Origin: Olleya marilimosa CAM030
Lineage (GTDB): Bacteria; Bacteroidota; Bacteroidia; Flavobacteriales; Flavobacteriaceae
DNA: 64,000 nucleotides
Direction: 5' to 3'
Assembly (NCBI RefSeq): GCF_000518485.1
Contig: NZ_JADR01000001.1
Location: forward strand, 434,001 to 498,000
Under the pieces are notes generated by a model that saw only the letters and a list, made by a program, of their open reading frames with translations, was not told the DNA's origin and ran no database searches. Each line of letters begins with the position of its first letter. Position 1 is the first letter of the stretch. The position numbers were made by a program, and so were the translations under genes. Positions 1 through 64,000 of this stretch are shown here, in pieces.

Positions 1-20
1 CAAAAGTACAGCATGATATT

Positions 21-60
21 AAAAAAACAAGCCTAATAAAATTTTTAAATCTTATTAGGC
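21..60 (-). terminator. Rho-independent terminator of nhaC
   Basis: A 9 bp perfect stem (31-39 pairing with 52-60) closes a 12-nt loop. Read on the minus strand it is followed by a T-rich tract (the A-rich run at 21-30). It sits about 40 bp beyond the stop codon of the antiporter gene. Confidence 0.8.
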
Positions 61-98
61 TATAAATTTTAATTATAGTTAATGTAAAAAGGTATAAT

Positions 99-1571
99 TT
101 ATAATGATTTATCTTTTAACATTCTTATTTTAATGTTAAGTGCAGCAAAAAATAAGGTTGTAAAAGGACTAAGCCAATTAAAAATGGCATACACAAAATA
201 CTCTCCAACACCAACACCTAATACACCAGATTGGTAGGCACCACAAGTATTCCATGGTATAAGTACAGAGGTTACAGTTCCAGAATCTTCCAAAGTACGA
301 CTTAAATTTTCTGGAGCAAGACCTTTATCTTCATAGGCTTTTTTAAACATTTTACCAGGTATTACTAACGCTAGATATTGGTCACTTGCAATTGCATTTA
401 AACCTAAACAGCTAATAACAGTACTAGCAAATAATCCAAAAACTGAAGTTGCTAATTTTAAAAGGGCTTTTGTTAGTCTTGATAATGCACCAATAGCATC
501 CATAATACCTCCAAAAACCATTGCACAACAAATTAATAAAATAGTCCAAAGCATACCTTGCATACCTCCAGCGCTAAATAAGTCGTTAAGTTTGTCGTTA
601 TCTGTTGTGATTTGTGTATCTGTTAAAATAGATTTTATGATGGCAGTAAAATTTGAGTCTGCTAATCCATTTAATACATTGGACTGAAATATAAAAGCGA
701 AAATAGCTGCAAGTATAACTCCAGTAACTAAAGCGATTAATGGTTTAGTTTTAAATAATATTAATACAATTACAACTAATGGTACAATAAATAACATTGG
801 AGTGATATTAAATGTACCTTCTATACTAGTTAATAAACCACTAATGTCAGCGCTTCCAGTGGTTTCTATAGTAGCACTCATAATACCAAAAGCAATTAAT
901 GTAATTATTACAGTTGGTACAGTTGTAAAGGTCATATATCTAATGTGAGTAAATAAATCTGTTCCAGCCATAGCAGGAGCAAGGTTGGTGGTGTCACTTA
1001 AAGGCGACATTTTATCTCCAAAATAGGCACCAGATATTACAGCACCAGCAATCATACCAGGACTAATACCTAATGCGCTTCCAATACCTATTAAGGCAAT
1101 TCCAACGGTTGCAGAAGTTGTCCAAGAGCTTCCCGTTGCTATGGATATAATGGCACAAATAATAACAGAGGCTGGTAAAAATATAGCAGGACTTAGTACT
1201 TGCAATCCATAATAGACCATTGCAGGTATTACACCACTGACTAACCAAGTACCAGCTAAAGCACCAACTAAAAACAAAATCATGATTGGTACAAAAACAC
1301 TTTGTAGGTTTTCCCAAATTTCTTTAATCATAGGTTTAACAGAAACTTTATTAAATAATCCTACAATTGCAGCTGCTGCACCACCTAAAAGTAAGATGAT
1401 TTGGTTAGTGTAAGTTCCAAACCACTCTTGACTTTCTACAAAAAAAATGTTGTATGCCAACATTGCCATAAGTATCACGACAGGAATTAGAGCTTCAATA
1501 AAATTAAGTTCTTTATTTTCAACTATATTTTGATCGTTTGCTTTAAATTCTGAAATATTGTCGTCTTGCAT
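99..1571 (-). CDS. nhaC: Na+/H+ antiporter, NhaC family
   Basis: A 490-residue polytopic inner-membrane protein with about eleven hydrophobic segments and a short charged cytoplasmic N-terminus. It shows the conserved NhaC-type segments around GSSWTTSATVG and GAYFGDKMSPLSDTTNLAP, where polar residues sit within helices and are expected to line the ion path. The family exchanges sodium for protons across the cytoplasmic membrane, supporting pH and salt homeostasis. Length is normal for NhaC. It is a single-gene unit with its own terminator; the neighbouring gene on the same strand ends at a separate terminator. Family assignment is firm; the transported ion is inferred from the family. Confidence 0.9.
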   Translation of the reverse strand: MQDDNISEFKANDQNIVENKELNFIEALIPVVILMAMLAYNIFFVESQEWFGTYTNQIILLLGGAAAAIVGLFNKVSVKPMIKEIWENLQSVFVPIMILFLVGALAGTWLVSGVIPAMVYYGLQVLSPAIFLPASVIICAIISIATGSSWTTSATVGIALIGIGSALGISPGMIAGAVISGAYFGDKMSPLSDTTNLAPAMAGTDLFTHIRYMTFTTVPTVIITLIAFGIMSATIETTGSADISGLLTSIEGTFNITPMLFIVPLVVIVLILFKTKPLIALVTGVILAAIFAFIFQSNVLNGLADSNFTAIIKSILTDTQITTDNDKLNDLFSAGGMQGMLWTILLICCAMVFGGIMDAIGALSRLTKALLKLATSVFGLFASTVISCLGLNAIASDQYLALVIPGKMFKKAYEDKGLAPENLSRTLEDSGTVTSVLIPWNTCGAYQSGVLGVGVGEYFVYAIFNWLSPFTTLFFAALNIKIRMLKDKSL

Positions 1572-1803
1572 GTTAGTTAGTTTTTTTAGTGTTGTAATGT
1601 TACGATTTTACAATAAGTTATGCAAATGGATTTATGTGCTGAAAATTAGTAAGTTAAAAGTATTAGCTTGCAAAAACTATTAAAGTACTAACTTTAGATT
1701 AATATTTATGTAAATTTTGAAAAGGTGATTTAGCAGTTAAATAAGGGTAGTTTGAAGTATAATTACAAACTTTATTAAAGGTTGTTTTTGTACCTTTTTA
1801 AAT

Positions 1804-1840
1804 GAAAAAAAAAGCCTGAACATTAAATTTGTTCAGGCTT
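1804..1840 (-). terminator. Rho-independent terminator of the PLP enzyme gene
   Basis: A 10 bp stem (1812-1821 with 1831-1840) and 9-nt loop, followed on the minus strand by eight or more T residues. It lies 23 bp past the stop of the gene at 1863. The 1572-1803 stretch between this and nhaC is AT-rich and shows no other feature. Confidence 0.85.
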
Positions 1841-1862
1841 TTAATATGAAGATATTTTTATA

Positions 1863-3077
1863 TTATGTAGTTTCTAATTGTAAAACGCCAACTTCAATCA
1901 TGCAAGCTTTAATCATATTAAAGGTGCGCTCTATATCGTCATCCAATCCAATAGAAAATCTAATAAGACCTTCGCTTAATCCCATTTCAGCTTGTTCTTC
2001 TTGTGGTATTTCTGAAGATGTAGAGGTTCCTGGAGCACTAAATAAAGTTTTATAAAATCCTAAACTTACTGCTAAGTAACCTACATTTTTTTCTTGCATT
2101 AATTCCATTAAAGCATTGGCTTTGTCTAGGGATCCAGCATCTATAGTTAACATGCCTCCAAAACCATAAGCTTCATTCATCATAGATTTAAAAACGTCAT
2201 GAGATGGGTGAGAAGCTAATCCTGGATATACAGTTTTAATGCCTAGACCTTCAAATTTTTCGGCTAAATAAGACGCATTTTTACTGTGTTGCTTCATTCT
2301 TATGTGCAACGTTCTCATGTTTTTTAATATTGAAGCCGATCGTAAACTATCCATAGAAGCACCAAGTAACATGCTTGCACCATCAATGACACTTTTAAGA
2401 GAATTTATAAACTCAGTGCTAGCACAAACAACGCCTCCCATTGTATCAGATGATCCATTTATAAATTTGGTTAAACTATGTATTACTATATCTGCACCTA
2501 ATTGAGCAGGTGAAATAGATAGAGGAGAAAATGTATTATCTACGACTAAAGTTAAGTTGTGTTTTTTTGCTAAAGCTGCTAAACTTTTAATATCTGCAAC
2601 TTCTAGTAATGGATTGCTTACAGACTCGCAATACAAAACTTTTGTGTTTTTAGTAATTGCAGCTTCAACAACATCTAATTTTGTAATATCTACAAACGAC
2701 GTTTGGATGTTCATTCTTGGAGTAAAATTCTTTAAAAAGGCATAAGTACCACCATAAATCGTTCGGCTAGATACAATATGATCACCAGCACCACACAATT
2801 GTAAAAGGGTAGGTGTAATTGCTCCCATTCCTGATCCTGCAACATTGGCACTTTCTGTTCCTTCCATAGCAGCTAATGCTTCACCTAAATAAAGGTTTGA
2901 AGGTGTAGAGTGTCTAGAATATAAATAGCATCCATCTGTATTACCCTCAAAAGTATCAAACATGGTTTTTGCTTTCAAAAAAGTGTAGGTAGATGAGTCT
3001 GATATTGAAGGGTTTACTCCTCCAAATTCTCCAAAATATTGTAAGTCTTGTATGTTGTCTGCTGGTTTAAATGACAT
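1863..3077 (-). CDS. Cys/Met-metabolism PLP-dependent enzyme (methionine gamma-lyase-like)
   Basis: A trans-sulfuration-family enzyme of 404 residues from the start chosen here. The frame stays open to 3134, but the extra 19 residues look unlike the family and MSFKPADNIQD resembles its usual beginning. The PLP lysine is in SLTKFINGSSDTMGG (about Lys204), the ring-nitrogen aspartate in VVDNTF (about Asp180), and the typical C-terminal GLIRFSIGLDD is present. The family degrades or interconverts methionine, homocysteine, cystathionine and cysteine; methionine gamma-lyase activity is the likeliest but cystathionine gamma-lyase or synthase cannot be excluded. The usual NPT segment is replaced by STPSN, so this is a divergent subgroup. 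The divergent Lrp/AsnC gene at 3240 probably regulates it. Confidence 0.8.
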   Translation of the reverse strand: MSFKPADNIQDLQYFGEFGGVNPSISDSSTYTFLKAKTMFDTFEGNTDGCYLYSRHSTPSNLYLGEALAAMEGTESANVAGSGMGAITPTLLQLCGAGDHIVSSRTIYGGTYAFLKNFTPRMNIQTSFVDITKLDVVEAAITKNTKVLYCESVSNPLLEVADIKSLAALAKKHNLTLVVDNTFSPLSISPAQLGADIVIHSLTKFINGSSDTMGGVVCASTEFINSLKSVIDGASMLLGASMDSLRSASILKNMRTLHIRMKQHSKNASYLAEKFEGLGIKTVYPGLASHPSHDVFKSMMNEAYGFGGMLTIDAGSLDKANALMELMQEKNVGYLAVSLGFYKTLFSAPGTSTSSEIPQEEQAEMGLSEGLIRFSIGLDDDIERTFNMIKACMIEVGVLQLETT

Positions 3078-3239
3078 AAGTTTAGTTTTAGTAATGATTA
3101 CATCAAATATCAATGATATTAGATTAATAATCAATATATATGGTTAAATTTAGATTTTAAAACTAAATAATGTTAATTATTCAGAAAATAAATTATATAT
3201 ATTTGATAAAAATTAATTTACACTGAAAATTTTTCCAAT

Positions 3240-3698
3240 ATGACCTTTGATGCAATAGACAAAAAGCTACTACAGTTACTGCAAAACGATAGTAAACAGA
3301 CCAATAAAGAGTTGTCAAATAAATTAAACTTATCGGTAACTGCTGTTTTTGAGCGTATTAAAAAGCTAGAAAATAATGGCGTGATTAATAAATATGTTGC
3401 TTTAGTTAAAAAGGAAAAGGTCGAAAAAAGTTTTGTAGCCTTTTGTCACATCAAACTATCGCAACACATCCAAGAATATGTGGTACAGTTTGAAAAAGAA
3501 GTAACCAACCTGACAGAGGTTTTGGAATGCCATCATATTAGTGGAGATTATGATTACTTATTAAAAGTTATGGTTAAGGATATGGAAGCTTTTAGGGAGT
3601 TTATGGTAGAAAAACTGACTAACATAAACCATATAGGAAGTACACATAGTATGTTTGTAATCAGTGAAGTAAAAAGTACTACTGCCATACCAATTTAA
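3240..3698 (+). CDS. Lrp/AsnC family transcriptional regulator
   Basis: 152 residues with an N-terminal winged helix-turn-helix (about 4-60, DAIDKKLLQLLQNDSKQTN onward) and a C-terminal RAM/AsnC ligand-binding beta-alpha-beta-beta-alpha-beta domain (about 65-145) containing the HHISGDYDYLLKV segment typical of the family. Such proteins bind an amino acid and assemble into octamers that wrap DNA. It is transcribed away from the PLP-dependent sulfur amino acid enzyme across a 162 bp AT-rich gap, the usual arrangement for an Lrp-type local regulator, so methionine or a related amino acid is the probable effector. Target and ligand are inferred from context only. Confidence 0.9.
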   Translation: MTFDAIDKKLLQLLQNDSKQTNKELSNKLNLSVTAVFERIKKLENNGVINKYVALVKKEKVEKSFVAFCHIKLSQHIQEYVVQFEKEVTNLTEVLECHHISGDYDYLLKVMVKDMEAFREFMVEKLTNINHIGSTHSMFVISEVKSTTAIPI

Positions 3699-3746
3699 TT
3701 TTTTTTTATAAATTGTTAAAATTCTCGCTATAAATCTTTTTTTAAA

Positions 3747-4517
3747 ATGAAGTATTCTCAAATCAAAGAATTATATAAAAATATTTTTAAATCTTATGAA
3801 AAACCCTCCTTAGAAACACACATTAAAAAAATGGTTGAATTGGATAATTATTTGCCCTACAGTTCTACCTTTTTTTGTGTGACTAACACTCAAGATTTAA
3901 AATTTGAATACATAAGTAAAAACCTAAGTTCTTGCTTAGGTATAAATCCTAACGATTTAAAAACACATGGGATGCGATACTTTTGGAGTCGAATACATCC
4001 AGAGGATATCGAGGTTTGGTTAAGTGCAATGAATCAGTTAATGGAGTTTACATTATCTGAGATTAAACCAACAGACAGGAGTAAGGCTAACTATACTTGG
4101 AACTACAGATTTAAAAACGGTAGTGATACTTACGTTAATATTGTACAAAATACAACACCATTATCTTTTGATTTAGACATGAAGCCAATAATTGGATTGG
4201 CGCATTACACGGTTTTAGACCCAAAAATAAAAATGCAAATTACAGCTTCAGCTAAATTACTAAATGCTAATAATGAGTATGAAACAATATATTTTAATAA
4301 CTTTTCCCAGAAATTATTAAAAGAGTCTATTAGTAATAGAGAGCGTGACGTCATTAGATTATTAGTGTTAAATTTAACTAGTAAGGAGATTTCAGAAAAG
4401 TTAAACATTAGTTCGCATACCGTAGATACACACAGACGTAATATTCTAAAAAAATTAAAAATTTCTTCGACTGGCGAGTTAGTGGGTATGCTAAAATTTA
4501 ATAAAAATCTAATTTAA
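3747..4517 (+). CDS. PAS-domain LuxR-type transcriptional regulator
   Basis: 256 residues. The C-terminal 60 residues form a GerE/LuxR helix-turn-helix (SNRERDVIRLLVLNLTSKEI, then SHTVDTHRRNILKKL). The region about 40-150 reads as a PAS fold: FEYISKNLSSCLGINP, then FWSRIHPEDIEVW, then YRFKNGSDTYV and a final strand, as in PAS_3-type sensors. No receiver domain with a phosphorylatable aspartate is present, so it is probably a one-component sensor reading a small molecule or redox signal through PAS. It starts 48 bp after the Lrp gene on the same strand; a functional link is uncertain. I do not recognise a specific ligand. Confidence 0.8.
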   Translation: MKYSQIKELYKNIFKSYEKPSLETHIKKMVELDNYLPYSSTFFCVTNTQDLKFEYISKNLSSCLGINPNDLKTHGMRYFWSRIHPEDIEVWLSAMNQLMEFTLSEIKPTDRSKANYTWNYRFKNGSDTYVNIVQNTTPLSFDLDMKPIIGLAHYTVLDPKIKMQITASAKLLNANNEYETIYFNNFSQKLLKESISNRERDVIRLLVLNLTSKEISEKLNISSHTVDTHRRNILKKLKISSTGELVGMLKFNKNLI

Positions 4518-4724
4518 AATTAAAATTACTCAATTTAAGTATTGTGTTAATTATCAGTATTGTGCAATTTTACATTGCTATTAATCTTAAGGGGAACCTT
4601 CATAACAAGTCTATAACTAGTCAAATAATAATTTGATTTTTATGGACTTTTATGTTTTTATGGCTTACTGTTAAGCGTATATTAAAATTAGGTGTTTCTA
4701 CTTCATTATTACAGACACAAATCG

Positions 4725-4732
4725 TACTTTTG
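4725..4732 (+). promoter_or_regulatory. Candidate Bacteroidota -7 box upstream of lpdA
   Basis: TACTTTTG matches the TAnnTTTG -7 consensus of the Bacteroidota primary sigma factor and lies 51 bp before the lpdA start. No clear TTG -33 element is visible at the right spacing, so support is partial. Confidence 0.35.
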
Positions 4733-4755
4733 TTTAATATTATAACAATTATTAA

Positions 4756-4773
4756 TTTCCGCGAAAGCGAAAA
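4756..4773 (+). repeat. Dispersed GAAA-hairpin element, copy 1 (lpdA leader)
   Basis: TTTCCGCGAAAGCGAAAA: an imperfect inverted repeat with core GCGAAAGC, ten bases ahead of the lpdA start codon. Consensus over ten copies in the window is TTTCCGCGAAAGCGGAAA. This copy is outside coding sequence and would lie in the lpdA 5' untranslated region. Confidence 0.75.
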
Positions 4774-4783
4774 AACAAAATAT

Positions 4784-6184
4784 ATGAGTCAATACGACGT
4801 AGCAATTATCGGTTCAGGTCCTGGTGGATATGTAGCAGCAATACGTTGCGCACAATTAGGAATGAAAACTGCAATTATTGAAAAATATTCTACTTTAGGT
4901 GGTACATGTTTAAATGTTGGATGTATACCAAGTAAAGCATTACTAGCCTCTTCACATCACTATGAAGAAGCAACTAAGCACTTTGAAGAACACGGAATTG
5001 AAATTCCAGGAGATATTAAAGTGAATTTAGAAAAAATGATTGGTCGTAAGCAAGCAGTTGTGGATCAAACTACTGGTGGAATTGATTTTTTAATGAAGAA
5101 AAACAACATCGACGTTTTTACAGGTGTTGGTAGTTTTAAAGATGCTACTCATATTGTTATTGAAGGAGAAGAAACAACTACAATCGAAGCAAAAAATACC
5201 ATTATTGCAACAGGTAGTAAGCCATCAAGTTTACCATTTATAACTTTGGATAAAGAGCGTATTATTACTTCTACTGAAGCCTTAAAACTAAAAGAAATTC
5301 CTAAGCACATGATTGTGATTGGTGGTGGAGTTATTGGTTTAGAGTTAGGTCAAGTTTACAGACGTTTAGGTGCAGAGGTTACTGTTATAGAGTATATGGA
5401 CAGAATTATTCCTGGAATGGATGGTGCTTTGTCTAAAGAGTTGAATAAAGTCTTTAAAAAAGCTAAATTTAACATGATGTTATCTCATAAAGTACAGTCA
5501 GTAGAGCGTGTTGGAGATGAAGTAATTGTTAAAGCAGAAAATAAAAAAGGAGAAGTTGTTGAGTTTAAAGGAGACTATTGTTTAGTATCTGTTGGACGTA
5601 AACCTTATACAGACGGTTTAAATGCTGAAGCTGCAGGAGTTAAATTAACAGACAGAGGTCAAGTTGAAGTTAATGAGCACTTACAAACTAACGTATCTAA
5701 CATTTACGCTATTGGAGATGTTGTAAAAGGTGCAATGTTAGCACATAAAGCTGAAGAAGAAGGTGTTTTTGTTGCTGAAACTTTAGCAGGTCAAAAACCA
5801 CATATAGATTATAACTTAATTCCTGGTGTGGTTTACACATGGCCAGAAGTTGCTGCTGTTGGAAAAACGGAAGAAGAGTTAAAAGAATCTGGAGTAGATT
5901 ATAAAGTAGGTCAATTTCCGTTTAGAGCATTAGGTCGTGCTAGAGCAGGAGGAGACTTAGATGGATTTGTAAAAATCCTTGCAGATAAAAAGACAGACGA
6001 AGTATTAGGTGTACACATGATTGGTGCACGTTGTGCAGATCTGATTGCAGAAGCAGTAGTTGCTATGGAATTTAGAGCATCTGCCGAAGATATTTCGCGT
6101 ATGTCTCATGCACATCCAACATTTGCAGAAGCGGTAAAAGAAGCTGCTTTAGCTGCAACGGATGATAGAGCATTACATGTTTAA
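4784..6184 (+). CDS. lpdA: Dihydrolipoyl dehydrogenase (E3)
   Basis: A 467-residue FAD-dependent pyridine nucleotide-disulfide oxidoreductase. It has the N-terminal FAD GxGxxG (IIGSGPGGYVAA), the redox-active disulfide GGTCLNVGCIPSKALL, the NAD-binding GGGVIGLELG, the FAD motif IYAIGDV and the C-terminal HAHPTFAE with the catalytic histidine-glutamate pair. It reoxidises lipoyl groups of the pyruvate, 2-oxoglutarate and branched-chain dehydrogenase complexes and of glycine cleavage. The frame is open upstream to 4652, but those 44 residues are unlike the family and MSQYDVAIIGSG is the normal start. It stands alone here without E1/E2 genes. Two copies of the dispersed hairpin element bracket it. 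Confidence 0.95.
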   Translation: MSQYDVAIIGSGPGGYVAAIRCAQLGMKTAIIEKYSTLGGTCLNVGCIPSKALLASSHHYEEATKHFEEHGIEIPGDIKVNLEKMIGRKQAVVDQTTGGIDFLMKKNNIDVFTGVGSFKDATHIVIEGEETTTIEAKNTIIATGSKPSSLPFITLDKERIITSTEALKLKEIPKHMIVIGGGVIGLELGQVYRRLGAEVTVIEYMDRIIPGMDGALSKELNKVFKKAKFNMMLSHKVQSVERVGDEVIVKAENKKGEVVEFKGDYCLVSVGRKPYTDGLNAEAAGVKLTDRGQVEVNEHLQTNVSNIYAIGDVVKGAMLAHKAEEEGVFVAETLAGQKPHIDYNLIPGVVYTWPEVAAVGKTEEELKESGVDYKVGQFPFRALGRARAGGDLDGFVKILADKKTDEVLGVHMIGARCADLIAEAVVAMEFRASAEDISRMSHAHPTFAEAVKEAALAATDDRALHV

Positions 6185-6197
6185 AAGTTAAATAAAT

Positions 6198-6216
6198 ATT
6201 CCGTTTTCGCGGAAAT
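6198..6216 (-). repeat. Dispersed GAAA-hairpin element, copy 2 (after lpdA)
   Basis: ATTCCGTTTTCGCGGAAAT, the reverse-oriented counterpart of the copy before lpdA, starting 14 bp after the lpdA stop. The loop is GAAA read on the minus strand; one stem pair is mismatched. Confidence 0.7.
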
Positions 6217-6220
6217 AAAA

Positions 6221-6256
6221 AAAAAGCGAGCCAATTTGGTTCGCTTTTTTTTTTTT
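6221..6256 (+). terminator. Rho-independent terminator of lpdA
   Basis: An 8 bp stem (6225-6232 with 6238-6245, one G-U pair) with a 5-nt loop is followed by an uninterrupted run of T residues. It lies immediately after the second hairpin element. Confidence 0.85.
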
Positions 6257-6337
6257 GATAAAACTGTAACATATAATTATTTGCAATCTCTTTATAAAGT
6301 AATCAATCAAGTGATGCTTAACCAATAACAACTAATC

Positions 6338-6829
6338 ATGAAAATTAGCACAACCAAAAGTCTTTTCTATCTACTAATATTAGTACTAATAAGTTCCTGT
6401 AAAATTAAAACCGTTATAAAAGTAGACAACGTAAAGCCTCAAGAGATTGTAAATAAAACGTTGTATAATACAATTTTAGAGCAAGATCGTATTTATTTTG
6501 AAGCTTATAATACTTGTGATTTAATCTTACAAAATAAAATGATTCCTGAAGATTTAGAATTTTATCATGATAAAGGAGGATTAATGACTTCTAAATCAGA
6601 TTATATGGAAGGTTTAAAAAATAATATTTGCGGTAAAGTAACTAGGCAATTAGTAGCTGGTAGTGTTGAGGTGTTTCCAATTAATAATTTTGGAGCAGTG
6701 CAAATAGGTATGCATACATTTTATAATAATCAAGAGCCTAATGCCATATCCAAACCTAGTAAGTTTATTGTAATATGGAAAAAAGAAGCAAATATATGGC
6801 AAATGAGTCGTGTGGTGAGTTTACATTAA
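6338..6829 (+). CDS. Putative lipoprotein, NTF2-like
   Basis: 163 residues beginning with a lipoprotein signal peptide ending in the lipobox ISSC (Cys21), so it should be lipid-anchored in an envelope membrane. The mature part (about 45-160) alternates helix and strand in the order of small cone-shaped NTF2/SnoaL/DUF4440-like domains and ends with the WQMSRVVSLH strand typical of that fold. The acidic and aromatic residues around YFEAYNTCDLILQ and EFYHDKGG lie where such domains form their pocket. No catalytic function can be assigned. It stands alone between two terminators. Confidence 0.65.
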   Translation: MKISTTKSLFYLLILVLISSCKIKTVIKVDNVKPQEIVNKTLYNTILEQDRIYFEAYNTCDLILQNKMIPEDLEFYHDKGGLMTSKSDYMEGLKNNICGKVTRQLVAGSVEVFPINNFGAVQIGMHTFYNNQEPNAISKPSKFIVIWKKEANIWQMSRVVSLH

Positions 6830-6850
6830 TATTAGGAAACTTATATAAAT

Positions 6851-6881
6851 AAAAAAAGCGAGCTATATAGCTCGCTTTTTA
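6851..6881. terminator. Bidirectional terminator between convergent genes
   Basis: GCGAGC (6858-6863) pairs with GCTCGC (6870-6875) and is flanked by an A-run on the left and a T-run on the right. It can therefore stop transcription from the lipoprotein gene and from the oppositely oriented helicase gene. Confidence 0.85.
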
Positions 6882-8231
6882 TTATTTCTTATTACGTTTA
6901 TTGTAATTTTTATCTCCTCTAGTTTTAGGTTTCTTGTATTTGGCAGCAATTTTAAATTTATAACTACCACCTAAATTTTCTTTACTGTTTTTAGCAGATT
7001 TTTCATGAAAAGCAGGACCAGGAGCATCAATATCCTTGCGTTTGGTTGGATTGTTACGTTCTTTAATTACAGTACGTTCTTCTTCAATCAATTCTGTAGA
7101 AATTTCAACTTCCTCTGGAATTTGTAATTCCGGAATTTCCATTTGCATTAGACTTTCAATTTTTTCAAGACTGTCTTGCTCTTTTTCGGTACTAAAAACT
7201 ACTGCTTGTCCTTCACGTTCTGCACGACCTGTTCTACCAATTCTGTGCATATAGTTTTCTGGGTAATCAGGCGTGTCAAAGTTAAAAACGTGTGATACAT
7301 TATCAATATCTAAACCACGTGCCATGACATCTGTAGCCACTAAAACACGATTTATACCTTCTCTAAATTGCTCAATACTACGTAGTCTGTAGTTTTGCGT
7401 TTTATTAGAGTGGATGACACATAACTCTTCTTTAAAAAACTCGTCTAAAGCTTCAAAAAGTCTATCTGCCATACGCTTATTTGACACAAATACTAAAACT
7501 TTATTATACGTTTCAGCGTCTTGTAATAAGTGTACTAATAAATTAAGTTTAGTGTAATAATTAGGAACACTATATTTTGTTTGTGCTATGTTTTCTAAAG
7601 GCGTACCTGATATAGCAATAGATACTTTTTGTGGTGCAGTAAAAAAGTCAGTAATTAAATCGTCAACATCCTCAGTCATTGTTGCAGAAAACATAATGTT
7701 TTGTCTGCGTTCCGGAAGGATATCAAAAATATTAATTAATTGGTGTCTAAACCCTAAATCTAGCATGACATCTACTTCGTCAATAACTAAACGCTCTAAA
7801 GATTTAAGTTGTAGTACGCGACTAACCGCTAAATCATATAAACGTCCAGGCGTTGCAACAATAATATCTTGACCTTGTGCAACTGCTTGTTTTTGTGTAT
7901 TAATGTTGGTTCCTCCATACACACCAAGCACACGCGTATTAATGTATTTAGCTAGCTTTTCAATTTCGTCTACAACCTGTACCACTAATTCTCTAGTAGG
8001 TACTAAAATTAATATACGTGGATTATCTTGTTTAGAAAATTTAAGGTTTTTAAGTATTGGTAACATGTAAGCAAAGGTTTTACCTGTACCAGTTTGTGCT
8101 ATACCAACCATGTCTTTTCCGCTAGCAACTACATTAAAAGCTTCTGCTTGAATTGGCGTAGGTTGTGTAAAACCTAAATCGTCAATAGCGTTATATAAAG
8201 GTGTGTTTAAATTTAAATCTCTAAAGTTCAA
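6882..8231 (-). CDS. DEAD-box ATP-dependent RNA helicase
   Basis: 449 residues with the helicase motifs in order: Q-motif (FTQPTPIQ), I AQTGTGKT, Ia PTRELVVQ, Ib TPGRL, II IDEVD, III SAT, V ATDVMARGLDID and VI HRIGRTGR. They are followed by a lysine-rich disordered tail ending KNYNKRNKK that probably binds RNA. The family unwinds short RNA duplexes in ribosome assembly and mRNA decay. Motif II reads DEVD rather than DEAD; both acidic residues needed for ATP hydrolysis remain. It is RhlE/SrmB-like in build but I cannot name an exact orthologue. It is a single-gene unit with a candidate promoter at 8251. Confidence 0.9.
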   Translation of the reverse strand: MNFRDLNLNTPLYNAIDDLGFTQPTPIQAEAFNVVASGKDMVGIAQTGTGKTFAYMLPILKNLKFSKQDNPRILILVPTRELVVQVVDEIEKLAKYINTRVLGVYGGTNINTQKQAVAQGQDIIVATPGRLYDLAVSRVLQLKSLERLVIDEVDVMLDLGFRHQLINIFDILPERRQNIMFSATMTEDVDDLITDFFTAPQKVSIAISGTPLENIAQTKYSVPNYYTKLNLLVHLLQDAETYNKVLVFVSNKRMADRLFEALDEFFKEELCVIHSNKTQNYRLRSIEQFREGINRVLVATDVMARGLDIDNVSHVFNFDTPDYPENYMHRIGRTGRAEREGQAVVFSTEKEQDSLEKIESLMQMEIPELQIPEEVEISTELIEEERTVIKERNNPTKRKDIDAPGPAFHEKSAKNSKENLGGSYKFKIAAKYKKPKTRGDKNYNKRNKK

Positions 8232-8250
8232 AACGTATTATTTTAGCCTA

Positions 8251-8258
8251 CAAAACTA
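8251..8258 (-). promoter_or_regulatory. Candidate -7 box of the helicase gene
   Basis: On the minus strand this reads TAGTTTTG (TAnnTTTG), about 20 bp before the helicase start codon. The -33 region is not convincing. Confidence 0.4.
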
Positions 8259-8273
8259 CTACTTATATTTTGT

Positions 8274-9164
8274 TTACCCTAAATGCTGCTCATGTATTTG
8301 TATACTATAGGTTGCATTAAAGGTTTCATTTATAGGTAATTTGATAATCCCTTCTTTTTCGGTTAATTTTTGTGATGTGTTTTCAGCATCAGCAATACCT
8401 AACCAAGGTTCTATGCAAACGTAAGGTGCGTTTGGTTTTGCCCAAATCCCCAAATAATTAAAGTCATTATAGGTCACATTTAGTATTTCGCCATGAGTTT
8501 TACTAACTAAAGCAACTTTTCTAGATTTTAAATCCTTAAAAATAAGCGCATCTTCATTAAATAAATCTGGTTTTAATTGGATGCTGTTTTTAGTGTCAAA
8601 TGCAGGTTTTGTTTGATTGGTTACTAAACCATTATCCATATTTAATAGATAGGTTTGTGCTGTTTCTTCGTGTTCAAAAACCAAACTATAATCCGTATAA
8701 TTTTCATTTTTATAAACAGGACATTTAAAAGCAGGATGACCACCAATACTAAAATAGATTGCTTTATCATCTAAGTTTTTGACTGTATGTTTAATATCTA
8801 AAGTGTTGTTATTTAGAGTGTAAGTAATTAAAAGTTCAAATTTAAAAGGAAATAATTTTAGCAAATCATCATTGTATATCAAACTAAAAGTTAAGCTGTT
8901 TTTGGTTTGATTTACTAATTTTATATCGTGATTATGCCTTACAAAACCATGCTTTGGCATGTGGTAAGTTTGACCTTTAAAGATATATTGGTCATTTTTC
9001 ATGCTACCTATGATAGGAAACAAATTGGGTGCATAGCTTCCCCAAATGTCAGGATCTGCATGCCACATAAATTGATTGTCGTTTTGTACCGAAGCAATTT
9101 CGCACAACTCTGCGCCTTTCGGTTTAACCGAAATTTTTAATACGTTATTTGTTAACTGAAACAT
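8274..9164 (-). CDS. Aldose 1-epimerase family protein
   Basis: 296 residues from the start used here (MFQLTNNVLKISVKPKGAEL). The open frame extends to 9263 but that part overlaps the promoter region of the divergent pabB and does not look like the family. A galactose mutarotase-like beta-sandwich is supported by PKGAELCEI, HGFVRHN, YFSIGGHPAF and the C-terminal CIEPWLGIAD. The histidines of HGFVRH and GGHPAF fit the sugar-binding cleft and catalytic positions. This subgroup (YeaD/LacX-like) epimerises aldoses or hexose-6-phosphates in the cytoplasm; the substrate is unknown. It is divergent from pabB. Confidence 0.8.
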   Translation of the reverse strand: MFQLTNNVLKISVKPKGAELCEIASVQNDNQFMWHADPDIWGSYAPNLFPIIGSMKNDQYIFKGQTYHMPKHGFVRHNHDIKLVNQTKNSLTFSLIYNDDLLKLFPFKFELLITYTLNNNTLDIKHTVKNLDDKAIYFSIGGHPAFKCPVYKNENYTDYSLVFEHEETAQTYLLNMDNGLVTNQTKPAFDTKNSIQLKPDLFNEDALIFKDLKSRKVALVSKTHGEILNVTYNDFNYLGIWAKPNAPYVCIEPWLGIADAENTSQKLTEKEGIIKLPINETFNATYSIQIHEQHLG

Positions 9165-9242
9165 CTGTTTTATATTTAATCTCATGACCAAAATACTCGT
9201 TTTTTTAACATTTCTGTTTAACTTTACGCAACATTTTACTAC

Positions 9243-10544
9243 GTGAGAACAACTACTATACATAAACTAACTAAGCCTGAGGACTTCAAACAAAATTTAT
9301 TGTCTTGGAGCCAACAATTTGATGATGTGGTTTGGCTGGATTCTAATAACTACCAACAGCAATATTCAAGTTATGATGCAGTATTAGCTGTAGACGCTTT
9401 TACAGGAATACAGACCGATTATCATAACGCTTTTGAACAATTTAAAGAGTATCAGTCGCTTACTAACGATTGGGTTTTTGGTTATTTATCATACGATTTA
9501 AAAAATGATGTAGAGCATTTAAAGTCTTCAAATTATGACGATTTAGCGTTTCCTGACTTATATTTTTTTCAACCTAAAAAAATCTTTTTAATTAAAGGTG
9601 ACACCCTGGAAATGCAGTATTTAAAAATGGTTGATGATGAAGTGGAAACAGATTTAATTGCAATAAGTCAGTACAAGGACGAAGGACGTGACATTTTGCA
9701 AAATGAAAGTGACTCAATTAAAATTAAACTTAGAATCCAAAAAGACGCGTATTTTGATAAGATAAAAACCATGCTTAGTCACATACACAAAGGTGATATT
9801 TACGAAGCTAATTTTTGTCAAGAGTTTTATGCAGAGGACACAGTTATAAACCCATTAGAGATTTACAATAAACTTAATGCCATTTCAAAACCACCATTTG
9901 CAGCATTTTTAAAGTTAAATGATAAATACTTATTGTCTGCGTCACCAGAGCGTTACATTAAAAAAGAAGGCACTAAAATTATATCTCAGCCTATAAAAGG
10001 GACCGCTAAACGCGAGGACGATTTTATATTGGATTCTATTTTAAAAAATAATTTAGTATCAGATGAAAAAGAACGTAGCGAAAATGTGATGATTGTGGAT
10101 TTGGTGCGTAATGATTTGTCACAAACCGCCACAAAAGGTAGTGTTAAGGTTGAAGAGTTATGTAAGATTTACACCTTTAATCAAGTGCATCAAATGATAT
10201 CTACAGTAACCTCTCAAGTAGATAAAAACACACATCCAATAGATATTATTAAAAGTACGTTTCCTATGGGAAGTATGACTGGAGCTCCAAAAATTTCGGC
10301 AATGAAAATTATTGAAACTTTAGAAGAAACTAAACGCGGTTTATATTCTGGTGCAGTTGGCTATATTTCGCCAACAGGTGACTTTGACTTTAATGTTGTA
10401 ATACGTAGTATTTTGTACAACGCATCTAATAAATATGTGTCTTACTCTGTTGGAGGAGCCATTACAGCAAAGTCAGACCCTTTAAACGAATATGAAGAAT
10501 GTTTGATTAAAGCTAAAGCAATGAGAACTGTTTTAGAAGGGTGA
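9243..10544 (+). CDS. pabB: Aminodeoxychorismate synthase component I
   Basis: 433 residues of the chorismate-utilising family. It converts chorismate plus ammonia to 4-amino-4-deoxychorismate for folate synthesis. The diagnostic PIKGTAKR segment (PabB rather than TrpE PIAGT), the [23 protein letters not shown] and [16 protein letters not shown] motifs are all present. The start is GTG at 9243; no in-frame ATG lies close by, and the MRTTT beginning looks right for the family. No glutamine amidotransferase subunit (PabA) or lyase (PabC) is adjacent, so ammonia must come from a partner encoded elsewhere. Confidence 0.92.
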
Positions 10545-10630
10545 ATCTGATATTAGGGAAAAGGCATTAGGCAAAAAAAGGCAAATGTTTTAAGTATTAC
10601 GGAAACATTAAAAAAGCGTAAATTTGGTAA

Positions 10631-10984
10631 ATGAAGAATTACAGAGATTTGATAGTTTGGCAAAAATCAGTAGACATGGTAACTCATGTTTATCGTTTAT
10701 TAAAGCTATTTCCTGAAGATGAAAAATATGGCTTGACTTCGCAAATAAAAAGAAGCGCTGTTTCTGTTTCATCTAATATAGCAGAAGGTTATGGTCGTAA
10801 TTATACTAAGGAATATGTTCGGTTTTTAAATATTTCTAGAGGATCATTATACGAAATGCAGACACAGTTGTAAATTGCAATTAATCTAAATTTTTTAAAA
10901 AGCAACGATTTAAATGATGTTAATGACCTGTCTTTACAAATAGAAAAAATGCTTAACGCCTTAATCAAAAAGTTGGCAGTATAA
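10631..10984 (+). pseudogene. Four-helix-bundle (S23 / 23S rRNA IVS type) protein, interrupted by one stop codon
   Basis: Codons 1-80 encode the N-terminal two thirds of a four-helix-bundle protein of the 23S-rRNA-intervening-sequence family (YRDLIVWQKSVDMV, SQIKRSAVSVSSNIAEGYGR, RFLNISRGSLYEMQTQL). Codon 81 is TAA (10871-10873). The same frame then continues without any shift for 36 codons as IAINLNFLK...LSLQIEKMLNALIKKLAV and stops at 10982-10984, giving 117 residues, the normal family length. At position 81 the family normally has glutamate, so a single GAA to TAA change explains the interruption. The truncated 80-residue product would lack the last helix. Freestanding copies of this family are common in Bacteroidota; their role is unclear. 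Confidence 0.8.
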
Positions 10985-11001
10985 TTTATGCCTTTTTACT
11001 T

Positions 11002-12339
11002 ATGCCTTATAACTTAATAGAACACTTCCAAAATCACATAAACAATACACTTCCTTTTCTTAAAAACAGTAAACTATTGCTTGCTATTTCAGGAGGTTTG
11101 GACAGTGTTATTTTAACGTATTTATGTAAACAATCAAGTTTAAATATTACTTTGGCACATTGTAATTTTAATTTAAGAGGAATAGAAAGCGATGGAGACC
11201 AAAAATTTGTTCTAGATTTAGCAGACAGTTTAGATTTAGAGATTTTTACCGAAAGTTTTAATACTATGGCTTACGCCGAAAGTAATAAAGAATCCATCCA
11301 AATGGCTGCAAGAACGTTGCGTTATGATTGGTTTCAGGAATTAGCAACACAGTTGGGTTTTGACTATATTTTAACTGCACATCATGCAGATGATAATTTA
11401 GAAACTTTTTTGATTAACCTGACTCGAGGAACAGGTTTAGAGGGTTTAAAAGGGATTCCGGAAGTAAATGATAATATTGTAAGACCATTGTTGCCATTCT
11501 CTAGAGAAATAATTGAAGAATTTGCGGTGTCCAATCAAATACTTTGGAGAGAAGATAGTAGTAATGCGTCTACAAAATACTTGCGTAATAAGTTAAGACA
11601 TGATGTTATTCCGGTTTTAAAATCTTTAAATCGCAATGTTTTAACCAATTTTAAAAACACCTTAAATAATCTAAATGATACAGCAGATATCGTTGAAGAA
11701 AGTGTGCAAGCGGTTTTAAAACGCGCAATAATTGATATTGATAATACTCAAATAAGTTATAAAATATCAGAGTTTATTAAAGTTAATAATCCTAAAGCAT
11801 ATTTATATGAAATTTTTAAAGACTACGGATTTACACAATGGACAGATATTGTTAATTTGTTGACTGCACAAAGTGGAAAACAAGTATTTTCTGCAACACA
11901 TCAACTACTTAAAAATAGAGATACTTTAATTTTAAGTGAATTAAAAACGGAGGATAGTCAGTATGATAATGAAACCTCAGTTATAATCAATAATTTTGAA
12001 GACGAGGTAGCTGTGTCATTAGGGATTTTATCATTTAAAACGGTAGAAATTCTTGAAAAATCTGACAGCACAACAGTATTTATTGATAAAGAAAAGTTAA
12101 AATTACCATTAACTGTTAGACATTGGAAAGAAGGAGACTATTTTTACCCTCTAGGCATGCAAGGTAAAAAGAAACTTAGCAAATATTTTAAAGATCAAAA
12201 GTTGTCTTTGTTAGACAAGAAAAAGGTGTTATTATTGTGTAGTCAAGATAAAATTGTTTGGGTTATTAATCATCGTGCAGATGATAGATTTAAAGTAACC
12301 AATCAAACCAAATCAATACTAAAAATTAAATTATCATAA
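11002..12339 (+). CDS. tilS: tRNA(Ile)-lysidine synthase
   Basis: 445 residues. The N-terminal ATP-pyrophosphatase domain carries the PP-loop SGGLDS (residues 30-35) and the family segments [36 protein letters not shown] and [11 protein letters not shown]. The C-terminal TilS_C domain is seen at [20 protein letters not shown]. The enzyme attaches lysine to the wobble cytidine of tRNA-Ile(CAU), changing its decoding from AUG to AUA. Its stop codon overlaps the next start by one base (TAATG), so dsbD is translationally coupled to it. Confidence 0.95.
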
Positions 12340-14741
12340 TGAAGCATATAACCGCTTTTATACTGTTTTTTATCACTGTATTTAATGTAAATGCACAAGT
12401 GTTAAAACCAGTAAAATGGAGTAACGAGATTCAGAAAATATCCGATCAAGACTATGTTTTAGTATATAAGGCAAACATTAAAGAGCATTGGCATTTATAT
12501 TCTCAACATTTGGATGAAGGAGGAGCGTTGCCAACGGAGTTTGTTTACGATTCAGTAAATAAAACTAACAACTTTGAGCTTATTGGAAAAGCGTTTGAAA
12601 GCGAATCTATAACGCAATTTGATAAGGTGTTCCAAATGGATTTAACCTTTTTTGATGGCGAAGCAACTTTTGCTCAAAAAATCAAATTATTAAATCCAGA
12701 GCAAAAAACTATTAAAAGTGAAGTTGCTTACCAAGCTTGTGATGACTCTAAATGCATTTATGAGTTTGAAGAAATTGTTTTTAATCTAAACCAAGCAAAA
12801 CCTTTAACAGAAACAGTTAACGCTTTAATATCTACTGAAAATATATTTAATCCAACATCTAAAATATTAGATCCAGTAAGTTGGAAAACTGGATTTAAAA
12901 AATTAAGTGATACACAATATCAATTAACATACACTGCTGTTTTAGATCCAAAATGGCATATTTATTCTCAGGATAACAAAGATCCAATGGGACCAATACC
13001 TACTGAGATTACGTTTAAAAATGAAACTAAAGATTTTAAATTAATAGGTGATTTAAAAGAATCTGAAACAGTTGAAAAGTTTGAAAATGCTTTTCAAATG
13101 AATGTAAAATATTTTGAAAAACAAGCAGTTTTTACTCAAATAATTGAAGTCTTAAATCCTAAGTTAAACACTATTCAAGCCGAAGCGTATTATCAAGCTT
13201 GTGATGACGAAAAATGTTTAGCTCCTGCTTTTGTTGATTTAGATATTAGTTTAGACGGTACAGCATTACAAGATACAAATACAACTTTGGATACTACAAA
13301 TGTAGATAATGGTTCTAAAGGACTATGGAGTATCTTTTTTATAGCATTCTTATCAGGATTTGCAGCGTTGTTAACACCTTGCGTGTTTCCTATGATACCT
13401 ATGACAGTTAGTTTTTTTACAAAGCAAAGTAAAAGTAAAGCTTCAGGTATTAAAAATGCAATAATCTATGGATTATGTATAATAGCTATCTATTTACTTT
13501 TAGGTACAGCAGTTACAGCTATTTTTGGTGCAGATGCATTAAATGCATTAGCGACTAATGTTTGGTTTAATCTTATCTTTTTTGGATTGTTAGTTGTATT
13601 TGCTTTTTCGTTTTTAGGTGCATTTGAGATTATGCTACCAAATTCTTGGGCAAATAAAGTTGACTCGCAAGCTAATAGAGGTGGTTTTATTGGTATCTTT
13701 TTTATGGCATTAGCTTTAGCAATCGTTTCATTTTCATGTACAGGACCAATTGTAGGTACATTATTGGTAGAAGCTGCTTCTAAAGGAGGTATTGCACCAA
13801 TCATAGGTATGCTTGGCTTTTCTTCCGCAATAGCGTTACCATTTGCATTATTTGCAGCGTTTCCAGGATGGTTAAACTCGTTACCAAAATCAGGAGGTTG
13901 GTTAAATACAGTCAAAGTTGTTTTAGGGTTTTTAGAGTTAGCTTTAGCGTTTAAATTTTTATCTCAAGCAGACTTAGTATTACAATTGCATTTATTAGAA
14001 CGTGAAGTTTTTATAGCTATTTGGATAGCTATTTTTGGGACGTTGGCATTATATCTTTTCGGTAAAATACAATTACCACATGATTCGCCTTTACCACACA
14101 TTTCAGTAGGTAGATTAAGTCTTGGATTGATTGTATTATCGTTTACTATTTATATGATTCCTGGACTTTGGGGAGCACCTCTAAATCTAATTAGTGCTTT
14201 TCCTCCACCATTAGATTATAGCGAGTCGCCTTACGGAGTAGGTAACTCAAAAGGAGGAAGTGCAAGTACTTCTCATGAGGATTTACCAGAAGGAGCACAT
14301 TTATTAGCACCACATGATATATTAGCCTTTAACGATTATGATTTAGGTTTAGCTTATGCTAAAAAAGTGAATAAACCAGTGATGTTAGATTTTACAGGTT
14401 GGGCTTGTGTTAATTGTCGAAAAATGGAACAAAACGTTTGGCCAAAAGGTAACATTTTAAATGTTTTAAAAAATGATGTGGTTTTAATCTCGTTATATGT
14501 AGATGATAAAAGAGAATTAGAAGCAGACGAAATTGTAGATTCTAAATTAAGACCAGGTAAAAAACTTAAATATATTGGTCAAAAGTGGAGCGAATTTCAA
14601 ACCATTAAATACAAATCTAATACACAACCCTATTATGTATTGATGGATCACAACGAGCAGAATTTAAATACTCCTGTAGCTTACACACCAGATTCCGATA
14701 CCTATTATAATTGGTTAAAAGAAGGAATTAATAATTTTTAA
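12339..14741 (+). CDS. dsbD: DsbD-type thiol:disulfide interchange protein with duplicated N-terminal domain
   Basis: 800 residues. After a signal peptide (about 1-20) come two copies of the DsbD-alpha-like domain, about 21-155 and 170-300. Each has a WHxYSQ segment and a YQACDDxKC cysteine motif. Next is a DsbD-beta membrane domain of about eight helices with the conserved TPCVFPM and SCTGPIVG cysteines. The C-terminal thioredoxin-like domain has WACVNC (Cys690, Cys693). The protein carries electrons from cytoplasmic thioredoxin across the membrane to reduce periplasmic disulfides, for example in cytochrome c maturation. The doubled alpha domain makes it longer than the roughly 560-residue E. 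coli protein. The gene is coupled to tilS and ends at a strong terminator. Confidence 0.9.
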
Positions 14742-14754
14742 TTGAATAAAAATA

Positions 14755-14778
14755 TCCTGCAATCGCAGGATTTTTTTT
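14755..14778 (+). terminator. Rho-independent terminator of tilS-dsbD
   Basis: TCCTGC (14755-14760) pairs with GCAGGA (14765-14770) around a 4-nt loop and is followed by eight T residues. Confidence 0.85.
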
Positions 14779-14796
14779 ACTGTTATATAGTACAAC

Positions 14797-16419
14797 ATGA
14801 AAACAATCCAAGGACAAATAGTAGACATACAAAACCAACGCATTTTTAGTGGCGAAATCACTATTAACTCAGGTAAAATACAATCTATTACTGAAAAAGA
14901 ACACGATGTAAAACATTACATATTACCAGGTTTTGTAGACGCACACATCCATATTGAAAGCTCGATGTTAGTCCCATCAGAGTTTGCTAAAATAGCAGTT
15001 AAACATGGGACTATTGCTACGGTTAGTGATCCGCATGAAATAGCAAATGTTTTAGGCGTAAAAGGAGTGGAGTTTATGATTGAAAACGGTAAGAAAACAC
15101 CGTTTAAATTCAATTTTGGAGCACCAAGTTGTGTGCCAGCAACTACTTTTGAATCGGCTGGAGCAGTTATAGATTCTGATGACATTAAAACGCTTATGGC
15201 TAACCCAGATATTAAGTATCTAGCCGAAATGATGAATTATCCTGGTGTGTTGTTTGATGATGAAGAAGTACTTAAAAAAATAGCGTGGGCAAAACACTAT
15301 AACAAACCCGTAGATGGTCACGCACCTGGTTTAAGAGGTGATGATGTTACTAAATATATTAAAGCAGGAATTAGTACAGATCACGAATGTTTTACTTATG
15401 ATGAAGCATTAGAAAAGCTTCAAAAGGGAATGAAAATCTTGATTAGAGAAGGTAGTGCTGCCAAAAACTTTGAAGCTTTAATAGATTTATTACCTGAGCA
15501 TTATCAAAACATGATGTTTTGTAGTGATGACAAGCATCCAGATGATTTATTATTAAATCATATAAACGCCCTTTGCGCTAGAGCAGTAGCAAAAGATATT
15601 GATGTGTTTAAAGTGTTGCAAGCAGCTTGTGTCAATCCTGTAAAACATTACAATTTAGATGTTGGATTATTACAAAAAGATGATGTCGCAGATTTTATTA
15701 TTGTTGAAGATTTAAAAGATTTTAAAACATTACAAACGTATATAAATGGTGAGTTAGTGTTTGATAACGGAACGTCTTTAGTAAAACACGTAGATTTTGA
15801 AAATCTTAATAATTTTGATACTGAAATTAAAACGATTGAAGATTTTAAAGTCGAAAGTACAGCCAAACAAATACGTGTTATTGAAGCTTTAGAAGGTCAA
15901 TTGGTTACTAACCAGTTAACTGAAGAGGCAACCATCCTAAACGGAAACTTGGTATCTAATACAGAAACGGATGTTTTAAAAATGACAGTAGTTAACCGTT
16001 ATAAAAATGATGAGCCAGCGTTAGCATTTATTAAAAAATTTGGTTTAAAAGAAGGTGCAATTGCAAGTTCTGTTGGACATGATTCTCATAATATTATTGC
16101 AGTTGGTGTAAGTGATGAAGCTATTTGTAAAGCAGTAAATTTAATAATTGAAAACAAAGGTGGTATTTGTGCAGTTTCAAATACAGATCAAAAAATAGTA
16201 TCGCTTCCTGTTGCCGGAATTATGAGTGATAAAAATGCCGAAACTATTGGTCACGCTTACGCGGAATTAGACGCGTTTGCAAAACAATTGGGTACAACAT
16301 TAAATGCACCTTACATGACCTTGTCGTTTATGGCATTATTAGTAATTCCTTCACTAAAATTAAGTGATAAAGGCTTGTTTGATGGCGGAAAATTTGAGTT
16401 TACTAGTTTAGAAGTTTAG
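14797..16419 (+). CDS. ade: Adenine deaminase
   Basis: 540 residues of the amidohydrolase superfamily. The metal-binding segment [14 protein letters not shown], the [11 protein letters not shown] segment, [29 protein letters not shown] and the C-terminal [14 protein letters not shown] are all typical of Ade. It hydrolyses adenine to hypoxanthine and ammonia in purine salvage. Length matches the family (about 540-590). It follows the dsbD terminator and is separated by only 11 bp from the hydrolase gene after it, so these two may be cotranscribed although their functions are not obviously linked. Confidence 0.93.
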
Positions 16420-16430
16420 AAGTTTAAAAT

Positions 16431-17390
16431 ATGCCAATCCTAAAATCCACATACAAACCCAAATTCATGTTCAGAAATGGGCATATTTCAACGATCTATT
16501 CAGGTGTATTACGTAAAGTAGAAGGTGTGACTCAGAGCCGAGAACGTATTACTTTACCAGATACTGATTTTATAGATTTAGATTGGAGTTATGCTGGTAA
16601 TAATACTAAACAACTATTAGTGGTTTTACACGGTTTAGAAGGAAATGCACAACGCCATTATATGTTAGGATCTGCTAAAATAGCTAACCAAAATAATATG
16701 GATGCGGTTTGTGTTAATTTTAGAGGGTGTAGTGGAGAGGTAAACAAAACGTTTCAATCTTACCATTCAGGAAAGACGGACGACTTAGCTTCAGTTATAA
16801 AACACATTACGACTCAGTTTGATTATGACACCATCTACCTAAATGGATTTAGCTTGGGTGGTAATGTTATTTTAAAGTATTTAGGTGAAACATCAGATTT
16901 GCCAAAACAAATTAAAGCAGCAGTAACTGTATCTGTTCCTGTGTATTTAAAAGGGTCTTTAGAGCAACTAATGTCGTCTAAAAACTATGTGTACTCCAAG
17001 AAGTTTCTACGAAATTTGAGAAGTAAACTAGTAGGGAAACAACAGTTGTTTCCTCAAAAAATAAACAATCAAGATTTGAGTGCTGTCAAAACTCTAAAAG
17101 ATTTTGATGATGTGTATACCTCTAAAGCGCATGGTTTTAAAGATGCTTATGATTATTATGAGCAATCTAGTAGTCTGCAGTATTTAAAACACATTTCAAT
17201 TCCTACTTTACTGATAAATGCACAAAACGATTCTTTTTTATCAAAAGAATGTTACCCGATTCAGGAAGCAGAACAAAATGCTAATTTTTATTTAGAAATG
17301 CCTAAATACGGTGGACATGTTGGTTTTTATGATGAACAAAACACTTATTATTCGGAAAAACGAATGCTTCAGTTTATAAATAATTTATAG
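16431..17390 (+). CDS. YheT-family alpha/beta hydrolase
   Basis: 319 residues of the AB-hydrolase-4 / UPF0017 group. N-terminal motifs KFMFRNGHISTIYSG and DFIDLDW are characteristic. The triad is visible as Ser141 (GFSLGGN), Asp267 (NAQNDSF) and His296 (GGHVGF). The oxyanion region is VVLHGLEGN. The family includes esterases and lipases of mostly unknown physiological substrate; it is cytoplasmic here (no signal peptide). The last 41 codons, including the catalytic histidine, are duplicated 996 bp downstream at 18263-18386. The gene itself is intact. Confidence 0.88.
   Translation: MPILKSTYKPKFMFRNGHISTIYSGVLRKVEGVTQSRERITLPDTDFIDLDWSYAGNNTKQLLVVLHGLEGNAQRHYMLGSAKIANQNNMDAVCVNFRGCSGEVNKTFQSYHSGKTDDLASVIKHITTQFDYDTIYLNGFSLGGNVILKYLGETSDLPKQIKAAVTVSVPVYLKGSLEQLMSSKNYVYSKKFLRNLRSKLVGKQQLFPQKINNQDLSAVKTLKDFDDVYTSKAHGFKDAYDYYEQSSSLQYLKHISIPTLLINAQNDSFLSKECYPIQEAEQNANFYLEMPKYGGHVGFYDEQNTYYSEKRMLQFINNL
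17267..17390 (+). repeat. 124 bp direct repeat, left copy (3' end of hydrolase gene)
   Basis: Matches 18263-18386 at a constant offset of 996 bp with three mismatches (17309 C/T, 17345 T/C, 17380 A/C). The first two are silent and the third changes Asn to Thr. It spans codons 279-319 and the stop of the hydrolase gene exactly to its TAG. Confidence 0.95.
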
Positions 17391-17493
17391 TTGGTAACTA
17401 TTTGTTTTTTAATTAGGTAAGTATTAATTAAAACTTATAAATTTACAAGACAAAAAAATGTTAAATTAAAGAGTATTTTATATTTTTATAACG

Positions 17494-17658
17494 ATGGGAA
17501 AACAAAATAACAATAAAGAGAAAACAGGAAGTAATAAATCCAATCAGTCAAACAAGAATTCTAAAAACCAAGGCAACAAGGTTAATCTTGGTAAAACGAC
17601 TAGAGAAGGTGCGGGCAATACTAAAGGTTTAAAAACAGGAAATAGGCCTAAAAAATAG
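17494..17658 (+). CDS. Small basic low-complexity protein (54 aa)
   Basis: An ATG-started 54-codon frame ending at TAG. Composition is almost only Lys, Asn, Gly, Gln, Thr and Ser (MGKQNNNKEKTGSNKSNQSN and so on, ending GLKTGNRPKK). It is predicted disordered and strongly positively charged. An AT-rich leader with ATTTTATATTTTTATAACG precedes it. It lies between the two direct repeats and its 3' end overlaps the reverse-strand gene at 17648 by 11 bp. Such short Lys/Asn/Gly-rich proteins may bind nucleic acid, but no function is known and expression is not proven. Confidence 0.45.
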   Translation: MGKQNNNKEKTGSNKSNQSNKNSKNQGNKVNLGKTTREGAGNTKGLKTGNRPKK

Positions 17659-18172
17659 ATAGTAAAAACCCAGTTAAAAATGATATTCCTATTATCATAG
17701 TTATAATTGAAATAAAATTAAAAATATCAGTGAATTGATTACATGTTTTTACAAATGAATCATTAGTTTTTTGTCTTGTATTAATTTTTTCTTTATCAAT
17801 CTCTTTCAAAGATTCATTAGACAGTATTTCTAATTCATTGAAAATATATATTTCTTCGTAATGATTTGCATAATAACCACTTAATTGAGAAAAGAAATTT
17901 ACAATTATTGAACTTAGTAATAATATCCCTGCAATACTCAGTAAGTATGAGTTTTCAACTAGTATTTTACCTGTTTTAAATTCTTTAATGGTTCCAAAAA
18001 TCACATATAGTCCACCACTACTAATAGAAATCACTAGTAAATCCATTCTTTTTAAAGAGTAATCTGATTTTTCTTTTGTGCTATTTAGATACTCCTTCCA
18101 TTCATCATATTTAGTTTGATTTTTTGATTTCATTTTAGTAGCTTTTTTAAATAGTTTATAAATATATAACAA
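17648..18172 (-). CDS. Small multi-pass membrane protein of unknown function
   Basis: 174 residues. The N-terminus is charged (KSKNQTKYDEWKEYLNSTKE). Helices follow at about 46-64 (LLVISISSGGLYVIFGTI) and 75-105 (SYLLSIAGILLLSSIIVNFF). A cytoplasmic-looking helix rich in Glu/Lys comes next, then a C-terminal helix from about 150 (FISIITMIIGISFLTGFLLS). I do not recognise the family with certainty. The layout resembles small SLATT-like or other membrane proteins often found as island cargo, but that is only a resemblance. A start at 18133 (MKSKNQTK) is also possible. The gene sits alone between direct repeats of the neighbouring hydrolase gene, which suggests it arrived with an insertion. Confidence 0.65.
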   Translation of the reverse strand: MLYIYKLFKKATKMKSKNQTKYDEWKEYLNSTKEKSDYSLKRMDLLVISISSGGLYVIFGTIKEFKTGKILVENSYLLSIAGILLLSSIIVNFFSQLSGYYANHYEEIYIFNELEILSNESLKEIDKEKINTRQKTNDSFVKTCNQFTDIFNFISIITMIIGISFLTGFLLSIF

Positions 18173-18262
18173 ATAGTATTTACTGATGAAAAGAATTTAT
18201 CAGCTTGTAAAAAAACATTATTTCTTATGATTTTTAAATTTTTCATGATTCTTGTTGCTTAT

Positions 18263-18386
18263 AGCAGAACAAAATGCTAATTTTTATTTAGAAATGCCTA
18301 AATATGGTGGACATGTTGGTTTTTATGATGAACAAAACACCTATTATTCGGAAAAACGAATGCTTCAGTTTATAACTAATTTATAG
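18263..18386 (+). pseudogene. Duplicated 3' fragment of the YheT-type hydrolase gene
   Basis: Right copy of the 124 bp direct repeat. The hydrolase frame is preserved from AEQNANFYLE to QFITNL and the TAG stop, but a TAG immediately precedes it and there is no start codon, so it is a non-coding remnant. Six bases TTATAG (18259-18264) occur at its left edge and again at its right end (18381-18386), a possible microhomology junction. The rest of the 18173-18452 interval shows nothing else. Confidence 0.9.
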
Positions 18387-18452
18387 CCTACAACTCTAGT
18401 TTCAGTTTAGTAATAAAATACCTATCTTTAGTTTTTTTAAATCAAAAAATTA

Positions 18453-20330
18453 ATGAAACGTATCCTTCTTTTATTAGCCATAACGCTAGTATTTTCGTCT
18501 TGTAAAGACCAATTAAAATTAGACACCACTACCACAAAAAAAGCAAAAGACACTTTTATTGTTGCAGAACATTACAATAAAAAAGAAGTCTCTATTGCTA
18601 TGCGTGATGGTGTAAAATTACATACCACTATTTATTCACCTAAAGATACTTCTAAACAGTATCCAATTTTAATGCAACGTACACCTTATAGTTGCAGACC
18701 TTATGGCGAAAATGAGTTTAAAACCTCAATTGGACCTAATCAATATTTAATGAAAGAAGGGAATATTATAGTCTATCAAGATGTTAGAGGACGTTGGAAT
18801 AGCGAAGGAGTTTACGATAATATGCGTGCGTTTATCCCAAATAAAACGGACAAACAATTTGACGAAGCTAGTGACACGTATGACACTATAGATTGGTTAG
18901 TTAATAACGTTGACAACAATAACGGAAACGTTGGTACTTGGGGAATTTCTTATCCTGGTTTTTACACAACTTATTCAACATTGTCAGGGCATCCTGCTTT
19001 AAAAGCAGCATCGCCTCAGGCTTGTATTAGTGATTTCTTTTTTGATGATTTTTTCCATAATGGAGCTTTTTTGTTAAGTTATTGGAGAGCGACTAGTTTA
19101 TTTGGGTACATGAAGGATAAACCTACTACTGAGGCTTGGTATAAGTTTCCGGAAATTGGAACAGAAGATCAATACCAATTTTTTTTAGATGCTGGACCGC
19201 TTAGTAATTTAAATAAATATTTTGGAGAAGAGAATGTATTTTGGAATCAAATAAAGAGCCATCCTAATTATGATGAATTTTGGCAGAGTAGAGGCATTAT
19301 TCAGCATTTAAAAGATATTAAACCAGCGACGCTAGTCGTAGGAGGTTTATTTGATGCAGAGGATTTATATGGTCCTTTTAATACTTATAAGTCTATCGAA
19401 AAAAATAGCAACAACTATAATGGTGTTGTTTTTGGACCATGGAGTCATGGGGATTGGGCAAGAAGTAATGACCGTCAAGTAGTGGGTAACATTCATTTTG
19501 GAGATAGTATCTCTGATTACTTTCAGAAGAATATCGAAACTAAATTCTTTAACCATTTCCTAAAAGAAAAAGCAGATGGTACAGTGGATTTACCAGAAGC
19601 TCACTTTTTTAATACAGGAACCAAACAATGGTCAGATTTTACGGCTTGGCCTCCAGAAAACAGCGTTAAAGAAAGCTATTTTATGCAACCAAATCAGCGT
19701 TTAACGCAAAAAGCAAATCGTATGATAGCGACTAGCGATTTTATTAGTGATCCTAAAAAGCCTATACCATACACGGAAGATATAAAAGTGGTATTTACGC
19801 CACGTAAATTTATGACCGACGATCAGCGTTTTGCATCAAGACGTCCCGATGTTTTAACTTTTGAAACTGAAGTTTTAGAAAATGACATTACTTTAGCTGG
19901 AGATATTTTAGCCAAATTACAAGTGTCAACAACAGGTACATCTGCAGACTGGATTGTAAAAGTTATAGATGTTTTTCCTGCAGACACAGAAAACACTGAC
20001 GATGTACAAGACCATTTAAAACTAAGTAATTATCACATGATGGTTAGAAGCGAAACCATGCGTGGACGTTTTAGAAACAGTATGACTAATCCAGAACCTT
20101 TTGAACCAAACCAAAAAACAGCGGTTAACATTAAGCTGCAAGATGTGTTACACACATTTAAAAAAGGCCATAAAATACAAGTACAAGTACAAAGTACATT
20201 TTTTCCTTATATAGATATTAATCCACAAACCTATGTAGATAATATTTTTGAAGCAAAAGCGTCGGATTTTAAAGCACAAACACATAAGGTTTATAATGAT
20301 TCTGCAATAGAGTTTTCAGTTTTAAAGTAA
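18453..20330 (+). CDS. CocE/NonD-family hydrolase lipoprotein
   Basis: 625 residues. A lipoprotein signal peptide ends at the FSSC lipobox (Cys17). The S15-type alpha/beta hydrolase domain follows, with MRDGVKLHTTIYSPKD, QDVRGRWNSEGVY, the nucleophile Ser166 in GTWGISYPGF, the acid in VGGLFDAEDLYGP and the histidine in GPWSHGDW. The C-terminal jelly-roll (about 410-620) is the usual X-Pro-peptidase/CocE beta domain. Relatives are alpha-amino-acid ester hydrolases, cocaine esterase or X-prolyl dipeptidyl peptidases. In this lineage an envelope role in peptide or ester breakdown is likely. The substrate cannot be read from sequence. Confidence 0.87.
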   Translation: MKRILLLLAITLVFSSCKDQLKLDTTTTKKAKDTFIVAEHYNKKEVSIAMRDGVKLHTTIYSPKDTSKQYPILMQRTPYSCRPYGENEFKTSIGPNQYLMKEGNIIVYQDVRGRWNSEGVYDNMRAFIPNKTDKQFDEASDTYDTIDWLVNNVDNNNGNVGTWGISYPGFYTTYSTLSGHPALKAASPQACISDFFFDDFFHNGAFLLSYWRATSLFGYMKDKPTTEAWYKFPEIGTEDQYQFFLDAGPLSNLNKYFGEENVFWNQIKSHPNYDEFWQSRGIIQHLKDIKPATLVVGGLFDAEDLYGPFNTYKSIEKNSNNYNGVVFGPWSHGDWARSNDRQVVGNIHFGDSISDYFQKNIETKFFNHFLKEKADGTVDLPEAHFFNTGTKQWSDFTAWPPENSVKESYFMQPNQRLTQKANRMIATSDFISDPKKPIPYTEDIKVVFTPRKFMTDDQRFASRRPDVLTFETEVLENDITLAGDILAKLQVSTTGTSADWIVKVIDVFPADTENTDDVQDHLKLSNYHMMVRSETMRGRFRNSMTNPEPFEPNQKTAVNIKLQDVLHTFKKGHKIQVQVQSTFFPYIDINPQTYVDNIFEAKASDFKAQTHKVYNDSAIEFSVLK

Positions 20331-20376
20331 AATATTGAAACTTTTTCCTACATTTAGTAACTAAACTAACCATTTT

Positions 20377-21912
20377 ATGCTAAGAAAAGTTTTTGGAAGC
20401 GCTGTGTTTGGTGTCGAAGCCACAACAATAACCGTTGAAGTAAATATAGATAGTGGTATTGGCTACCATCTTGTAGGTCTTCCGGACAACGCGATTAAAG
20501 AAAGTAATTTTAGGATTGCAGCAGCACTACAAAATAATGGTTATAAAATTCCTGGAAAAAAAATAATTATTAATATGTCACCAGCAGACCTTCGTAAAGA
20601 AGGTTCTGCTTATGACTTGACTTTGGCAATGGGTATTTTAGCTGCATCTAAACAGATAGCAGCAGATAATTTAGAAGACTTTCTAATCATGGGTGAGTTA
20701 TCCTTAGATGGAAGCTTACAGCCAATAAAAGGTGCTTTACCAATAGCTATAAAGGCTAGAGAAGAAGGCTATAAAGGTTTTATATTACCCATTCAAAATG
20801 TAAAAGAAGCTGCTATTGTTGATGGATTGGAAGTCTATGGAGTAGAAAATATCAAACAAGTCATTAATTATTTTGATAAAGGCGAAGCTTTAGAGCAAAC
20901 TATAATTGATACAAGAAAAGAGTTTGAAAAAAACTTAGACTTTCCAGAATTTGATTTTAGTGATGTAAAAGGTCAAGAATCTATAAAACGTTGCATGGAA
21001 ATTGCTGCAGCAGGTGGGCATAATATTATTTTAATTGGTCCTCCAGGAGCAGGAAAAACTATGTTAGCTAAGCGTCTGCCAAGTATTTTGCCACCAATGA
21101 CTTTGCATGAAGCGTTAGAAACCACTAAAATACACAGTGTTGTTGGACGTGTTAAAGATTCAGGGTTAATGGCTCAAAGACCCTTTAGAAGTCCACATCA
21201 TACTATCAGTGATGTTGCTTTAGTTGGCGGAGGAGCGTATCCACAACCAGGTGAAATATCTTTATCACACAATGGTGTTTTATTTTTAGACGAATTACCA
21301 GAATTTAAACGAGGCGTTTTAGAGGTGATGCGACAACCTTTGGAAGACAGAGAAGTAACCATTTCTAGAGCTAGATTTACTGTTACATATCCATCCTCTT
21401 TTATGTTGGTAGCTAGTATGAATCCAAGTCCAAGTGGTTATTTTAACGATCCTGATGCTCCTGTTACAAGTAGTCCAGCCGAAATGCAACGCTATTTAAG
21501 TAAGATTTCTGGACCATTACTAGACAGAATAGACATACATATAGAAGTTACACCTGTACCTTTTGAAAAATTATCTGAAGAACGTAAAGGTGAATCTTCG
21601 GTTGATATTAGGAAACGTGTTACTACTGCAAGACAAATACAGACAAAACGTTTTGCTGAATTAGAAAATGTCCATTATAATGCTCAAATGTCTACTAAAC
21701 AAATTAGGGTGTATTGTAAGCTTGAAGACGCTTCAAAACAATTACTTAAAACAGCAATGGAACGCTTAAATCTTTCCGCTAGAGCGTACGACAGAATATT
21801 AAAAGTTTCTAGAACAATAGCGGATTTAGAAGGTAGTGTGGACGTTAAAGGAAATCATATAAGTGAGGCCATCCAATACAGAAGTTTAGATAGAGATGGT
21901 TGGCTAGGATAA
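20377..21912 (+). CDS. YifB/ComM-family Mg-chelatase-like AAA+ ATPase
   Basis: 511 residues. The N-terminal ChlI/Lon-C-like domain (about 1-165) includes VEVNIDSGIGYHLVGLPDNA and SPADLRKEGSAYDL. It is followed by the AAA+ module with Walker A GPPGAGKT, FRSPHHT, Walker B LFLDELPEF and the ASMNPSPSGY segment. A C-terminal Mg-chelatase lid domain ends with LNLSARAYDRILKVSRTIADLEG. In naturally competent bacteria ComM is a hexameric branch-migration helicase that helps integrate foreign DNA; the same role is plausible here. Length is typical. It lies directly before the NRSSW/7TM/kinase operon but has its own start region and no evident link to it. Confidence 0.92.
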   Translation: MLRKVFGSAVFGVEATTITVEVNIDSGIGYHLVGLPDNAIKESNFRIAAALQNNGYKIPGKKIIINMSPADLRKEGSAYDLTLAMGILAASKQIAADNLEDFLIMGELSLDGSLQPIKGALPIAIKAREEGYKGFILPIQNVKEAAIVDGLEVYGVENIKQVINYFDKGEALEQTIIDTRKEFEKNLDFPEFDFSDVKGQESIKRCMEIAAAGGHNIILIGPPGAGKTMLAKRLPSILPPMTLHEALETTKIHSVVGRVKDSGLMAQRPFRSPHHTISDVALVGGGAYPQPGEISLSHNGVLFLDELPEFKRGVLEVMRQPLEDREVTISRARFTVTYPSSFMLVASMNPSPSGYFNDPDAPVTSSPAEMQRYLSKISGPLLDRIDIHIEVTPVPFEKLSEERKGESSVDIRKRVTTARQIQTKRFAELENVHYNAQMSTKQIRVYCKLEDASKQLLKTAMERLNLSARAYDRILKVSRTIADLEGSVDVKGNHISEAIQYRSLDRDGWLG

Positions 21913-21938
21913 TTGTTTAAAGTTTAATAGATTTTCTG

Positions 21939-21946
21939 TACTTTCG
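21939..21946 (+). promoter_or_regulatory. Candidate promoter of the NRSSW/7TM/kinase operon
   Basis: TACTTTCG resembles the TAnnTTTG -7 box with one mismatch. A TTG lies 23 bp upstream (21913-21915), within the -33/-7 spacing range. It is 38 bp before the first gene of the operon. Confidence 0.4.
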
Positions 21947-21983
21947 TGGTCAAGCTATTAATAACTATAAACCAAATTTTAAA

Positions 21984-22343
21984 ATGTCAGAACCAACTGG
22001 AAAAATTTCGGCTAGCGAAGCTGAAATATTAAGTGACGCATGGACTAAACTGCGTCAAGAAGCTAATAACAATGCTGCAGAACAAGAAGATAACAGGTCT
22101 TCGTGGTATTCTCTTGAAGATATGGAAGCTTTTATTAAAATGATAAAAGACAAAAACACTAATGTAAATGGTGTTAGATGCTATTTAGGTGTACAAACCG
22201 ATAAAGCTAATCCTAAAGGCTTAACTACAATATTTATGGTGCCAACAGAAGATGTTAATGGTAAAAACATAGATATTAAAGGTGCAGATGGAATAGATAG
22301 AGGACAAGGAGGAATGCCTCCAGGAGCTGGCTATCCAAATTAA
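21984..22343 (+). CDS. Unknown protein with NRSSWxSL domain (soluble form)
   Basis: 119 residues, no signal peptide or membrane segment. The domain at about 40-95 reads DNRSSWYSLEDMEAFIKMIK, then GVRCYLGVQ, then LTTIFMVPT, and the protein ends in a Gly/Pro-rich tail MPPGAGYPN. The same three blocks recur in the protein at 23186, which adds a membrane anchor, so the two are paralogues. I do not recognise a named family. It is the first gene of an apparent operon and sits 5 bp before the first of three seven-helix proteins; a regulatory or sensory partnership is inferred from that only. Confidence 0.75.
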   Translation: MSEPTGKISASEAEILSDAWTKLRQEANNNAAEQEDNRSSWYSLEDMEAFIKMIKDKNTNVNGVRCYLGVQTDKANPKGLTTIFMVPTEDVNGKNIDIKGADGIDRGQGGMPPGAGYPN

Positions 22344-22348
22344 TTATT

Positions 22349-23065
22349 ATGGAAGAATTTTTAAAGGACAATTACAGTATTTTAACTAAATTCTTCATTT
22401 TAGTAGCAGTTGTTTCTGGTCTTGTAACTTACAAGAAACATAAAGGAACACCTGCTACTTTTTTTGTCAAAGTATTAATTTACTTTTTGATTATTGAGAT
22501 AATTGGTACTTATTCTTCAGTTTATCACAAATTTAGTTTTTTAGAGCCAATCTATAATTCATTATTTAGACAAAATTATTGGTGGTATACGATTACCTTT
22601 GATATTATTGGTATAGTATTGTTTTCGCTATTGTTTCAAAAAATAATTCATAACAGATTGTTTAGTAGTATATTAAAGTATAGTACGTATGGATTTGCAA
22701 TTTTTTCTATACTTTATATAGTATTTAATCGTGATTTGTTTTTCTCTCAATTTTTCCCAGTAGTTCAAATATTAGGAGCCTTAATAATATTAAGTTGTAG
22801 TGTGTTTTATTTTATCGAATTACTACTTAATGATAAAATTATAAAGTTTTATAAGTTCCTATATTTTTATGTTGCAATAGCTATTTTTATTTGGTGGATT
22901 GTTGTGACACCTTTAACCTTTTATGATGTTTACATGGTAAATAGTGATTGGAATTATATTTTATTAAAGTGGCAAATTTACTTATCTCTAAACTTTATAA
23001 TGTATATCTCATTTGCTATTGGTTTTATAGTTTCTGAACCAGAAAGTTTAATTAAGTTGGATTAA
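22349..23065 (+). CDS. Seven-helix membrane protein, paralogue 1
   Basis: 238 residues with about seven transmembrane segments (near 10-28, 38-56, 77-96, 109-127, 134-159, 170-192, 210-228). Conserved with the paralogues at 23696 and 24404 are an N-terminal amphipathic start (MEEFLKDNYSIL), FYFIELL after helix 5, WW followed by TP and FY in helix 6, an aromatic DW before helix 7, and a final FAIGFIVSEP. No catalytic motif is visible. The topology suggests a membrane sensor or transporter-like unit. It is paired 5 bp downstream of an NRSSW-domain protein. Confidence 0.75.
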   Translation: MEEFLKDNYSILTKFFILVAVVSGLVTYKKHKGTPATFFVKVLIYFLIIEIIGTYSSVYHKFSFLEPIYNSLFRQNYWWYTITFDIIGIVLFSLLFQKIIHNRLFSSILKYSTYGFAIFSILYIVFNRDLFFSQFFPVVQILGALIILSCSVFYFIELLLNDKIIKFYKFLYFYVAIAIFIWWIVVTPLTFYDVYMVNSDWNYILLKWQIYLSLNFIMYISFAIGFIVSEPESLIKLD

Positions 23066-23185
23066 AAGACGCTTTATTTTTAATATAATTAATAATATTT
23101 CAGTCAAGATAGTTTCTTTATTAAAAGATAGTTAACTAATTTTTTTTTAGTACTTTTAAAACGCTATTAATCAACTTAAAAACAT

Positions 23186-23686
23186 ATGAAAAACTTAGGA
23201 AGCTTAATCTTAGGATTAATTATTGGTGCATTATTAATGTACTTTTACATGAATAATTTAGATGGTTCTCACATTAGTAACCCAGTTATTAAGCCAAGAG
23301 GTGTAATTACACCAACTCAAGCAATTGTGTTAGATTCTACCTACAATTCTAGGCATACTTTAATTAGCGATAGTATTGTAAAACGTCCAGATAATCGCTC
23401 TAGTTGGTGGTCTTTAGATGATGTTACTAATTATATAGATTATGCTAAAAATCAATCTGATAGTTTAGGATATAACATGAGCGGATTAAGAATTTATTTA
23501 GGAGCTTATCCAACGGTTAAAAACCAAGTAGGATATACTACAATGTTTATGGTGCCAACTGGAGAGCTGCAAATGGTTGAAGGCAGTAAAGGGTTTACAG
23601 CTTCTGCTAATAATGATATTGAAGGAGCTAATCCTTTAAATATGGGAACAGCTGGTAATCCTCCAAACTCTAATTATCCTCATTAA
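23186..23686 (+). CDS. Membrane-anchored NRSSWxSL-domain protein
   Basis: 166 residues. A single N-terminal hydrophobic helix (about 4-22, LGSLILGLIIGALLMYFYM) anchors it. A linker leads to the domain shared with the protein at 21984: DNRSSWWSLDDVTNYIDYAK, GLRIYLGAY and GYTTMFMVPTG, then a tail ending PPNSNYPH. So this protein is a paralogue of the upstream one with a membrane anchor added. Function unknown. A 120 bp gap before it, ending in TAGTACTTTTAAAACG, may hold a second promoter of the operon. Confidence 0.75.
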   Translation: MKNLGSLILGLIIGALLMYFYMNNLDGSHISNPVIKPRGVITPTQAIVLDSTYNSRHTLISDSIVKRPDNRSSWWSLDDVTNYIDYAKNQSDSLGYNMSGLRIYLGAYPTVKNQVGYTTMFMVPTGELQMVEGSKGFTASANNDIEGANPLNMGTAGNPPNSNYPH

Positions 23687-23695
23687 TCCGTAATA

Positions 23696-24400
23696 GTGGA
23701 AACATTTTTAAGACAAAATTATAGTGTAATAACTCATAGTATTGAGTTGTTGGCTGTGCTTGTTGCAGTATTTTGTTACAAAAAATACAAGTTTACTTCT
23801 GGAAAATACTTTATTTACTTTTTAGTTTATGTATTTATTATTGATTTGGTAGGCGAGTATCCTTCGTTTTATAATACCTTTGAATGGTTAAAAATTGTAG
23901 AGCAGTCCGTTTTTAGATATAATTATTGGCTGTTTACTATTTTTTATATTCTTGCAAGCATTTTATTTTTTATGTTTTATTATCATAAAATTTTAAAAAA
24001 TAAAATACATAAAAAAATAGTGTTAGTCGTTGGCGTATTAAGTTTACTAATTTCTATAATCTATATTGTATGTCATATAGACCAGTTTTTTAAAGGTTTT
24101 TTACCTTTAATAAGTGTCTTAGCAGCTTTATCTATTATTACTTATACAACCTGTTATTTTATCGAATTATTACAAAGTGATAAGTTGCTAAATTTTTATA
24201 AATTATTAAACTTTTACATAAGCATAGCTTTGTTTTTTTGGTGGTTAATAACCACTCCAGTGCTCTTTTATGGCGTGTATAATTCTGAAGAAGATTGGAA
24301 CTTTGTAATCTTAAAATGGCAAATATTTTTGTTTTCAAATATATTAATGTATTTGACTTATGCATTTGGATTATTAATATCAAAGCCTCATGAAAAATAA
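23696..24400 (+). CDS. Seven-helix membrane protein, paralogue 2
   Basis: 234 residues starting at GTG. This start is supported because METFLRQNYSVITHSIELLA aligns with the beginnings of both paralogues. About seven transmembrane helices are seen, with the shared CYFIELLQSDK, FFWWLITTP, LFYGVY, DWNFVILKWQ and YAFGLLISKP blocks. No enzyme motif is present. Spacing is 9 bp from the preceding NRSSW-domain gene and 3 bp to the next paralogue, so it is cotranscribed with both. Confidence 0.75.
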   Translation: METFLRQNYSVITHSIELLAVLVAVFCYKKYKFTSGKYFIYFLVYVFIIDLVGEYPSFYNTFEWLKIVEQSVFRYNYWLFTIFYILASILFFMFYYHKILKNKIHKKIVLVVGVLSLLISIIYIVCHIDQFFKGFLPLISVLAALSIITYTTCYFIELLQSDKLLNFYKLLNFYISIALFFWWLITTPVLFYGVYNSEEDWNFVILKWQIFLFSNILMYLTYAFGLLISKPHEK

Positions 24401-24403
24401 TAT

Positions 24404-25108
24404 ATGATAGATTTTCTAACCAAGAACTTCAATTTTATTAATTACTTTTTTGAATTTTTTGCTCTTGTAACAGGAGTTGTTTTATTTAAAAAACACAAAA
24501 GTACAGCTACAAAAATTTTTATATTTTTTTTAGCTTACATAGTGTTTGTAGAGTTTGTAGGTTTTGTTTTAACTTACCTTAAATCCAATACACTAGTGCA
24601 CTTTGTAAGACAGTTAGGGGTAACGACAAGACTGTGGTATAATGTTTTTTGGTTATTTGGAAGTATAGTATTTATCTTATATTACTATTACAATTTGTTT
24701 AAAATTAAACAATTTAAGACTGTGATTAAATACCTAGGCTTGTTATATGTTTTAATTTTTATTGTACACGTAGTATTTAATTACAACGCCTTTTTTAATT
24801 CTCATCACACGTTTTATTTTATTTTAGACGCTTTAATAATATTTTTATGTGTAACGCTATTTTGTTTAGAGTTGCTTAAAAGTGACGACCTTTTAAATCT
24901 ATCAAAATCATTTGCTGTTTATGCTACTTTTGGGTTATTTTTATGGTGGCTAATAACAACTCCAATTATTTTTTACGAAACTTACAATACTACTGCAGAC
25001 TGGGATTTTGCAAATTTAAAACGTCGCGTATTTCTATTTGCTAATATATTTATGTATACTTGTTTTGTATTGGGATTAATAGCTTCTAAACCACAAAAAA
25101 ATAAATGA
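24404..25108 (+). CDS. Seven-helix membrane protein, paralogue 3
   Basis: 234 residues, again about seven helices with LFCLELLKSDDLLNLSK, LFLWWLITTPIIFYETY, ADWDFANLK and FVLGLIASKP matching the two upstream paralogues. It is most similar by eye to paralogue 2. Its TGA stop overlaps the kinase start (ATGA), so kinase translation should be coupled to this protein. That coupling makes it the best candidate for a sensory partner of the kinase. Function otherwise unknown. Confidence 0.75.
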   Translation: MIDFLTKNFNFINYFFEFFALVTGVVLFKKHKSTATKIFIFFLAYIVFVEFVGFVLTYLKSNTLVHFVRQLGVTTRLWYNVFWLFGSIVFILYYYYNLFKIKQFKTVIKYLGLLYVLIFIVHVVFNYNAFFNSHHTFYFILDALIIFLCVTLFCLELLKSDDLLNLSKSFAVYATFGLFLWWLITTPIIFYETYNTTADWDFANLKRRVFLFANIFMYTCFVLGLIASKPQKNK

Positions 25109-25926
25109 TTAATATTTTAAATCTTATACAAACACAACCAACCTCTTCAGAGTCTGAACGCTATTTACTTATATACATGATTGGAGTACTAATTGTAGTC
25201 ACTACTTTGGTTGTATTATTTTTTATTGTATTTCAAAAAAGAAAAAACTCACTACTATTAGATAAAATTTTACAACAACGCGCATTTGATTTAGAGCTAT
25301 CAAATGCCCAAACCGAAATACAAGAACAAACACTAAAAAATATTGGTTGGGAGCTTCATGATAATGTTGGGCAATTATTAGCAGCTGCAAGCATGCAACT
25401 TAATATTCTTAAAACTAAATTAAATGTTGACGGAAACGAAAACTTTACTGAAGCCTCAGATTTTGTAAAACAAAGTTTAAAGGAAGTTAGGATGTTATCG
25501 CGATCATTAAATAATGAAGTGATACTAAATATTGGTTTTGAACAGTCAATTACCAACGAGTTAAACCGACTTAAAAAAATGAAGTTTGCCTCGGCAGAAT
25601 TACAAGTTAAAGGTGATGTTGTTCCATTTAATGATAAAAAACACGAGATTATTATATTTAGGATTCTACAAGAGTTTTTTTCCAATACAGTTAAATATTC
25701 CAACGCAAAAAACCTTACTGTAACATTAAATTATTTAGAAGATAAACTACTTTTAGTCGCAACAGACGATGGTAAAGGTTTTGATACAGATACAGTTGAA
25801 AAAGGTTCTGGTTTATTAAACATGAAAAGTCGTGCCGAACTTATTAATACAACCTATAATTTGACTTCAAAACCAGGAGAAGGTGTTAAGTTACAATTAG
25901 AATACCCTTTTATAAAACAATCTTAA
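25105..25926 (+). CDS. NarL-class sensor histidine kinase
   Basis: 273 residues. One transmembrane helix (about 22-43) is followed by a coiled linker and a HisKA_3 dimerisation domain with the phosphoacceptor His85 in WELHDNVGQLLAAA. The HATPase domain has the N-box EFFSNTVKYSNA, the G-box DDGKGF and GSGLLNMKSRAELI. There is almost no extracytoplasmic sensor region, only about 20 residues before the helix, so sensing is probably done by the membrane proteins encoded before it. No response regulator is encoded next to it; the following gene is convergent. Kinases of this class normally phosphorylate LuxR/NarL-type receivers. Confidence 0.88.
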   Translation: MINILNLIQTQPTSSESERYLLIYMIGVLIVVTTLVVLFFIVFQKRKNSLLLDKILQQRAFDLELSNAQTEIQEQTLKNIGWELHDNVGQLLAAASMQLNILKTKLNVDGNENFTEASDFVKQSLKEVRMLSRSLNNEVILNIGFEQSITNELNRLKKMKFASAELQVKGDVVPFNDKKHEIIIFRILQEFFSNTVKYSNAKNLTVTLNYLEDKLLLVATDDGKGFDTDTVEKGSGLLNMKSRAELINTTYNLTSKPGEGVKLQLEYPFIKQS

Positions 25927-25936
25927 AAAGCTATTA

Positions 25937-27307
25937 TTATAGCCATTTAAGAGCCTTTTTAACAAAGTTTAATTTTCCATTATAAGGTGCATAGCGTACA
26001 GGTATGTCCAACCAATTTGCTTTTTTTACAACCCCTTTTTTATGGCTAAAGGTGTCAAAAGTATACTGTCCATGATAAGCACCAAGTCCACTATTACCAA
26101 TACCTCCAAAAGGTAATCTATGGTTTGCAAAGTGTACAATGGTATCATTTATACAACCACCACCAAACGAGAATTTTTGTATTAATTGTTTCGCTTTCGC
26201 GGAATTTGTGCTAAATACATATAAGCTTAAAGGTTTATTATACGATAAAATAATAGTCTCTAATTCCGAATCTTTTTTGTACGAAATCACAGGAAGTATA
26301 GGTCCAAAAATTTCATTTTTCATGACTTCGCTGTCAAGTAGAGGCTCATCAATAACAGTAGGAGCAATGTACAAATTAGAAGCATCAGTCTGTCCACCAA
26401 TAATGCAGTTTTGATTAACTAACATTTTTGATAAACGCTCAAAGTTTTTAAGGTTTATAATACGAGCATAATCTTTAGATTGTTTTGGAGTAGTGGAGTA
26501 TGCTGATTGTATTTCATGCTGCATAGCTTTATAAAAAGCTGCTTTGTTACTATCATGTATTAAAACATAATCTGGTGCTATACACGTTTGGCCTGCGTTT
26601 ACAAATTTACCCCAAACTATGCGTTTTGCAGCTAATTTTATATTTGCTGTATCATCTATAATACACGGATTTTTCCCTCCTAACTCCAAGGTTACAGGAG
26701 TTAAGTTTGGAGCAGCAGCTTTAGCAACTATTTTACCAACTGCAACACTACCTGTAAAGAAAATATAATCCCAATGTTGTTCCAGTAATTTAGTTGAGGT
26801 TTCTACACCACCTTGTACGACCGTAACATGCTCTGGTTTAAAAACAGTTTTAATAATATCGCTAATTAATGCAGAGGTGTGTGGTGTTAACTCACTAGGT
26901 TTTAAAATGGCTGTATTTCCTGCTGCAATTGCACCAACAAGAGGTGCTAAAGCTAATTGGTAGGGATAATTCCAAGGTGCGATTATCAAAACACTTCCAT
27001 AAGGTTCTGCATACAAATAATCAGAAGACGGAAAGTTTAATAATACAGGAAATACGCGCTTTGGTTTTGCCCATTTATTTAATTTTTTTATAGTAAGTTT
27101 TAAATCCTGAATAACAATAGCGGTTTCAGTTAAAACACTTTCAAATTCTGGTTTTTTAAAATCGTTATATAAGGCATCTATAATATCTTGCTCTCTAGAT
27201 TCTAATTGATTTAATAGTGATTTTAAAAGTGTTTTTCTATAAGAAACACTTAATGTTTTACCTGTTTTAAAATACGTCTTTTGATTGTTTAATAATTCCG
27301 GAATCAT
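25937..27307 (-). CDS. Aldehyde dehydrogenase, class 3 type
   Basis: 456 residues with FTGSVAVGK (cofactor loop, about 194), the general base Glu208 in LELGGKNP and catalytic Cys242 in NAGQTCIAP. The short length and the KPSELTPHTS and HLPFGG-like RLPFGGIGNSGLGAYHG segments place it in the class 3 / fatty aldehyde group. It oxidises medium- or long-chain aldehydes to acids using NAD(P)+. The C-terminal KKALKWL tail is amphipathic and may touch membrane. The coding sequence contains one in-frame copy of the dispersed hairpin element (NSAKAK segment). It faces the histidine kinase gene convergently across 10 bp. Confidence 0.9.
   Translation of the reverse strand: MIPELLNNQKTYFKTGKTLSVSYRKTLLKSLLNQLESREQDIIDALYNDFKKPEFESVLTETAIVIQDLKLTIKKLNKWAKPKRVFPVLLNFPSSDYLYAEPYGSVLIIAPWNYPYQLALAPLVGAIAAGNTAILKPSELTPHTSALISDIIKTVFKPEHVTVVQGGVETSTKLLEQHWDYIFFTGSVAVGKIVAKAAAPNLTPVTLELGGKNPCIIDDTANIKLAAKRIVWGKFVNAGQTCIAPDYVLIHDSNKAAFYKAMQHEIQSAYSTTPKQSKDYARIINLKNFERLSKMLVNQNCIIGGQTDASNLYIAPTVIDEPLLDSEVMKNEIFGPILPVISYKKDSELETIILSYNKPLSLYVFSTNSAKAKQLIQKFSFGGGCINDTIVHFANHRLPFGGIGNSGLGAYHGQYTFDTFSHKKGVVKKANWLDIPVRYAPYNGKLNFVKKALKWL
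26189..26207 (-). repeat. Dispersed GAAA-hairpin element, copy 3 (in the aldehyde dehydrogenase gene)
   Basis: On the minus strand TTCCGCGAAAGCGAAA, core GCGAAAGC. It is read in frame as Asn-Ser-Ala-Lys-Ala-Lys without disturbing the gene. Confidence 0.75.
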
Positions 27308-27376
27308 CGTTGTGTTTTAAAATTAAAGATAAACTATTTTATTGGTTTGCTGCTCATGCGTTAGTGGTAGTAATGG

Positions 27377-27423
27377 CATCCTTTTTTTGCTGCCATATAT
27401 GGCAAAAAAAGATATAATGGATG
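27377..27423. repeat. Inverted repeat between the RluA-type and aldehyde dehydrogenase genes
   Basis: TGCCATATATGGCA (27391-27404) is a perfect 14 bp palindrome flanked by a T-run on the left and an A-run on the right, with outer arms CATCC and GGATG. Neither strand has a T-run after the stem, so it is not an ordinary terminator. It could be an operator for the aldehyde dehydrogenase gene 70 bp downstream. Confidence 0.5.
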
Positions 27424-27451
27424 ACACGACCCTTGTGGTAACGCCCAATAC

Positions 27452-28147
27452 CTACAAACAAGCATCCCAAATAGGATCTTTGGGTAAAGGTGCTGTAATG
27501 TTTAATTCGTCTTTAGAGACTGGATGTGTAAATTGTATGTTTCTTGCATGTAAGCTTATGCTTGCGTCTTTGTTGCTACGATCAAATCCGTATTTTAAAT
27601 CACCTTTTATTGGTGATCCAATGCTTGATAGTTGCGAGCGTATTTGGTGATGACGTCCTGTTTCCAGATTAACCTCTAGTAAGTAATAGTTGTCCAGCTT
27701 TTTAATTATTTTGTAATGCAAAATGGCTTTTTTACTATCTGGGACTTCTTTTATGTAAGCTGTTGACTTGTTGTTTTTTGGATTCTTTTTTAACCAATGT
27801 ATTAATGTGTCAGCTTCCTTTTCGGGTTTGTTTTTTACTAAAGCCCAATAGGTTTTAGAAATATCCTTGGATACAAACAGCTTATTTAATCTTGGTAAGG
27901 CTTTACTTGTTTTTGAAAATATAACTAAACCTGTGGTTGGTCTATCCAATCTGTGGACAGTTCCTAAATATACATTTCCTGGCTTATTGTATTTTTCTGC
28001 TATGTAATTTTTAATGACATCGCTTAGGGGTTTGTCTCCTGTTTTATCTCCTTGTACAAGGTCTCCAGCACGCTTATTAACTACAATAATGTGGTTGTCT
28101 TCATAAATAACTTGAAGGTTGTCTTTATTAGATAAAACTTTTGACAT
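27452..28147 (-). CDS. RluA-family RNA pseudouridine synthase
   Basis: 231 residues. The catalytic motif is HRLDRPTTGLVIF, whose Asp is the nucleophile; HRLDRPTSG is the commoner form. Other family features are YEDNHIIVVNKRAGDLVQGD near the start, SKTYWALV and the C-terminal GRHHQIRSQLSSIGSPIKGD. There is no N-terminal S4 domain, unlike RluC/RluD, so it is of the shorter TruC/RluA kind. It isomerises uridines in rRNA or tRNA; the exact target is unknown. It lies 54 bp after panB on the same strand and may share its transcript. Confidence 0.9.
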   Translation of the reverse strand: MSKVLSNKDNLQVIYEDNHIIVVNKRAGDLVQGDKTGDKPLSDVIKNYIAEKYNKPGNVYLGTVHRLDRPTTGLVIFSKTSKALPRLNKLFVSKDISKTYWALVKNKPEKEADTLIHWLKKNPKNNKSTAYIKEVPDSKKAILHYKIIKKLDNYYLLEVNLETGRHHQIRSQLSSIGSPIKGDLKYGFDRSNKDASISLHARNIQFTHPVSKDELNITAPLPKDPIWDACL

Positions 28148-28200
28148 TTAGTAATATTGATAATTAGTCTAATAAAACGATTTGGGTTACTAAACCGTTT

Positions 28201-29019
28201 TTAATATTGCTCGTTATCGTTAGGGAAGTCGCTACTTTTAACATCTTCACCATATTGGGCAATCGCTTTACTCATGTCTTCAAATAAATTCATGTAGCGA
28301 CGTAAAAAACGAGGGTTAAACTCGTGAGTCATACCAATCATATCATGTAACACTAATACTTGACCATCAACACCATTTCCAGCTCCAATACCTATTACAG
28401 GTATTGATACGCTTTGTGCAACCTCTTGTGCTAATTTTGCAGGTATTTTTTCTAGTACAATAGCAAAACATCCAATGCGCTCTAGCATAAGTGCATCTTC
28501 TTTTAGTTGGTCTGCTTCTTGTTCTTCTTTAGCTCTTACAGTATAAGTTCCAAATTTATAGATGGATTGAGGTGTTAAACCTAAATGTCCCATGACTGGT
28601 ATTCCAGCATTAAGGATGCGTTTAATGGACTCTTTAATTTCTTTACCACCTTCTAGTTTTACAGCGTGTCCACCAGACTCTTTCATGATTCTAATAGCAC
28701 TTCTTAAAGCTTCTTTTGGATCACTTTGGTAACTACCAAAAGGTAAATCTACAACAACCAAAGACCTGTCAATAGCACGTACAACAGACGATGCATGATA
28801 AATCATTTGGTCTAAGGTAATAGGCAATGTTGTTTCATGTCCAGCCATTACATTACTGGCAGAATCTCCAACTAAAATAACGTCTGTACCTGCACCATCT
28901 ACTATTTTAGCCATAGTATAGTCGTAGGCAGTTAGCATGGAGATTTTTTCTCCATTTTTTTTCATTTCTACTAATGATTTAACGGTAACGCGTTTATATT
29001 CTTTTTTTGCTACAGACAT
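28201..29019 (-). CDS. panB: 3-methyl-2-oxobutanoate hydroxymethyltransferase
   Basis: 272 residues of the PanB TIM barrel: [35 protein letters not shown], the metal and substrate residues around DLPFGSYQ and [16 protein letters not shown], and the late IGIGAG segment. It transfers a one-carbon unit from methylenetetrahydrofolate to 2-oxoisovalerate, the first step of pantothenate synthesis. Length is normal. No panC or panD lies nearby. A weak 10-pair stem (28174-28183 with 28192-28201) starts at its stop codon and may attenuate read-through into the pseudouridine synthase gene. Confidence 0.95.
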
Positions 29020-29126
29020 GTTTTGTTATTTATTATAGAATGTAAATGTACTAAATTAAAGGCTTATTCTAAATTTTAATTTATTTTGAAAGACTTATAT
29101 TTAGCTAATAATTGTAATATTTTTTT

Positions 29127-29579
29127 ATGAAACTATTTAGTCTAGTATTATTTATAATGTTTAGTAGTTTTTGTGTATCTCAAAATGATGAACAAGAAAA
29201 AGCAATTGAAACCATTACAACTTTTTTTGAAGGGTTTCATAATCAGGATTCTGTGTTAATTAAAAGCGTTGTGTATAAAGCTGTTGTTATGCAATCAATA
29301 AGTGAAAATACTAATGGTAATTTGGAATTAACGACCACTAATTTTTCTGATTTTATAAAACTGATTGTTGCTATTCCAAAAGACCATACGTTTTCTGAAA
29401 AATTGTTAAGCTATAGTGTGCAAATTGATGGTAATATGGCAAATGTTTGGACGCCTTATCAATTTTGGTATAATGACAAACTTAGTCATTGTGGCGTAAA
29501 CTCGTTTCAATTACTAAAAGTTAATCAAGAGTGGAAAATATTTTATCTAGTTGATACTAGATCAAAATGCCAAGAATAA
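29127..29579 (+). CDS. Exported NTF2-like protein
   Basis: 150 residues with a Sec signal peptide (about 1-18, cleaved after CVSQ). The mature protein, starting NDEQEKAIETITTFFEGFHN, has the helix-strand pattern of SnoaL/DUF4440-type NTF2 folds, and ends with the WKIFYLVDTRSK strand and a terminal cysteine. Such secreted domains of Bacteroidota are mostly uncharacterised. It lies alone between the divergent panB and the convergent serine dehydratase gene, 4 bp from the latter's stop. Confidence 0.65.
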   Translation: MKLFSLVLFIMFSSFCVSQNDEQEKAIETITTFFEGFHNQDSVLIKSVVYKAVVMQSISENTNGNLELTTTNFSDFIKLIVAIPKDHTFSEKLLSYSVQIDGNMANVWTPYQFWYNDKLSHCGVNSFQLLKVNQEWKIFYLVDTRSKCQE

Positions 29580-29583
29580 ACGG

Positions 29584-31005
29584 TTAACAATCAGCCATAT
29601 TAACGCGTACAGCCAATCCACCTTCGCTAGTTTCTTTATATTTAGTGTTCATATCTTTGGCAGTTTCCCACATGGTGTCAACCACTTTATCTAAAGGGAC
29701 TTTTACGTTTTTAGGATCGGTATCTAAGGCTAATTCGGCTGCATTAATGGCTTTAATTGCTCCCATACTATTACGTTCTATACAAGGGATTTGTACTAAT
29801 CCTCCAATAGGGTCGCAGGTTAGCCCAAGATGATGTTCCATTGCAATCTCTGCTGCAATCATGACCTGTTCTGGACTACCACCAAGCAATTCGCATAAGG
29901 CTGCTGCAGCCATAGCAGAAGATACACCAATTTCGGCTTGACATCCACCCATTGCAGCACTAATGGTGGCTCCTTTTTTAAAGATGCTACCAATCTCGCT
30001 AGCTACTAACAAGAATTTTTTAATGTCTTCAAAATCTGCATCATGGTTTTCTATAACCATATAATACATAAGTACTGCTGGTATAACACCTGCACTTCCA
30101 TTAGTAGGTGCAGTAACCACACGACCAAGTGAAGCATTTACTTCATTTACAGCCAAAGCAAAACAGCTTACCCATTTTAATATTTGTCTAAATTTAACTT
30201 CACTGTTTCTAATGCTTTCTAACCATTCTTGAGGTGTAGTATAAGGCATTTCAATGTTTAAACGCTTGTGTGTGTCAAAAGCACGACGTCTTACATTTAA
30301 TCCTCCAGGTAAGTTACCTTCAGTATGACAACCAATAAACATACAGTCAAGCATGGTATCCCAAATACGATGTAACTCGAAGTCAATCTCTTCATCGGTT
30401 CTAAGAGAGCGTTCGTTTTCTAAAACTATTTCAGAAATACTTTTATTTTCGTTTGTACAAAACGCTAACAACTCGGTTGCTTTGTCAACAGGATACGGAA
30501 ATTCTTTTTTTAATTCTTTATTTTCGGCATCGACCGTACGTTCTTCTTTTATAACAAAACCACCACCAATAGAGTAGAAGGTGGATGTGTGGATTTCGGT
30601 TTCCGCAAAAGCGGTAAACTTAATGCCATTAGCGTGAAACGGTAAAAAAGCTCTATTAAAAATAATGTCTGATTTGGGAGTAAACGGAATAATACGCTCG
30701 TTATTTAAAACTAATTTTGAGGTATTATTAATGGATGCAATGATGATGTCAATAGTATCCGTTGGTATACGTTCTGGATCTGCACCACTTAAACCTAACA
30801 TAACTGCTAAATCTGTAGCATGACCTTTACCAGTTAAAGATAAAGAACCGTATAGGTCGATGGTTACCTTTTGTAGACTGTCAAAAAGGTTAGCTTCTTT
30901 TAGTTCATAAATCCAACGTTCTGCAGCACGCCAAGGTCCTAAAGTATGAGAACTAGAAGGTCCTACACCAATCTTTAGCATGTCAAAAACCGAAATACAC
31001 TCCAT
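29584..31005 (-). CDS. sdaA: L-serine ammonia-lyase (iron-sulfur type, single chain)
   Basis: 473 residues from [21 protein letters not shown]. An upstream extension of 23 codons is open but unlike the family. The N-terminal beta domain ([14 protein letters not shown]) and the C-terminal alpha domain with the three [4Fe-4S] cysteines ([29 protein letters not shown]) are fused in one chain, as in E. coli SdaA. It deaminates L-serine to pyruvate and ammonia. One copy of the dispersed hairpin element lies in frame near residue 133 (TAFAET). Confidence 0.95.
30600..30618 (+). repeat. Dispersed GAAA-hairpin element, copy 4 (in sdaA)
   Basis: TTTCCGCAAAAGCGGTAAA, the only copy with an AAAA loop; stem TTTCCGC/GCGG-AAA. 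It is read from the minus strand in sdaA as Thr-Ala-Phe-Ala-Glu-Thr. Confidence 0.65.
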
Positions 31006-31092
31006 ATCACTAAATCGTTTTAGTATTGAGCGACAAATATAGTTTTTTGTTACAGATATAATAATTAAAACCATTTCAATTTTGATAGATTT

Positions 31093-31134
31093 CTGCCATC
31101 ATGTCAGTCAGTATGTTATGGCATAATCATTGAC
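31093..31134 (+). promoter_or_regulatory. Candidate sigma-54-like promoter and palindrome upstream of dnaK
   Basis: TGGCATAATCATTGAC (31119-31134) fits the -24/-12 layout of RpoN promoters (TGGCA, 6 bp, TTG) with the final C replaced by A. Twelve bases upstream, CTGCCAT-C-ATGTCAG (31093-31107) is a near-perfect 15 bp palindrome suited to an activator or heat-shock regulator. No TAnnTTTG box is seen. The dnaK start is 51 bp further on. Confidence 0.45.
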
Positions 31135-31184
31135 TTATTGTCATCGTAACAATTACAATACAAAATTTAAAATTATATAAAATT

Positions 31185-33086
31185 ATGAGTAAGATTATTG
31201 GAATCGATTTAGGAACAACAAACTCTTGCGTTTCTGTAATGGAAGGTAATGAAGCAGTTGTCATCCCAAACGCAGAAGGTAAACGTACGACACCTTCAGT
31301 TATCGCTTTTGTTGAAGGAGGCGAAATTAAAGTTGGTGATCCAGCAAAAAGACAAGCAGTAACTAACCCAACAAAAACAGTTTATTCTATTAAACGTTTT
31401 ATGGGTAACAAATATTCTGAATCTAAAAACGAAGCAGAACGTGTACCATACAAAGTAGTTAAAGGAGATAATGACACACCACGTGTTGATATTGATGGTC
31501 GTTTATACACACCTCAAGAATTATCTGCAATGATTCTTCAAAAAATGAAGAAAACTGCTGAAGATTATTTAGGTCAAGATGTAACGGAAGCAGTAATTAC
31601 TGTACCAGCTTACTTTAATGACTCGCAAAGACAAGCAACTAAAGAAGCTGGTGAAATTGCAGGATTAAAAGTACGTCGTATCATTAACGAGCCAACAGCA
31701 GCAGCTTTAGCTTACGGTATGGACAAAAAAGGGACTGACCAAAAAATAGTAGTATTTGATTTTGGTGGAGGAACACATGATGTATCTATCCTAGAATTAG
31801 GAGATGGTGTATTTGAAGTATTATCTACAGATGGAGACACACACTTAGGTGGTGATGACGTTGATCAAAAAATTATAGATTGGTTAGCAGACGAGTTTAA
31901 CAACGAAGAAGGAATGGACTTACGTAAAGATCCAATGTCTTTACAACGTGTTAAAGAAGCTGCAGAAAAAGCGAAGATTGAATTATCATCTTCTGAGCAA
32001 ACAGAAATCAATTTACCATACATTACAGCTACTGCAAGTGGACCAAAACACTTAGTACGTACTTTAACACGTAGTAAATTTGAGCAATTAATAGACGATT
32101 TAGTAAAACGTACTATTGAGCCTTGTCAATCTGCATTAAAAGCAGCAGGTTTAACAAAATCTGATATTGACCAAGTTATTTTAGTAGGTGGATCTACACG
32201 TATTCCAGCTGTACAAAAAGCAGTAGAAGCATTTTTTGGAAAAGCACCAAGTAAAGGTGTTAACCCAGACGAGGTTGTATCTTTAGGAGCAGGTATCCAA
32301 GGAGGAGTTTTAACTGGAGATGTTAAGGATGTATTACTTTTAGACGTAACTCCTTTATCATTAGGTATCGAGACTATGGGTAACGTATTTACTAAGTTAA
32401 TCGAAGCAAATACAACAATCCCAACTAAAAAATCTCAGGTATTCTCTACAGCAGCAGACAACCAACCATCAGTAGAGATTCACGTATTACAAGGTGAACG
32501 TGCTATGGCAGCAGATAACAAAACTATTGGTCGTTTCCATTTAGATGGTCTTCCACCAGCACAAAGAGGTGTACCGCAAATTGAGGTAGCTTTTGATATT
32601 GATGCAAACGGAATTATTAAAGTTTCTGCTACAGATAAAGCAACTAACAAGTCACAAGATATCCGTATCGAAGCGTCTTCTGGTTTGACTGAAGAAGAAA
32701 TTAAGAAAATGAAAGCTGACGCTGAAGCTAATGCTGAAGCAGATGCAAAAGCAGCAGAAAATGCTAAAAAATTAAACGAAGCAGATTCTATGATTTTCCA
32801 AACAGAAAATCAATTAAAAGAATTTGGTGATAAATTATCTGATGATAAAAAAGCACCAATCGAAGCAGCTTTAGCAGAATTAAAAACAGCTTACGAAAGT
32901 AAAGATATAGCAGTTATCGAGCCAGCGTTGGAAAAAATTAACGAAGCTTGGAAAGTAGCTAGTGAAGAAATGTACAAAGCTCAAGCAGATGCTCAAGGTG
33001 GACAACCTGGACCAGATGCTAATGCAGGAGCAGATTCAACAGAAGGAAACGATGTTGAAGATGTAGATTTTGAAGAAGTAAAATAA
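31185..33086 (+). CDS. dnaK: Molecular chaperone DnaK (Hsp70)
   Basis: 633 residues. The ATPase domain starts [16 protein letters not shown] and has the second phosphate loop [16 protein letters not shown] (His where most Hsp70s have Phe). The interdomain linker [15 protein letters not shown], the substrate-binding beta domain and the helical lid follow, and the C-terminus is acidic ([12 protein letters not shown]). It folds and refolds proteins with DnaJ and GrpE, which are not encoded beside it. It is a monocistronic unit with a strong terminator and a distinctive upstream control region. Confidence 0.98.
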
Positions 33087-33126
33087 TTATAGATCTGATT
33101 AAGTATCAGAATCACATAATATTTAA

Positions 33127-33158
33127 AACGCAACCATTATTTTGGTTGCGTTTTTTTT
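33127..33158 (+). terminator. Rho-independent terminator of dnaK
   Basis: CGCAACCA (33129-33136) pairs with TGGTTGCG (33143-33150), loop of 6, followed by eight T residues. Confidence 0.9.
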
Positions 33159-33262
33159 GTTTAAAACCAATCTACTTCAGGTTTTACAAATAGGGTTAAA
33201 TACAAAATATAAAACAATAATTCATTTTAAAATAAACTATGCATGCATAATAAATTTATTGT

Positions 33263-33270
33263 TATATTTG
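33263..33270 (+). promoter_or_regulatory. Candidate -7 box of the nitronate monooxygenase-like gene
   Basis: TATATTTG matches TAnnTTTG exactly, 20 bp before the start codon at 33290. No TTG -33 element is evident. Confidence 0.4.
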
Positions 33271-33289
33271 TTTAAATAACATTATAATC

Positions 33290-34237
33290 ATGCAAACTAA
33301 ATTAACTCAACTTTTAAATATAAAATACCCAATAATTCAAGCGCCAATGTTTTTGGTCTCTAATGTGGCTATGGTCACAGAAGCTATGAAAGCTGGTATT
33401 GCAGGATGTATTCCTGCACTTAATTATCGTACTTTAGATCAATTAAGAGAAGCAATACATGAGTTAAAAGCAAATAAAGTAGAAGGAGGATCCTTTGGAT
33501 TTAACCTGATAGTGAATAAATCTAATATTAAGTATAAAGAACAACTTAGAGTATTATGTGAAGAAGGTTGCGATTTTATAATTACATCTTTAGGAAGTCC
33601 TGAAGAAACCATAAATCAAGCACACAAAGCAGGAATTAAAGTGTTTTGTGATGTTACAGACTTACGATTTGCTAAAAAAGTAGAACAATTAGGTGCAGAT
33701 GCTGCAATTGCAGTTAATAATGAAGCAGGAGGACACAGAGGTAATTTATCGCCACAAGAATTAACTAATCAACTAAGTAAAGCTTTAAATATACCAGTAA
33801 TTTCTGCTGGAGGAGTTGGATGCAAAGCAGATATTGACAAAATGTTAAGCTATGGAGCAGAAGGCGTATCTGTAGGAAGTCCATTTATTGCATCTGTTGA
33901 AGCTGGTGTTACTGATGAGTATAAGCAAGCATGTGTGGATTATGGCGAAAAGGATATTATCATGACAGAGCGTATCTCTGGTACACCATGTACAGTAATT
34001 AACACACCTTATGTACAAAAAATTGGTACTAAACAAACTTGGCTAGAACGCATATTGAACAAAAATAAAAAATTGAAAAAATGGGTTAAAATGATTCGTT
34101 TTTCAATAGGTATGAAAGCAACTGAAAATGCAGCCAAAAAAGCAACTTACAAAACCGTTTGGGTAGCTGGTCCAAGTATTGAGCACACAAAAGCTATTTT
34201 GCCTATTAAGGATATTGTTGCTAATTTAATAGCTTAA
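33290..34237 (+). CDS. NAD(P)H-dependent flavin oxidoreductase (nitronate monooxygenase family)
   Basis: 315 residues forming a TIM barrel that binds FMN: YPIIQAPMFLVSNVAMV, GGSFGFNLIV, FIITSLGSP, the catalytic-region AVNNEAGGHRGN with its histidine, SAGGVG and GAEGVSVGSPFIAS. Family members oxidise alkyl nitronates or act as enoyl reductases or quinone reductases; the natural substrate is not readable from sequence. It is followed 8 bp later by a small membrane-anchored protein gene, probably on the same transcript. Confidence 0.85.
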   Translation: MQTKLTQLLNIKYPIIQAPMFLVSNVAMVTEAMKAGIAGCIPALNYRTLDQLREAIHELKANKVEGGSFGFNLIVNKSNIKYKEQLRVLCEEGCDFIITSLGSPEETINQAHKAGIKVFCDVTDLRFAKKVEQLGADAAIAVNNEAGGHRGNLSPQELTNQLSKALNIPVISAGGVGCKADIDKMLSYGAEGVSVGSPFIASVEAGVTDEYKQACVDYGEKDIIMTERISGTPCTVINTPYVQKIGTKQTWLERILNKNKKLKKWVKMIRFSIGMKATENAAKKATYKTVWVAGPSIEHTKAILPIKDIVANLIA

Positions 34238-34245
34238 ATTAATCA

Positions 34246-34719
34246 ATGATAATTGAGCCTAAAACTATAAGAAAGTTTTTGCAGGTCACTCTAGCGACTA
34301 TTATTTTATTAGGTGCAGCTCTTTTTATTTCAATTATATACGAATCTAGACAAGACATTTCTGACGATTCTAGATTTTCAAAGCTTTTAAATACGCCAAT
34401 CCAAGTTAAAAGTATTAGCACAATACGATGGAATAAAAATAATATTCGCTTTAAACAGTATACTCTAAATCAAAATGAAGATTCAAACCTTGATTTAGAG
34501 GAGGTAAAGTCCGTTAAAAAATATCAAATAGGTGATACAATATATTTTTATGCAGCAAAATCTTTTAAGAGTCTGCATGTCGGAGAAAACTTTTATTTAA
34601 TAGGTAAAGACACTTTAAATAATGGCGAAATTATAGAGTTTGAATATTTTACAGCTTCAGACTATTCCCCAGAAATTTGGGAAACGGAACAAGAATTTTT
34701 AAAAAGGGTTGCTAATTGA
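34246..34719 (+). CDS. Membrane-anchored protein of unknown function
   Basis: 157 residues with one N-terminal transmembrane helix (about 12-31, LQVTLATIILLGAALFISII). The rest is a soluble extracytoplasmic domain rich in strands, including YQIGDTIYFYAAKSFKSL, VGENFYLIG and IIEFEYFTASDYSP. No motif is recognised. It follows the oxidoreductase gene by 8 bp on the same strand. The 130 bp after it contain AT-rich sequence only. Confidence 0.6.
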   Translation: MIIEPKTIRKFLQVTLATIILLGAALFISIIYESRQDISDDSRFSKLLNTPIQVKSISTIRWNKNNIRFKQYTLNQNEDSNLDLEEVKSVKKYQIGDTIYFYAAKSFKSLHVGENFYLIGKDTLNNGEIIEFEYFTASDYSPEIWETEQEFLKRVAN

Positions 34720-34849
34720 TTTTAACAAAAAATCATTTTAAAATGCTACAAACTTATAATTTAACTTAATTTTTATAATTCTAGTTTCAAAAATTTAAAG
34801 ACTTGTTTTACCTTTAGTATTTTACTTATTAACTTAAAGAAGGACTAAA

Positions 34850-36133
34850 TTGATAAAAAAAGTTATTTACTTTTTAATTGTGATGCTTATAATTTTTATA
34901 GGTCTTTTGTATTGGTCTACGTCATCTACAAACCAAACATTTAAAACCTCTCAGTTAGTTAATATTGATAATGTTAATACTATAGATTTTCATAATTTAG
35001 ATTCTGTATTAGTAGCTGCAAGCGCTTTATATAAAGCAGATGAGATTAAAAAACTTTTTCAAGGAGAGCAATATCGCGCTGCTTGGTCAACACCAATTAA
35101 AGCTCCTGTATTATTTTTAGACACTTTATTTGGTGGTGTTACAATTACTAAAGAAGGTGGTGGTAAACAAACCCATTCTTTAAAACTAGAAACTAAAAAT
35201 GGTATAGAATTAACGCTTAGAGGTGTTAATAAAGATCCAAAACAACTTATTCCTGATCTAGCAAAAACACTAGGTTTAGAAAATATTATAGTGGATGGTA
35301 TTTCGGCACAACATCCATATAGTGCTATATTAGCTGCTGAGCTAGCTAATAAAGTAGCTATAATTAACACCAAACCTAAAGTGGTATTTCTTCCAAAGCA
35401 AAGACTATTGGGAGAGTATAATAACAAATATGGGAATAGATTATTTTTATTAGAGTACGAAACAGAAAGTAAAACCAATTGGACAGACTTAAACAACGTG
35501 TCTAAAATCGTTGACACCAAAAAACTACAAGAATTAAAATTAAGTAACACCAATATTGTATTTATTGATAAGCCTGCACTTATCAGAGCAAGATTATTTG
35601 ATTTGTTAATTGGCGATTGGGATAGGCATACTAAACAATGGGGTTGGGCTTTACAGCAAACAGATCAAACTTACACAGCTATTCCAATTGCAGGAGATAG
35701 GGACAATGCTTTTATTAATTTAGAGGGAATTATACCTTCTATTTTGTCTAATGAAAACTTAGTAAAAGAGTTGCGTCCATTTGATAACGAAATAGATTTT
35801 ATGCCAGGATTGGTTTATCCATTTGATCAATATTTTTTATTAAATACAGAAGAAAACTTATTTATACAAGAAGCAAAGCAACTGCAATTACTTCTTAATG
35901 ATGAAGCTTTGCTGCAAGCTTTAAAAGTTTGGCCAACTCAATTTTCTAAAATTGATGGCGAGGAAATCATTAGTAAAATAAAATCAAGACGAGATAGTTT
36001 AGTGTCCTATGCTAAATTATTTAAAACGACCATAGATAATAAAGGTTTGGTAACACAGCGTCTTAAAGGCTCTGAAGATTTAAGTCTTCCAGAACAACTT
36101 CAAGCTTGTTTTGAGTGTTATACTACAGATTAA
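34850..36133 (+). CDS. Membrane-anchored protein with atypical kinase-like motifs
   Basis: 427 residues, start TTG: an ATG eleven codons later would cut the N-terminal transmembrane helix (about 4-22). Blocks GGGKQTHSLKLE and LTLRGVNKDP (a possible nucleotide-loop and lysine), VDGISAQHPYSAILAAELA, then FDLLIGDWDRHTKQWGWAL and IPIAGDRDNAF follow. The last two resemble the catalytic loop (DRH) and metal-binding aspartate of HipA, CotH and FAM20-type kinases. The same block order is, to my knowledge, found in Bacteroidota proteins that join a phosphoesterase to a BamA-like barrel; here it stands alone. Phosphotransfer in the periplasm is an inference, and an inactive binding domain is possible. 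Confidence 0.6.
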   Translation: MIKKVIYFLIVMLIIFIGLLYWSTSSTNQTFKTSQLVNIDNVNTIDFHNLDSVLVAASALYKADEIKKLFQGEQYRAAWSTPIKAPVLFLDTLFGGVTITKEGGGKQTHSLKLETKNGIELTLRGVNKDPKQLIPDLAKTLGLENIIVDGISAQHPYSAILAAELANKVAIINTKPKVVFLPKQRLLGEYNNKYGNRLFLLEYETESKTNWTDLNNVSKIVDTKKLQELKLSNTNIVFIDKPALIRARLFDLLIGDWDRHTKQWGWALQQTDQTYTAIPIAGDRDNAFINLEGIIPSILSNENLVKELRPFDNEIDFMPGLVYPFDQYFLLNTEENLFIQEAKQLQLLLNDEALLQALKVWPTQFSKIDGEEIISKIKSRRDSLVSYAKLFKTTIDNKGLVTQRLKGSEDLSLPEQLQACFECYTTD

Positions 36134-36702
36134 AATCTTTTAAAAGTATTAAATTTAATCGTAGGCCATTCGCTTTTTAAAATACCGTAACAGCATGTGC
36201 TTCGTCTAAAACCATCAGACATTACAGTGTCTTGACGTAAAATGCCTTCAAGTGTTGCACCTAATTTTTCAACCGCTTTTCTGGATTTTTTATTACGCTC
36301 ATCAATTCTAAATTCTACTTTTTCAAATTTCAAAGTTTCAAAAGCGTATTGTAACATTAAAAACTTCATATGACTATTTAAGCCTGTACCCTGAAAATCA
36401 TGTCCTATCCATGTCCAACCTATATGTAAAACCTTGTTTTTATGATTAATTAATCCAAAACGAGTACTGCCAGCGAAGGCTTGGAATTGTTTATCATAAA
36501 CAATAAAAGGTAATGTTGTATTATTATAAAAACCATCTACAGCTGTTTGAACATAATCTCTTAAAGTCTCAGGAGTAGAAATGGTATTAGGCGAATAATA
36601 AATTAAATCAGTTTCTTTAGCAATAGTAATTAATTGTTTATAATTACTTAAGTCTAAAGGTATTAGTTTTACACGATTGTTTTCAAGAGTCGGAGCTGTC
36701 AT
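36130..36702 (-). CDS. GNAT-family N-acetyltransferase (RimJ/RimL-like)
   Basis: 190 residues. The GNAT fold is shown by VKLIPLDLSNYKQLITIAKE at the start, the FAGSTRFG strand, HIGWTWIGHDFQGTGLNSHMK (acetyl-CoA pyrophosphate loop Q/G-x-x-G-x-G/A variant) and VEFRIDERNKKSRKAVEKLGA. It transfers acetyl from acetyl-CoA to an amine, protein N-terminus or small molecule; the substrate is unknown. Its stop overlaps that of the preceding convergent gene by 4 bp. It is divergent from the menI-like gene. Confidence 0.87.
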   Translation of the reverse strand: MTAPTLENNRVKLIPLDLSNYKQLITIAKETDLIYYSPNTISTPETLRDYVQTAVDGFYNNTTLPFIVYDKQFQAFAGSTRFGLINHKNKVLHIGWTWIGHDFQGTGLNSHMKFLMLQYAFETLKFEKVEFRIDERNKKSRKAVEKLGATLEGILRQDTVMSDGFRRSTCCYGILKSEWPTIKFNTFKRF

Positions 36703-36745
36703 TTTAGCGCTATGTTTTGTATTTTTACATTAAAATTAAAGATAC

Positions 36746-37171
36746 ATGAAGTATTCTAAAGCACAAGTGTTAGCAATAGCAAATAAATCAAGCAAAAACA
36801 CTTTAATGGAAACCTTAGAGATAGAAGTTGTGGATTATGGCGAGGATTTTTTAGTGTCCAGAATGCCAGTGACACCACGTGTACATCAACCAGATGGTGT
36901 GTTGCATGGTGGCGCAACAGCAGCTTTAGCAGAAAGCGTTGGTAGTTTTGCTTCGCATATATTTTTAGATTCAGAAAATTTAATGATTAGAGGATTAGAG
37001 ATTACAGCTAATCATTTAAAAAGTATTAGCTCAGGCTATGTTTACGCTAAGGCTACCTTTTTACATAAAGGACGTACGACGCAATTACTAGATATTAGAG
37101 TAACGGATGAGGATGATAACCTTATTTCGTTATGCAAATTGTCAACCATTTCTTTACCTAAAAAGAAGTAA
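36746..37171 (+). CDS. menI: Hotdog-fold thioesterase, probable DHNA-CoA thioesterase
   Basis: 141 residues of the PaaI/YdiI type. HQPDGVLHGGATAALAESVG carries the central-helix motif with the catalytic glutamate, and the strand LEITANHLKSISSGYVYAKA follows. Gene order (3 bp before menF, then menD) indicates that it hydrolyses 1,4-dihydroxy-2-naphthoyl-CoA in menaquinone synthesis, as MenI/YdiI do. The family assignment is firm; the precise substrate rests on context. It starts the first men transcript. Confidence 0.8.
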   Translation: MKYSKAQVLAIANKSSKNTLMETLEIEVVDYGEDFLVSRMPVTPRVHQPDGVLHGGATAALAESVGSFASHIFLDSENLMIRGLEITANHLKSISSGYVYAKATFLHKGRTTQLLDIRVTDEDDNLISLCKLSTISLPKKK

Positions 37172-37174
37172 GTT

Positions 37175-38290
37175 ATGACGTCTTCAGATTTTTTTGAACA
37201 GCTTACTCAACAGTTCACAAATCAGCTTCCTTTTGTAGCGTATAAAAAGCCCAATCAATTAGCGGTAAAAGCAATGCTTCAGGATAGCAATCAGCTTCAT
37301 TTTACGACAAATTTTGAGGATAGCGGTTTTGTGTTTTCACCTTTTAAAAATGAAGATAATACGGTATTATTTCCTTTAGATAAAAGCAAAGTAATAGATT
37401 GTTTGTTTGATAGTAAACCTGATCAAGCTAAAAGCCAATTAAGTAGCACGATAAATGTTTCAGCGAAAGCGAAACATATGCAAATAGTAGAGAAAGCTAT
37501 TTCCAAAATTGAAGATGGTAGTTTTAAAAAAGTAGTGATATCTCGAGTTGAAACCGAAACTTTTCCTGAAGACAATACGCTTTTACTATTTAAAAAACTG
37601 TTAGCGACCTATAAAACAGCACTAGTGTATTGTTGGTATCACCCAAAAGTAGGGCTGTGGCTAGGAGCAACGCCTGAAACATTATTAAAAGTAGAAGGCA
37701 ACCGCTTTTTAACCATGTCTCTTGCAGGTACACAACAATATAAAAACACAATTGATGTCCAGTGGCAGTCCAAGGAACAAGAAGAACAGCAATTAGTTAC
37801 GGATTTTATAGTAGGTAGTTTAGAGTCATCAGTAAGTAGTATTAATTTGGGCACTACAGAGACTATTAAAGCAGGGAATTTATTGCATTTGCAAACTAAG
37901 ATTTCTGGACTATTAAAGCCTGAAAATGGATTACAATCCGTTATTGCTAAATTACATCCAACACCTGCAGTTTGCGGTTTACCTAAAGAAAACGCTAAAC
38001 AGTTTATATTAAAAAACGAAGGCTATAATCGTGAATATTATACCGGTTTTTTAGGCGAAATAAATATTAAACAAGCCAAAACAAGAAATACCAATCGCAG
38101 AAATGTAGAGAATAACGCTTACGGATCCGTAAAAACAATATCGCATTTGTTTGTTAATTTAAGATGTCTGCAAATTAAGCACAACAAAGCATTAATCTAT
38201 GTTGGAGGCGGAATTACAAAAGATTCTATACATGAAAACGAATGGGAAGAAACCGTTGCAAAATCTAAGACTGTTAAAAACCTCTTATAA
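37175..38290 (+). CDS. menF: Isochorismate synthase
   Basis: 371 residues of the chorismate-utilising family. Conserved blocks are KVVISRVE, WLGATPETLLKVEGNRFLTM, SLAGTQQY, the ECHHIQTKISG-like LHLQTKISG, LHPTPAVCGLPK and REYYTGFLGE. It isomerises chorismate to isochorismate as the first committed menaquinone step. It could in principle feed a siderophore, but the neighbours make menaquinone the clear choice. An in-frame copy of the hairpin element encodes VSAKAKH near residue 95. Confidence 0.92.
   Translation: MTSSDFFEQLTQQFTNQLPFVAYKKPNQLAVKAMLQDSNQLHFTTNFEDSGFVFSPFKNEDNTVLFPLDKSKVIDCLFDSKPDQAKSQLSSTINVSAKAKHMQIVEKAISKIEDGSFKKVVISRVETETFPEDNTLLLFKKLLATYKTALVYCWYHPKVGLWLGATPETLLKVEGNRFLTMSLAGTQQYKNTIDVQWQSKEQEEQQLVTDFIVGSLESSVSSINLGTTETIKAGNLLHLQTKISGLLKPENGLQSVIAKLHPTPAVCGLPKENAKQFILKNEGYNREYYTGFLGEINIKQAKTRNTNRRNVENNAYGSVKTISHLFVNLRCLQIKHNKALIYVGGGITKDSIHENEWEETVAKSKTVKNLL
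37458..37475 (+). repeat. Dispersed GAAA-hairpin element, copy 5 (in menF)
   Basis: TTTCAGCGAAAGCGAAAC, core GCGAAAGC, read in frame as Ser-Ala-Lys-Ala-Lys. Confidence 0.75.
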
Positions 38291-38316
38291 TGGTTTTATT
38301 TAGGAATTGTGTTTCG

Positions 38317-38324
38317 TATTTTTG
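38317..38324 (+). promoter_or_regulatory. Candidate -7 box before menD
   Basis: TATTTTTG fits TAnnTTTG, 8 bp before the ATG at 38333, which would give a very short or absent leader. Read-through from menF may matter more. Confidence 0.3.
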
Positions 38325-38332
38325 TATAACAC

Positions 38333-40084
38333 ATGAAACACCCAAAAATACCTTTAGCGCAAACGGTAATTCAGCTTTGTAAAGCCAAGAATATCCAACA
38401 CATTGTACTGTCTCCAGGAAGCAGAAATGCGCCATTAACCATTGGATTTACTCACGATCCTTTTTTTAAATGTTATAGTATTGTGGACGAGCGTTGCGCA
38501 GCTTTTTTCGCATTAGGTATCGCACAACAAATAAAGCATCCCGTAGCAGTGGTTTGTACTTCTGGTAGTGCGTTGTTAAATTATTATCCAGCAGTGTCAG
38601 AAGCGTATTATAGCCATGTTCCGTTAGTGGTTTTAAGTGCAGATAGACCTAAGTACTTGGTAGGAATAGGAGATGGACAGACTATAAATCAAGAAAACGT
38701 TTTTAAAAATCACATACAATATTCGGCTAATTTAAAGCAAGATTTAAATCCTGAAAATCAAAACGCTTTCGCGGAAGACTTGCCAATAATGAAGAGTATT
38801 GAGAATAAAATCGAACGCTTTTTAGGGCTACAACAAGGGATCCAACAATACAACGAAACCGAAATTAATAAAGCCTTTAATATAGCAATAACAACACAAG
38901 GCCCTGTACATGTTAATATTCCGTTTGATGAGCCTTTATATCAAATGGTGGATGCGCTAACGGTAACTCCAGAAGTTGTACCAATACCTAAAAAAAATAT
39001 AGTTAGGGAAAATTATAACGCTTTCGCTGAAATTTGGAATAACTCCAAAAAGAAGTTAGTATTAGTTGGTGTTTTGGCTCCAAATAGCGTAGAACAGCAC
39101 TTTATTGACGTTTTAGCAGAAGATGATAGTGTATTGATATTAACCGAAAGTACGTCTAATTTACACCACGATAATATTTGTCCAAGTATTGATAAATTAA
39201 TTGGTGCGCTTTCTGAGCAAGAGTTACAAGGCTTACAACCAGAAATACTATTAACCTTTGGAGGTTTAATAGTATCAAAAAAAATAAAGAAATTTTTAAG
39301 AACCCATAAGCCAGCACAACATTGGCATGTAGCAGAAAATGGTGCAAATGACACCTTTTTTGTGCTAAACAAGGTGTTTAAGCAATCAATAAACTCGTTT
39401 TTCCAAGCTTTTATACCATTAACTAAAGCTTTAAAAAGTGATTATAACCCATTTTGGAAAAACCAAATGGCTATTAGACGCGAAAAGCATTTGCAATACA
39501 TGGGCTTAATACCATTTTCAGATTTTAAAGTCTTTGATGTGTTACTAAAAAGTATACCAAATTATACGCAATTACAAGTAGGTAATAGTTCTGCTATTAG
39601 ATATACACAGCTTTTTGATATTAATCCAACGTTGGACGTTTTTTGTAATCGAGGCACTAGCGGAATTGATGGAAGTACAAGTACCGCAATTGGAGCATCC
39701 ATAACAAGAGATAATCCAACCGTCTTCATTACTGGAGATTTAAGCTTTTTTTACGATAGTAATGCGTTGTGGAATAATTATATACCTAATAACTTTAGGA
39801 TTATAGTTATTAATAACGAAGGAGGAGGGATTTTTAGAATTTTACCAGGACATAAAAATACAGATAACTTTGATTATTTTTTCGAAACCAAACATCATTT
39901 AACTGCTAAGCAATTATGTGGCATGTATGGTTTTGAATACACTACAGCATCTTCAGAAAATGAACTTTCAGTAGCTTTGTCAGATTTTTATAACACTTCA
40001 AAAACACCTAAATTATTAGAGGTGTTTACACCTTCAAGGACAAATGATGACATTTTATTAGATTATTTTAAGTTTGTAAAATAA
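38333..40084 (+). CDS. menD: SEPHCHC synthase (2-oxoglutarate decarboxylase / isochorismate condensing)
   Basis: 583 residues, a thiamine-diphosphate enzyme. It shows LSPGSRNAPLTIGF, VDERCAAFFALGIAQ (activating Glu), CTSGSALLNYYPAVSEA, SADRP, and in the PP domain CNRGTSGIDGSTSTAIGAS and the ThDP/Mg motif GDLSFFYDSNALWNN followed by NNEGGGIF. It joins 2-oxoglutarate to isochorismate in menaquinone synthesis. Two copies of the dispersed hairpin element lie in frame (NAFAED near residue 146 and NAFAEI near 231), both in stretches between conserved blocks. Confidence 0.96.
   Translation: MKHPKIPLAQTVIQLCKAKNIQHIVLSPGSRNAPLTIGFTHDPFFKCYSIVDERCAAFFALGIAQQIKHPVAVVCTSGSALLNYYPAVSEAYYSHVPLVVLSADRPKYLVGIGDGQTINQENVFKNHIQYSANLKQDLNPENQNAFAEDLPIMKSIENKIERFLGLQQGIQQYNETEINKAFNIAITTQGPVHVNIPFDEPLYQMVDALTVTPEVVPIPKKNIVRENYNAFAEIWNNSKKKLVLVGVLAPNSVEQHFIDVLAEDDSVLILTESTSNLHHDNICPSIDKLIGALSEQELQGLQPEILLTFGGLIVSKKIKKFLRTHKPAQHWHVAENGANDTFFVLNKVFKQSINSFFQAFIPLTKALKSDYNPFWKNQMAIRREKHLQYMGLIPFSDFKVFDVLLKSIPNYTQLQVGNSSAIRYTQLFDINPTLDVFCNRGTSGIDGSTSTAIGASITRDNPTVFITGDLSFFYDSNALWNNYIPNNFRIIVINNEGGGIFRILPGHKNTDNFDYFFETKHHLTAKQLCGMYGFEYTTASSENELSVALSDFYNTSKTPKLLEVFTPSRTNDDILLDYFKFVK
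38762..38777 (-). repeat. Dispersed GAAA-hairpin element, copy 6 (in menD)
   Basis: AACGCTTTCGCGGAAG; on the minus strand TTCCGCGAAAGCG. Read in frame as Asn-Ala-Phe-Ala-Glu. Confidence 0.7.
39017..39033 (-). repeat. Dispersed GAAA-hairpin element, copy 7 (in menD)
   Basis: AACGCTTTCGCTGAAAT; on the minus strand TTTCAGCGAAAGCG. Second copy in the same gene, again read as Asn-Ala-Phe-Ala-Glu. Confidence 0.7.
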
Positions 40085-40202
40085 TTTCGTCGAAAAAAAT
40101 GGACGTTTATCGTAATTGTAATAATATTTTTTTTCGCTTAAAAAGAGATATAAAAAAATTGTACCTTTAAGAAGCTAAAAATATTAATCTAAATTTAAAA
40201 TT

Positions 40203-40544
40203 ATGAGTAAACGTGATGAATTAATCGCAAAGTATGCAACAGACTTAAAAGACAAATGTGGTGTAACAGCAGATATGGATTTTTTAACTAAGGTAACTAT
40301 AGGTTGTGGTCCATCAATTTATAATAAAGATTCAGCTACTGTATCTGGTTCTGATGCATCAGAGTTAGCGACTGTAAAAAACAATTTTTTAATTAAAAAA
40401 TTAGGATTAGCAGATAGCGAAGATTTAGATAAGGCAATTGATTCTGTAATGGAAACTTACGGAAGATCAAATAAAAATAAGTACAGAGCAGTGGTTTACT
40501 ATTTATTAGCTAAACATTTCAAAAAAGAGTCTGTTTACAAATAG
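40203..40544 (+). CDS. DUF2853 family protein
   Basis: 113 residues, small soluble and mostly helical: KYATDLKDKCGVTADMDFL, then VTIGCGPSIYNKDSATVSGSD, and a helical C-terminal half ending KYRAVVYYLLAKHFKKESVYK. This is the pattern of DUF2853, a small cytoplasmic family with a solved fold but no known activity. It has its own leader with a TACCTTTA box and ends in a strong terminator, so it is a separate transcription unit inside the men region. Confidence 0.8.
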   Translation: MSKRDELIAKYATDLKDKCGVTADMDFLTKVTIGCGPSIYNKDSATVSGSDASELATVKNNFLIKKLGLADSEDLDKAIDSVMETYGRSNKNKYRAVVYYLLAKHFKKESVYK

Positions 40545-40569
40545 AATTAAAAAAAATACATAAAAAAAG

Positions 40570-40595
40570 CGTTACAGTTCTGTAACGTTTTTTTT
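40570..40595 (+). terminator. Rho-independent terminator of the DUF2853 gene
   Basis: CGTTACA (40570-40576) pairs with TGTAACG (40581-40587) around a 4-nt loop, followed by eight T residues. Confidence 0.9.
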
Positions 40596-40614
40596 ATATG
40601 CTTACATTTGCAAA

Positions 40615-41454
40615 ATGATACAAATAGGACAATTCAATACACTTGAAATTTTAAGAGACACAGAACCTGGATTATTTTTAGGTGATGCAGATAATAACGA
40701 AGTATTATTACCTAATAGATATGTTCCAGAACATTTTGAAATTGGTGATAAAATCGAGGTATTTGTATATTTAGATAACGAAGAACGAATTATCGCAACA
40801 ACTACAGAACCATACATTTTAGATGGCGAGTTTGCTATGTTACGTTGTAATGAAGTTACTAAATTTGGTGCTTTTTTAGATTTTGGATTGGTAAAAGAGT
40901 TGTTTTGTCCATTTAAAGAACAAGCTTTCCCAATGAAAAAAGGAGGTTGGTATTTAGTGCGATGCTATCTTGATGAGGTTACTGAGCGTTTGGTTGCTTC
41001 AAGTAAAACCAATCGTTTTTTAGATAATAAAGAGTTAACTGTATCTCAGTATGATCAAGTAGATATTATTGTTTCTCATCCAAGTGATTTAGGGATGAAT
41101 GTAATTGTTAATAATAAACATACAGGATTAATTTATAAAGACAATATCTTTCAAGACATTAGTGTTGGAGATAAATTAAAAGGTATTGTTAAAAAAATAA
41201 GACCAGGTAATAAACTAGATATTAGTTTAGGAGAGATAGGTTATAGAAATATAGAGCCTAACGCAGAGAAGATTATGCAAGAGCTAACAGATAATAATGG
41301 CTTTTTAGCACTTACTGATAAATCTAGTCCAGAAAACATTAAGGATACTTTACAAATGAGTAAAAAAACCTTTAAAAAAGCACTAGGGACTTTGTATAAA
41401 CAAAAATTAGTGGACTTAAAAGACGATGGGATTTACCTTAAGAAGCACGATTAG
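40615..41454 (+). CDS. CvfB-type S1-like RNA-binding protein
   Basis: 279 residues. It contains S1-like OB folds at about 1-60 (IGQFNTLEILRDTEPGLFLGD), 65-140 (KFGAFLDFGLVKELFCPFKEQ) and 145-210 (GLIYKDNIFQDISVGDKLKG). A C-terminal winged helix (about 220-279) with SPENIKDTLQMSKKTFKKAL follows. This is the CvfB/YitL architecture. The S. aureus protein binds RNA and influences virulence gene expression; here a post-transcriptional role is inferred. It starts just after the DUF2853 terminator, leaving little room for a promoter. Confidence 0.88.
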   Translation: MIQIGQFNTLEILRDTEPGLFLGDADNNEVLLPNRYVPEHFEIGDKIEVFVYLDNEERIIATTTEPYILDGEFAMLRCNEVTKFGAFLDFGLVKELFCPFKEQAFPMKKGGWYLVRCYLDEVTERLVASSKTNRFLDNKELTVSQYDQVDIIVSHPSDLGMNVIVNNKHTGLIYKDNIFQDISVGDKLKGIVKKIRPGNKLDISLGEIGYRNIEPNAEKIMQELTDNNGFLALTDKSSPENIKDTLQMSKKTFKKALGTLYKQKLVDLKDDGIYLKKHD

Positions 41455-41869
41455 TCTTATTTACTAAGTCATTTTTAATTCTAGCCCACTCAATAGCTTC
41501 ATATAAGTCCTCAAAACGTTCGACTTCCGCTTTAGAGAATACTTTTTCCATTAGTGCGTTAAACCAACTTTTTTCACTCTTTGTGACAACAGCATAGCCA
41601 TTTAGCGTGTTGTTATTTCTATAAAATTTAAGCCAATCAGATGGTTTAACAGAATAGTTATTTATACGGTTAGAAATATAACAGACACTTATTTCTGGAC
41701 CATAAAAATCATGAACAGTTTCAATAACTTTTTCAGCTTCTTTCCAAGTATAGGTAATACCTTCGTTAATTTCTGAAATCACAATACCATCAAGAAAATA
41801 AAAATTACCTTGTTCTGTGATGTGAACATCCAAGATAAATTCTGCTAATGTGGAATCAATAATTGTCAT
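41438..41869 (-). CDS. Unknown protein, paralogue of the gene at 42048
   Basis: 143 residues, soluble. Blocks FYFLDGIVISEINEGITYTW, YISNRINNYSVKPSDW and LNGYAVV match those of the next reverse-strand gene, so both belong to one family. The alternating strands and helices suggest a STAS/SpoIIAA-like fold, but that is only a guess from secondary structure. Its end overlaps the stop of cvfB by 17 bp. It has its own promoter-like box at 41889. No function known. Confidence 0.65.
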   Translation of the reverse strand: MTIIDSTLAEFILDVHITEQGNFYFLDGIVISEINEGITYTWKEAEKVIETVHDFYGPEISVCYISNRINNYSVKPSDWLKFYRNNNTLNGYAVVTKSEKSWFNALMEKVFSKAEVERFEDLYEAIEWARIKNDLVNKTNRAS

Positions 41870-41888
41870 ATAAATATTAATTGGTATA

Positions 41889-41896
41889 CAAAATTA
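41889..41896 (-). promoter_or_regulatory. Candidate promoter of the gene at 41438
   Basis: On the minus strand TAATTTTG matches TAnnTTTG, with TTG 20 bp upstream as the -33 element, and lies about 20 bp before the start codon. This is one of the best Bacteroidota-type promoters in the window. Confidence 0.5.
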
Positions 41897-41978
41897 AATC
41901 ACAAGCTATTAGTTAGCAACTTGTTATAGTCCTAATGTTTAAAATTTCGACAAAAAATTGTATAAATAGGTCAAACGA

Positions 41979-42023
41979 CAAAAAAAAGCCACCTAAAAGA
42001 GGTTAGGGCTCTAAAAGGTAGCT
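41979..42023 (-). terminator. Terminator of the gene at 42048
   Basis: On the minus strand AGCTACCT (42023-42016) pairs with AGGTGGCT (41994-41987), with an inner AGAG/CTCT extension across a 3-nt internal loop, followed by about eight T residues. It isolates the two paralogous genes from each other. Confidence 0.75.
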
Positions 42024-42047
42024 GTTAAGCATCTATAAAATAGTAGC

Positions 42048-42491
42048 TTAGGGTATATTAAATTTCACGCTATCATCAGACGAATTTAATATATTATCAT
42101 TTATGTTATTATAAGCTTTTGTTATGTTATCAAAGGCTAATACTGGTATTTTGCTAAATTGTTTTTCTAAGCTAATATTTATGTTATTAAAACCAGAGCT
42201 TCCTACAATGCCATAAAATTTTAAATTAGGTAAGTTTTTATTGTATTTTGGTAAATCTAAAACCTCAATAGAGTATTTGTTTAATCTATTTGAGATAATC
42301 CCAAAAGGTTTTTTTAAAACTTCGTAATAATTATAAATACATTTAAAAGCTGTTTTAGTGCTATTAAAGCTTACATGTTCACCTTCATTAACTTGTGCAA
42401 TAATCATATTTTCGAAGAAAAATAAATCACCCATAGGAAACTTGTGTACTTCTTTTATCTGATTATAAATTTCAGAATTTATTACATTCAT
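42048..42491 (-). CDS. Unknown protein, paralogue of the gene at 41438
   Basis: 147 residues with LFFFENMIIAQVNEGEHVSF, GIISNRLNKYSIEVLDLPKY and LKFYGIVG, aligning block by block with the neighbouring reverse-strand protein (INEG, ISNRxNxYS, Y-A/G-V-V). No signal peptide, membrane helix or catalytic motif is seen. The two proteins have diverged strongly while keeping the ISNR motif. The gene has its own promoter and terminator. Function unknown. Confidence 0.65.
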   Translation of the reverse strand: MNVINSEIYNQIKEVHKFPMGDLFFFENMIIAQVNEGEHVSFNSTKTAFKCIYNYYEVLKKPFGIISNRLNKYSIEVLDLPKYNKNLPNLKFYGIVGSSGFNNINISLEKQFSKIPVLAFDNITKAYNNINDNILNSSDDSVKFNIP

Positions 42492-42792
42492 TATAGATGG
42501 ATTATTAATTCTATATCAAAGATAATAAGTGGTCCTAAAATCTGAAACCAAATATAGTGTTTTATTTCTTAAATAGATAAAAAGCAAATAAATAGGTTAA
42601 AACGCAGTTATTTGAATTAGCTTTATGTTATTTATAATCTGTTAATCAGGCAGTTGTGGTTTTTGTGTGTATTTTTATAATGTCCAAATTGTTACAGATA
42701 ATTATAATCATTCGGTGTCTTAAATTTAATTTTAATTCTCTTAAAAATTTAAATTTGCGTATTTTTATGACCTCAAAAATTAATGATATCTT
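42492..42792. other. 301 bp intergenic region, divergent gene at 42048 and menB
   Basis: Very AT-rich. It holds a minus-strand -7 box (42517-42524, TATCTTTG read on that strand) for the gene at 42048. Just before menB lies GCGTATTTTTATGACC, a degenerate -7 box on the plus strand. I see no RNA gene, ORF or strong hairpin in the remainder. Confidence 0.5.
42517..42524 (-). promoter_or_regulatory. Candidate -7 box of the gene at 42048
   Basis: CAAAGATA on the plus strand, TATCTTTG on the minus strand (TAnnTTTG), 26 bp before the start codon. Confidence 0.45.
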
Positions 42793-43632
42793 ATGGAGCA
42801 AATTAAATGGATAAAGGCAAAAGATTACGAGGATATAACCTATAGTAAATGCAATGGAGTTGCTAGAATAGCTTTTAACAGACCAGATGTACGAAACGCT
42901 TTTAGACCAAAAACGACAAAAGAATTATATGATGCTTTTTATGATGCAGGTGAAGATACATCAATAGGTGTAGTGTTATTATCTGCAGAAGGTCCATCGT
43001 CTAAAGATGGTATTTATAGTTTTTGTTCTGGAGGAGATCAAAAAGCAAGAGGTCATCAAGGTTACGTTGGCGAAGATGGTTACCACAGACTAAATATATT
43101 GGAAGTACAACGTCTAATTAGGTTTATGCCAAAAGCTGTTATTGCAGTTGTGCCAGGTTGGGCTGTTGGTGGTGGACATAGTTTGCATGTGGTTTGCGAT
43201 TTAACTTTAGCTAGTAAAGAACACGCTATTTTTAAACAAACAGATGCAGATGTTACAAGTTTTGATGGTGGTTACGGATCTGCTTATTTAGCCAAAATGG
43301 TTGGACAGAAAAAAGCTAGAGAAATCTTCTTTTTAGGAAGAAATTATTCTGCACAAGAAGCTTTTGATATGGGAATGGTTAATGCTGTTATTCCTCATGA
43401 TGAGCTAGAAAATACTGCTTACCAATGGGCTCAGGAAATTTTAGAAAAATCGCCAACCTCTATCAAAATGTTAAAATTTGCAATGAATTTAACAGACGAT
43501 GGTATGGTAGGACAACAAGTATTTGCTGGAGAAGCAACACGATTAGCTTACATGACAGATGAAGCTAAGGAAGGTAGAGATGCGTTTTTAGAAAAACGTA
43601 AACCTAACTTTCCAAAACAATGGATTCCATAA
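42793..43632 (+). CDS. menB: 1,4-dihydroxy-2-naphthoyl-CoA synthase
   Basis: 279 residues of the crotonase superfamily. RIAFNRPDVRNAFRP, FCSGGDQKARGHQGY (oxyanion glycine and mobile loop), VVPGWAVGGGHSLHVVCDLTLAS, and QTDADVTSFDGGYGSAYLAK are all MenB-specific. The aspartate in QTDAD marks the bicarbonate-independent group, where E. coli-type enzymes have glycine and need bicarbonate. It closes the second ring of the naphthoquinone from succinylbenzoyl-CoA. It is 3 bp from menA and starts a second men transcript. Confidence 0.97.
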   Translation: MEQIKWIKAKDYEDITYSKCNGVARIAFNRPDVRNAFRPKTTKELYDAFYDAGEDTSIGVVLLSAEGPSSKDGIYSFCSGGDQKARGHQGYVGEDGYHRLNILEVQRLIRFMPKAVIAVVPGWAVGGGHSLHVVCDLTLASKEHAIFKQTDADVTSFDGGYGSAYLAKMVGQKKAREIFFLGRNYSAQEAFDMGMVNAVIPHDELENTAYQWAQEILEKSPTSIKMLKFAMNLTDDGMVGQQVFAGEATRLAYMTDEAKEGRDAFLEKRKPNFPKQWIP

Positions 43633-43635
43633 TAT

Positions 43636-44538
43636 ATGAAAGACTTAAAAAAGTGGTTGTCGGCAATGCGCTTACGTACATTGCCTTTATCCATATCAGG
43701 TATTATTGTAGCAGCTTGTTTAGCAAAATATAATGGTGTATTTGATTATATAATTTTTGTATTTGCTATTCTAACGACCTTGAGTTATCAAATTTTATCA
43801 AACTTGGCTAACGATTATGGTGATGGTGTAAAAGGTACAGATAACGATCAAAGAATTGGACCTGCTAGAGCGTTACAGTCTGGAGCCATTACTAAAGAAG
43901 AAATGTTTAATGCTATTAAAATAAATGTTTTAATTAGTATTGCCTTAACGGTTTCGTTAATATTTTTTTCGTTTAAATCAGAACATCTTTTGCTAGCTTT
44001 TACGTTTTTTATATTAGCATCATTGTCTATTTATGCTGCAATAAAATATACTGTAGGTAATAATGCTTATGGTTATAAAGGTAAAGGAGATGTCTTTGTG
44101 TTTGTGTTTTTTGGTTTAGTTAGTGTTTTAGGTTGCTATGTTTTGTTTGCCAAACAAATTGATTATATCGCTATTTTACCTGCAATAGCCATAGGTTTGT
44201 TAAGTACAGCTGTATTAAACCTTAATAACATGAGAGATATTGTGTCTGATGTTACTGCTAACAAAATTACATTAGCAGTTAAATTAGGTGCTGTTAAGGC
44301 CAAAAAATATCACTATTTTTTAGTAATTACCGCTATAGTTTTATCTGTATTATTTGGTGTATTATATTACAAGTCACCGTTTAATCTTATCTATTTTATA
44401 GCCTATATACCTTTACTATTGCATCTTAAAACAGTGAAGTCGGTTAATAATCCTAAGGATTTTGATCCAGAACTTAAAAAATTGGCTTTAACCACAGTGT
44501 TACTAAGCTTGCTTTTAGGTATTGGTCAGTTATTATAA
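43636..44538 (+). CDS. menA: 1,4-dihydroxy-2-naphthoate polyprenyltransferase
   Basis: 300 residues, UbiA superfamily, with about eight or nine membrane helices. The prenyl-diphosphate/Mg motif is QILSNLANDYGDGVKGTDND with RIGPARALQSG, and the second aspartate motif is NLNNMRDIVSD. It prenylates dihydroxynaphthoate at the cytoplasmic membrane to give demethylmenaquinone. It follows menB by 3 bp. Its stop abuts the stop of the convergent short-chain dehydrogenase. Confidence 0.95.
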   Translation: MKDLKKWLSAMRLRTLPLSISGIIVAACLAKYNGVFDYIIFVFAILTTLSYQILSNLANDYGDGVKGTDNDQRIGPARALQSGAITKEEMFNAIKINVLISIALTVSLIFFSFKSEHLLLAFTFFILASLSIYAAIKYTVGNNAYGYKGKGDVFVFVFFGLVSVLGCYVLFAKQIDYIAILPAIAIGLLSTAVLNLNNMRDIVSDVTANKITLAVKLGAVKAKKYHYFLVITAIVLSVLFGVLYYKSPFNLIYFIAYIPLLLHLKTVKSVNNPKDFDPELKKLALTTVLLSLLLGIGQLL

Positions 44539-45330
44539 TTATCTAACTTGACTTTTCATAACTATACGATGAAGCAATTTTGGAAAAAATCGCTTTAGAT
44601 ATACACCTATAATTTCTTTTTTACCAATGTAAGCTTCAAATTTTTCTTTTTGTATGGCTTTTATCATACGGTTACAAAAGGTAGTAATGGATAATCCGTT
44701 TTCAGTAGCAATATCTTGACTGTTCTGTAAAGATCCATCACCAATTAAAGCATTTTTAGCAATATTTGTGTTTACAAAACCTGGACAGATTATAGTCACT
44801 TTTACATTATCTTTTTGATGTTCCATTCGCATAGCATCAAAAAACCCATGCACAGCATGTTTTGCACCACAATATCCAGAACGATATGGCGAACTAAATT
44901 TACCCATCAAGCTTGTTACCACAACATAGTGGCCACTTTGATTTTTTATAAAGTGTGGTAATAACGCTTTACTTAAAGCAACGGTTCCAAGATAATCTAC
45001 GTCCATTAATTTTTTGTCCACTGCAATATCTGTGTCTAAAATTAGTGATCGTTGACTAATTCCGCCATTATTTATTAATAGGTCAATAGATCCAAAAAGG
45101 CTTATAGCTTTATTTACAATAGGCTTCATGTTGTCATAATTAGCCAAATCAAAGGGTAAGGTAGCAATGTTTTCAGGTTTAGGACACAACTGCTTAATTT
45201 TGTTCAAATCGGTTTCTTTTCTTGAAGAAATTATTATTTGACAATCTAATTTGGATAAGGCTAAAACTAACCCTTTTCCAATTCCGCTAGAAGCACCTGT
45301 AATCCAAATAACTTTATTTTTAAAGGTCAT
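44539..45330 (-). CDS. Short-chain dehydrogenase/reductase
   Basis: 263 residues with a Rossmann fold: TGASSGIGKG cofactor loop, LPFDLAN, LLINNGGISQRS, the catalytic Ser in VVVTSLMGKFSSPYR, and YCGAKHAVHGF (Tyr and Lys). The C-terminal extension includes YLKRFFPKLLHRIVMKSQVR, basic and possibly membrane-touching. It resembles the DHRS7-like/DltE-type group, with unknown substrate. It lies in reverse orientation between menA and menC and has no obvious menaquinone role. Confidence 0.87.
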   Translation of the reverse strand: MTFKNKVIWITGASSGIGKGLVLALSKLDCQIIISSRKETDLNKIKQLCPKPENIATLPFDLANYDNMKPIVNKAISLFGSIDLLINNGGISQRSLILDTDIAVDKKLMDVDYLGTVALSKALLPHFIKNQSGHYVVVTSLMGKFSSPYRSGYCGAKHAVHGFFDAMRMEHQKDNVKVTIICPGFVNTNIAKNALIGDGSLQNSQDIATENGLSITTFCNRMIKAIQKEKFEAYIGKKEIIGVYLKRFFPKLLHRIVMKSQVR

Positions 45331-45387
45331 GTAATCGTAGTTTTTTAGGTGAAATTACGAAAATATTTAAGTATTTTTGAAATCCTT

Positions 45388-46422
45388 ATGAAAGCATCGT
45401 ATTACAAACATATTTTAGAATTTAAAAGACCTAGCGGAACCTCTAGAGGTATATTAAAAACTAAGGAAACTTGGTTTATTATAATCGAAAAAGATGGTAA
45501 ACGTGGTATTGGAGAATGTGGTATTTTAAGAGGTTTAAGTGCAGATGATAGACCTGATTATGAGGCACAACTTAAGTCCACTTGTTTAGATATTGAAAAA
45601 GGTTTTGATTATTTGTATGCTAAAAATAGTCAGTTTCCTAGTATCCAAATTGGATTAGAAATGGCCTTTAAGAGTCTAGAGAGCACTAATCCTTTTGTTT
45701 TATATCCTTCAGATTTTACAAACGGAAATGCTTCGATTGATATAAATGGTTTGATTTGGATGGGTGATCAAGCCTTCATGAAACAACAAATTGAAGATAA
45801 AATTGCTTCAGGATTTAATTGTATTAAATTAAAAATTGGAGCTATAGATTTTAAAACGGAATTGGATATTTTAAAGGGAATCAGGCAAAATTTCAGCGAA
45901 AGCGATATAGAACTTCGTGTTGATGCCAATGGTGCTTTTAGTACTACTGAAGCTTTAGAGAAACTTAAGCGTTTATCGGACTTTAAATTACACTCCATTG
46001 AACAACCCATTAAGGCTGGTCAACTTGAGGATATGGCTAAATTGTGTGAAGTTACACCTTTAGCTATTGCTTTAGATGAGGAGCTTATTGGTGTGTTTGA
46101 GGATGTAGATAAAAAAAGCTTATTGCAGGTTATAAATCCACAATATATTATTTTAAAACCTAGTTTTATAGGAGGTTTTAAAGGTAGTAATACTTGGATA
46201 AACCTTGCTGAAAAACAAAACATTGGTTGGTGGATTACTAGTGCTTTAGAGAGTAATGTTGGATTAAATGCAATTGCACAATACACGTATACAAAAAACA
46301 GTAATTTACCTCAAGGTTTAGGTACAGGAAGTCTTTTTACCAATAATATTACTTCGCCTTTAGAAGTTAAAAATGGAACATTACAATATAATATAAACAC
46401 TAATTGGAATTTTAATTTTTAA
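45388..46422 (+). CDS. menC: o-Succinylbenzoate synthase
   Basis: 344 residues of the enolase superfamily, beginning MKASYYKHILEFKRPSGTSR. A GTG 13 codons upstream is open but unnecessary. The catalytic base is in IKLKIGA, the metal ligands are in LRVDANGAF, SIEQPI and ALDEELIG, and the second lysine is in YIILKPSFIGG. It dehydrates SHCHC to o-succinylbenzoate. One copy of the hairpin element lies just before the RVDANG strand, read as NFSESD. It is 3 bp from the CPBP gene that follows, with menE next. Confidence 0.93.
   Translation: MKASYYKHILEFKRPSGTSRGILKTKETWFIIIEKDGKRGIGECGILRGLSADDRPDYEAQLKSTCLDIEKGFDYLYAKNSQFPSIQIGLEMAFKSLESTNPFVLYPSDFTNGNASIDINGLIWMGDQAFMKQQIEDKIASGFNCIKLKIGAIDFKTELDILKGIRQNFSESDIELRVDANGAFSTTEALEKLKRLSDFKLHSIEQPIKAGQLEDMAKLCEVTPLAIALDEELIGVFEDVDKKSLLQVINPQYIILKPSFIGGFKGSNTWINLAEKQNIGWWITSALESNVGLNAIAQYTYTKNSNLPQGLGTGSLFTNNITSPLEVKNGTLQYNINTNWNFNF
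45891..45907 (+). repeat. Dispersed GAAA-hairpin element, copy 8 (in menC)
   Basis: TTTCAGCGAAAGCGATA, core GCGAAAGC, read in a third frame as Phe-Ser-Glu-Ser-Asp. Confidence 0.7.
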
Positions 46423-46425
46423 ACT

Positions 46426-47382
46426 ATGGATTTTATAAAACAAGCCTTTAATGTTAAGCACGAGTTTTGGCGTTATTTAGTAGGATCTTTAATTATTGCA
46501 ATATTTGCAATTGTTGGACAATTTCCATTTGCTATTGCTGCTATGTTTAAATATGTTGCTAATGGTGGCTCTATTAACGATATGGATGAGCAAGCGTTAA
46601 TGAGTGTTTTAGAGCCTAATTTAAATTTGTTTTTATTGCTATTATCCTTTGCTTTTGGATTTATAGGTTTAATTATAGCAGTTAAATATTTGCATGGTCA
46701 AACAATACAATCGGTTACAACTGCTAGAAAAAAAATAGATTGGAAACGTGTACTATTTGCTTTTTTGTTTTGGGGAATTATCACTTCTGGGATGATATTA
46801 GTTGATTATTTTATTAGTCCAGAGAGTTATGTATGGAATTTTGAGTTAAATCGTTTTTTAATTTTAGTCTTGGTGGCTGTGCTTTTAATACCAATTCAAA
46901 CCAGTTTAGAAGAGTATATTTTTAGAGGATATTTAATGCAAGGTTTTGGAATGCTAGCAAAAAACAGATGGTTTCCGTTACTAATGACTTCGGTTATTTT
47001 TGGAGGAATGCATGTTTTTAATCCAGAAGTTGGTAAGCTAGGTTATGGTGTGATGGTGTATTATATAGGTACAGGATTATTTTTAGGTATATTAACTTTA
47101 ATGGATGATGGTATGGAGCTTGCATTAGGGTTTCATGCTGCTAATAATTTATTTGGTGCTTTATTAGTGTCTGCAGATTGGACAGTATTACAAACACATT
47201 CTGTTTTAAAAGATGTGTCAGAACCAGGACAAGGCTTTGGTGATATTTTTATTCCTGTGTTTGTTGTGTTTCCTATTTTACTAATAATTTTTGCAAAGGT
47301 GTATAAATGGACCAATTGGAAAGAAAAACTATTTGGAACCATAGAAGCACCTGTTACTGAGAATTATAAAGTTTTAAACTAA
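46426..47382 (+). CDS. CPBP-family intramembrane glutamic endopeptidase
   Basis: 318 residues with about eight hydrophobic segments. The Abi/CPBP motifs are present: EEYIFRGYLMQGF (EExxxR), FGGMHVF (FxxxH type) and FHAANNLFGAL (HxxxN). Relatives include Rce1-like prenyl-protein proteases and bacteriocin self-immunity proteins. In this position, 3 bp after menC and 3 bp before menE, it is cotranscribed with the men genes, but no link to quinone synthesis is known. The substrate is unknown. Confidence 0.88.
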   Translation: MDFIKQAFNVKHEFWRYLVGSLIIAIFAIVGQFPFAIAAMFKYVANGGSINDMDEQALMSVLEPNLNLFLLLLSFAFGFIGLIIAVKYLHGQTIQSVTTARKKIDWKRVLFAFLFWGIITSGMILVDYFISPESYVWNFELNRFLILVLVAVLLIPIQTSLEEYIFRGYLMQGFGMLAKNRWFPLLMTSVIFGGMHVFNPEVGKLGYGVMVYYIGTGLFLGILTLMDDGMELALGFHAANNLFGALLVSADWTVLQTHSVLKDVSEPGQGFGDIFIPVFVVFPILLIIFAKVYKWTNWKEKLFGTIEAPVTENYKVLN

Positions 47383-47385
47383 ACT

Positions 47386-48444
47386 ATGACACCAAACTTT
47401 GATAAGATACACAATAGATTTAGGCTTAATGGGAAACATTATACTTTTGACGATTTAAAAGAGGTTGCCTATAGTTTTATTAAAGAGGGTTTACCATTTG
47501 AGAAAGAAATTGGTGATTTTTTATCCCACTGGTTAGATAACAGTAACTACATTTTAGCTAAAACATCAGGCTCTACAGGTAAGCCAAAAACCATAAAATT
47601 GCATAAGCAAGCTATGGTTAATTCCGCTATTGCAACAGGTGATTTTTTTAATATTCAACCTGGTAATTCTGCTTTATTGTGTTTACCTGCTACCTATATT
47701 GCAGGTAAAATGATGTTGGTTCGCGCTATGGTTTTAGGTTTAGAAATAGATAGCGTGCAACCCACTACAAGTCCTATTTTTGATCCTGAAAAGCATTATG
47801 ATTTTGTGGCTATGATTCCTGCTCAAGCAGAAAAAACATTACACAGACTCAGCAATATTAAAACTCTAATTATTGGAGGAGCGCCTTTGTCAAACCCATT
47901 ACGGCTAAAGTTAGAAACTTTAAAAACCAATATTTTTGAGACTTATGGTATGACTGAAACTATTACGCATATTGCACTTAAGCAATTAAAAAGTGATGGA
48001 CCACAATACTTTAATATTTTACCAAATATTACAATTTCACAAAATAACAAAGCGTGTTTAGTTATAGACGCACCACTTTTAACCAATAAAAAAATCATAA
48101 CTAATGATGTGGTTAAATTACACTCTAAAACTACTTTTGAGTGGTTAGGACGTTCAGATCATGTTATTAATTCTGGAGGTGTCAAATTGTTTCCGGAACA
48201 GATTGAAGCTAAACTGGAATCAAAAATTAAAACGCGTTATTTTATAGCTTCAGAAGATGATAAAACTTTTGGTAGTGTTGCAATATTAGTGATTGAAGCA
48301 GAAAATACGTCTTTAGATACTCATGTGTTTTCTAGTTTAACACCAATTGAAACACCTAAAAGTGTTTATGCTATTCCAGCTTTCGCTGAAACTAGTTCAG
48401 GAAAAGTCAATAGACATAAAACCCTTAAATTACTTAAAAAGTAG
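47386..48444 (+). CDS. menE: o-Succinylbenzoate-CoA ligase
   Basis: 352 residues of the acyl-adenylate superfamily. The P-loop is AKTSGSTGKPKTIKLHK, the A5 motif FETYGMTETITHIAL, then WLGRSDHVINSGGVKLFPE and the catalytic lysine in SSGKVNRHKTLK. It is much shorter than the E. coli enzyme (about 450) because the N-terminal part is reduced, as is usual in Bacteroidota. It activates succinylbenzoate to its CoA thioester. A copy of the hairpin element overlaps IPAFAETSSG, immediately before the catalytic lysine segment. Confidence 0.9.
   Translation: MTPNFDKIHNRFRLNGKHYTFDDLKEVAYSFIKEGLPFEKEIGDFLSHWLDNSNYILAKTSGSTGKPKTIKLHKQAMVNSAIATGDFFNIQPGNSALLCLPATYIAGKMMLVRAMVLGLEIDSVQPTTSPIFDPEKHYDFVAMIPAQAEKTLHRLSNIKTLIIGGAPLSNPLRLKLETLKTNIFETYGMTETITHIALKQLKSDGPQYFNILPNITISQNNKACLVIDAPLLTNKKIITNDVVKLHSKTTFEWLGRSDHVINSGGVKLFPEQIEAKLESKIKTRYFIASEDDKTFGSVAILVIEAENTSLDTHVFSSLTPIETPKSVYAIPAFAETSSGKVNRHKTLKLLKK
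48374..48392 (-). repeat. Dispersed GAAA-hairpin element, copy 9 (in menE)
   Basis: TTCCAGCTTTCGCTGAAAC; on the minus strand the core is GCGAAAGC with an AGC/GCT inner stem. Read in frame as Pro-Ala-Phe-Ala-Glu-Thr. Confidence 0.65.
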
Positions 48445-48538
48445 TGTTACCTAATTCAAAATAGGGCTTCCCTAAATACTGGTTTTATAATCCTTAGTTT
48501 GGTTATAGGTTTGTTTTAAACTTTAAAACGACCTTATC

Positions 48539-50680
48539 ATGAAAACAGGATTAAATTTAATAATTGCACTATTTATGGTAGTACAATTACATGCACAACA
48601 AAAAACGGTATCTGGTGTTATTACAGATCAAGACGGTATTCCATTACCATCTGCGACAGTATTACAAATGGGAACTGCCAATGGGACAACATCTGATTTT
48701 GATGGTAACTATAGTATTTCTGTTAATGTTAAGGATGTTTTGGAGTTTAGTTATTTAGGTTACAAGTCAAAACAAGTTGTGGTAACAGATGCTAATACCA
48801 TTAATGTTGTTCTGCAAGAAAACGGTAGTTTAGATGAAGTATCAATTACTATGTTAGGGATTTCACGATCACAAGACGAAGTAAAAAAATCTGTGACGAC
48901 CATTCAATCAGAGGAAATTATAAAAACTTCAAACCCAAACGTAGTCAATGGTTTAGCAGGTAAAGTATCTGGTCTAAAAATCAAAACTAATAATAATGGT
49001 GTTAATCAAACCACAAGAATTGTATTAAGGGGTAATAGATCTGTATCAGGTACAAACGAGGCACTTATTGTTATTGATGGTAAAATATCTTCGGCTGAAA
49101 AATTAGTCAATTTAGCACCAAAAAAAATAGCGTCTACTCATGTTGTTAGAGGTGCAGAAGGATCAGCGTTATATGGATCACAAGGTGCCAATGGTGTAAT
49201 TATAATCACGACAGTAGATGGTAATAAAGACAATGCCAAAATTTCAAAACTTGTACAGACAAATAAAGAATTGCAACATAAATTTTTAAACGAAAGTTAT
49301 ACTAAAATACACGAAAATAAATTTAAAATAGCAGCCGCAACACCTTTGTCAACCTTTTCTATAGATGTAGATAAGGCTGGTTATAGCAATGTAAGACGTA
49401 TGATTAACAATGGACAATTAATTCCTGCAAATGCGGTTAAGATTGAAGAAATGGTTAATTATTTTGATTATAATTATCCACAACCAACAGATGAACATCC
49501 ATTTTCTATCAATACAGAAGTTGTAAAAACCCCTTGGCATCAAGATACCAAGTTAGTTAGAATTGGATTACAAGGTAAAATTTATGATAATGAAAACTTA
49601 CCAGCTGCCAATCTTACTTTTTTAATTGATGTTTCAGGATCAATGGGTAATCAAAACAAGTTACCACTTTTAAAAGAGGCTTTTAAATTATTAGTTAATC
49701 AATTAAGACCACAAGATAATGTTGCTATTGTAGTATATGCAGGAGCAGCTGGAGTAGTATTAAAGCCAACATCAGGGAAACATAAAACAAAAATTATTGA
49801 AGCTTTAGATCAGTTAAATGCAGGTGGATCTACAGCAGGTGGTCAAGGTATTGAGCTAGCCTATAAATTAGCTCAAGAAAATTTTAATAAAAAAGGAAAT
49901 AATAGAGTGATATTAGCTACTGATGGCGATTTTAATGTTGGTGCCTCTAGTAATGATGCTATGGAGAAACTGATTGTTAAAAAAAGAGAATCAGGTGTCT
50001 TTTTATCGGTTTTAGGTTTTGGTTATGGAAATTATAAGGATGATAAGTTAGAGATTTTAGCAGATAAAGGAAACGGAAATCATGCGTATATCGATACCAT
50101 GCAAGAAGCAAGACGTATTTTTGAAACCGAATTTGGTGGGACTTTATTTACTATAGCTAAAGATGTAAAAATACAAGTAGAATTTAATCCTAATCATGTA
50201 CAAGCTTATCGTTTAATTGGATATGAAAACAGGTTGTTAGCAGATGAAGATTTTGTTAATGATGCAATTGATGCAGGAGAACTTGGAGCAGGACATATTG
50301 TTACCGCATTATATGAAGTGCTTCCGGTTGGCATTGAAAGTGAGTATGCAAAAGACACTATAGATTTAAAATACACAAAAAATAAAGCTGAAACTAACCA
50401 ATATAATGATGAGTTGTTTACCGTTAAATTTAGATATAAGAAACCTGATGAAGATAAAAGTATTGAAATGATACACGTACAAAAAAATGAAATAACAGAA
50501 GCTACTGAAGATATGAATTTTGCTAGTGCTGTTGCGTTATTTGGAATGCAGTTAAGAGAGTCTCAGTTTTACAATAATACTAATACCCAAGATGTAATTG
50601 CGTTAGCAAATAAAGGTAGAGGTGAAGATAAGTCTGGATACAGAGCAGAATTTGTTAGATTAATAAGCACTTTTAAGTAA
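48539..50680 (+). CDS. SusC-like head fused to a VWA (YfbK-type) domain
   Basis: 713 residues. After a signal peptide (about 1-19) come a carboxypeptidase-regulatory-like domain (VSGVITDQDGIPLPSATVLQ, about 22-100) and a TonB-plug-like domain (GLAGKVSGLKIKTNNNG, LRGNRSVSGTNEALIVIDGK, SALYGSQGANGVIIITT, about 120-230). There is no outer-membrane barrel. Instead there is a VWF-like N-terminal region (STFSIDVDKAGYSNVRRMIN), a VWA domain with the metal site DVSGSMG and a C-terminal DUF3520-like part ending YRAEFVRLI. The exported protein may bind partners at the cell surface or in the periplasm through the metal site. Function is not established. Confidence 0.8.
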   Translation: MKTGLNLIIALFMVVQLHAQQKTVSGVITDQDGIPLPSATVLQMGTANGTTSDFDGNYSISVNVKDVLEFSYLGYKSKQVVVTDANTINVVLQENGSLDEVSITMLGISRSQDEVKKSVTTIQSEEIIKTSNPNVVNGLAGKVSGLKIKTNNNGVNQTTRIVLRGNRSVSGTNEALIVIDGKISSAEKLVNLAPKKIASTHVVRGAEGSALYGSQGANGVIIITTVDGNKDNAKISKLVQTNKELQHKFLNESYTKIHENKFKIAAATPLSTFSIDVDKAGYSNVRRMINNGQLIPANAVKIEEMVNYFDYNYPQPTDEHPFSINTEVVKTPWHQDTKLVRIGLQGKIYDNENLPAANLTFLIDVSGSMGNQNKLPLLKEAFKLLVNQLRPQDNVAIVVYAGAAGVVLKPTSGKHKTKIIEALDQLNAGGSTAGGQGIELAYKLAQENFNKKGNNRVILATDGDFNVGASSNDAMEKLIVKKRESGVFLSVLGFGYGNYKDDKLEILADKGNGNHAYIDTMQEARRIFETEFGGTLFTIAKDVKIQVEFNPNHVQAYRLIGYENRLLADEDFVNDAIDAGELGAGHIVTALYEVLPVGIESEYAKDTIDLKYTKNKAETNQYNDELFTVKFRYKKPDEDKSIEMIHVQKNEITEATEDMNFASAVALFGMQLRESQFYNNTNTQDVIALANKGRGEDKSGYRAEFVRLISTFK

Positions 50681-50712
50681 TCTTGTTTTTGGTTATTTCT
50701 GGATTATTTATA

Positions 50713-50748
50713 ATAAAAAAGGAACACTATTTAGTGTTCCTTTTTTTT
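50713..50748. terminator. Bidirectional terminator
   Basis: GGAACACT (50721-50728) pairs with AGTGTTCC (50733-50740), flanked by A-run and T-run. It serves the VWA gene on the plus strand and the exported-protein genes on the minus strand. Confidence 0.88.
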
Positions 50749-50767
50749 ATGATTACGGTTTTAAAAC

Positions 50768-51652
50768 TTATTCAAACTCATGATAAAAGCTCAGTAATAT
50801 TTGCTTGTTTTTTAATAACTCTTTTGCTTTTTTATGATTGTCTTCAAATGTTTCTAAGTTGGTACCTTTACATATTCCGTAGGAATAATGGTATTTTATA
50901 ATCTCAGTATCAAAATCTGATAATTGATAATCATTATCATGGCTTCCAGAAAAAAAATGCTTGTTGTCTATGTTTCGGTTAAACTCAAAATGCCCTAATG
51001 ATTTTATAAAATATTTTTTTAATTCTCTTAAGCGTAAATTAGGTGTAAAAAAGTCTTCTTTTATAAGTCTAAGAGATAATCTATAAATTTGATTTTTATT
51101 GTTCCAATGCATATAATAGTCGGATTTCTTATAATTACTGATTCTTGATTCGTACTCAAAACCATCATTGTAATAAACCACATAATTAGAGTCTTCGACA
51201 TGTTTAACTTCTTTTATGGATAAAGAATCAACGTGTTGTAAAGTCTTTTCGGCGAAAGCCATAAATTCTTTTTTAACTTTTTTATCTACAGCATTGGAAA
51301 AGAAAATAGCAATGTCGTCTTTCCAATATTTCATGGTAGTTTTTTTGCTAACAGAATCCTTGTAATGATTAAAAGCTATAGTTTTATACACGTCTAAAAA
51401 TGTAGAGTCTTTATACTGGTAAGGTATGCTAGTGCCAGGTTTTCGGACATAATCCTTTACAATAACCATGGTGTCATTATTTACATAAACAAAGTTTAAA
51501 GTGTCTTTTGCAGTTAATGGCATTTTATATTTAGCCTTAAACTGTTTTAAAGACATCCTGTATTGCACGTTTTTTGGTTGGTGTGGTGTTTGTGCTTGTA
51601 CTAATTGCACTAAAGTTAGTGATATGATGGCTATAAGTAGTGATTTAGTCAT
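50768..51652 (-). CDS. Exported protein of unknown function, related to the gene at 51645
   Basis: 294 residues with a signal peptide (about 1-20, cleaved near VQAQ). Segment YWKDDIAIFFSNAVDKKVKK followed by a helix, and a late DFDTEIIKYHYSYGI, match the order in the upstream neighbour (YQWKEPIVVYFDH, then MDIVLLKYHYKNLY). The layout recalls DUF2927-like exported proteins, but no HExxH is present and the assignment is weak. A hairpin-element copy gives MAFAEK. Its start overlaps the stop of the preceding gene by 8 bp, so the two are cotranscribed. Confidence 0.65.
   Translation of the reverse strand: MTKSLLIAIISLTLVQLVQAQTPHQPKNVQYRMSLKQFKAKYKMPLTAKDTLNFVYVNNDTMVIVKDYVRKPGTSIPYQYKDSTFLDVYKTIAFNHYKDSVSKKTTMKYWKDDIAIFFSNAVDKKVKKEFMAFAEKTLQHVDSLSIKEVKHVEDSNYVVYYNDGFEYESRISNYKKSDYYMHWNNKNQIYRLSLRLIKEDFFTPNLRLRELKKYFIKSLGHFEFNRNIDNKHFFSGSHDNDYQLSDFDTEIIKYHYSYGICKGTNLETFEDNHKKAKELLKNKQILLSFYHEFE
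51246..51265 (+). repeat. Dispersed GAAA-hairpin element, copy 10
   Basis: TTTTCGGCGAAAGCCATAAA, with a GGC/GCC inner stem and GAAA loop. It is the most divergent copy. Read on the minus strand as Ala-Phe-Ala-Glu. Confidence 0.6.
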
Positions 51653-52496
51653 TGGCTAATTGTTTGTAATAGTTTTCTAATGCTGAAAAAACAGTGTAGT
51701 CTACTTTAAATTTATATAAGTTTTTGTAATGGTATTTAAGCAACACAATATCCATCGCACCAAGAGTTGAAAAATTGGAGTTGGAAGACGATAATATAGA
51801 GGTGTTGTCATAAACACGATAGCCTTTAGACTGTATTAATGAGATAAAAAACACTTTTTTGAGGTCATCCAAAAATTGTGGATCGTTAATATAGGATGGA
51901 CTAATTTGTAATACACCAGAGTACATTTTATAATTATAATCACCATTCCAATCGTATATTATCTTAGAAAAAGGGTAGGTGTCAATTAGGTCTTTTGGTG
52001 CTTCTGCTTTTTGCTTGTTGGTTAAAGCTGATACTTCTTGATTTGCAATTTTGATGTAATAATTAGCTTTGTTTATATCTTTGCTAATAGTTATGTTTAG
52101 ATTATCTATTTCGGGAATTGATAAAATAAACTGACTTATATTTTTTGTAATTTCCTGCGGAATGTTGTGATCAAAGTAAACCACAATAGGTTCTTTCCAT
52201 TGATAAATTATTGCACTACTATCTTGCTTAAAAATTAAGCTTTTATAATGTCTTAAAAAGTAATTATTTTTAAATAAATCAAAATCCTTAACAAAACTTA
52301 AAGCAGTCGTATCCTTACTTTTTATGGTTTTGTCTCTAGTAACGTTAGCGTGTAATGGATATTTGACGTGAAGTGTATCTACATTTTTTTTAATGGTATA
52401 ATCCGTTTTTAACAAGGGTTTTAAATCTGTAGATTGAGAAAAACTGGTAGCAAAAGCAAGTAGCGTAACTAGAAAAACTATTTTTTTATAAATCAA
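51645..52496 (-). CDS. Exported protein of unknown function, related to the gene at 50768
   Basis: 283 residues, signal peptide about 1-20 (ends ATSFSQ). The central region IYQWKEPIVVYFDHNIPQEI, INKANYYIKIA and a downstream PSYINDPQFLDDLKKVFFIS helix precede MDIVLLKYHYKNLYKF. The pattern is that of an exported alpha/beta domain without visible catalytic residues. It shares its architecture with the next gene and is probably an old tandem duplicate. It lies in a reverse-strand run with the MORN-tailed protein gene. Confidence 0.65.
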   Translation of the reverse strand: MIYKKIVFLVTLLAFATSFSQSTDLKPLLKTDYTIKKNVDTLHVKYPLHANVTRDKTIKSKDTTALSFVKDFDLFKNNYFLRHYKSLIFKQDSSAIIYQWKEPIVVYFDHNIPQEITKNISQFILSIPEIDNLNITISKDINKANYYIKIANQEVSALTNKQKAEAPKDLIDTYPFSKIIYDWNGDYNYKMYSGVLQISPSYINDPQFLDDLKKVFFISLIQSKGYRVYDNTSILSSSNSNFSTLGAMDIVLLKYHYKNLYKFKVDYTVFSALENYYKQLAND

Positions 52497-52526
52497 AGTG
52501 GCTGTTTTTGATTTTAAAGTTAGTAT

Positions 52527-54512
52527 TTAAAAACGTGTTTTAAAAATTAAATTTTCATTTATATCATACGCTTTCCAAGTGCCAACTTGTTTGTCTTTTC
52601 TATATTTACCCGAAATTTTTAAATTTCCATTTTGATAATATGCTTCGTAGCTACCATGTTTTAATCCATCCTTTAACTCTACAGAAAATTTAGTGTTTCC
52701 GTTGGAATATTTTTTGGTAAACACTCGAGCAGTTAAATCTGAAGGATATAATTCTGGGATGTTAAAAACGGTATCTTTATTAATGTTCTCTTCTGTAAGA
52801 CTAGTAGGAGTTGTAATAACTGTTTTTGGTTTAGCGTCATCAAAAGTATAGCTAGACTTAACTTTATCAGGCGTTTGATACTCTAGTATTAATTGACTTT
52901 TAAAGTCGTTTTTACTTGGTGTTAATTGTATGCCTATTTGCGGAAAACATATAAAGTAATCTTTATTAGTTTTTAGCTGTTTTTTAGTTGCAATATCTAC
53001 AAAGTCATAAGCTGTATTATATAAATTAGGTGTGTTAATGTAAGCAAACACACTAGACTTATTATCAAACCTATTGTCAAAGTCATTAAAGGGTTTAAAA
53101 TAGTTTAAGGTCTCTTTGTTTGTGTAAGCATTAATAATACTTTTTAAGGTGTTAGGCTCATTACTAAATATTACATAATCCTCAATAATTGTAAAATAAG
53201 GTTTTTCAATATTTGAAAATAAATCGCCTAAAAGGATTTTGAAAAAACCTTTGATAGACATAAAATTTATGGCGTACCCTTTGTAATTAACTTCTTTAAA
53301 TTTTACTGGTGTACGTTTTCTAATTTGTTCTAATATAAAATCTAAGTTGTCTTTAGCATCGTCAATCGCTTTTGTTTTTAATATTAATGCGACATCTTTT
53401 TTTGAGTCAGATACATTAGAGTGAAGTTGGATTAAAGCAATCTCGTCATCAATCCAACTCATAAAATGGGTTTTGAGATTTATTTTTAAAAAGCTTTCTA
53501 TTTGAGAAGTACCTTCAACATAACTTTTAAATTGTTCAGGATTTTCTTTTTGAATAGTTTCAAAATTAGAATAAAAGTCTTCAAAACTTTTAAAACCGAA
53601 GCTTAAGTAAATAGCAGTGTTTTTTGGGACTATATTTTTAATGGTACGCTTACCTTGTCCTGATTTTTGAAGGGCTTTTAAATACGTTGAAGCTTGATTA
53701 TTAGTATTAGTAATACCATTAGCTATAATAGCGTTTTTTTCTAAATCAAAACTAAAACCACTAAATTCTAGACTTTTACTAAGGGTTTTAGTTAAATCTC
53801 CAGGTGTGTCTGAAAAAACATTAACAAATTCATCTAAATAATCATACTGAAAGTATAAACGAAACATATCGTTGTAACCAACATGTTTTTTGACTTCAAT
53901 AAAATTAAGATTTCTACCAATCTCAGGATTACTATATTGATCAATTGAGGCTTCCACCAAAGTATGCGTGTAGGACGCAATCATTTGGTTTTTAATAAAA
54001 CTAATGTAAAGAGTTTCGTGATTTTTTAGGTCATAAATTTCTGTAATTTCATGTTCTTTATAATGACGTTTACTTACTTTATAATTGCTGTTTATAATAG
54101 TATTTAAGTTGTTTTTAACAACATTTAGCTTTGCTATTTTTTGTAAATCTACAACATATAAAAAACCATATTGTTTTGGCGCGTAAACGTGCGCAGAGAT
54201 TAATATTTCTCTGTTTCCAATACGATTAAAAACCCCTTGCTTTTGCTTAAATATAGTATCTAACTTATTTAAGTTTTTTGCAAGGGTATTAAAATAGGTG
54301 TTAGTGTTTAGATGTTTCCAAATATCGCTTTTGCTTATATCATTCCAATTATTTATTGGCTTTTGACTTTCAATAATATAAACTGCATCCTTAGGTACTA
54401 AATAAATAGACTGTATGTTGTCATTATTATCAAAATAAAATACATAGACTTGGTAAAGTCCAAAGCTGATTATAAAAGTGATAATTAGTAAAAATAAACT
54501 CCGTTTTTTCAT
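52527..54512 (-). CDS. Membrane-anchored protein with C-terminal MORN-like repeats
   Basis: 661 residues. One N-terminal transmembrane helix (about 5-26) anchors a long extracytoplasmic region (about 30-590). This region has strand-helix blocks similar to DUF3352-type proteins (YLVPKDAVYIIESQKPINNW; AIYLSFGFKSFEDFYSNFET). The last 60 residues are MORN-like: YSNGNTKFSVELKDGLKHGS, then YYQNGNLKISGKYRKDKQVG and TWKAYDINENLI. MORN repeats of this type occur in YwqK-like proteins and usually mediate binding. Role unknown. It is 30 bp upstream of the two exported-protein genes and 4 bp after the carboxyltransferase gene. Confidence 0.7.
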   Translation of the reverse strand: MKKRSLFLLIITFIISFGLYQVYVFYFDNNDNIQSIYLVPKDAVYIIESQKPINNWNDISKSDIWKHLNTNTYFNTLAKNLNKLDTIFKQKQGVFNRIGNREILISAHVYAPKQYGFLYVVDLQKIAKLNVVKNNLNTIINSNYKVSKRHYKEHEITEIYDLKNHETLYISFIKNQMIASYTHTLVEASIDQYSNPEIGRNLNFIEVKKHVGYNDMFRLYFQYDYLDEFVNVFSDTPGDLTKTLSKSLEFSGFSFDLEKNAIIANGITNTNNQASTYLKALQKSGQGKRTIKNIVPKNTAIYLSFGFKSFEDFYSNFETIQKENPEQFKSYVEGTSQIESFLKINLKTHFMSWIDDEIALIQLHSNVSDSKKDVALILKTKAIDDAKDNLDFILEQIRKRTPVKFKEVNYKGYAINFMSIKGFFKILLGDLFSNIEKPYFTIIEDYVIFSNEPNTLKSIINAYTNKETLNYFKPFNDFDNRFDNKSSVFAYINTPNLYNTAYDFVDIATKKQLKTNKDYFICFPQIGIQLTPSKNDFKSQLILEYQTPDKVKSSYTFDDAKPKTVITTPTSLTEENINKDTVFNIPELYPSDLTARVFTKKYSNGNTKFSVELKDGLKHGSYEAYYQNGNLKISGKYRKDKQVGTWKAYDINENLIFKTRF

Positions 54513-54516
54513 TTAC

Positions 54517-56145
54517 CTATACTTGTAAAACACCCATGTTAAAAGGTTTTTCGATAGGAGCGTGGTTTGCAGCATCAATTCCCATACTAATCCATGTTCT
54601 TGTATCTAATGGATCAATTACGCCATCTGTCCAAATACGTGCTGCAGCATAATAAGGGGATACCTGATTATCGTATCTAGCTTTAATTTTATTAAATAAT
54701 TCGGCTTCTTTCTCTTTAGTAATTGTTTCGCCTTTCTTTTTAAGCGATGCAGTTTCTATTTGTAACAATACTTTTGCAGCACTATTACCACTCATAACTG
54801 CCAGTTCTGCACTTGGCCAAGCAGCAATTAATCTAGGGTCATAAGCTTTTCCGCACATAGCGTAATTACCTGCTCCATAACTATTACCTAAAATTATAGT
54901 AAATTTTGGCACAACACTATTACTAACAGCGTTTACCATTTTGGCACCATCTTTTATAATACCAGAGTGCTCACTTTTACTTCCAACCATAAAACCTGTG
55001 ACATCTTGTAAAAAGACTAATGGGATTTTTTTCTGGTTGCAATTAGCAATAAAACGTGTTGCTTTATCTGCACTATCATTATATATTACACCTCCAAATT
55101 GCATTTCTCCTTTAGCATTTTTTACCAAAGTACGTTGGTTTGCAACAATGCCTACTGCCCAACCATCAATTCTAGCATAAGCTGTAATTATAGTTTTACC
55201 GTAGTCCTGTTTATATTCATCAAATTCTGAGTTATCAACTAATCGTTTGATAATCTCTTTCATATCATATTGATCTGCTCTAGATTTTGGTAAAATCCCG
55301 TAAATATCTTGTGGATTTTCTTTTGGTTTTTGTGGTTCATTTCGGTTAAAACCAGCCTTGTCGTAATCTCCAATTTTATCTACAATACGTTTAATTTTCT
55401 CTAAAGCATCTTTATCATCTTTAGCTTTATAATCTGTAACACCACTTATTTCGCAATGTGTATCAGCTCCACCAAGGGTTTCGTTATCTATTGTTTCACC
55501 AATTGCAGCTTTAACCAGGTAACTTCCAGCTAGAAAAATACTTCCAGTTTTATCTACAATTATAGCTTCGTCACTCATTATAGGTAAATAGGCACCACCA
55601 GCCACACAGCTTCCCATAATAGCAGCAATTTGGGTAATGCCCATACTACTCATAATTGCATTGTTTCTAAAAATACGACCAAAATGTTCTTTATCTGGAA
55701 AAATTTCGTCTTGCATTGGTAGGTAAACTCCAGCAGAATCTACCAAGTATATGATAGGTAATTTGTTTTCAATTGCTAATTCTTGAGCACGTAAATTCTT
55801 TTTTCCTGTAATAGGAAACCATGCGCCAGCCTTAACAGTAGCATCATTGGCAACAACAATACATTGTTTACCTTTTATGTAACCCATTTTTACTACAACA
55901 CCACCTGATGGACAACCACCATGTTCTGCGTACATATCTTCTCCTGCAAAAGCACCAATTTCGATACTTTTTTTGTTGCTATCTAAAAGATAATTAACAC
56001 GCTCTCTAGCGGTCATTTTTCCTTGAGCATGAAGTTTTTCTATACGTTTTTCTCCACCACCTAGCTTAACTTTAGCTAATTTGGTTTTAAGTTCAGAAAG
56101 TAATAATTTGTTATGATCTTCGTTTTTATTGAAGTTAATATCCAT
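54517..56145 (-). CDS. Acyl-CoA carboxylase carboxyltransferase subunit (MccB-like)
   Basis: 542 residues, two crotonase-like halves. GGCPSGGVVVKMGYIKGKQC, VDSAGVYLPMQDEIFPDKEHFGRIF, GSCVAGGAYLPIMSDE (acyl-CoA side) and FLQDVTGFMVGSKSEHSGII, GNSYGAGNYAMCGKAYDPR (biotin side) fit methylcrotonyl-CoA carboxylase beta better than propionyl-CoA carboxylase. It would carboxylate 3-methylcrotonyl-CoA or a similar acyl-CoA in leucine or isoprenoid breakdown. The biotin carboxylase/carrier subunit is not in this window. The substrate remains uncertain. Confidence 0.88.
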   Translation of the reverse strand: MDINFNKNEDHNKLLLSELKTKLAKVKLGGGEKRIEKLHAQGKMTARERVNYLLDSNKKSIEIGAFAGEDMYAEHGGCPSGGVVVKMGYIKGKQCIVVANDATVKAGAWFPITGKKNLRAQELAIENKLPIIYLVDSAGVYLPMQDEIFPDKEHFGRIFRNNAIMSSMGITQIAAIMGSCVAGGAYLPIMSDEAIIVDKTGSIFLAGSYLVKAAIGETIDNETLGGADTHCEISGVTDYKAKDDKDALEKIKRIVDKIGDYDKAGFNRNEPQKPKENPQDIYGILPKSRADQYDMKEIIKRLVDNSEFDEYKQDYGKTIITAYARIDGWAVGIVANQRTLVKNAKGEMQFGGVIYNDSADKATRFIANCNQKKIPLVFLQDVTGFMVGSKSEHSGIIKDGAKMVNAVSNSVVPKFTIILGNSYGAGNYAMCGKAYDPRLIAAWPSAELAVMSGNSAAKVLLQIETASLKKKGETITKEKEAELFNKIKARYDNQVSPYYAAARIWTDGVIDPLDTRTWISMGIDAANHAPIEKPFNMGVLQV

Positions 56146-56328
56146 TGTAGTTGTTTTGTTTGTTGTAAAAATACAAAAGAAAATAGTCTAATGAAACTAC
56201 TATTTTTTAATTGTAAGCTATAAACAATAAATCTACTTTTAGAGCACTAGTATACTTATATTTAATTTGTTTCATTTTTAATATTAAACAAGGAATTAGT
56301 TTCCGTGTAACATATATTATATTTTTTG

Positions 56329-56336
56329 TATATTTG
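56329..56336 (+). promoter_or_regulatory. Candidate -7 box of the FMN reductase/MarR/pirin operon
   Basis: TATATTTG matches TAnnTTTG, 19 bp before the start codon at 56355. The surrounding AT-rich sequence TAACATATATTATA could hold a MarR operator, as it has inverted TA-rich symmetry. Confidence 0.4.
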
Positions 56337-56354
56337 TAAAAAATATAAACTACA

Positions 56355-56885
56355 ATGAAAAAAATATTAGCATTTGGAGCAAGTAATAGTAAGACTTCAA
56401 TCAACAAACAATTAGCAACATACGCGTCTTCATTATTAAAAAATACAGAAGTAGAAGTTTTAGATTTAAACGATTTTGATGTTCCAACTTATAGCGTGGA
56501 TTTAGAGGGTAAATCTGGAATTCCGGACAATGCGCAACAGTTTTTAAATAAAATTACCGCTTCAGATGGTTTAATTATTTCTTTAGCAGAACATAATGGA
56601 GCTTATACAGCGATTTTTAAAAGTTTATTTGATTGGACCTCTAGGATTGATGTAAAATTATTTCAGCAAAAACCAATGTTATTAATGAGTACCTCTCCAG
56701 GAGCTAGAGGAGGACAATCAGTCTTTGAAATTGCAGAAAACAGATTTCCTATTCATGATGCAAACATTGTTGCTAAATTTAGCTTACCATCATTTAATGA
56801 TAATTTTAAAGAAGAAAAAATTGTTGATGCAGACCTTAATACATCATTAGTACAAGCTGTTAATACTTTAGCAGAACGTCTTTAA
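56355..56885 (+). CDS. NADPH-dependent FMN reductase family protein
   Basis: 176 residues with a flavodoxin-like fold: ILAFGASNSKTSINKQLA (phosphate loop for FMN), VEVLDLNDFDVPTYSVDLE, SLAEHNGAYTAIFKSLFDW and MSTSPGARGG. It reduces FMN, quinones or azo compounds with NAD(P)H. It opens a three-gene operon with a MarR regulator and a pirin, an arrangement fitting a quinone or electrophile stress response. The substrate is inferred from context only. Confidence 0.87.
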   Translation: MKKILAFGASNSKTSINKQLATYASSLLKNTEVEVLDLNDFDVPTYSVDLEGKSGIPDNAQQFLNKITASDGLIISLAEHNGAYTAIFKSLFDWTSRIDVKLFQQKPMLLMSTSPGARGGQSVFEIAENRFPIHDANIVAKFSLPSFNDNFKEEKIVDADLNTSLVQAVNTLAERL

Positions 56886-56909
56886 TACTTAAATAATAAA
56901 TTAAAAGTC

Positions 56910-57350
56910 ATGGGTGATTTTGCCAAAGACATTAATTCTAAATTTGAAAATAACAGAATAAAAGCCATGCTTAATATTCTGTACACAGCAAATTATATTA
57001 CCAGCTATCAAAACGATTTTTTTAAAACCTACGGTTTGTCTCCGCAACAATATAATATTTTAAGAATATTAAGAGGAGCTAAAGAACCTATAAAAGTGCA
57101 AACTATAAAGGAGCGCATGGTAGAACGTGCACCAAACTTAACACGTTTGACTGATAAACTTTGCGATAAAAAACTAATTAATCGTATTGCTTTTCCAGAG
57201 GATAGACGCGTAGTTTTAATTGAAATCACAAAAAGTGGACTGGCTTTATTGGATAAAATTAAGCCCAATAATCCATCGCATAATTTGATAGACAAACTGA
57301 CGGAAGAAGAAGCAGGAAGGCTTAGTGATTTGTTAGATAAAATGAGATAA
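56910..57350 (+). CDS. MarR-family transcriptional regulator
   Basis: 146 residues. The winged helix-turn-helix is visible as YGLSPQQYNILRILRGAKEP, TIKERMVERAPNLTRLTDKL and the wing KKLINRIAFPEDRRVVLIEIT, with dimerisation helices at both ends. It sits between the flavin reductase and pirin genes (24 and 13 bp gaps), so it probably autoregulates this operon in response to phenolic or quinone-like compounds. A cysteine in the recognition region (LCDKKL) could make it redox-sensitive, but this is speculative. Confidence 0.9.
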   Translation: MGDFAKDINSKFENNRIKAMLNILYTANYITSYQNDFFKTYGLSPQQYNILRILRGAKEPIKVQTIKERMVERAPNLTRLTDKLCDKKLINRIAFPEDRRVVLIEITKSGLALLDKIKPNNPSHNLIDKLTEEEAGRLSDLLDKMR

Positions 57351-57363
57351 ATAATTTATAATT

Positions 57364-58080
57364 ATGAAAACAATACTACATAAAGCATCAGATCGTGGTT
57401 TTGCAAATCATGGTTGGTTGCAAGCTAATCACAGTTTTAGTTTTGCACAGTTTTATAATCCCGAAAAAATTCAATTTGGAGCCTTACGTGTTTTAAACGA
57501 TGACGTTATCGCACCAAGTATGGGCTTTAGTACGCATCCACATGACAATATGGAAATTATTACTATTCCATTAAAAGGGACGCTTAAACACAAGGATTCT
57601 ATGGGAAATAAATGGGAAACCATTCAATCTGGAGAAGTACAAATTATGAGTGCTGGTAGTGGTTTAATGCACTCAGAAATGAATGCTAAAACAGACGAGT
57701 ATTTAAGCTTGTTTCAAATATGGATTATACCAAATAAAACAAATGTTACTCCACGTTATGATCAACGTTTTTTTAATGCGGAAGAGCGACAAGGTAAGTT
57801 ACAGACCATTGTATCATCTATTGATAATCAGGATGAAGGTTTAAAAATCCACCAAGATGCTAAGCTGTCCAGAATAGATTTAGCCCAAGGTCAAAATTAC
57901 ACTTATAATACTATAAGTAAATCACACGGAACCTATATAATGACTATCTCTGGAGACGTAACTATCCACAATAATATGTTATCTACAAGAGATGCTTTAG
58001 GAGTATCAGATACAGATAGTTTTACAATTAATACTAATAGCAATGCCCAATTACTTTTTATAGAAGTTCCTATGTCTTAG
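57364..58080 (+). CDS. Pirin family protein (YhhW/quercetinase-like)
   Basis: 238 residues, bicupin. The N-terminal cupin carries the metal site GFSTHPHDNMEIITIPLKG, with HxH and Glu, and QIMSAGSGLMHSEMN with the fourth ligand. The C-terminal cupin has lost its metal residues, as is usual. Some pirins open flavonols such as quercetin by dioxygenation; others regulate enzymes. It follows the MarR gene by 13 bp, consistent with handling aromatic compounds. Confidence 0.9.
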   Translation: MKTILHKASDRGFANHGWLQANHSFSFAQFYNPEKIQFGALRVLNDDVIAPSMGFSTHPHDNMEIITIPLKGTLKHKDSMGNKWETIQSGEVQIMSAGSGLMHSEMNAKTDEYLSLFQIWIIPNKTNVTPRYDQRFFNAEERQGKLQTIVSSIDNQDEGLKIHQDAKLSRIDLAQGQNYTYNTISKSHGTYIMTISGDVTIHNNMLSTRDALGVSDTDSFTINTNSNAQLLFIEVPMS

Positions 58081-58103
58081 TATATGTATAATTTTATCAA
58101 AAA

Positions 58104-58129
58104 AGCATCCTAAATAGGATGCTTTTTTT
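58104..58129 (+). terminator. Rho-independent terminator of the pirin operon
   Basis: AGCATCCT (58104-58111) pairs with AGGATGCT (58116-58123), loop AAAT, followed by seven T residues. Confidence 0.9.
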
Positions 58130-58176
58130 GTATAAATAAACGATATTTGTAATTCACATTTTACTAAAAATAGATT

Positions 58177-58359
58177 ATGGCAATGAATAAAAATACTGTG
58201 TTAGCTTGGGCTACCACAATAATGATAATAGTAGGATTAGCATTAATCGCATTAGGCGCCTTTAGATACGACGATGTAGCAGGTTGGGGTTTTGCAGCTG
58301 TTGGTGTCGGTTTTTTTGCTGTGGCTTGGGTGTTTAACGCACTTAAAGGAAGAGTATAA
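58177..58359 (+). CDS. Small two-helix membrane protein (CAL67264-like)
   Basis: 60 residues with two transmembrane helices (about 8-28, ATTIMIIVGLALIALGAF, and 35-54, GWGFAAVGVGFFAVAWVF) separated by a short RYDDVA turn. From memory it matches a conserved flavobacterial family called CAL67264 family membrane protein; I could not check this. It lies 29 bp before ettA on the same strand and is probably cotranscribed with it. Function unknown. Confidence 0.75.
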   Translation: MAMNKNTVLAWATTIMIIVGLALIALGAFRYDDVAGWGFAAVGVGFFAVAWVFNALKGRV

Positions 58360-58388
58360 TCAAATTAATAATTAAAACATTACAATAA

Positions 58389-60080
58389 ATGTCTGACGAT
58401 AAAAAAGTAATTTTCTCAATGTCTGGTTTGACCAAGACCTTTCAAAGTGCTCAAACACCAGTACTTAAAAATATATACTTAAGCTTCTTTTATGGAGCAA
58501 AAATTGGAATTTTGGGTCTAAACGGTTCTGGTAAATCTACATTACTTAAAATCATAGCAGGTGTAGATAAAAATTATCAAGGAGATGTTGTCTTTTCACC
58601 TGGTTATTCTGTAGGGTATTTAGAGCAAGAACCTCAATTAGATGATGATAAAACAGTTATGGAAGTGGTACGTGAAGGTGCTGCAGAAACCGTAGCTATA
58701 TTAGAAGAATACAACAAAATTAACGATCAATTTGGTTTAGAAGAAGTATATAGCGATCCAGATAAAATGGAAAAGCTTATGAATCGTCAAGCAGAGCTTC
58801 AAGATCAAATTGATGCGTCTAATGCTTGGGAATTAGACACAAAGTTAGAAATTGCTATGGATGCGTTACGTACGCCAGATGGTGATAAAAAAATTGGTGT
58901 TCTTTCTGGAGGAGAAAGACGTCGTGTAGCATTGTGTCGTTTATTACTGCAAGAACCAGACGTTTTATTATTAGATGAGCCTACTAACCACTTGGATGCA
59001 GAATCAGTACATTGGTTAGAGCACCATTTAGCACAATATAAAGGAACTGTAATTGCTGTAACGCACGATAGATACTTTTTAGATAACGTAGCAGGATGGA
59101 TTTTAGAATTAGATAGAGGTGAAGGTATCCCATGGAAAGGAAACTACTCTTCTTGGTTAGATCAAAAATCTAAGCGTATGGCTCAAGAAAGCAAAACAGC
59201 ATCTAAGCGACAAAAAACTTTAGAGCGTGAGCTAGAATGGGTTAAACAAGGTGCTAAAGGTCGTCAAACAAAACAAAAAGCACGTTTAAAAAATTATGAC
59301 AAGTTAATGAGTCAAGATCAAAAACAACTTGACGAAAAGCTTGAAATTTACATACCAAATGGTCCACGTTTAGGTACTAACGTGATTGATGCAATTGGTG
59401 TAAGTAAAGCGTATGACGATAAATTATTATACGAAGATTTAAAGTTTAATTTACCACAAGCAGGAATTGTTGGTGTAATTGGTCCAAACGGAGCAGGTAA
59501 AACTACAATTTTTAGAATGATAATGGGTGAAGAAACGCCTGATAAAGGTGAGTTTAAAGTAGGAGAAACTGCAAAAATTGCCTACGTAGATCAAAAGCAC
59601 TCTAATATTGATCCAGAAAAAACTATTTGGCAAAACTTTAGTGATGAGCAAGAGTTAATCTTGATGGGAGGAAAGGAGGTAAACTCTAGAGCTTATTTAA
59701 GTCGCTTTAACTTCTCAGGAGGAGAGCAAAATAAAAAGGTAAAACTATTGTCTGGTGGAGAACGTAACCGTTTACACTTAGCAATGACGCTTAAAGAAGA
59801 AGGTAACGTTTTACTTTTAGATGAGCCTACCAATGATTTAGATGTTAACACATTACGTGCATTGGAAGAAGGTTTAGAAAACTTTGCTGGTTGTGCAGTA
59901 GTGATTTCTCACGACAGATGGTTTTTAGATCGTATTTGTACGCATATTTTAGCTTTTGAAGGTGATTCTCAAGTCTACTTTTTTGAAGGAGGATTTAGTG
60001 AGTATGAAGAGAATAAGAAAAAACGTTTAGGTGGAGACTTGATGCCAAAACGTATTAAATATAAAAAGTTAGTAAGATAA
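58389..60080 (+). CDS. ettA: Energy-dependent translational throttle protein EttA (ABC-F)
   Basis: 563 residues, two ABC domains and no membrane segment. Walker A loops GLNGSGKST and GPNGAGKTT, signatures LSGGERRRVAL and LSGGERNRLHL, and Walker B LLDEPTNHLD and LLDEPTNDLD are all present. The P-site tRNA-interaction linker lies at about 245-320 (KTLERELEWVKQGAKGRQTK). EttA binds the ribosomal E site and gates entry into elongation according to the ATP/ADP ratio. Length and motifs match EttA rather than Uup or resistance ABC-F proteins. Confidence 0.94.
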   Translation: MSDDKKVIFSMSGLTKTFQSAQTPVLKNIYLSFFYGAKIGILGLNGSGKSTLLKIIAGVDKNYQGDVVFSPGYSVGYLEQEPQLDDDKTVMEVVREGAAETVAILEEYNKINDQFGLEEVYSDPDKMEKLMNRQAELQDQIDASNAWELDTKLEIAMDALRTPDGDKKIGVLSGGERRRVALCRLLLQEPDVLLLDEPTNHLDAESVHWLEHHLAQYKGTVIAVTHDRYFLDNVAGWILELDRGEGIPWKGNYSSWLDQKSKRMAQESKTASKRQKTLERELEWVKQGAKGRQTKQKARLKNYDKLMSQDQKQLDEKLEIYIPNGPRLGTNVIDAIGVSKAYDDKLLYEDLKFNLPQAGIVGVIGPNGAGKTTIFRMIMGEETPDKGEFKVGETAKIAYVDQKHSNIDPEKTIWQNFSDEQELILMGGKEVNSRAYLSRFNFSGGEQNKKVKLLSGGERNRLHLAMTLKEEGNVLLLDEPTNDLDVNTLRALEEGLENFAGCAVVISHDRWFLDRICTHILAFEGDSQVYFFEGGFSEYEENKKKRLGGDLMPKRIKYKKLVR

Positions 60081-60105
60081 ACTTACTATTTATAAGCATA
60101 AAAAA

Positions 60106-60132
60106 AGCAGACTAATCAGTCTGCTTTTTTTT
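60106..60132 (+). terminator. Rho-independent terminator of ettA
   Basis: AGCAGACT (60106-60113) pairs with AGTCTGCT (60118-60125), loop AATC, then a run of T residues. The left A-run allows it to work for the reverse-strand small ORF as well. Confidence 0.9.
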
Positions 60133-60143
60133 ATGTCTTCTTT

Positions 60144-60347
60144 TTATTGATATAAATGACCGTTTGTAAAATCTGTATAGTTATTACTATCTTTTTGCGA
60201 TTTTAATAACGTTTCTATTTTTTTATTCTCCAGATCAAGCGCAATTTCTTTTTTATCTAATTTTATTTGTTTTTTTATTATTAAAATAAGAATAAAAACA
60301 AATCCTAAACAAAGCATCCAAAAAGTAAGTATCATCCACAAATCCAT
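60144..60347 (-). CDS. Small single-helix membrane protein (67 aa)
   Basis: 67 residues: one strong transmembrane helix (about 4-24, WMILTFWMLCLGFVFILILI) and a charged cytoplasmic tail (KKQIKLDKKEIALDLENKKI). It sits in the reverse-strand interval between ettA and the MBL-fold gene with two more tiny membrane ORFs upstream, and ends at the shared terminator. No family recognised; real expression is plausible but unproven. Confidence 0.45.
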   Translation of the reverse strand: MDLWMILTFWMLCLGFVFILILIIKKQIKLDKKEIALDLENKKIETLLKSQKDSNNYTDFTNGHLYQ

Positions 60348-60475
60348 GTTTATATTTTTTTAATTTACTATTAAGTGGGTATTCACTTTAATAAATATGT
60401 TTATTATTGGTTTTGTAATTGAATAAATCTATACTTTCAATTTCGCTATTTTTAATGTTAAATTGGCGTAATGCT

Positions 60476-60577
60476 TTATTCCATTTTCTTTTTTAACATA
60501 AAAGATCTATAAATAGGCAAGAAAAATACTAACGTATATATTAGAATACAAAATATTATTTGAACAGCTAGAATCAT
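60476..60577 (-). CDS. Tiny membrane ORF (33 aa)
   Basis: 33 residues, MILAVQIIFCILIYTLVFLP then a basic tail ending KKKME: one helix with positive-inside charge. The start lies 2 bp after the stop of the ORF at 60580 (TAATCATG), suggesting coupled translation. Between this ORF and the one at 60144, about 130 bp show nothing. Low confidence because of its size. Confidence 0.3.
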   Translation of the reverse strand: MILAVQIIFCILIYTLVFFLPIYRSFMLKKKME

Positions 60578-60579
60578 GA

Positions 60580-60756
60580 TTATTTAGTTTTAAGTCTTTT
60601 AATTTCTTTCTTAAGTTGGTATACTTTATAAATATTCAAGGTACACAAAACAATCATTATTAATAAGGCTATGGACAATATTGTGGTTAATTTCTGTAGC
60701 CAAATAGTATCAATTTCTAATATAATTACATTTAAAATTAAGTCTTTTAAAATCAT
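60580..60756 (-). CDS. Small membrane ORF (58 aa)
   Basis: 58 residues: an N-terminal amphipathic stretch (MILKDLILNVIILEIDTIWL), one transmembrane helix (about 23-42, TTILSIALLIMIVLCTLN) and a basic tail KKEIKRLKTK. The helix-plus-basic-tail design matches the two neighbouring tiny ORFs. It is 36 bp from the stop of the MBL-fold gene on the same strand and could be cotranscribed with it. Function unknown. Confidence 0.35.
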   Translation of the reverse strand: MILKDLILNVIILEIDTIWLQKLTTILSIALLIMIVLCTLNIYKVYQLKKEIKRLKTK

Positions 60757-60791
60757 ATTTTATTAATTTGGGGATATAACAAATATAATAA

Positions 60792-61574
60792 TTATTTCTC
60801 TTCAGGATACCATTCTAATTGGATAACCTCAATATCAGGATTACCTTCATTAACCAACGCTTTAAATTTTGAAACATCACTCAAACCATCTTTTCCTCTG
60901 TAGTGAAATGGATATACTTGTTTAGGTTTAAAATCTAAAACAGCACTTGCAGCACTATCTACAGTCATAGTGTAAGGTAAATTCATACATACAAATGCTT
61001 TATCAATATTTTGTAAATCTCTCATTTCAGTTATATCTTCAGTATCTCCAGAGATGTAAACACGTTCTCTACCAAACGTCAAAATATAACCATTACCACG
61101 TCCTTTAGGATGTCTAGAGGTATCGTCTTGCGGTAAATTATACATTGCAATAGCTTCTAACGGTATGTCTTTTACCACAGCAGTTTGTCCATTAGCTATA
61201 ACACGCATCATAGGCTTAAAATCTGCTTCAAATGTATCAGCTACTGCTTGAGGCACAACTAGCAAGGCATTATTTAGATTTAACTCTTTTAAAGTATCAA
61301 TACTTAAATGGTCACCATGTATATCTGTAATTAAAATAATCGTTGGATCTTTTTGTCCTTCAAACGCTTTTTTTCCTCCTGTAGGATCTACGTATATGGT
61401 TTCGTTGCCATAATTTAATACCATCGTTGCGTGACTAATAGGTGTAATTTCTAAAGTTTTACTAACAGTTTCTGTAGTGTCAACGTCAGTTTTTATAATT
61501 TCTGTTTTAGGTTCATCTTTGCAACCTGTTATTAGTAAGGCTATTGCCATTATTGGTAGTGCTAATGTTTTCAT
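60792..61574 (-). CDS. MBL-fold metallo-hydrolase lipoprotein (UlaG-like)
   Basis: 260 residues from MKTLALPIMAIALLITGC, whose lipobox gives Cys18 as the lipid anchor; the open frame reaches 61634 but the extra residues precede the signal. The metallo-beta-lactamase fold shows ITPISHATMVLNYG, YVDPTGG, ILITDIHGDHLS (HxxDH metal motif), YISGDTEDITEMRD and the late VYPFHYRG. This is the UlaG/beta-lactamase_2 type, known for phosphodiesterase or lactonase activity. It would act in the periplasm; the substrate is unknown. Confidence 0.82.
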   Translation of the reverse strand: MKTLALPIMAIALLITGCKDEPKTEIIKTDVDTTETVSKTLEITPISHATMVLNYGNETIYVDPTGGKKAFEGQKDPTIILITDIHGDHLSIDTLKELNLNNALLVVPQAVADTFEADFKPMMRVIANGQTAVVKDIPLEAIAMYNLPQDDTSRHPKGRGNGYILTFGRERVYISGDTEDITEMRDLQNIDKAFVCMNLPYTMTVDSAASAVLDFKPKQVYPFHYRGKDGLSDVSKFKALVNEGNPDIEVIQLEWYPEEK

Positions 61575-61744
61575 TTTAAAAAATTTTATTCTAAAGATAC
61601 TTACTTTTTTATTGGTCAAAATTATTTGTAACATTTTTATAACAATTAATACTTATAATATGAGCAACAAATATTTCCACAACTAATATTTTTTAACGAA
61701 ATTGCTTACACAAAATTTGTCCAACCTTAAAAATAAGAATATAT

Positions 61745-63085
61745 ATGTCTGATGATTTTGATTTATTAGAAACTAACGCTAACGAAAAAACCGAGAAAGT
61801 AGATGTCAATTGGGGAAAAGCAATTGATACCATGAAATCTAAATTAGCGCAAGAGGACGACCCAGAAAGTCGTCAAAAAATCTTAAACGCAACCTTGGAC
61901 GATGTTGTCGGTATGGCAGAAAAAGATCGTACAACACTTTTAGATGCTATTAAAGATTTAACAGATTACCAAGACGAGGTTGGTATCTTGTTTGAGCGTT
62001 TTTCATCTTTAAACGAGACTGAACAAAAAGTCATTGACGATGCTCAAAAAGCATTAGAGCGTGCTAAAATCGAGTTAGAAGATGCACAAAACAAACCAGA
62101 CACTTGGTGGAATAATCTTTGGGGACGCAAAAGCAAAATTAAAGCTGCCGAAAAAGCTTTAGAAGCAGCCGAAAAAGTACGTGCAGGAGCAGACAATAAA
62201 GCAAAAGCAATGTTTCAAGAACGTATCGAGAGTGCAGATATACAAACACTATTAAGTGAGTTATCATACAAATCTCAAGCAGCAGTAACACGTCTTAAAA
62301 ATCGTGAGGTAGAAATTAAAGAAGTAGAAGATAAGTTACAAGATGCAATCGTAGAAGCGTCTAAAAACCATACCAAAGCTTTAGAGAAAAAAGCCGAAAC
62401 TGAAACTAAATTAGAAACGCAATACGCATTACTTAAACAAGCACGTCAAGCATTAGAAGAAGTTGCAGATAAGCAATCTACAGAATACTCAGAAGCATTA
62501 TCCAAAGTAACAAAACTAGAGCAAGAAGTAGAAGAGTTAGAAGGACTTAAAAATGCTTACACAACACTAGCAGCTTCAAAAGATAGCTTTGTACACAAGC
62601 ATAATTTAACAATCAAAGTATTAACATCATTACGTAGTAATTTGCAAACGCATCGTGCAAAATTAAAGTCAGATACAGAAGAGCGTCTTAAATATTACGA
62701 CGGTTATGTCGTGGCTTTAAAAGCACGTACAGATCAAGAGTTTGCTGCTATTTTAGAGCATTTAGGAGTTAAAACAGACGAGCATATCGGAGAGACTTTA
62801 GCATCAATGCATACCGCAAGTGCAAGAGCACGTCAAGAGATGATGGACAACATTCCAGTGCACGAAAAAGTTATGCAAGGTGTTTATCGCAGTTATGCAG
62901 AGGCGTTGCATGAGATTAGAGCAAAAGATGTGGATATCCAAAAGAATTTTGCAGACCGTTACGGAATTGACATGAAAGAGATTTTTGAAGAGTATTATAA
63001 CTCAGATAATACAACACCTTCAGGAGATGATGCACCAGCAGGAGCACCAAAACCAGAAGCTTCTAGCGACGATTTATTGTCTTAA
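61745..63085 (+). CDS. Long coiled-coil protein of unknown function
   Basis: 446 residues, no signal peptide. After an acidic N-terminus it is almost entirely helical with heptad repeats, notably about 95-150 (AQKALERAKIELEDAQNKPD then GRKSKIKAAEKALEAAEKVR) and 180-290 (KNREVEIKEVEDKLQDAIVE, LETQYALLKQARQALEEVAD). A helical C-terminal domain (TSLRSNLQTHRAKLKSDTEE) and an acidic disordered tail ending ASSDDLLS follow. The overall look recalls TelA/toxic-anion-resistance or scaffold proteins, but no motif proves it. It appears to head an operon that includes the next two genes. Confidence 0.7.
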   Translation: MSDDFDLLETNANEKTEKVDVNWGKAIDTMKSKLAQEDDPESRQKILNATLDDVVGMAEKDRTTLLDAIKDLTDYQDEVGILFERFSSLNETEQKVIDDAQKALERAKIELEDAQNKPDTWWNNLWGRKSKIKAAEKALEAAEKVRAGADNKAKAMFQERIESADIQTLLSELSYKSQAAVTRLKNREVEIKEVEDKLQDAIVEASKNHTKALEKKAETETKLETQYALLKQARQALEEVADKQSTEYSEALSKVTKLEQEVEELEGLKNAYTTLAASKDSFVHKHNLTIKVLTSLRSNLQTHRAKLKSDTEERLKYYDGYVVALKARTDQEFAAILEHLGVKTDEHIGETLASMHTASARARQEMMDNIPVHEKVMQGVYRSYAEALHEIRAKDVDIQKNFADRYGIDMKEIFEEYYNSDNTTPSGDDAPAGAPKPEASSDDLLS

Positions 63086-63100
63086 AATTAGTTTAGCGTT

Positions 63101-63214
63101 ACCTACTTTAGCTTTTAAGGGCTAAAGTAGGTCAGGCTTTACGTTATATCTTTTGCAAAAAAGCAAAAGGATACCACTTCAATCCTTAACGCGCTTACTC
63201 AAGCCTTAAAGCGC
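63101..63214. repeat. Cluster of three inverted repeats
   Basis: Between 63085 and 63242: ACCTACTTTAGC (63101-63112) pairs perfectly with 63121-63132; CTTTTGC (63150-63156) with GCAAAAG (63163-63169); GCGCTT (63191-63196) with AAGCGC (63209-63214). None is followed by a T-run, so they are not ordinary terminators. Confidence 0.65.
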
Positions 63215-63241
63215 AAATCAAAAATAAAAGCCAATAGTAAA

Positions 63242-63427
63242 ATGTCAAAACAATTAAGATTAGTAATTGCAATTATAATCATGATAGGTTTTGTTTTACT
63301 TGGTACCTACATTCTAAAAACCAGTAATACACTTATAGGTCAAATAATAGGTTGGACAAATATTCTCTTTTTTTCAGGTTTTCTAGTTTGGGCTTTCATT
63401 AAATATATGACCAAAAAAAAAAGATAA
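63242..63427 (+). CDS. Small two-helix membrane protein (61 aa)
   Basis: 61 residues, two transmembrane helices (about 6-25, LRLVIAIIIMIGFVLLGTYI, and 32-54, IGQIIGWTNILFFSGFLVWA) and a strongly basic end KYMTKKKR. It lies between the coiled-coil gene and the gene truncated by the window edge, all on the plus strand. No family is recognised. Confidence 0.55.
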   Translation: MSKQLRLVIAIIIMIGFVLLGTYILKTSNTLIGQIIGWTNILFFSGFLVWAFIKYMTKKKR

Positions 63428-63497
63428 TTACAACTAAAACAATCAAGTTATAACAGACTTAAAACGGACTATAACAACTGAATATTGAACATTTAAA

Positions 63498-64000
63498 ATG
63501 AGTATAAACCACATTGTCACACCATTAGATTCATCTATATTAGATAGTAAAGATCAATATGTGTTTTATCACAAAAAGGTAGATTTTGCCTTAAAAGAAT
63601 TAATTGTTGGCGTACAACAAAATGACTTATGTACTCCACAAGAAATTGTTTTCTTTAAGCAATACTGTGACTTGCTACTATACTCTATAGAAGCCATGCG
63701 TGTCAAATATATGTACGACGAGGAAGACAACATGAAGGTAGACGTTACAGATTCTGGTTTTCCTAATTATTTAGAGTTTAGATACCTATACAACGACCTG
63801 TCTTTACGCGACAACTATTTAAACAAATTAAAAGATGTGTCAGAACTTCAAGACGAATTTCTGGACCAATTATTACGTAAAAAACAACCTGTTAGACGTG
63901 ATAAATTATTTCAAGCAGCATCAATAGTATATTACACATCAGTAGAGCAGCAATATATTTTTAATCGTTTTGTCCAAGGTAAAATTATAAAAGCGCCAGA
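63498..64000 (+). CDS. Unknown protein, truncated by the window edge
   Basis: The open frame starts at ATG 63498 and runs through the end of the window (167 complete codons). It begins MSINHIVTPLDSSILDSKDQ and continues soluble and helical (VDFALKELIVGVQQNDLCTP, EFRYLYNDLSLRDNYLNKLK), without signal peptide. It follows the two preceding plus-strand genes closely and is probably in their operon. No family is recognised from the visible part. Confidence 0.6.
   Translation, partial: MSINHIVTPLDSSILDSKDQYVFYHKKVDFALKELIVGVQQNDLCTPQEIVFFKQYCDLLLYSIEAMRVKYMYDEEDNMKVDVTDSGFPNYLEFRYLYNDLSLRDNYLNKLKDVSELQDEFLDQLLRKKQPVRRDKLFQAASIVYYTSVEQQYIFNRFVQGKIIKAP

Follow-up and report, generated by a model that had tools for sequence, protein, structure and literature searches.

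The window analysed here, that is, the whole 64-kb stretch (64,000 nucleotides) of the Olleya marilimosa CAM030 genome, carries copies of a dispersed 14-letter repeat unit which in Olleya has the form TTTC-NGC-GAAA-GCN'-WWA. The TTTC part is nearly invariant, the stem usually comprises exactly 3 bp (NGC/GCN') and the loop is GAAA or, less often, GTAA. Copies occur in genes as well as between genes and on either strand. The following were found in the window:

4756..4769, plus strand: TTTCCGCGAAAGCG, probably intergenic, 14 nt upstream of the likely ATG (4784) of a Pyr_redox-family gene
6202..6215, minus strand: TTTCCGCGAAAACG, intergenic and degenerate, its core broken here and intact in the relatives G001 and G003
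11268..11281, minus strand: TTTCGGCGTAAGCC, GTAA loop, antisense within an ORF
16254..16267, minus strand: ATTCCGCGTAAGCG, GTAA loop
26192..26205, minus strand: ATTCCGCGAAAGCG, in an aldehyde dehydrogenase-family gene
30600..30613, plus strand: TTTCCGCAAAAGCG, degenerate, antisense in a serine dehydratase-family gene
37458..37471, plus strand: TTTCAGCGAAAGCG, outer position unpaired (A-G), S-A-K-A frame, in a chorismate-binding enzyme gene
38764..38777, minus strand: CTTCCGCGAAAGCG, antisense in a thiamine-pyrophosphate enzyme gene (MenD-like)
39019..39032, minus strand: TTTCAGCGAAAGCG, antisense in the same MenD-like thiamine-pyrophosphate enzyme gene as 38764
45891..45904, plus strand: TTTCAGCGAAAGCG, F-S-E-S frame, in an enolase C-terminal-like gene (MenC-like)
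48378..48391, minus strand: TTTCAGCGAAAGCT, outer A-T pair, antisense in an AMP-binding enzyme gene
51247..51260, plus strand: TTTCGGCGAAAGCC, outer G-C pair, antisense in an ORF with no Pfam match at 1e-5

The longest ORF of the Pyr_redox-family gene starts at 4652 and would include the copy at 4756, which keeps 14 of 14 bases in all seven aligned relatives of the genus. The copy at 16254 is likewise complete in five of eight relatives, has 13 of 14 bases in G004 and is absent in G008 (9/14) and G009 (8/14), and that at 51247 is kept in G001 and reduced to 10/14 in G002. The loop at 30600 is GAAA in seven of eight aligned relatives and GTAA in G003. An initial annotation of the window had listed ten copies; the sequence it described was found at all ten, a few bases off, but at least two copies with a GTAA loop (11268 and 16254) had been missed. 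The core, said to be kept nearly everywhere, is exact (GCGAAAGC) at eight of the ten and carries one-base variants at 6198 and 30600, whereas the proposed 18-base consensus has no exact copy and is matched six times with 1-3 mismatches, where none was expected.

The stem is shorter than the 7 bp first assigned to it. Among 55 copies of the window's genome (G000), retrieved with the pattern TTTC.GCG[AT]AAGC. in an 864-kb sample, exactly three contiguous pairs are formed in 45, two in seven and four in three, and five or more in none; longer palindromes with seven contiguous pairs occur in two of 83 copies from other genera. Folding energy alone was unremarkable for the four 3-bp forms folded (z -0.66 to -1.36), and pairing of TTTC with the GAAA loop was rejected, as single-change variants alter TTTC only at its first base, with no corresponding change in the loop. 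The 8-base core is shared with d(GCGAAAGC), an extraordinarily stable DNA mini-hairpin; this stability describes how an oligonucleotide behaves physically, whereas the Olleya motif is regarded here as a genome-wide signal. No genome-wide signal built on d(GCGAAAGC) was found in the literature searched, in which queries on the core led to papers on other subjects or on the chemistry of aptamers and hairpins, and those on signals and repeats in Bacteroidetes, Flavobacteriaceae and Olleya returned no description of the motif.

The density far above chance that had been claimed for the core was confirmed. The exact core occurs eight times in the window against a shuffle mean of 0.69, a count reached in none of 100 shuffles. 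Genome-wide it occurs 118 times in 3.34 Mb, or about 2.3 times per 64 kb, and the window is therefore a rich and untypical one. The reversed core (98 occurrences genome-wide) is not a clean control because it overlaps GCGAAAGCG, and the 14-mer TTTCMGCGAAAGCG provides a cleaner test, with 53 copies in the genome (about one per 60 kb) and none for its reversed control. The same 14-mer is found in 18-55 copies in each of nine genomes of the genus. The motif is present in 91 of 299 Flavobacteriaceae genomes, with a patchy distribution across the family, and the 13-mer does not exceed 63 copies in any genome counted. Within ORFs, 27 copies were observed, where 100 synonymous-codon shuffles gave 0.22 on average and never more than 1; the 27 are inflated roughly 2-3 fold since stretches were sampled partly around known cores. 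The refuting condition named in the initial annotation, counts no higher than expected from codon and dinucleotide use, was put to the test and did not hold. Densities in the G000 sample are inflated because most stretches were chosen at listed cores and not randomly, and the genome-wide counts are unaffected by this choice.

The motif is also kept better than its surroundings. At aligned loci, to which the count is confined (43 site-genome rows over ten window sites), motif bases match the window in 293 of 294 cases in G001, G003, G005 and G006, compared to 2240 of 2493 flank bases; in G008 (46/56 vs 385/484) and G009 (43/56 vs 382/484) the sites are no better kept than the flanks. Orthologues in other genera retain the motif while the surrounding bases change, and one site in RecQ, antisense to the gene, and one in a MutS-domain gene are each common to five genera. 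This conservation suggests a genome-wide DNA signal that had not been recognised. As shown here, most gains and losses of copies are substitutions: where a locus with the motif is aligned to one that lacks it, there is mostly no gap and no insertion, and the gapped alignments (37458 in L044 and L045, 38764 in L049 and L052, and 6202) fit insertion or substitution alike.

The outer stem pair covaries. Of 116 non-homologous copies, 104 have a Watson-Crick pair there, compared to 84.4 on average and never more than 94 in 20,000 permutations; non-homologous means, by a rough filter, at most 55 percent ungapped identity over the 134-base surroundings. Loci of other genera were retrieved with a pattern that requires GAAA and, at the outer stem position, A or C, which limits the variety they can show at the loop and outer stem. 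The test on the own genome alone is independent of these loci and gave 40 Watson-Crick pairs in 45 copies, with a permutation maximum of 37 (50,000 permutations). At four orthologous sites double changes lead from one paired state to another, among them 48378 (A-T in the window, C-G in O. namhaensis, L043, and O. sediminilitoris, L044) and 11268 (TTTCAGCGTAAGCT in G004), both antisense to their genes. The stem-breaking A-G combination is found in eight of the 116 copies and is well conserved at some sites, which is explained in part by the protein frame; at 39019 some relatives have C-G in its place. The second pair varies only to A-T (twice in the own genome and once elsewhere), and the third has one variant, an unpaired C-A.

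Very probably, then, the motif is a hairpin signal at the DNA level. The antisense copies at 48378 and 11268 and in RecQ count for DNA rather than mRNA as the level of action, and the protein-read DNA signal put forward in the initial annotation, uptake included, gains support from conservation, substitution-born copies and stem covariation. The paired changes at wobble positions, in both gene orientations, point to a machine that reads DNA hairpins chromosome-wide in part of the Flavobacteriaceae. The best explanation, itself a tentative one, is that the signal is read as single-stranded DNA, with uptake or recombination as the leading process. The recognised form would include the mini-hairpin, i.e., TTTC, the 3-bp NGC/GCN' stem and a GNNA-type loop followed by WWA, and it would be read when the DNA is single-stranded or the hairpin locally melted, during a process that exposes either strand. 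Such reading may favor the inheritance of motif-bearing DNA (drive), or may itself be selected by the cell. The candidate process would be self-recognition in DNA uptake or recombination, as for the uptake sequences of Neisseria and Haemophilus, at a much lower density and with an added structural component.

The role in uptake or recombination is putative and, taken separately, somewhat doubtful; it leads only weakly because the density is low, and the fact that no recognising protein was found counts against it. To our knowledge, natural transformation of Olleya has not been described. ComEC (PF03772), the sole competence component sought, is encoded in G000; since every one of the 21 motif-bearing genomes tested has it, and so do 18 of the 19 motif-poor ones, it does not discriminate. 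Parts of one report on the Flavobacteriaceae describe natural competence in the family and a member that favours DNA of its own kind although no uptake sequence is established for it, with low-complexity words listed by the authors as candidate signals (PMC7965970); the element therefore makes this question directly testable, short oligonucleotides being sufficient. According to PMC2346458, a genome with uptake sequences has hundreds to thousands of them, a copy number not reached by the 53 copies in 3.34 Mb.

The resemblance to the DUS of Neisseriaceae and the USS of Pasteurellaceae comprises a non-palindromic word of similar length, on both strands, genic and intergenic, mostly substitution-born, frame-biased in genes, uneven over clades and present also in recombination and repair genes. 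The Olleya motif differs from them in its covarying stem, its phylum and its putative uptake role, as well as in copy number, since the highest count of the 13-mer in any genome examined is 63 and theirs run to hundreds or thousands. Pasteurellaceae signals are biased to gene ends, whereas the Olleya copies have no significant bias of this kind (p 0.10 to 0.23), and this hallmark of USS was rejected. A still more specific reading, which must be considered rather unlikely, is that of a structure-dependent genome-identity signal of Bacteroidota, undescribed before, which would promote its own spread by point substitution in coding and non-coding DNA alike and be read single-stranded in uptake or recombination. 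If true, we would know of no precedent, either for an uptake-type signal in this phylum or for one whose stem covaries.

The alternative that survives best, although it too is rather improbable, is that a chromosome-maintenance protein, acting in organisation, segregation, nucleoid occlusion or replication restart, binds the motif and that selection keeps these sites because they benefit the cell. A number of 20-60 copies in rich genomes, the presence of housekeeping genes among the carriers and the conservation of the same sites across genera agree with it, and the shared sites of low-copy genomes (4/5 in G068, 4/4 in G288, 3/3 in G183) would be hard to keep under a decaying, lost drive. However, the distribution is patchy, none of the sites of G283 (four) and G277 (two) is shared, and from a dimer bound to double-stranded DNA one would not readily expect covariation at a base pair that is free to be of any kind. 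Half-genome splits scanned at every site, with ori and ter positions not located, revealed no strand split (p 0.30 to 0.90) and no density difference between genome halves in five single-contig genomes, the latter being the comparison for matS-, SlmA- and Noc-type sites; G005 (p 0.05) and G232 (p 0.03) alone have long gaps. As the strands of TTTCMGCGAAAGCG are also even (26/27), replichore polarity of the KOPS, Chi or Ter type was rejected, and the segregation signal suggested at first is not supported. If the role is nevertheless chromosome maintenance, the sites could still lead to an undiscovered DNA-binding protein.

It is improbable that the copies form a REP-like family mobilised by a Y1/RAYT transposase, or are what is left of such a family (CGTC-1 type, with a stem of 8 and a loop of 4). 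The hairpin with its GAAA loop and unpaired 5' foot and the few longer palindromes of other genera fit such a family, and CGTC repeats are reported in Bacteroidetes, at times within genes, in portions of PMC3733652. The CGTC-1/dRS3 and GTAG REP elements are, like the Olleya motif, small dispersed hairpins with a 4-base loop, sometimes genic, but their stems measure 8-9 bp (CGTC) and 5-13 bp (GTAG) in the same portions, whereas the own copies reach at most 4 bp. A CGTC/TGTC tag lies within 8 nt of 0/55 own and 3/83 other-genera copies and a GTAG/GTGG tag in 0/55 and 1/83, and dimers are hardly found, since pairs less than 300 nt apart amount to one inverted among the 55 and one direct among the 83. 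Genic copies differ mostly by substitution and the flanks share only weak base preferences. No Y1 transposase match was obtained in G000, G001, G004 and G192 (53, 55, 51 and 40 copies), and the enzyme is not associated with the motif (14 of 30 motif-bearing vs 12 of 20 motif-poor genomes). REP/RAYT mobility was thereby largely refuted for genic copies, and the mobile mini-hairpin of the initial annotation was not upheld. Y1 transposase matches are present in G003 and G005, which have 50 and 42 copies.

An RNA element with a GNRA tetraloop acting in transcripts is a still more remote option. Both GAAA and GTAA fit GNRA, and genic copies of the own genome are more often sense (20) than antisense (9), but the antisense copies at 48378 and 11268 are likewise conserved with paired changes and intergenic copies point both ways. 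No Rfam family reached the gathering score at motif sites, where an RNA family was accordingly rejected; the sole gathering matches are two Flavo-1 RNAs lying elsewhere. That the motif is a side effect of the encoded peptides (S-A-K-A, A-F-A-E and F-R-E-S) and of the common codons used for them has next to no probability. Three frames do dominate (25 of 29 genic copies, one of the 25 being the probably intergenic 4756), and Ala-X-Ala-Glu and the signal-peptide A-K-A-Q are natural peptides, but this reading was refuted by the synonymous shuffles. Furthermore, ORFs of at least 100 aa leave 15 percent of the sequence uncovered, and 17 of the 55 copies fall there (p 0.002), and orthologues elsewhere hold the motif amid changing bases.

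Among other known words, HIP1 (GCGATCGC) of cyanobacteria resembles the Olleya motif as a short, GC-rich, over-represented word of unclear function. HIP1 lies in genes too. It forms a perfect palindrome and has been linked with orphan methyltransferases (PMC4390886), whereas the Olleya motif folds as a hairpin that has a 5' foot and whose loop is asymmetric. In IMG/VR viral contigs the extended pattern was matched six times, each time as a single copy.

The element repeated in the window (C1:434001-498000 of a 3.34 Mb assembly in 27 contigs; window G+C 31.5 percent) is a short DNA motif composed of TTTC, a three-pair stem, a four-base loop and a weak right flank ending in A. The core GCGAAAGC occurs 8 times in the window against 0.69 expected. 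Each of the ten places listed in the initial annotation has this core, either intact or with one base changed; GTAA-loop copies, at least those at 11268 and 16254, were overlooked there. Alignment of 41 TTTC(A or C)GCGAAAGC copies (864 kb) gave the consensus TTTC(C or A)GCGAAAGCG with two weak positions and an A (34/41) after it, so that the right arm is WWA rather than GGAAA; the surrounding bases show little preference besides a weak upstream G. The 7-bp stem originally described is not borne out, as exactly three contiguous pairs are found in 45 of 55 copies and five or more in 0/55, and the whole genome has just two copies of CCGCGAAAGCGG. GAAA is the commonest loop and GTAA the next.

The abundance of the motif lies far above chance, as had been claimed. 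In the window's own genome (G000) TTTCMGCGAAAGCG is found 53 times, 26 on the plus and 27 on the minus strand, where the reversed control gives 0, and nine further genomes of the genus carry 18-55 each, with one match of the reversed control across all. Among 30 genomes of other genera examined alongside, 5 contain 1 to 4 copies each; across 299 genomes of the family, 91 have at least one copy and 17, from 13 genera, have ten or more, while the reversed control sums to 21. Synonymous-codon shuffling of 715 ORFs (100 shuffles) yielded 0.22 copies on average and never more than 1, against 27 observed, a ratio that is still very large when lowered some two- to three-fold to its true value, since the stretches used were core-enriched. 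Other window words are also far above an order-1 model (TTCCGGAA 12 vs 0.82, TGCAATTGCA 10 vs 0.34, AGCAGCTTTAGC 5 vs 0.01; counts span both strands, palindromes thereby being counted twice), and some of these may represent hairpins of a related NGC-NNNA-GCN form or reflect Ala-X-Ala-Glu coding.

GNNA loops are stable DNA tetraloops, and pairing of the stem is supported by covariation. With TTTC and GCG(A/T)AAGC fixed and the two outer positions left free, 116 non-homologous copies gave C-G 93, A-G 8, A-T 5, G-C 4, T-A 2, C-A 2, A-A 1 and C-C 1. All four Watson-Crick types are thus seen, in 104/116 copies (permutations: mean 84.4, maximum 94 in 20,000), and G000 alone shows 40/45 (mean 28.7, maximum 37 in 50,000). 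In the two main gene frames the outer positions coincide with third codon positions and could vary freely, but even so each matches its partner. In the A-G exception (8/116) the outer pair is open, which at 45891 accompanies the protein frame. The second stem pair shows three changes, every one to A-T, and the third a single change, to unpaired C-A. At four orthologous sites one outer pair is swapped for another; because the paired changes include copies antisense to genes, the constraint probably acts on DNA rather than on mRNA.

Orthologous sites with a swapped pair (bare numbers, window positions; L numbers, loci in other genomes)
48378: A-T with C-G
L138/L173 with L147: A-T with C-G
L041 with L129: A-T with C-G
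11268: G-C with A-T

Relatives of the genus mostly keep the motif or differ clearly, and the two states mostly align ungapped; gapped alignments, at 6202 and against some relatives at 37458 and 38764, are compatible with either insertion or substitution. Four of these relatives (G001, G003, G005 and G006) match the window at 293/294 motif bases and 2240/2493 flank bases (p 9e-12), and all eight aligned relatives at 558/602 and 4344/5111 (p 5e-8, a guide only, the rows being related). Conservation is not universal, because several sites are absent in G009 and G008, whose 43/56 and 46/56 matching bases are not above the flanks. Clustering places 138 sites from 14 genomes in 103 clusters, 23 with more than one site, some intergenic ones among these being doubtful. 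A RecQ site is common to G000 and the Flavobacteriaceae genomes G068, G108, G232 and G266, and a site in a MutS-domain gene to G108, G183, G187, G232 and G243.

Low-copy genomes: sites found in another genome
G288: 4/4
G183: 3/3
G068: 4/5
G213: 2/5
G266: 2/5
G283: 0/4
G277: 0/2

Copies lie outside ORFs of at least 100 aa in 17 of 55 cases, such space accounting for 15.0 percent of the sequence sampled (p 0.002), and no gene-end bias was significant. Under the stricter pattern, 20 genic copies in G000 are sense and 9 antisense; these 29 use mainly the S-A-K-A frame (14), antisense A-F-A-E (7) and sense F-R-E-S (4, counting 4756, which is probably intergenic). A Pfam scan of 20 carrying or adjacent genes (18 from G000, 2 from another genus) included two RecQ helicases, phosphoglycerate kinase, a glutamate synthase-domain protein and, from the other genus, a MutS-domain protein. 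Window carriers include chorismate-binding, TPP-enzyme, enolase-like and AMP-binding genes, which resemble a menaquinone pathway, names beyond Pfam being inferred; the thiamine-pyrophosphate (MenD-like) protein has 92 percent identity to its Olleya namhaensis counterpart, in keeping with an assignment to Olleya (Flavobacteriaceae). The window also holds two Rfam Flavo-1 RNAs above gathering score, at 27344-27435 (+) and 63126-63199 (-).

Something would favour the motif wherever protein sequence allows, and it would be read strand-indifferently as a single strand. Such a reading fits uptake or recombination, because either strand can be exposed there. ComEC is encoded in G000 but nearly universal among the genomes tested, and the low motif density speaks against the putative uptake role. 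The main rival is a chromosome-maintenance site. The segregation or polarity signal initially suggested is not supported by five single-contig genomes, in which, with lengths partly rounded, the strands of copies are not divided between genome halves (p 0.30-0.90) and density does not differ markedly from one half to the other; inter-copy gaps are somewhat long in two of them (G005 and G232). The motif does not fit a REP family as described in PMC3733652: tests of the 5' tags, length of the stem, dimers, a linked transposase and a history of insertion all went against it. No description of the motif appeared among the matches listed from the open-access literature.

Several minor features accompany the motif. 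TTTC-flanked NGC/GCN stems with loops besides GAAA and GTAA are Watson-Crick in 35/54 cases vs 1323/3129 for all flanks (864-kb G000 sample), so that a wider range of loops, such as TTTA, may be tolerated. The weak G seven bases upstream (position -7 before TTTC) is present in 27/41 copies in G000 and 21/57 in other-genera loci, and many Olleya copies have GGCT at -7 to -4, perhaps a dialect-like extension. In G232 (genus g224), several intergenic copies (loci L130, L134, L135 and L138) read CATTTCCGCG, continue as GCGGATATCTC, GCGAAAATCTT and similar, and are nearer a longer palindrome; at L130 a second repeat-like word, GTCAGTTCGAACGCAGTCAAGAA, comes after the motif copy. Copies at L012, L033, L155 and L165 (three genera) immediately follow the T-run of a terminator-like hairpin. 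All 14-mer copies in G068 (5/5) and G288 (4/4) are on the minus strand of the contigs as given, three sites being common to both. At C4:242886-242905 in G000, two opposed GCGAAAGC cores are separated by just 12 bases.
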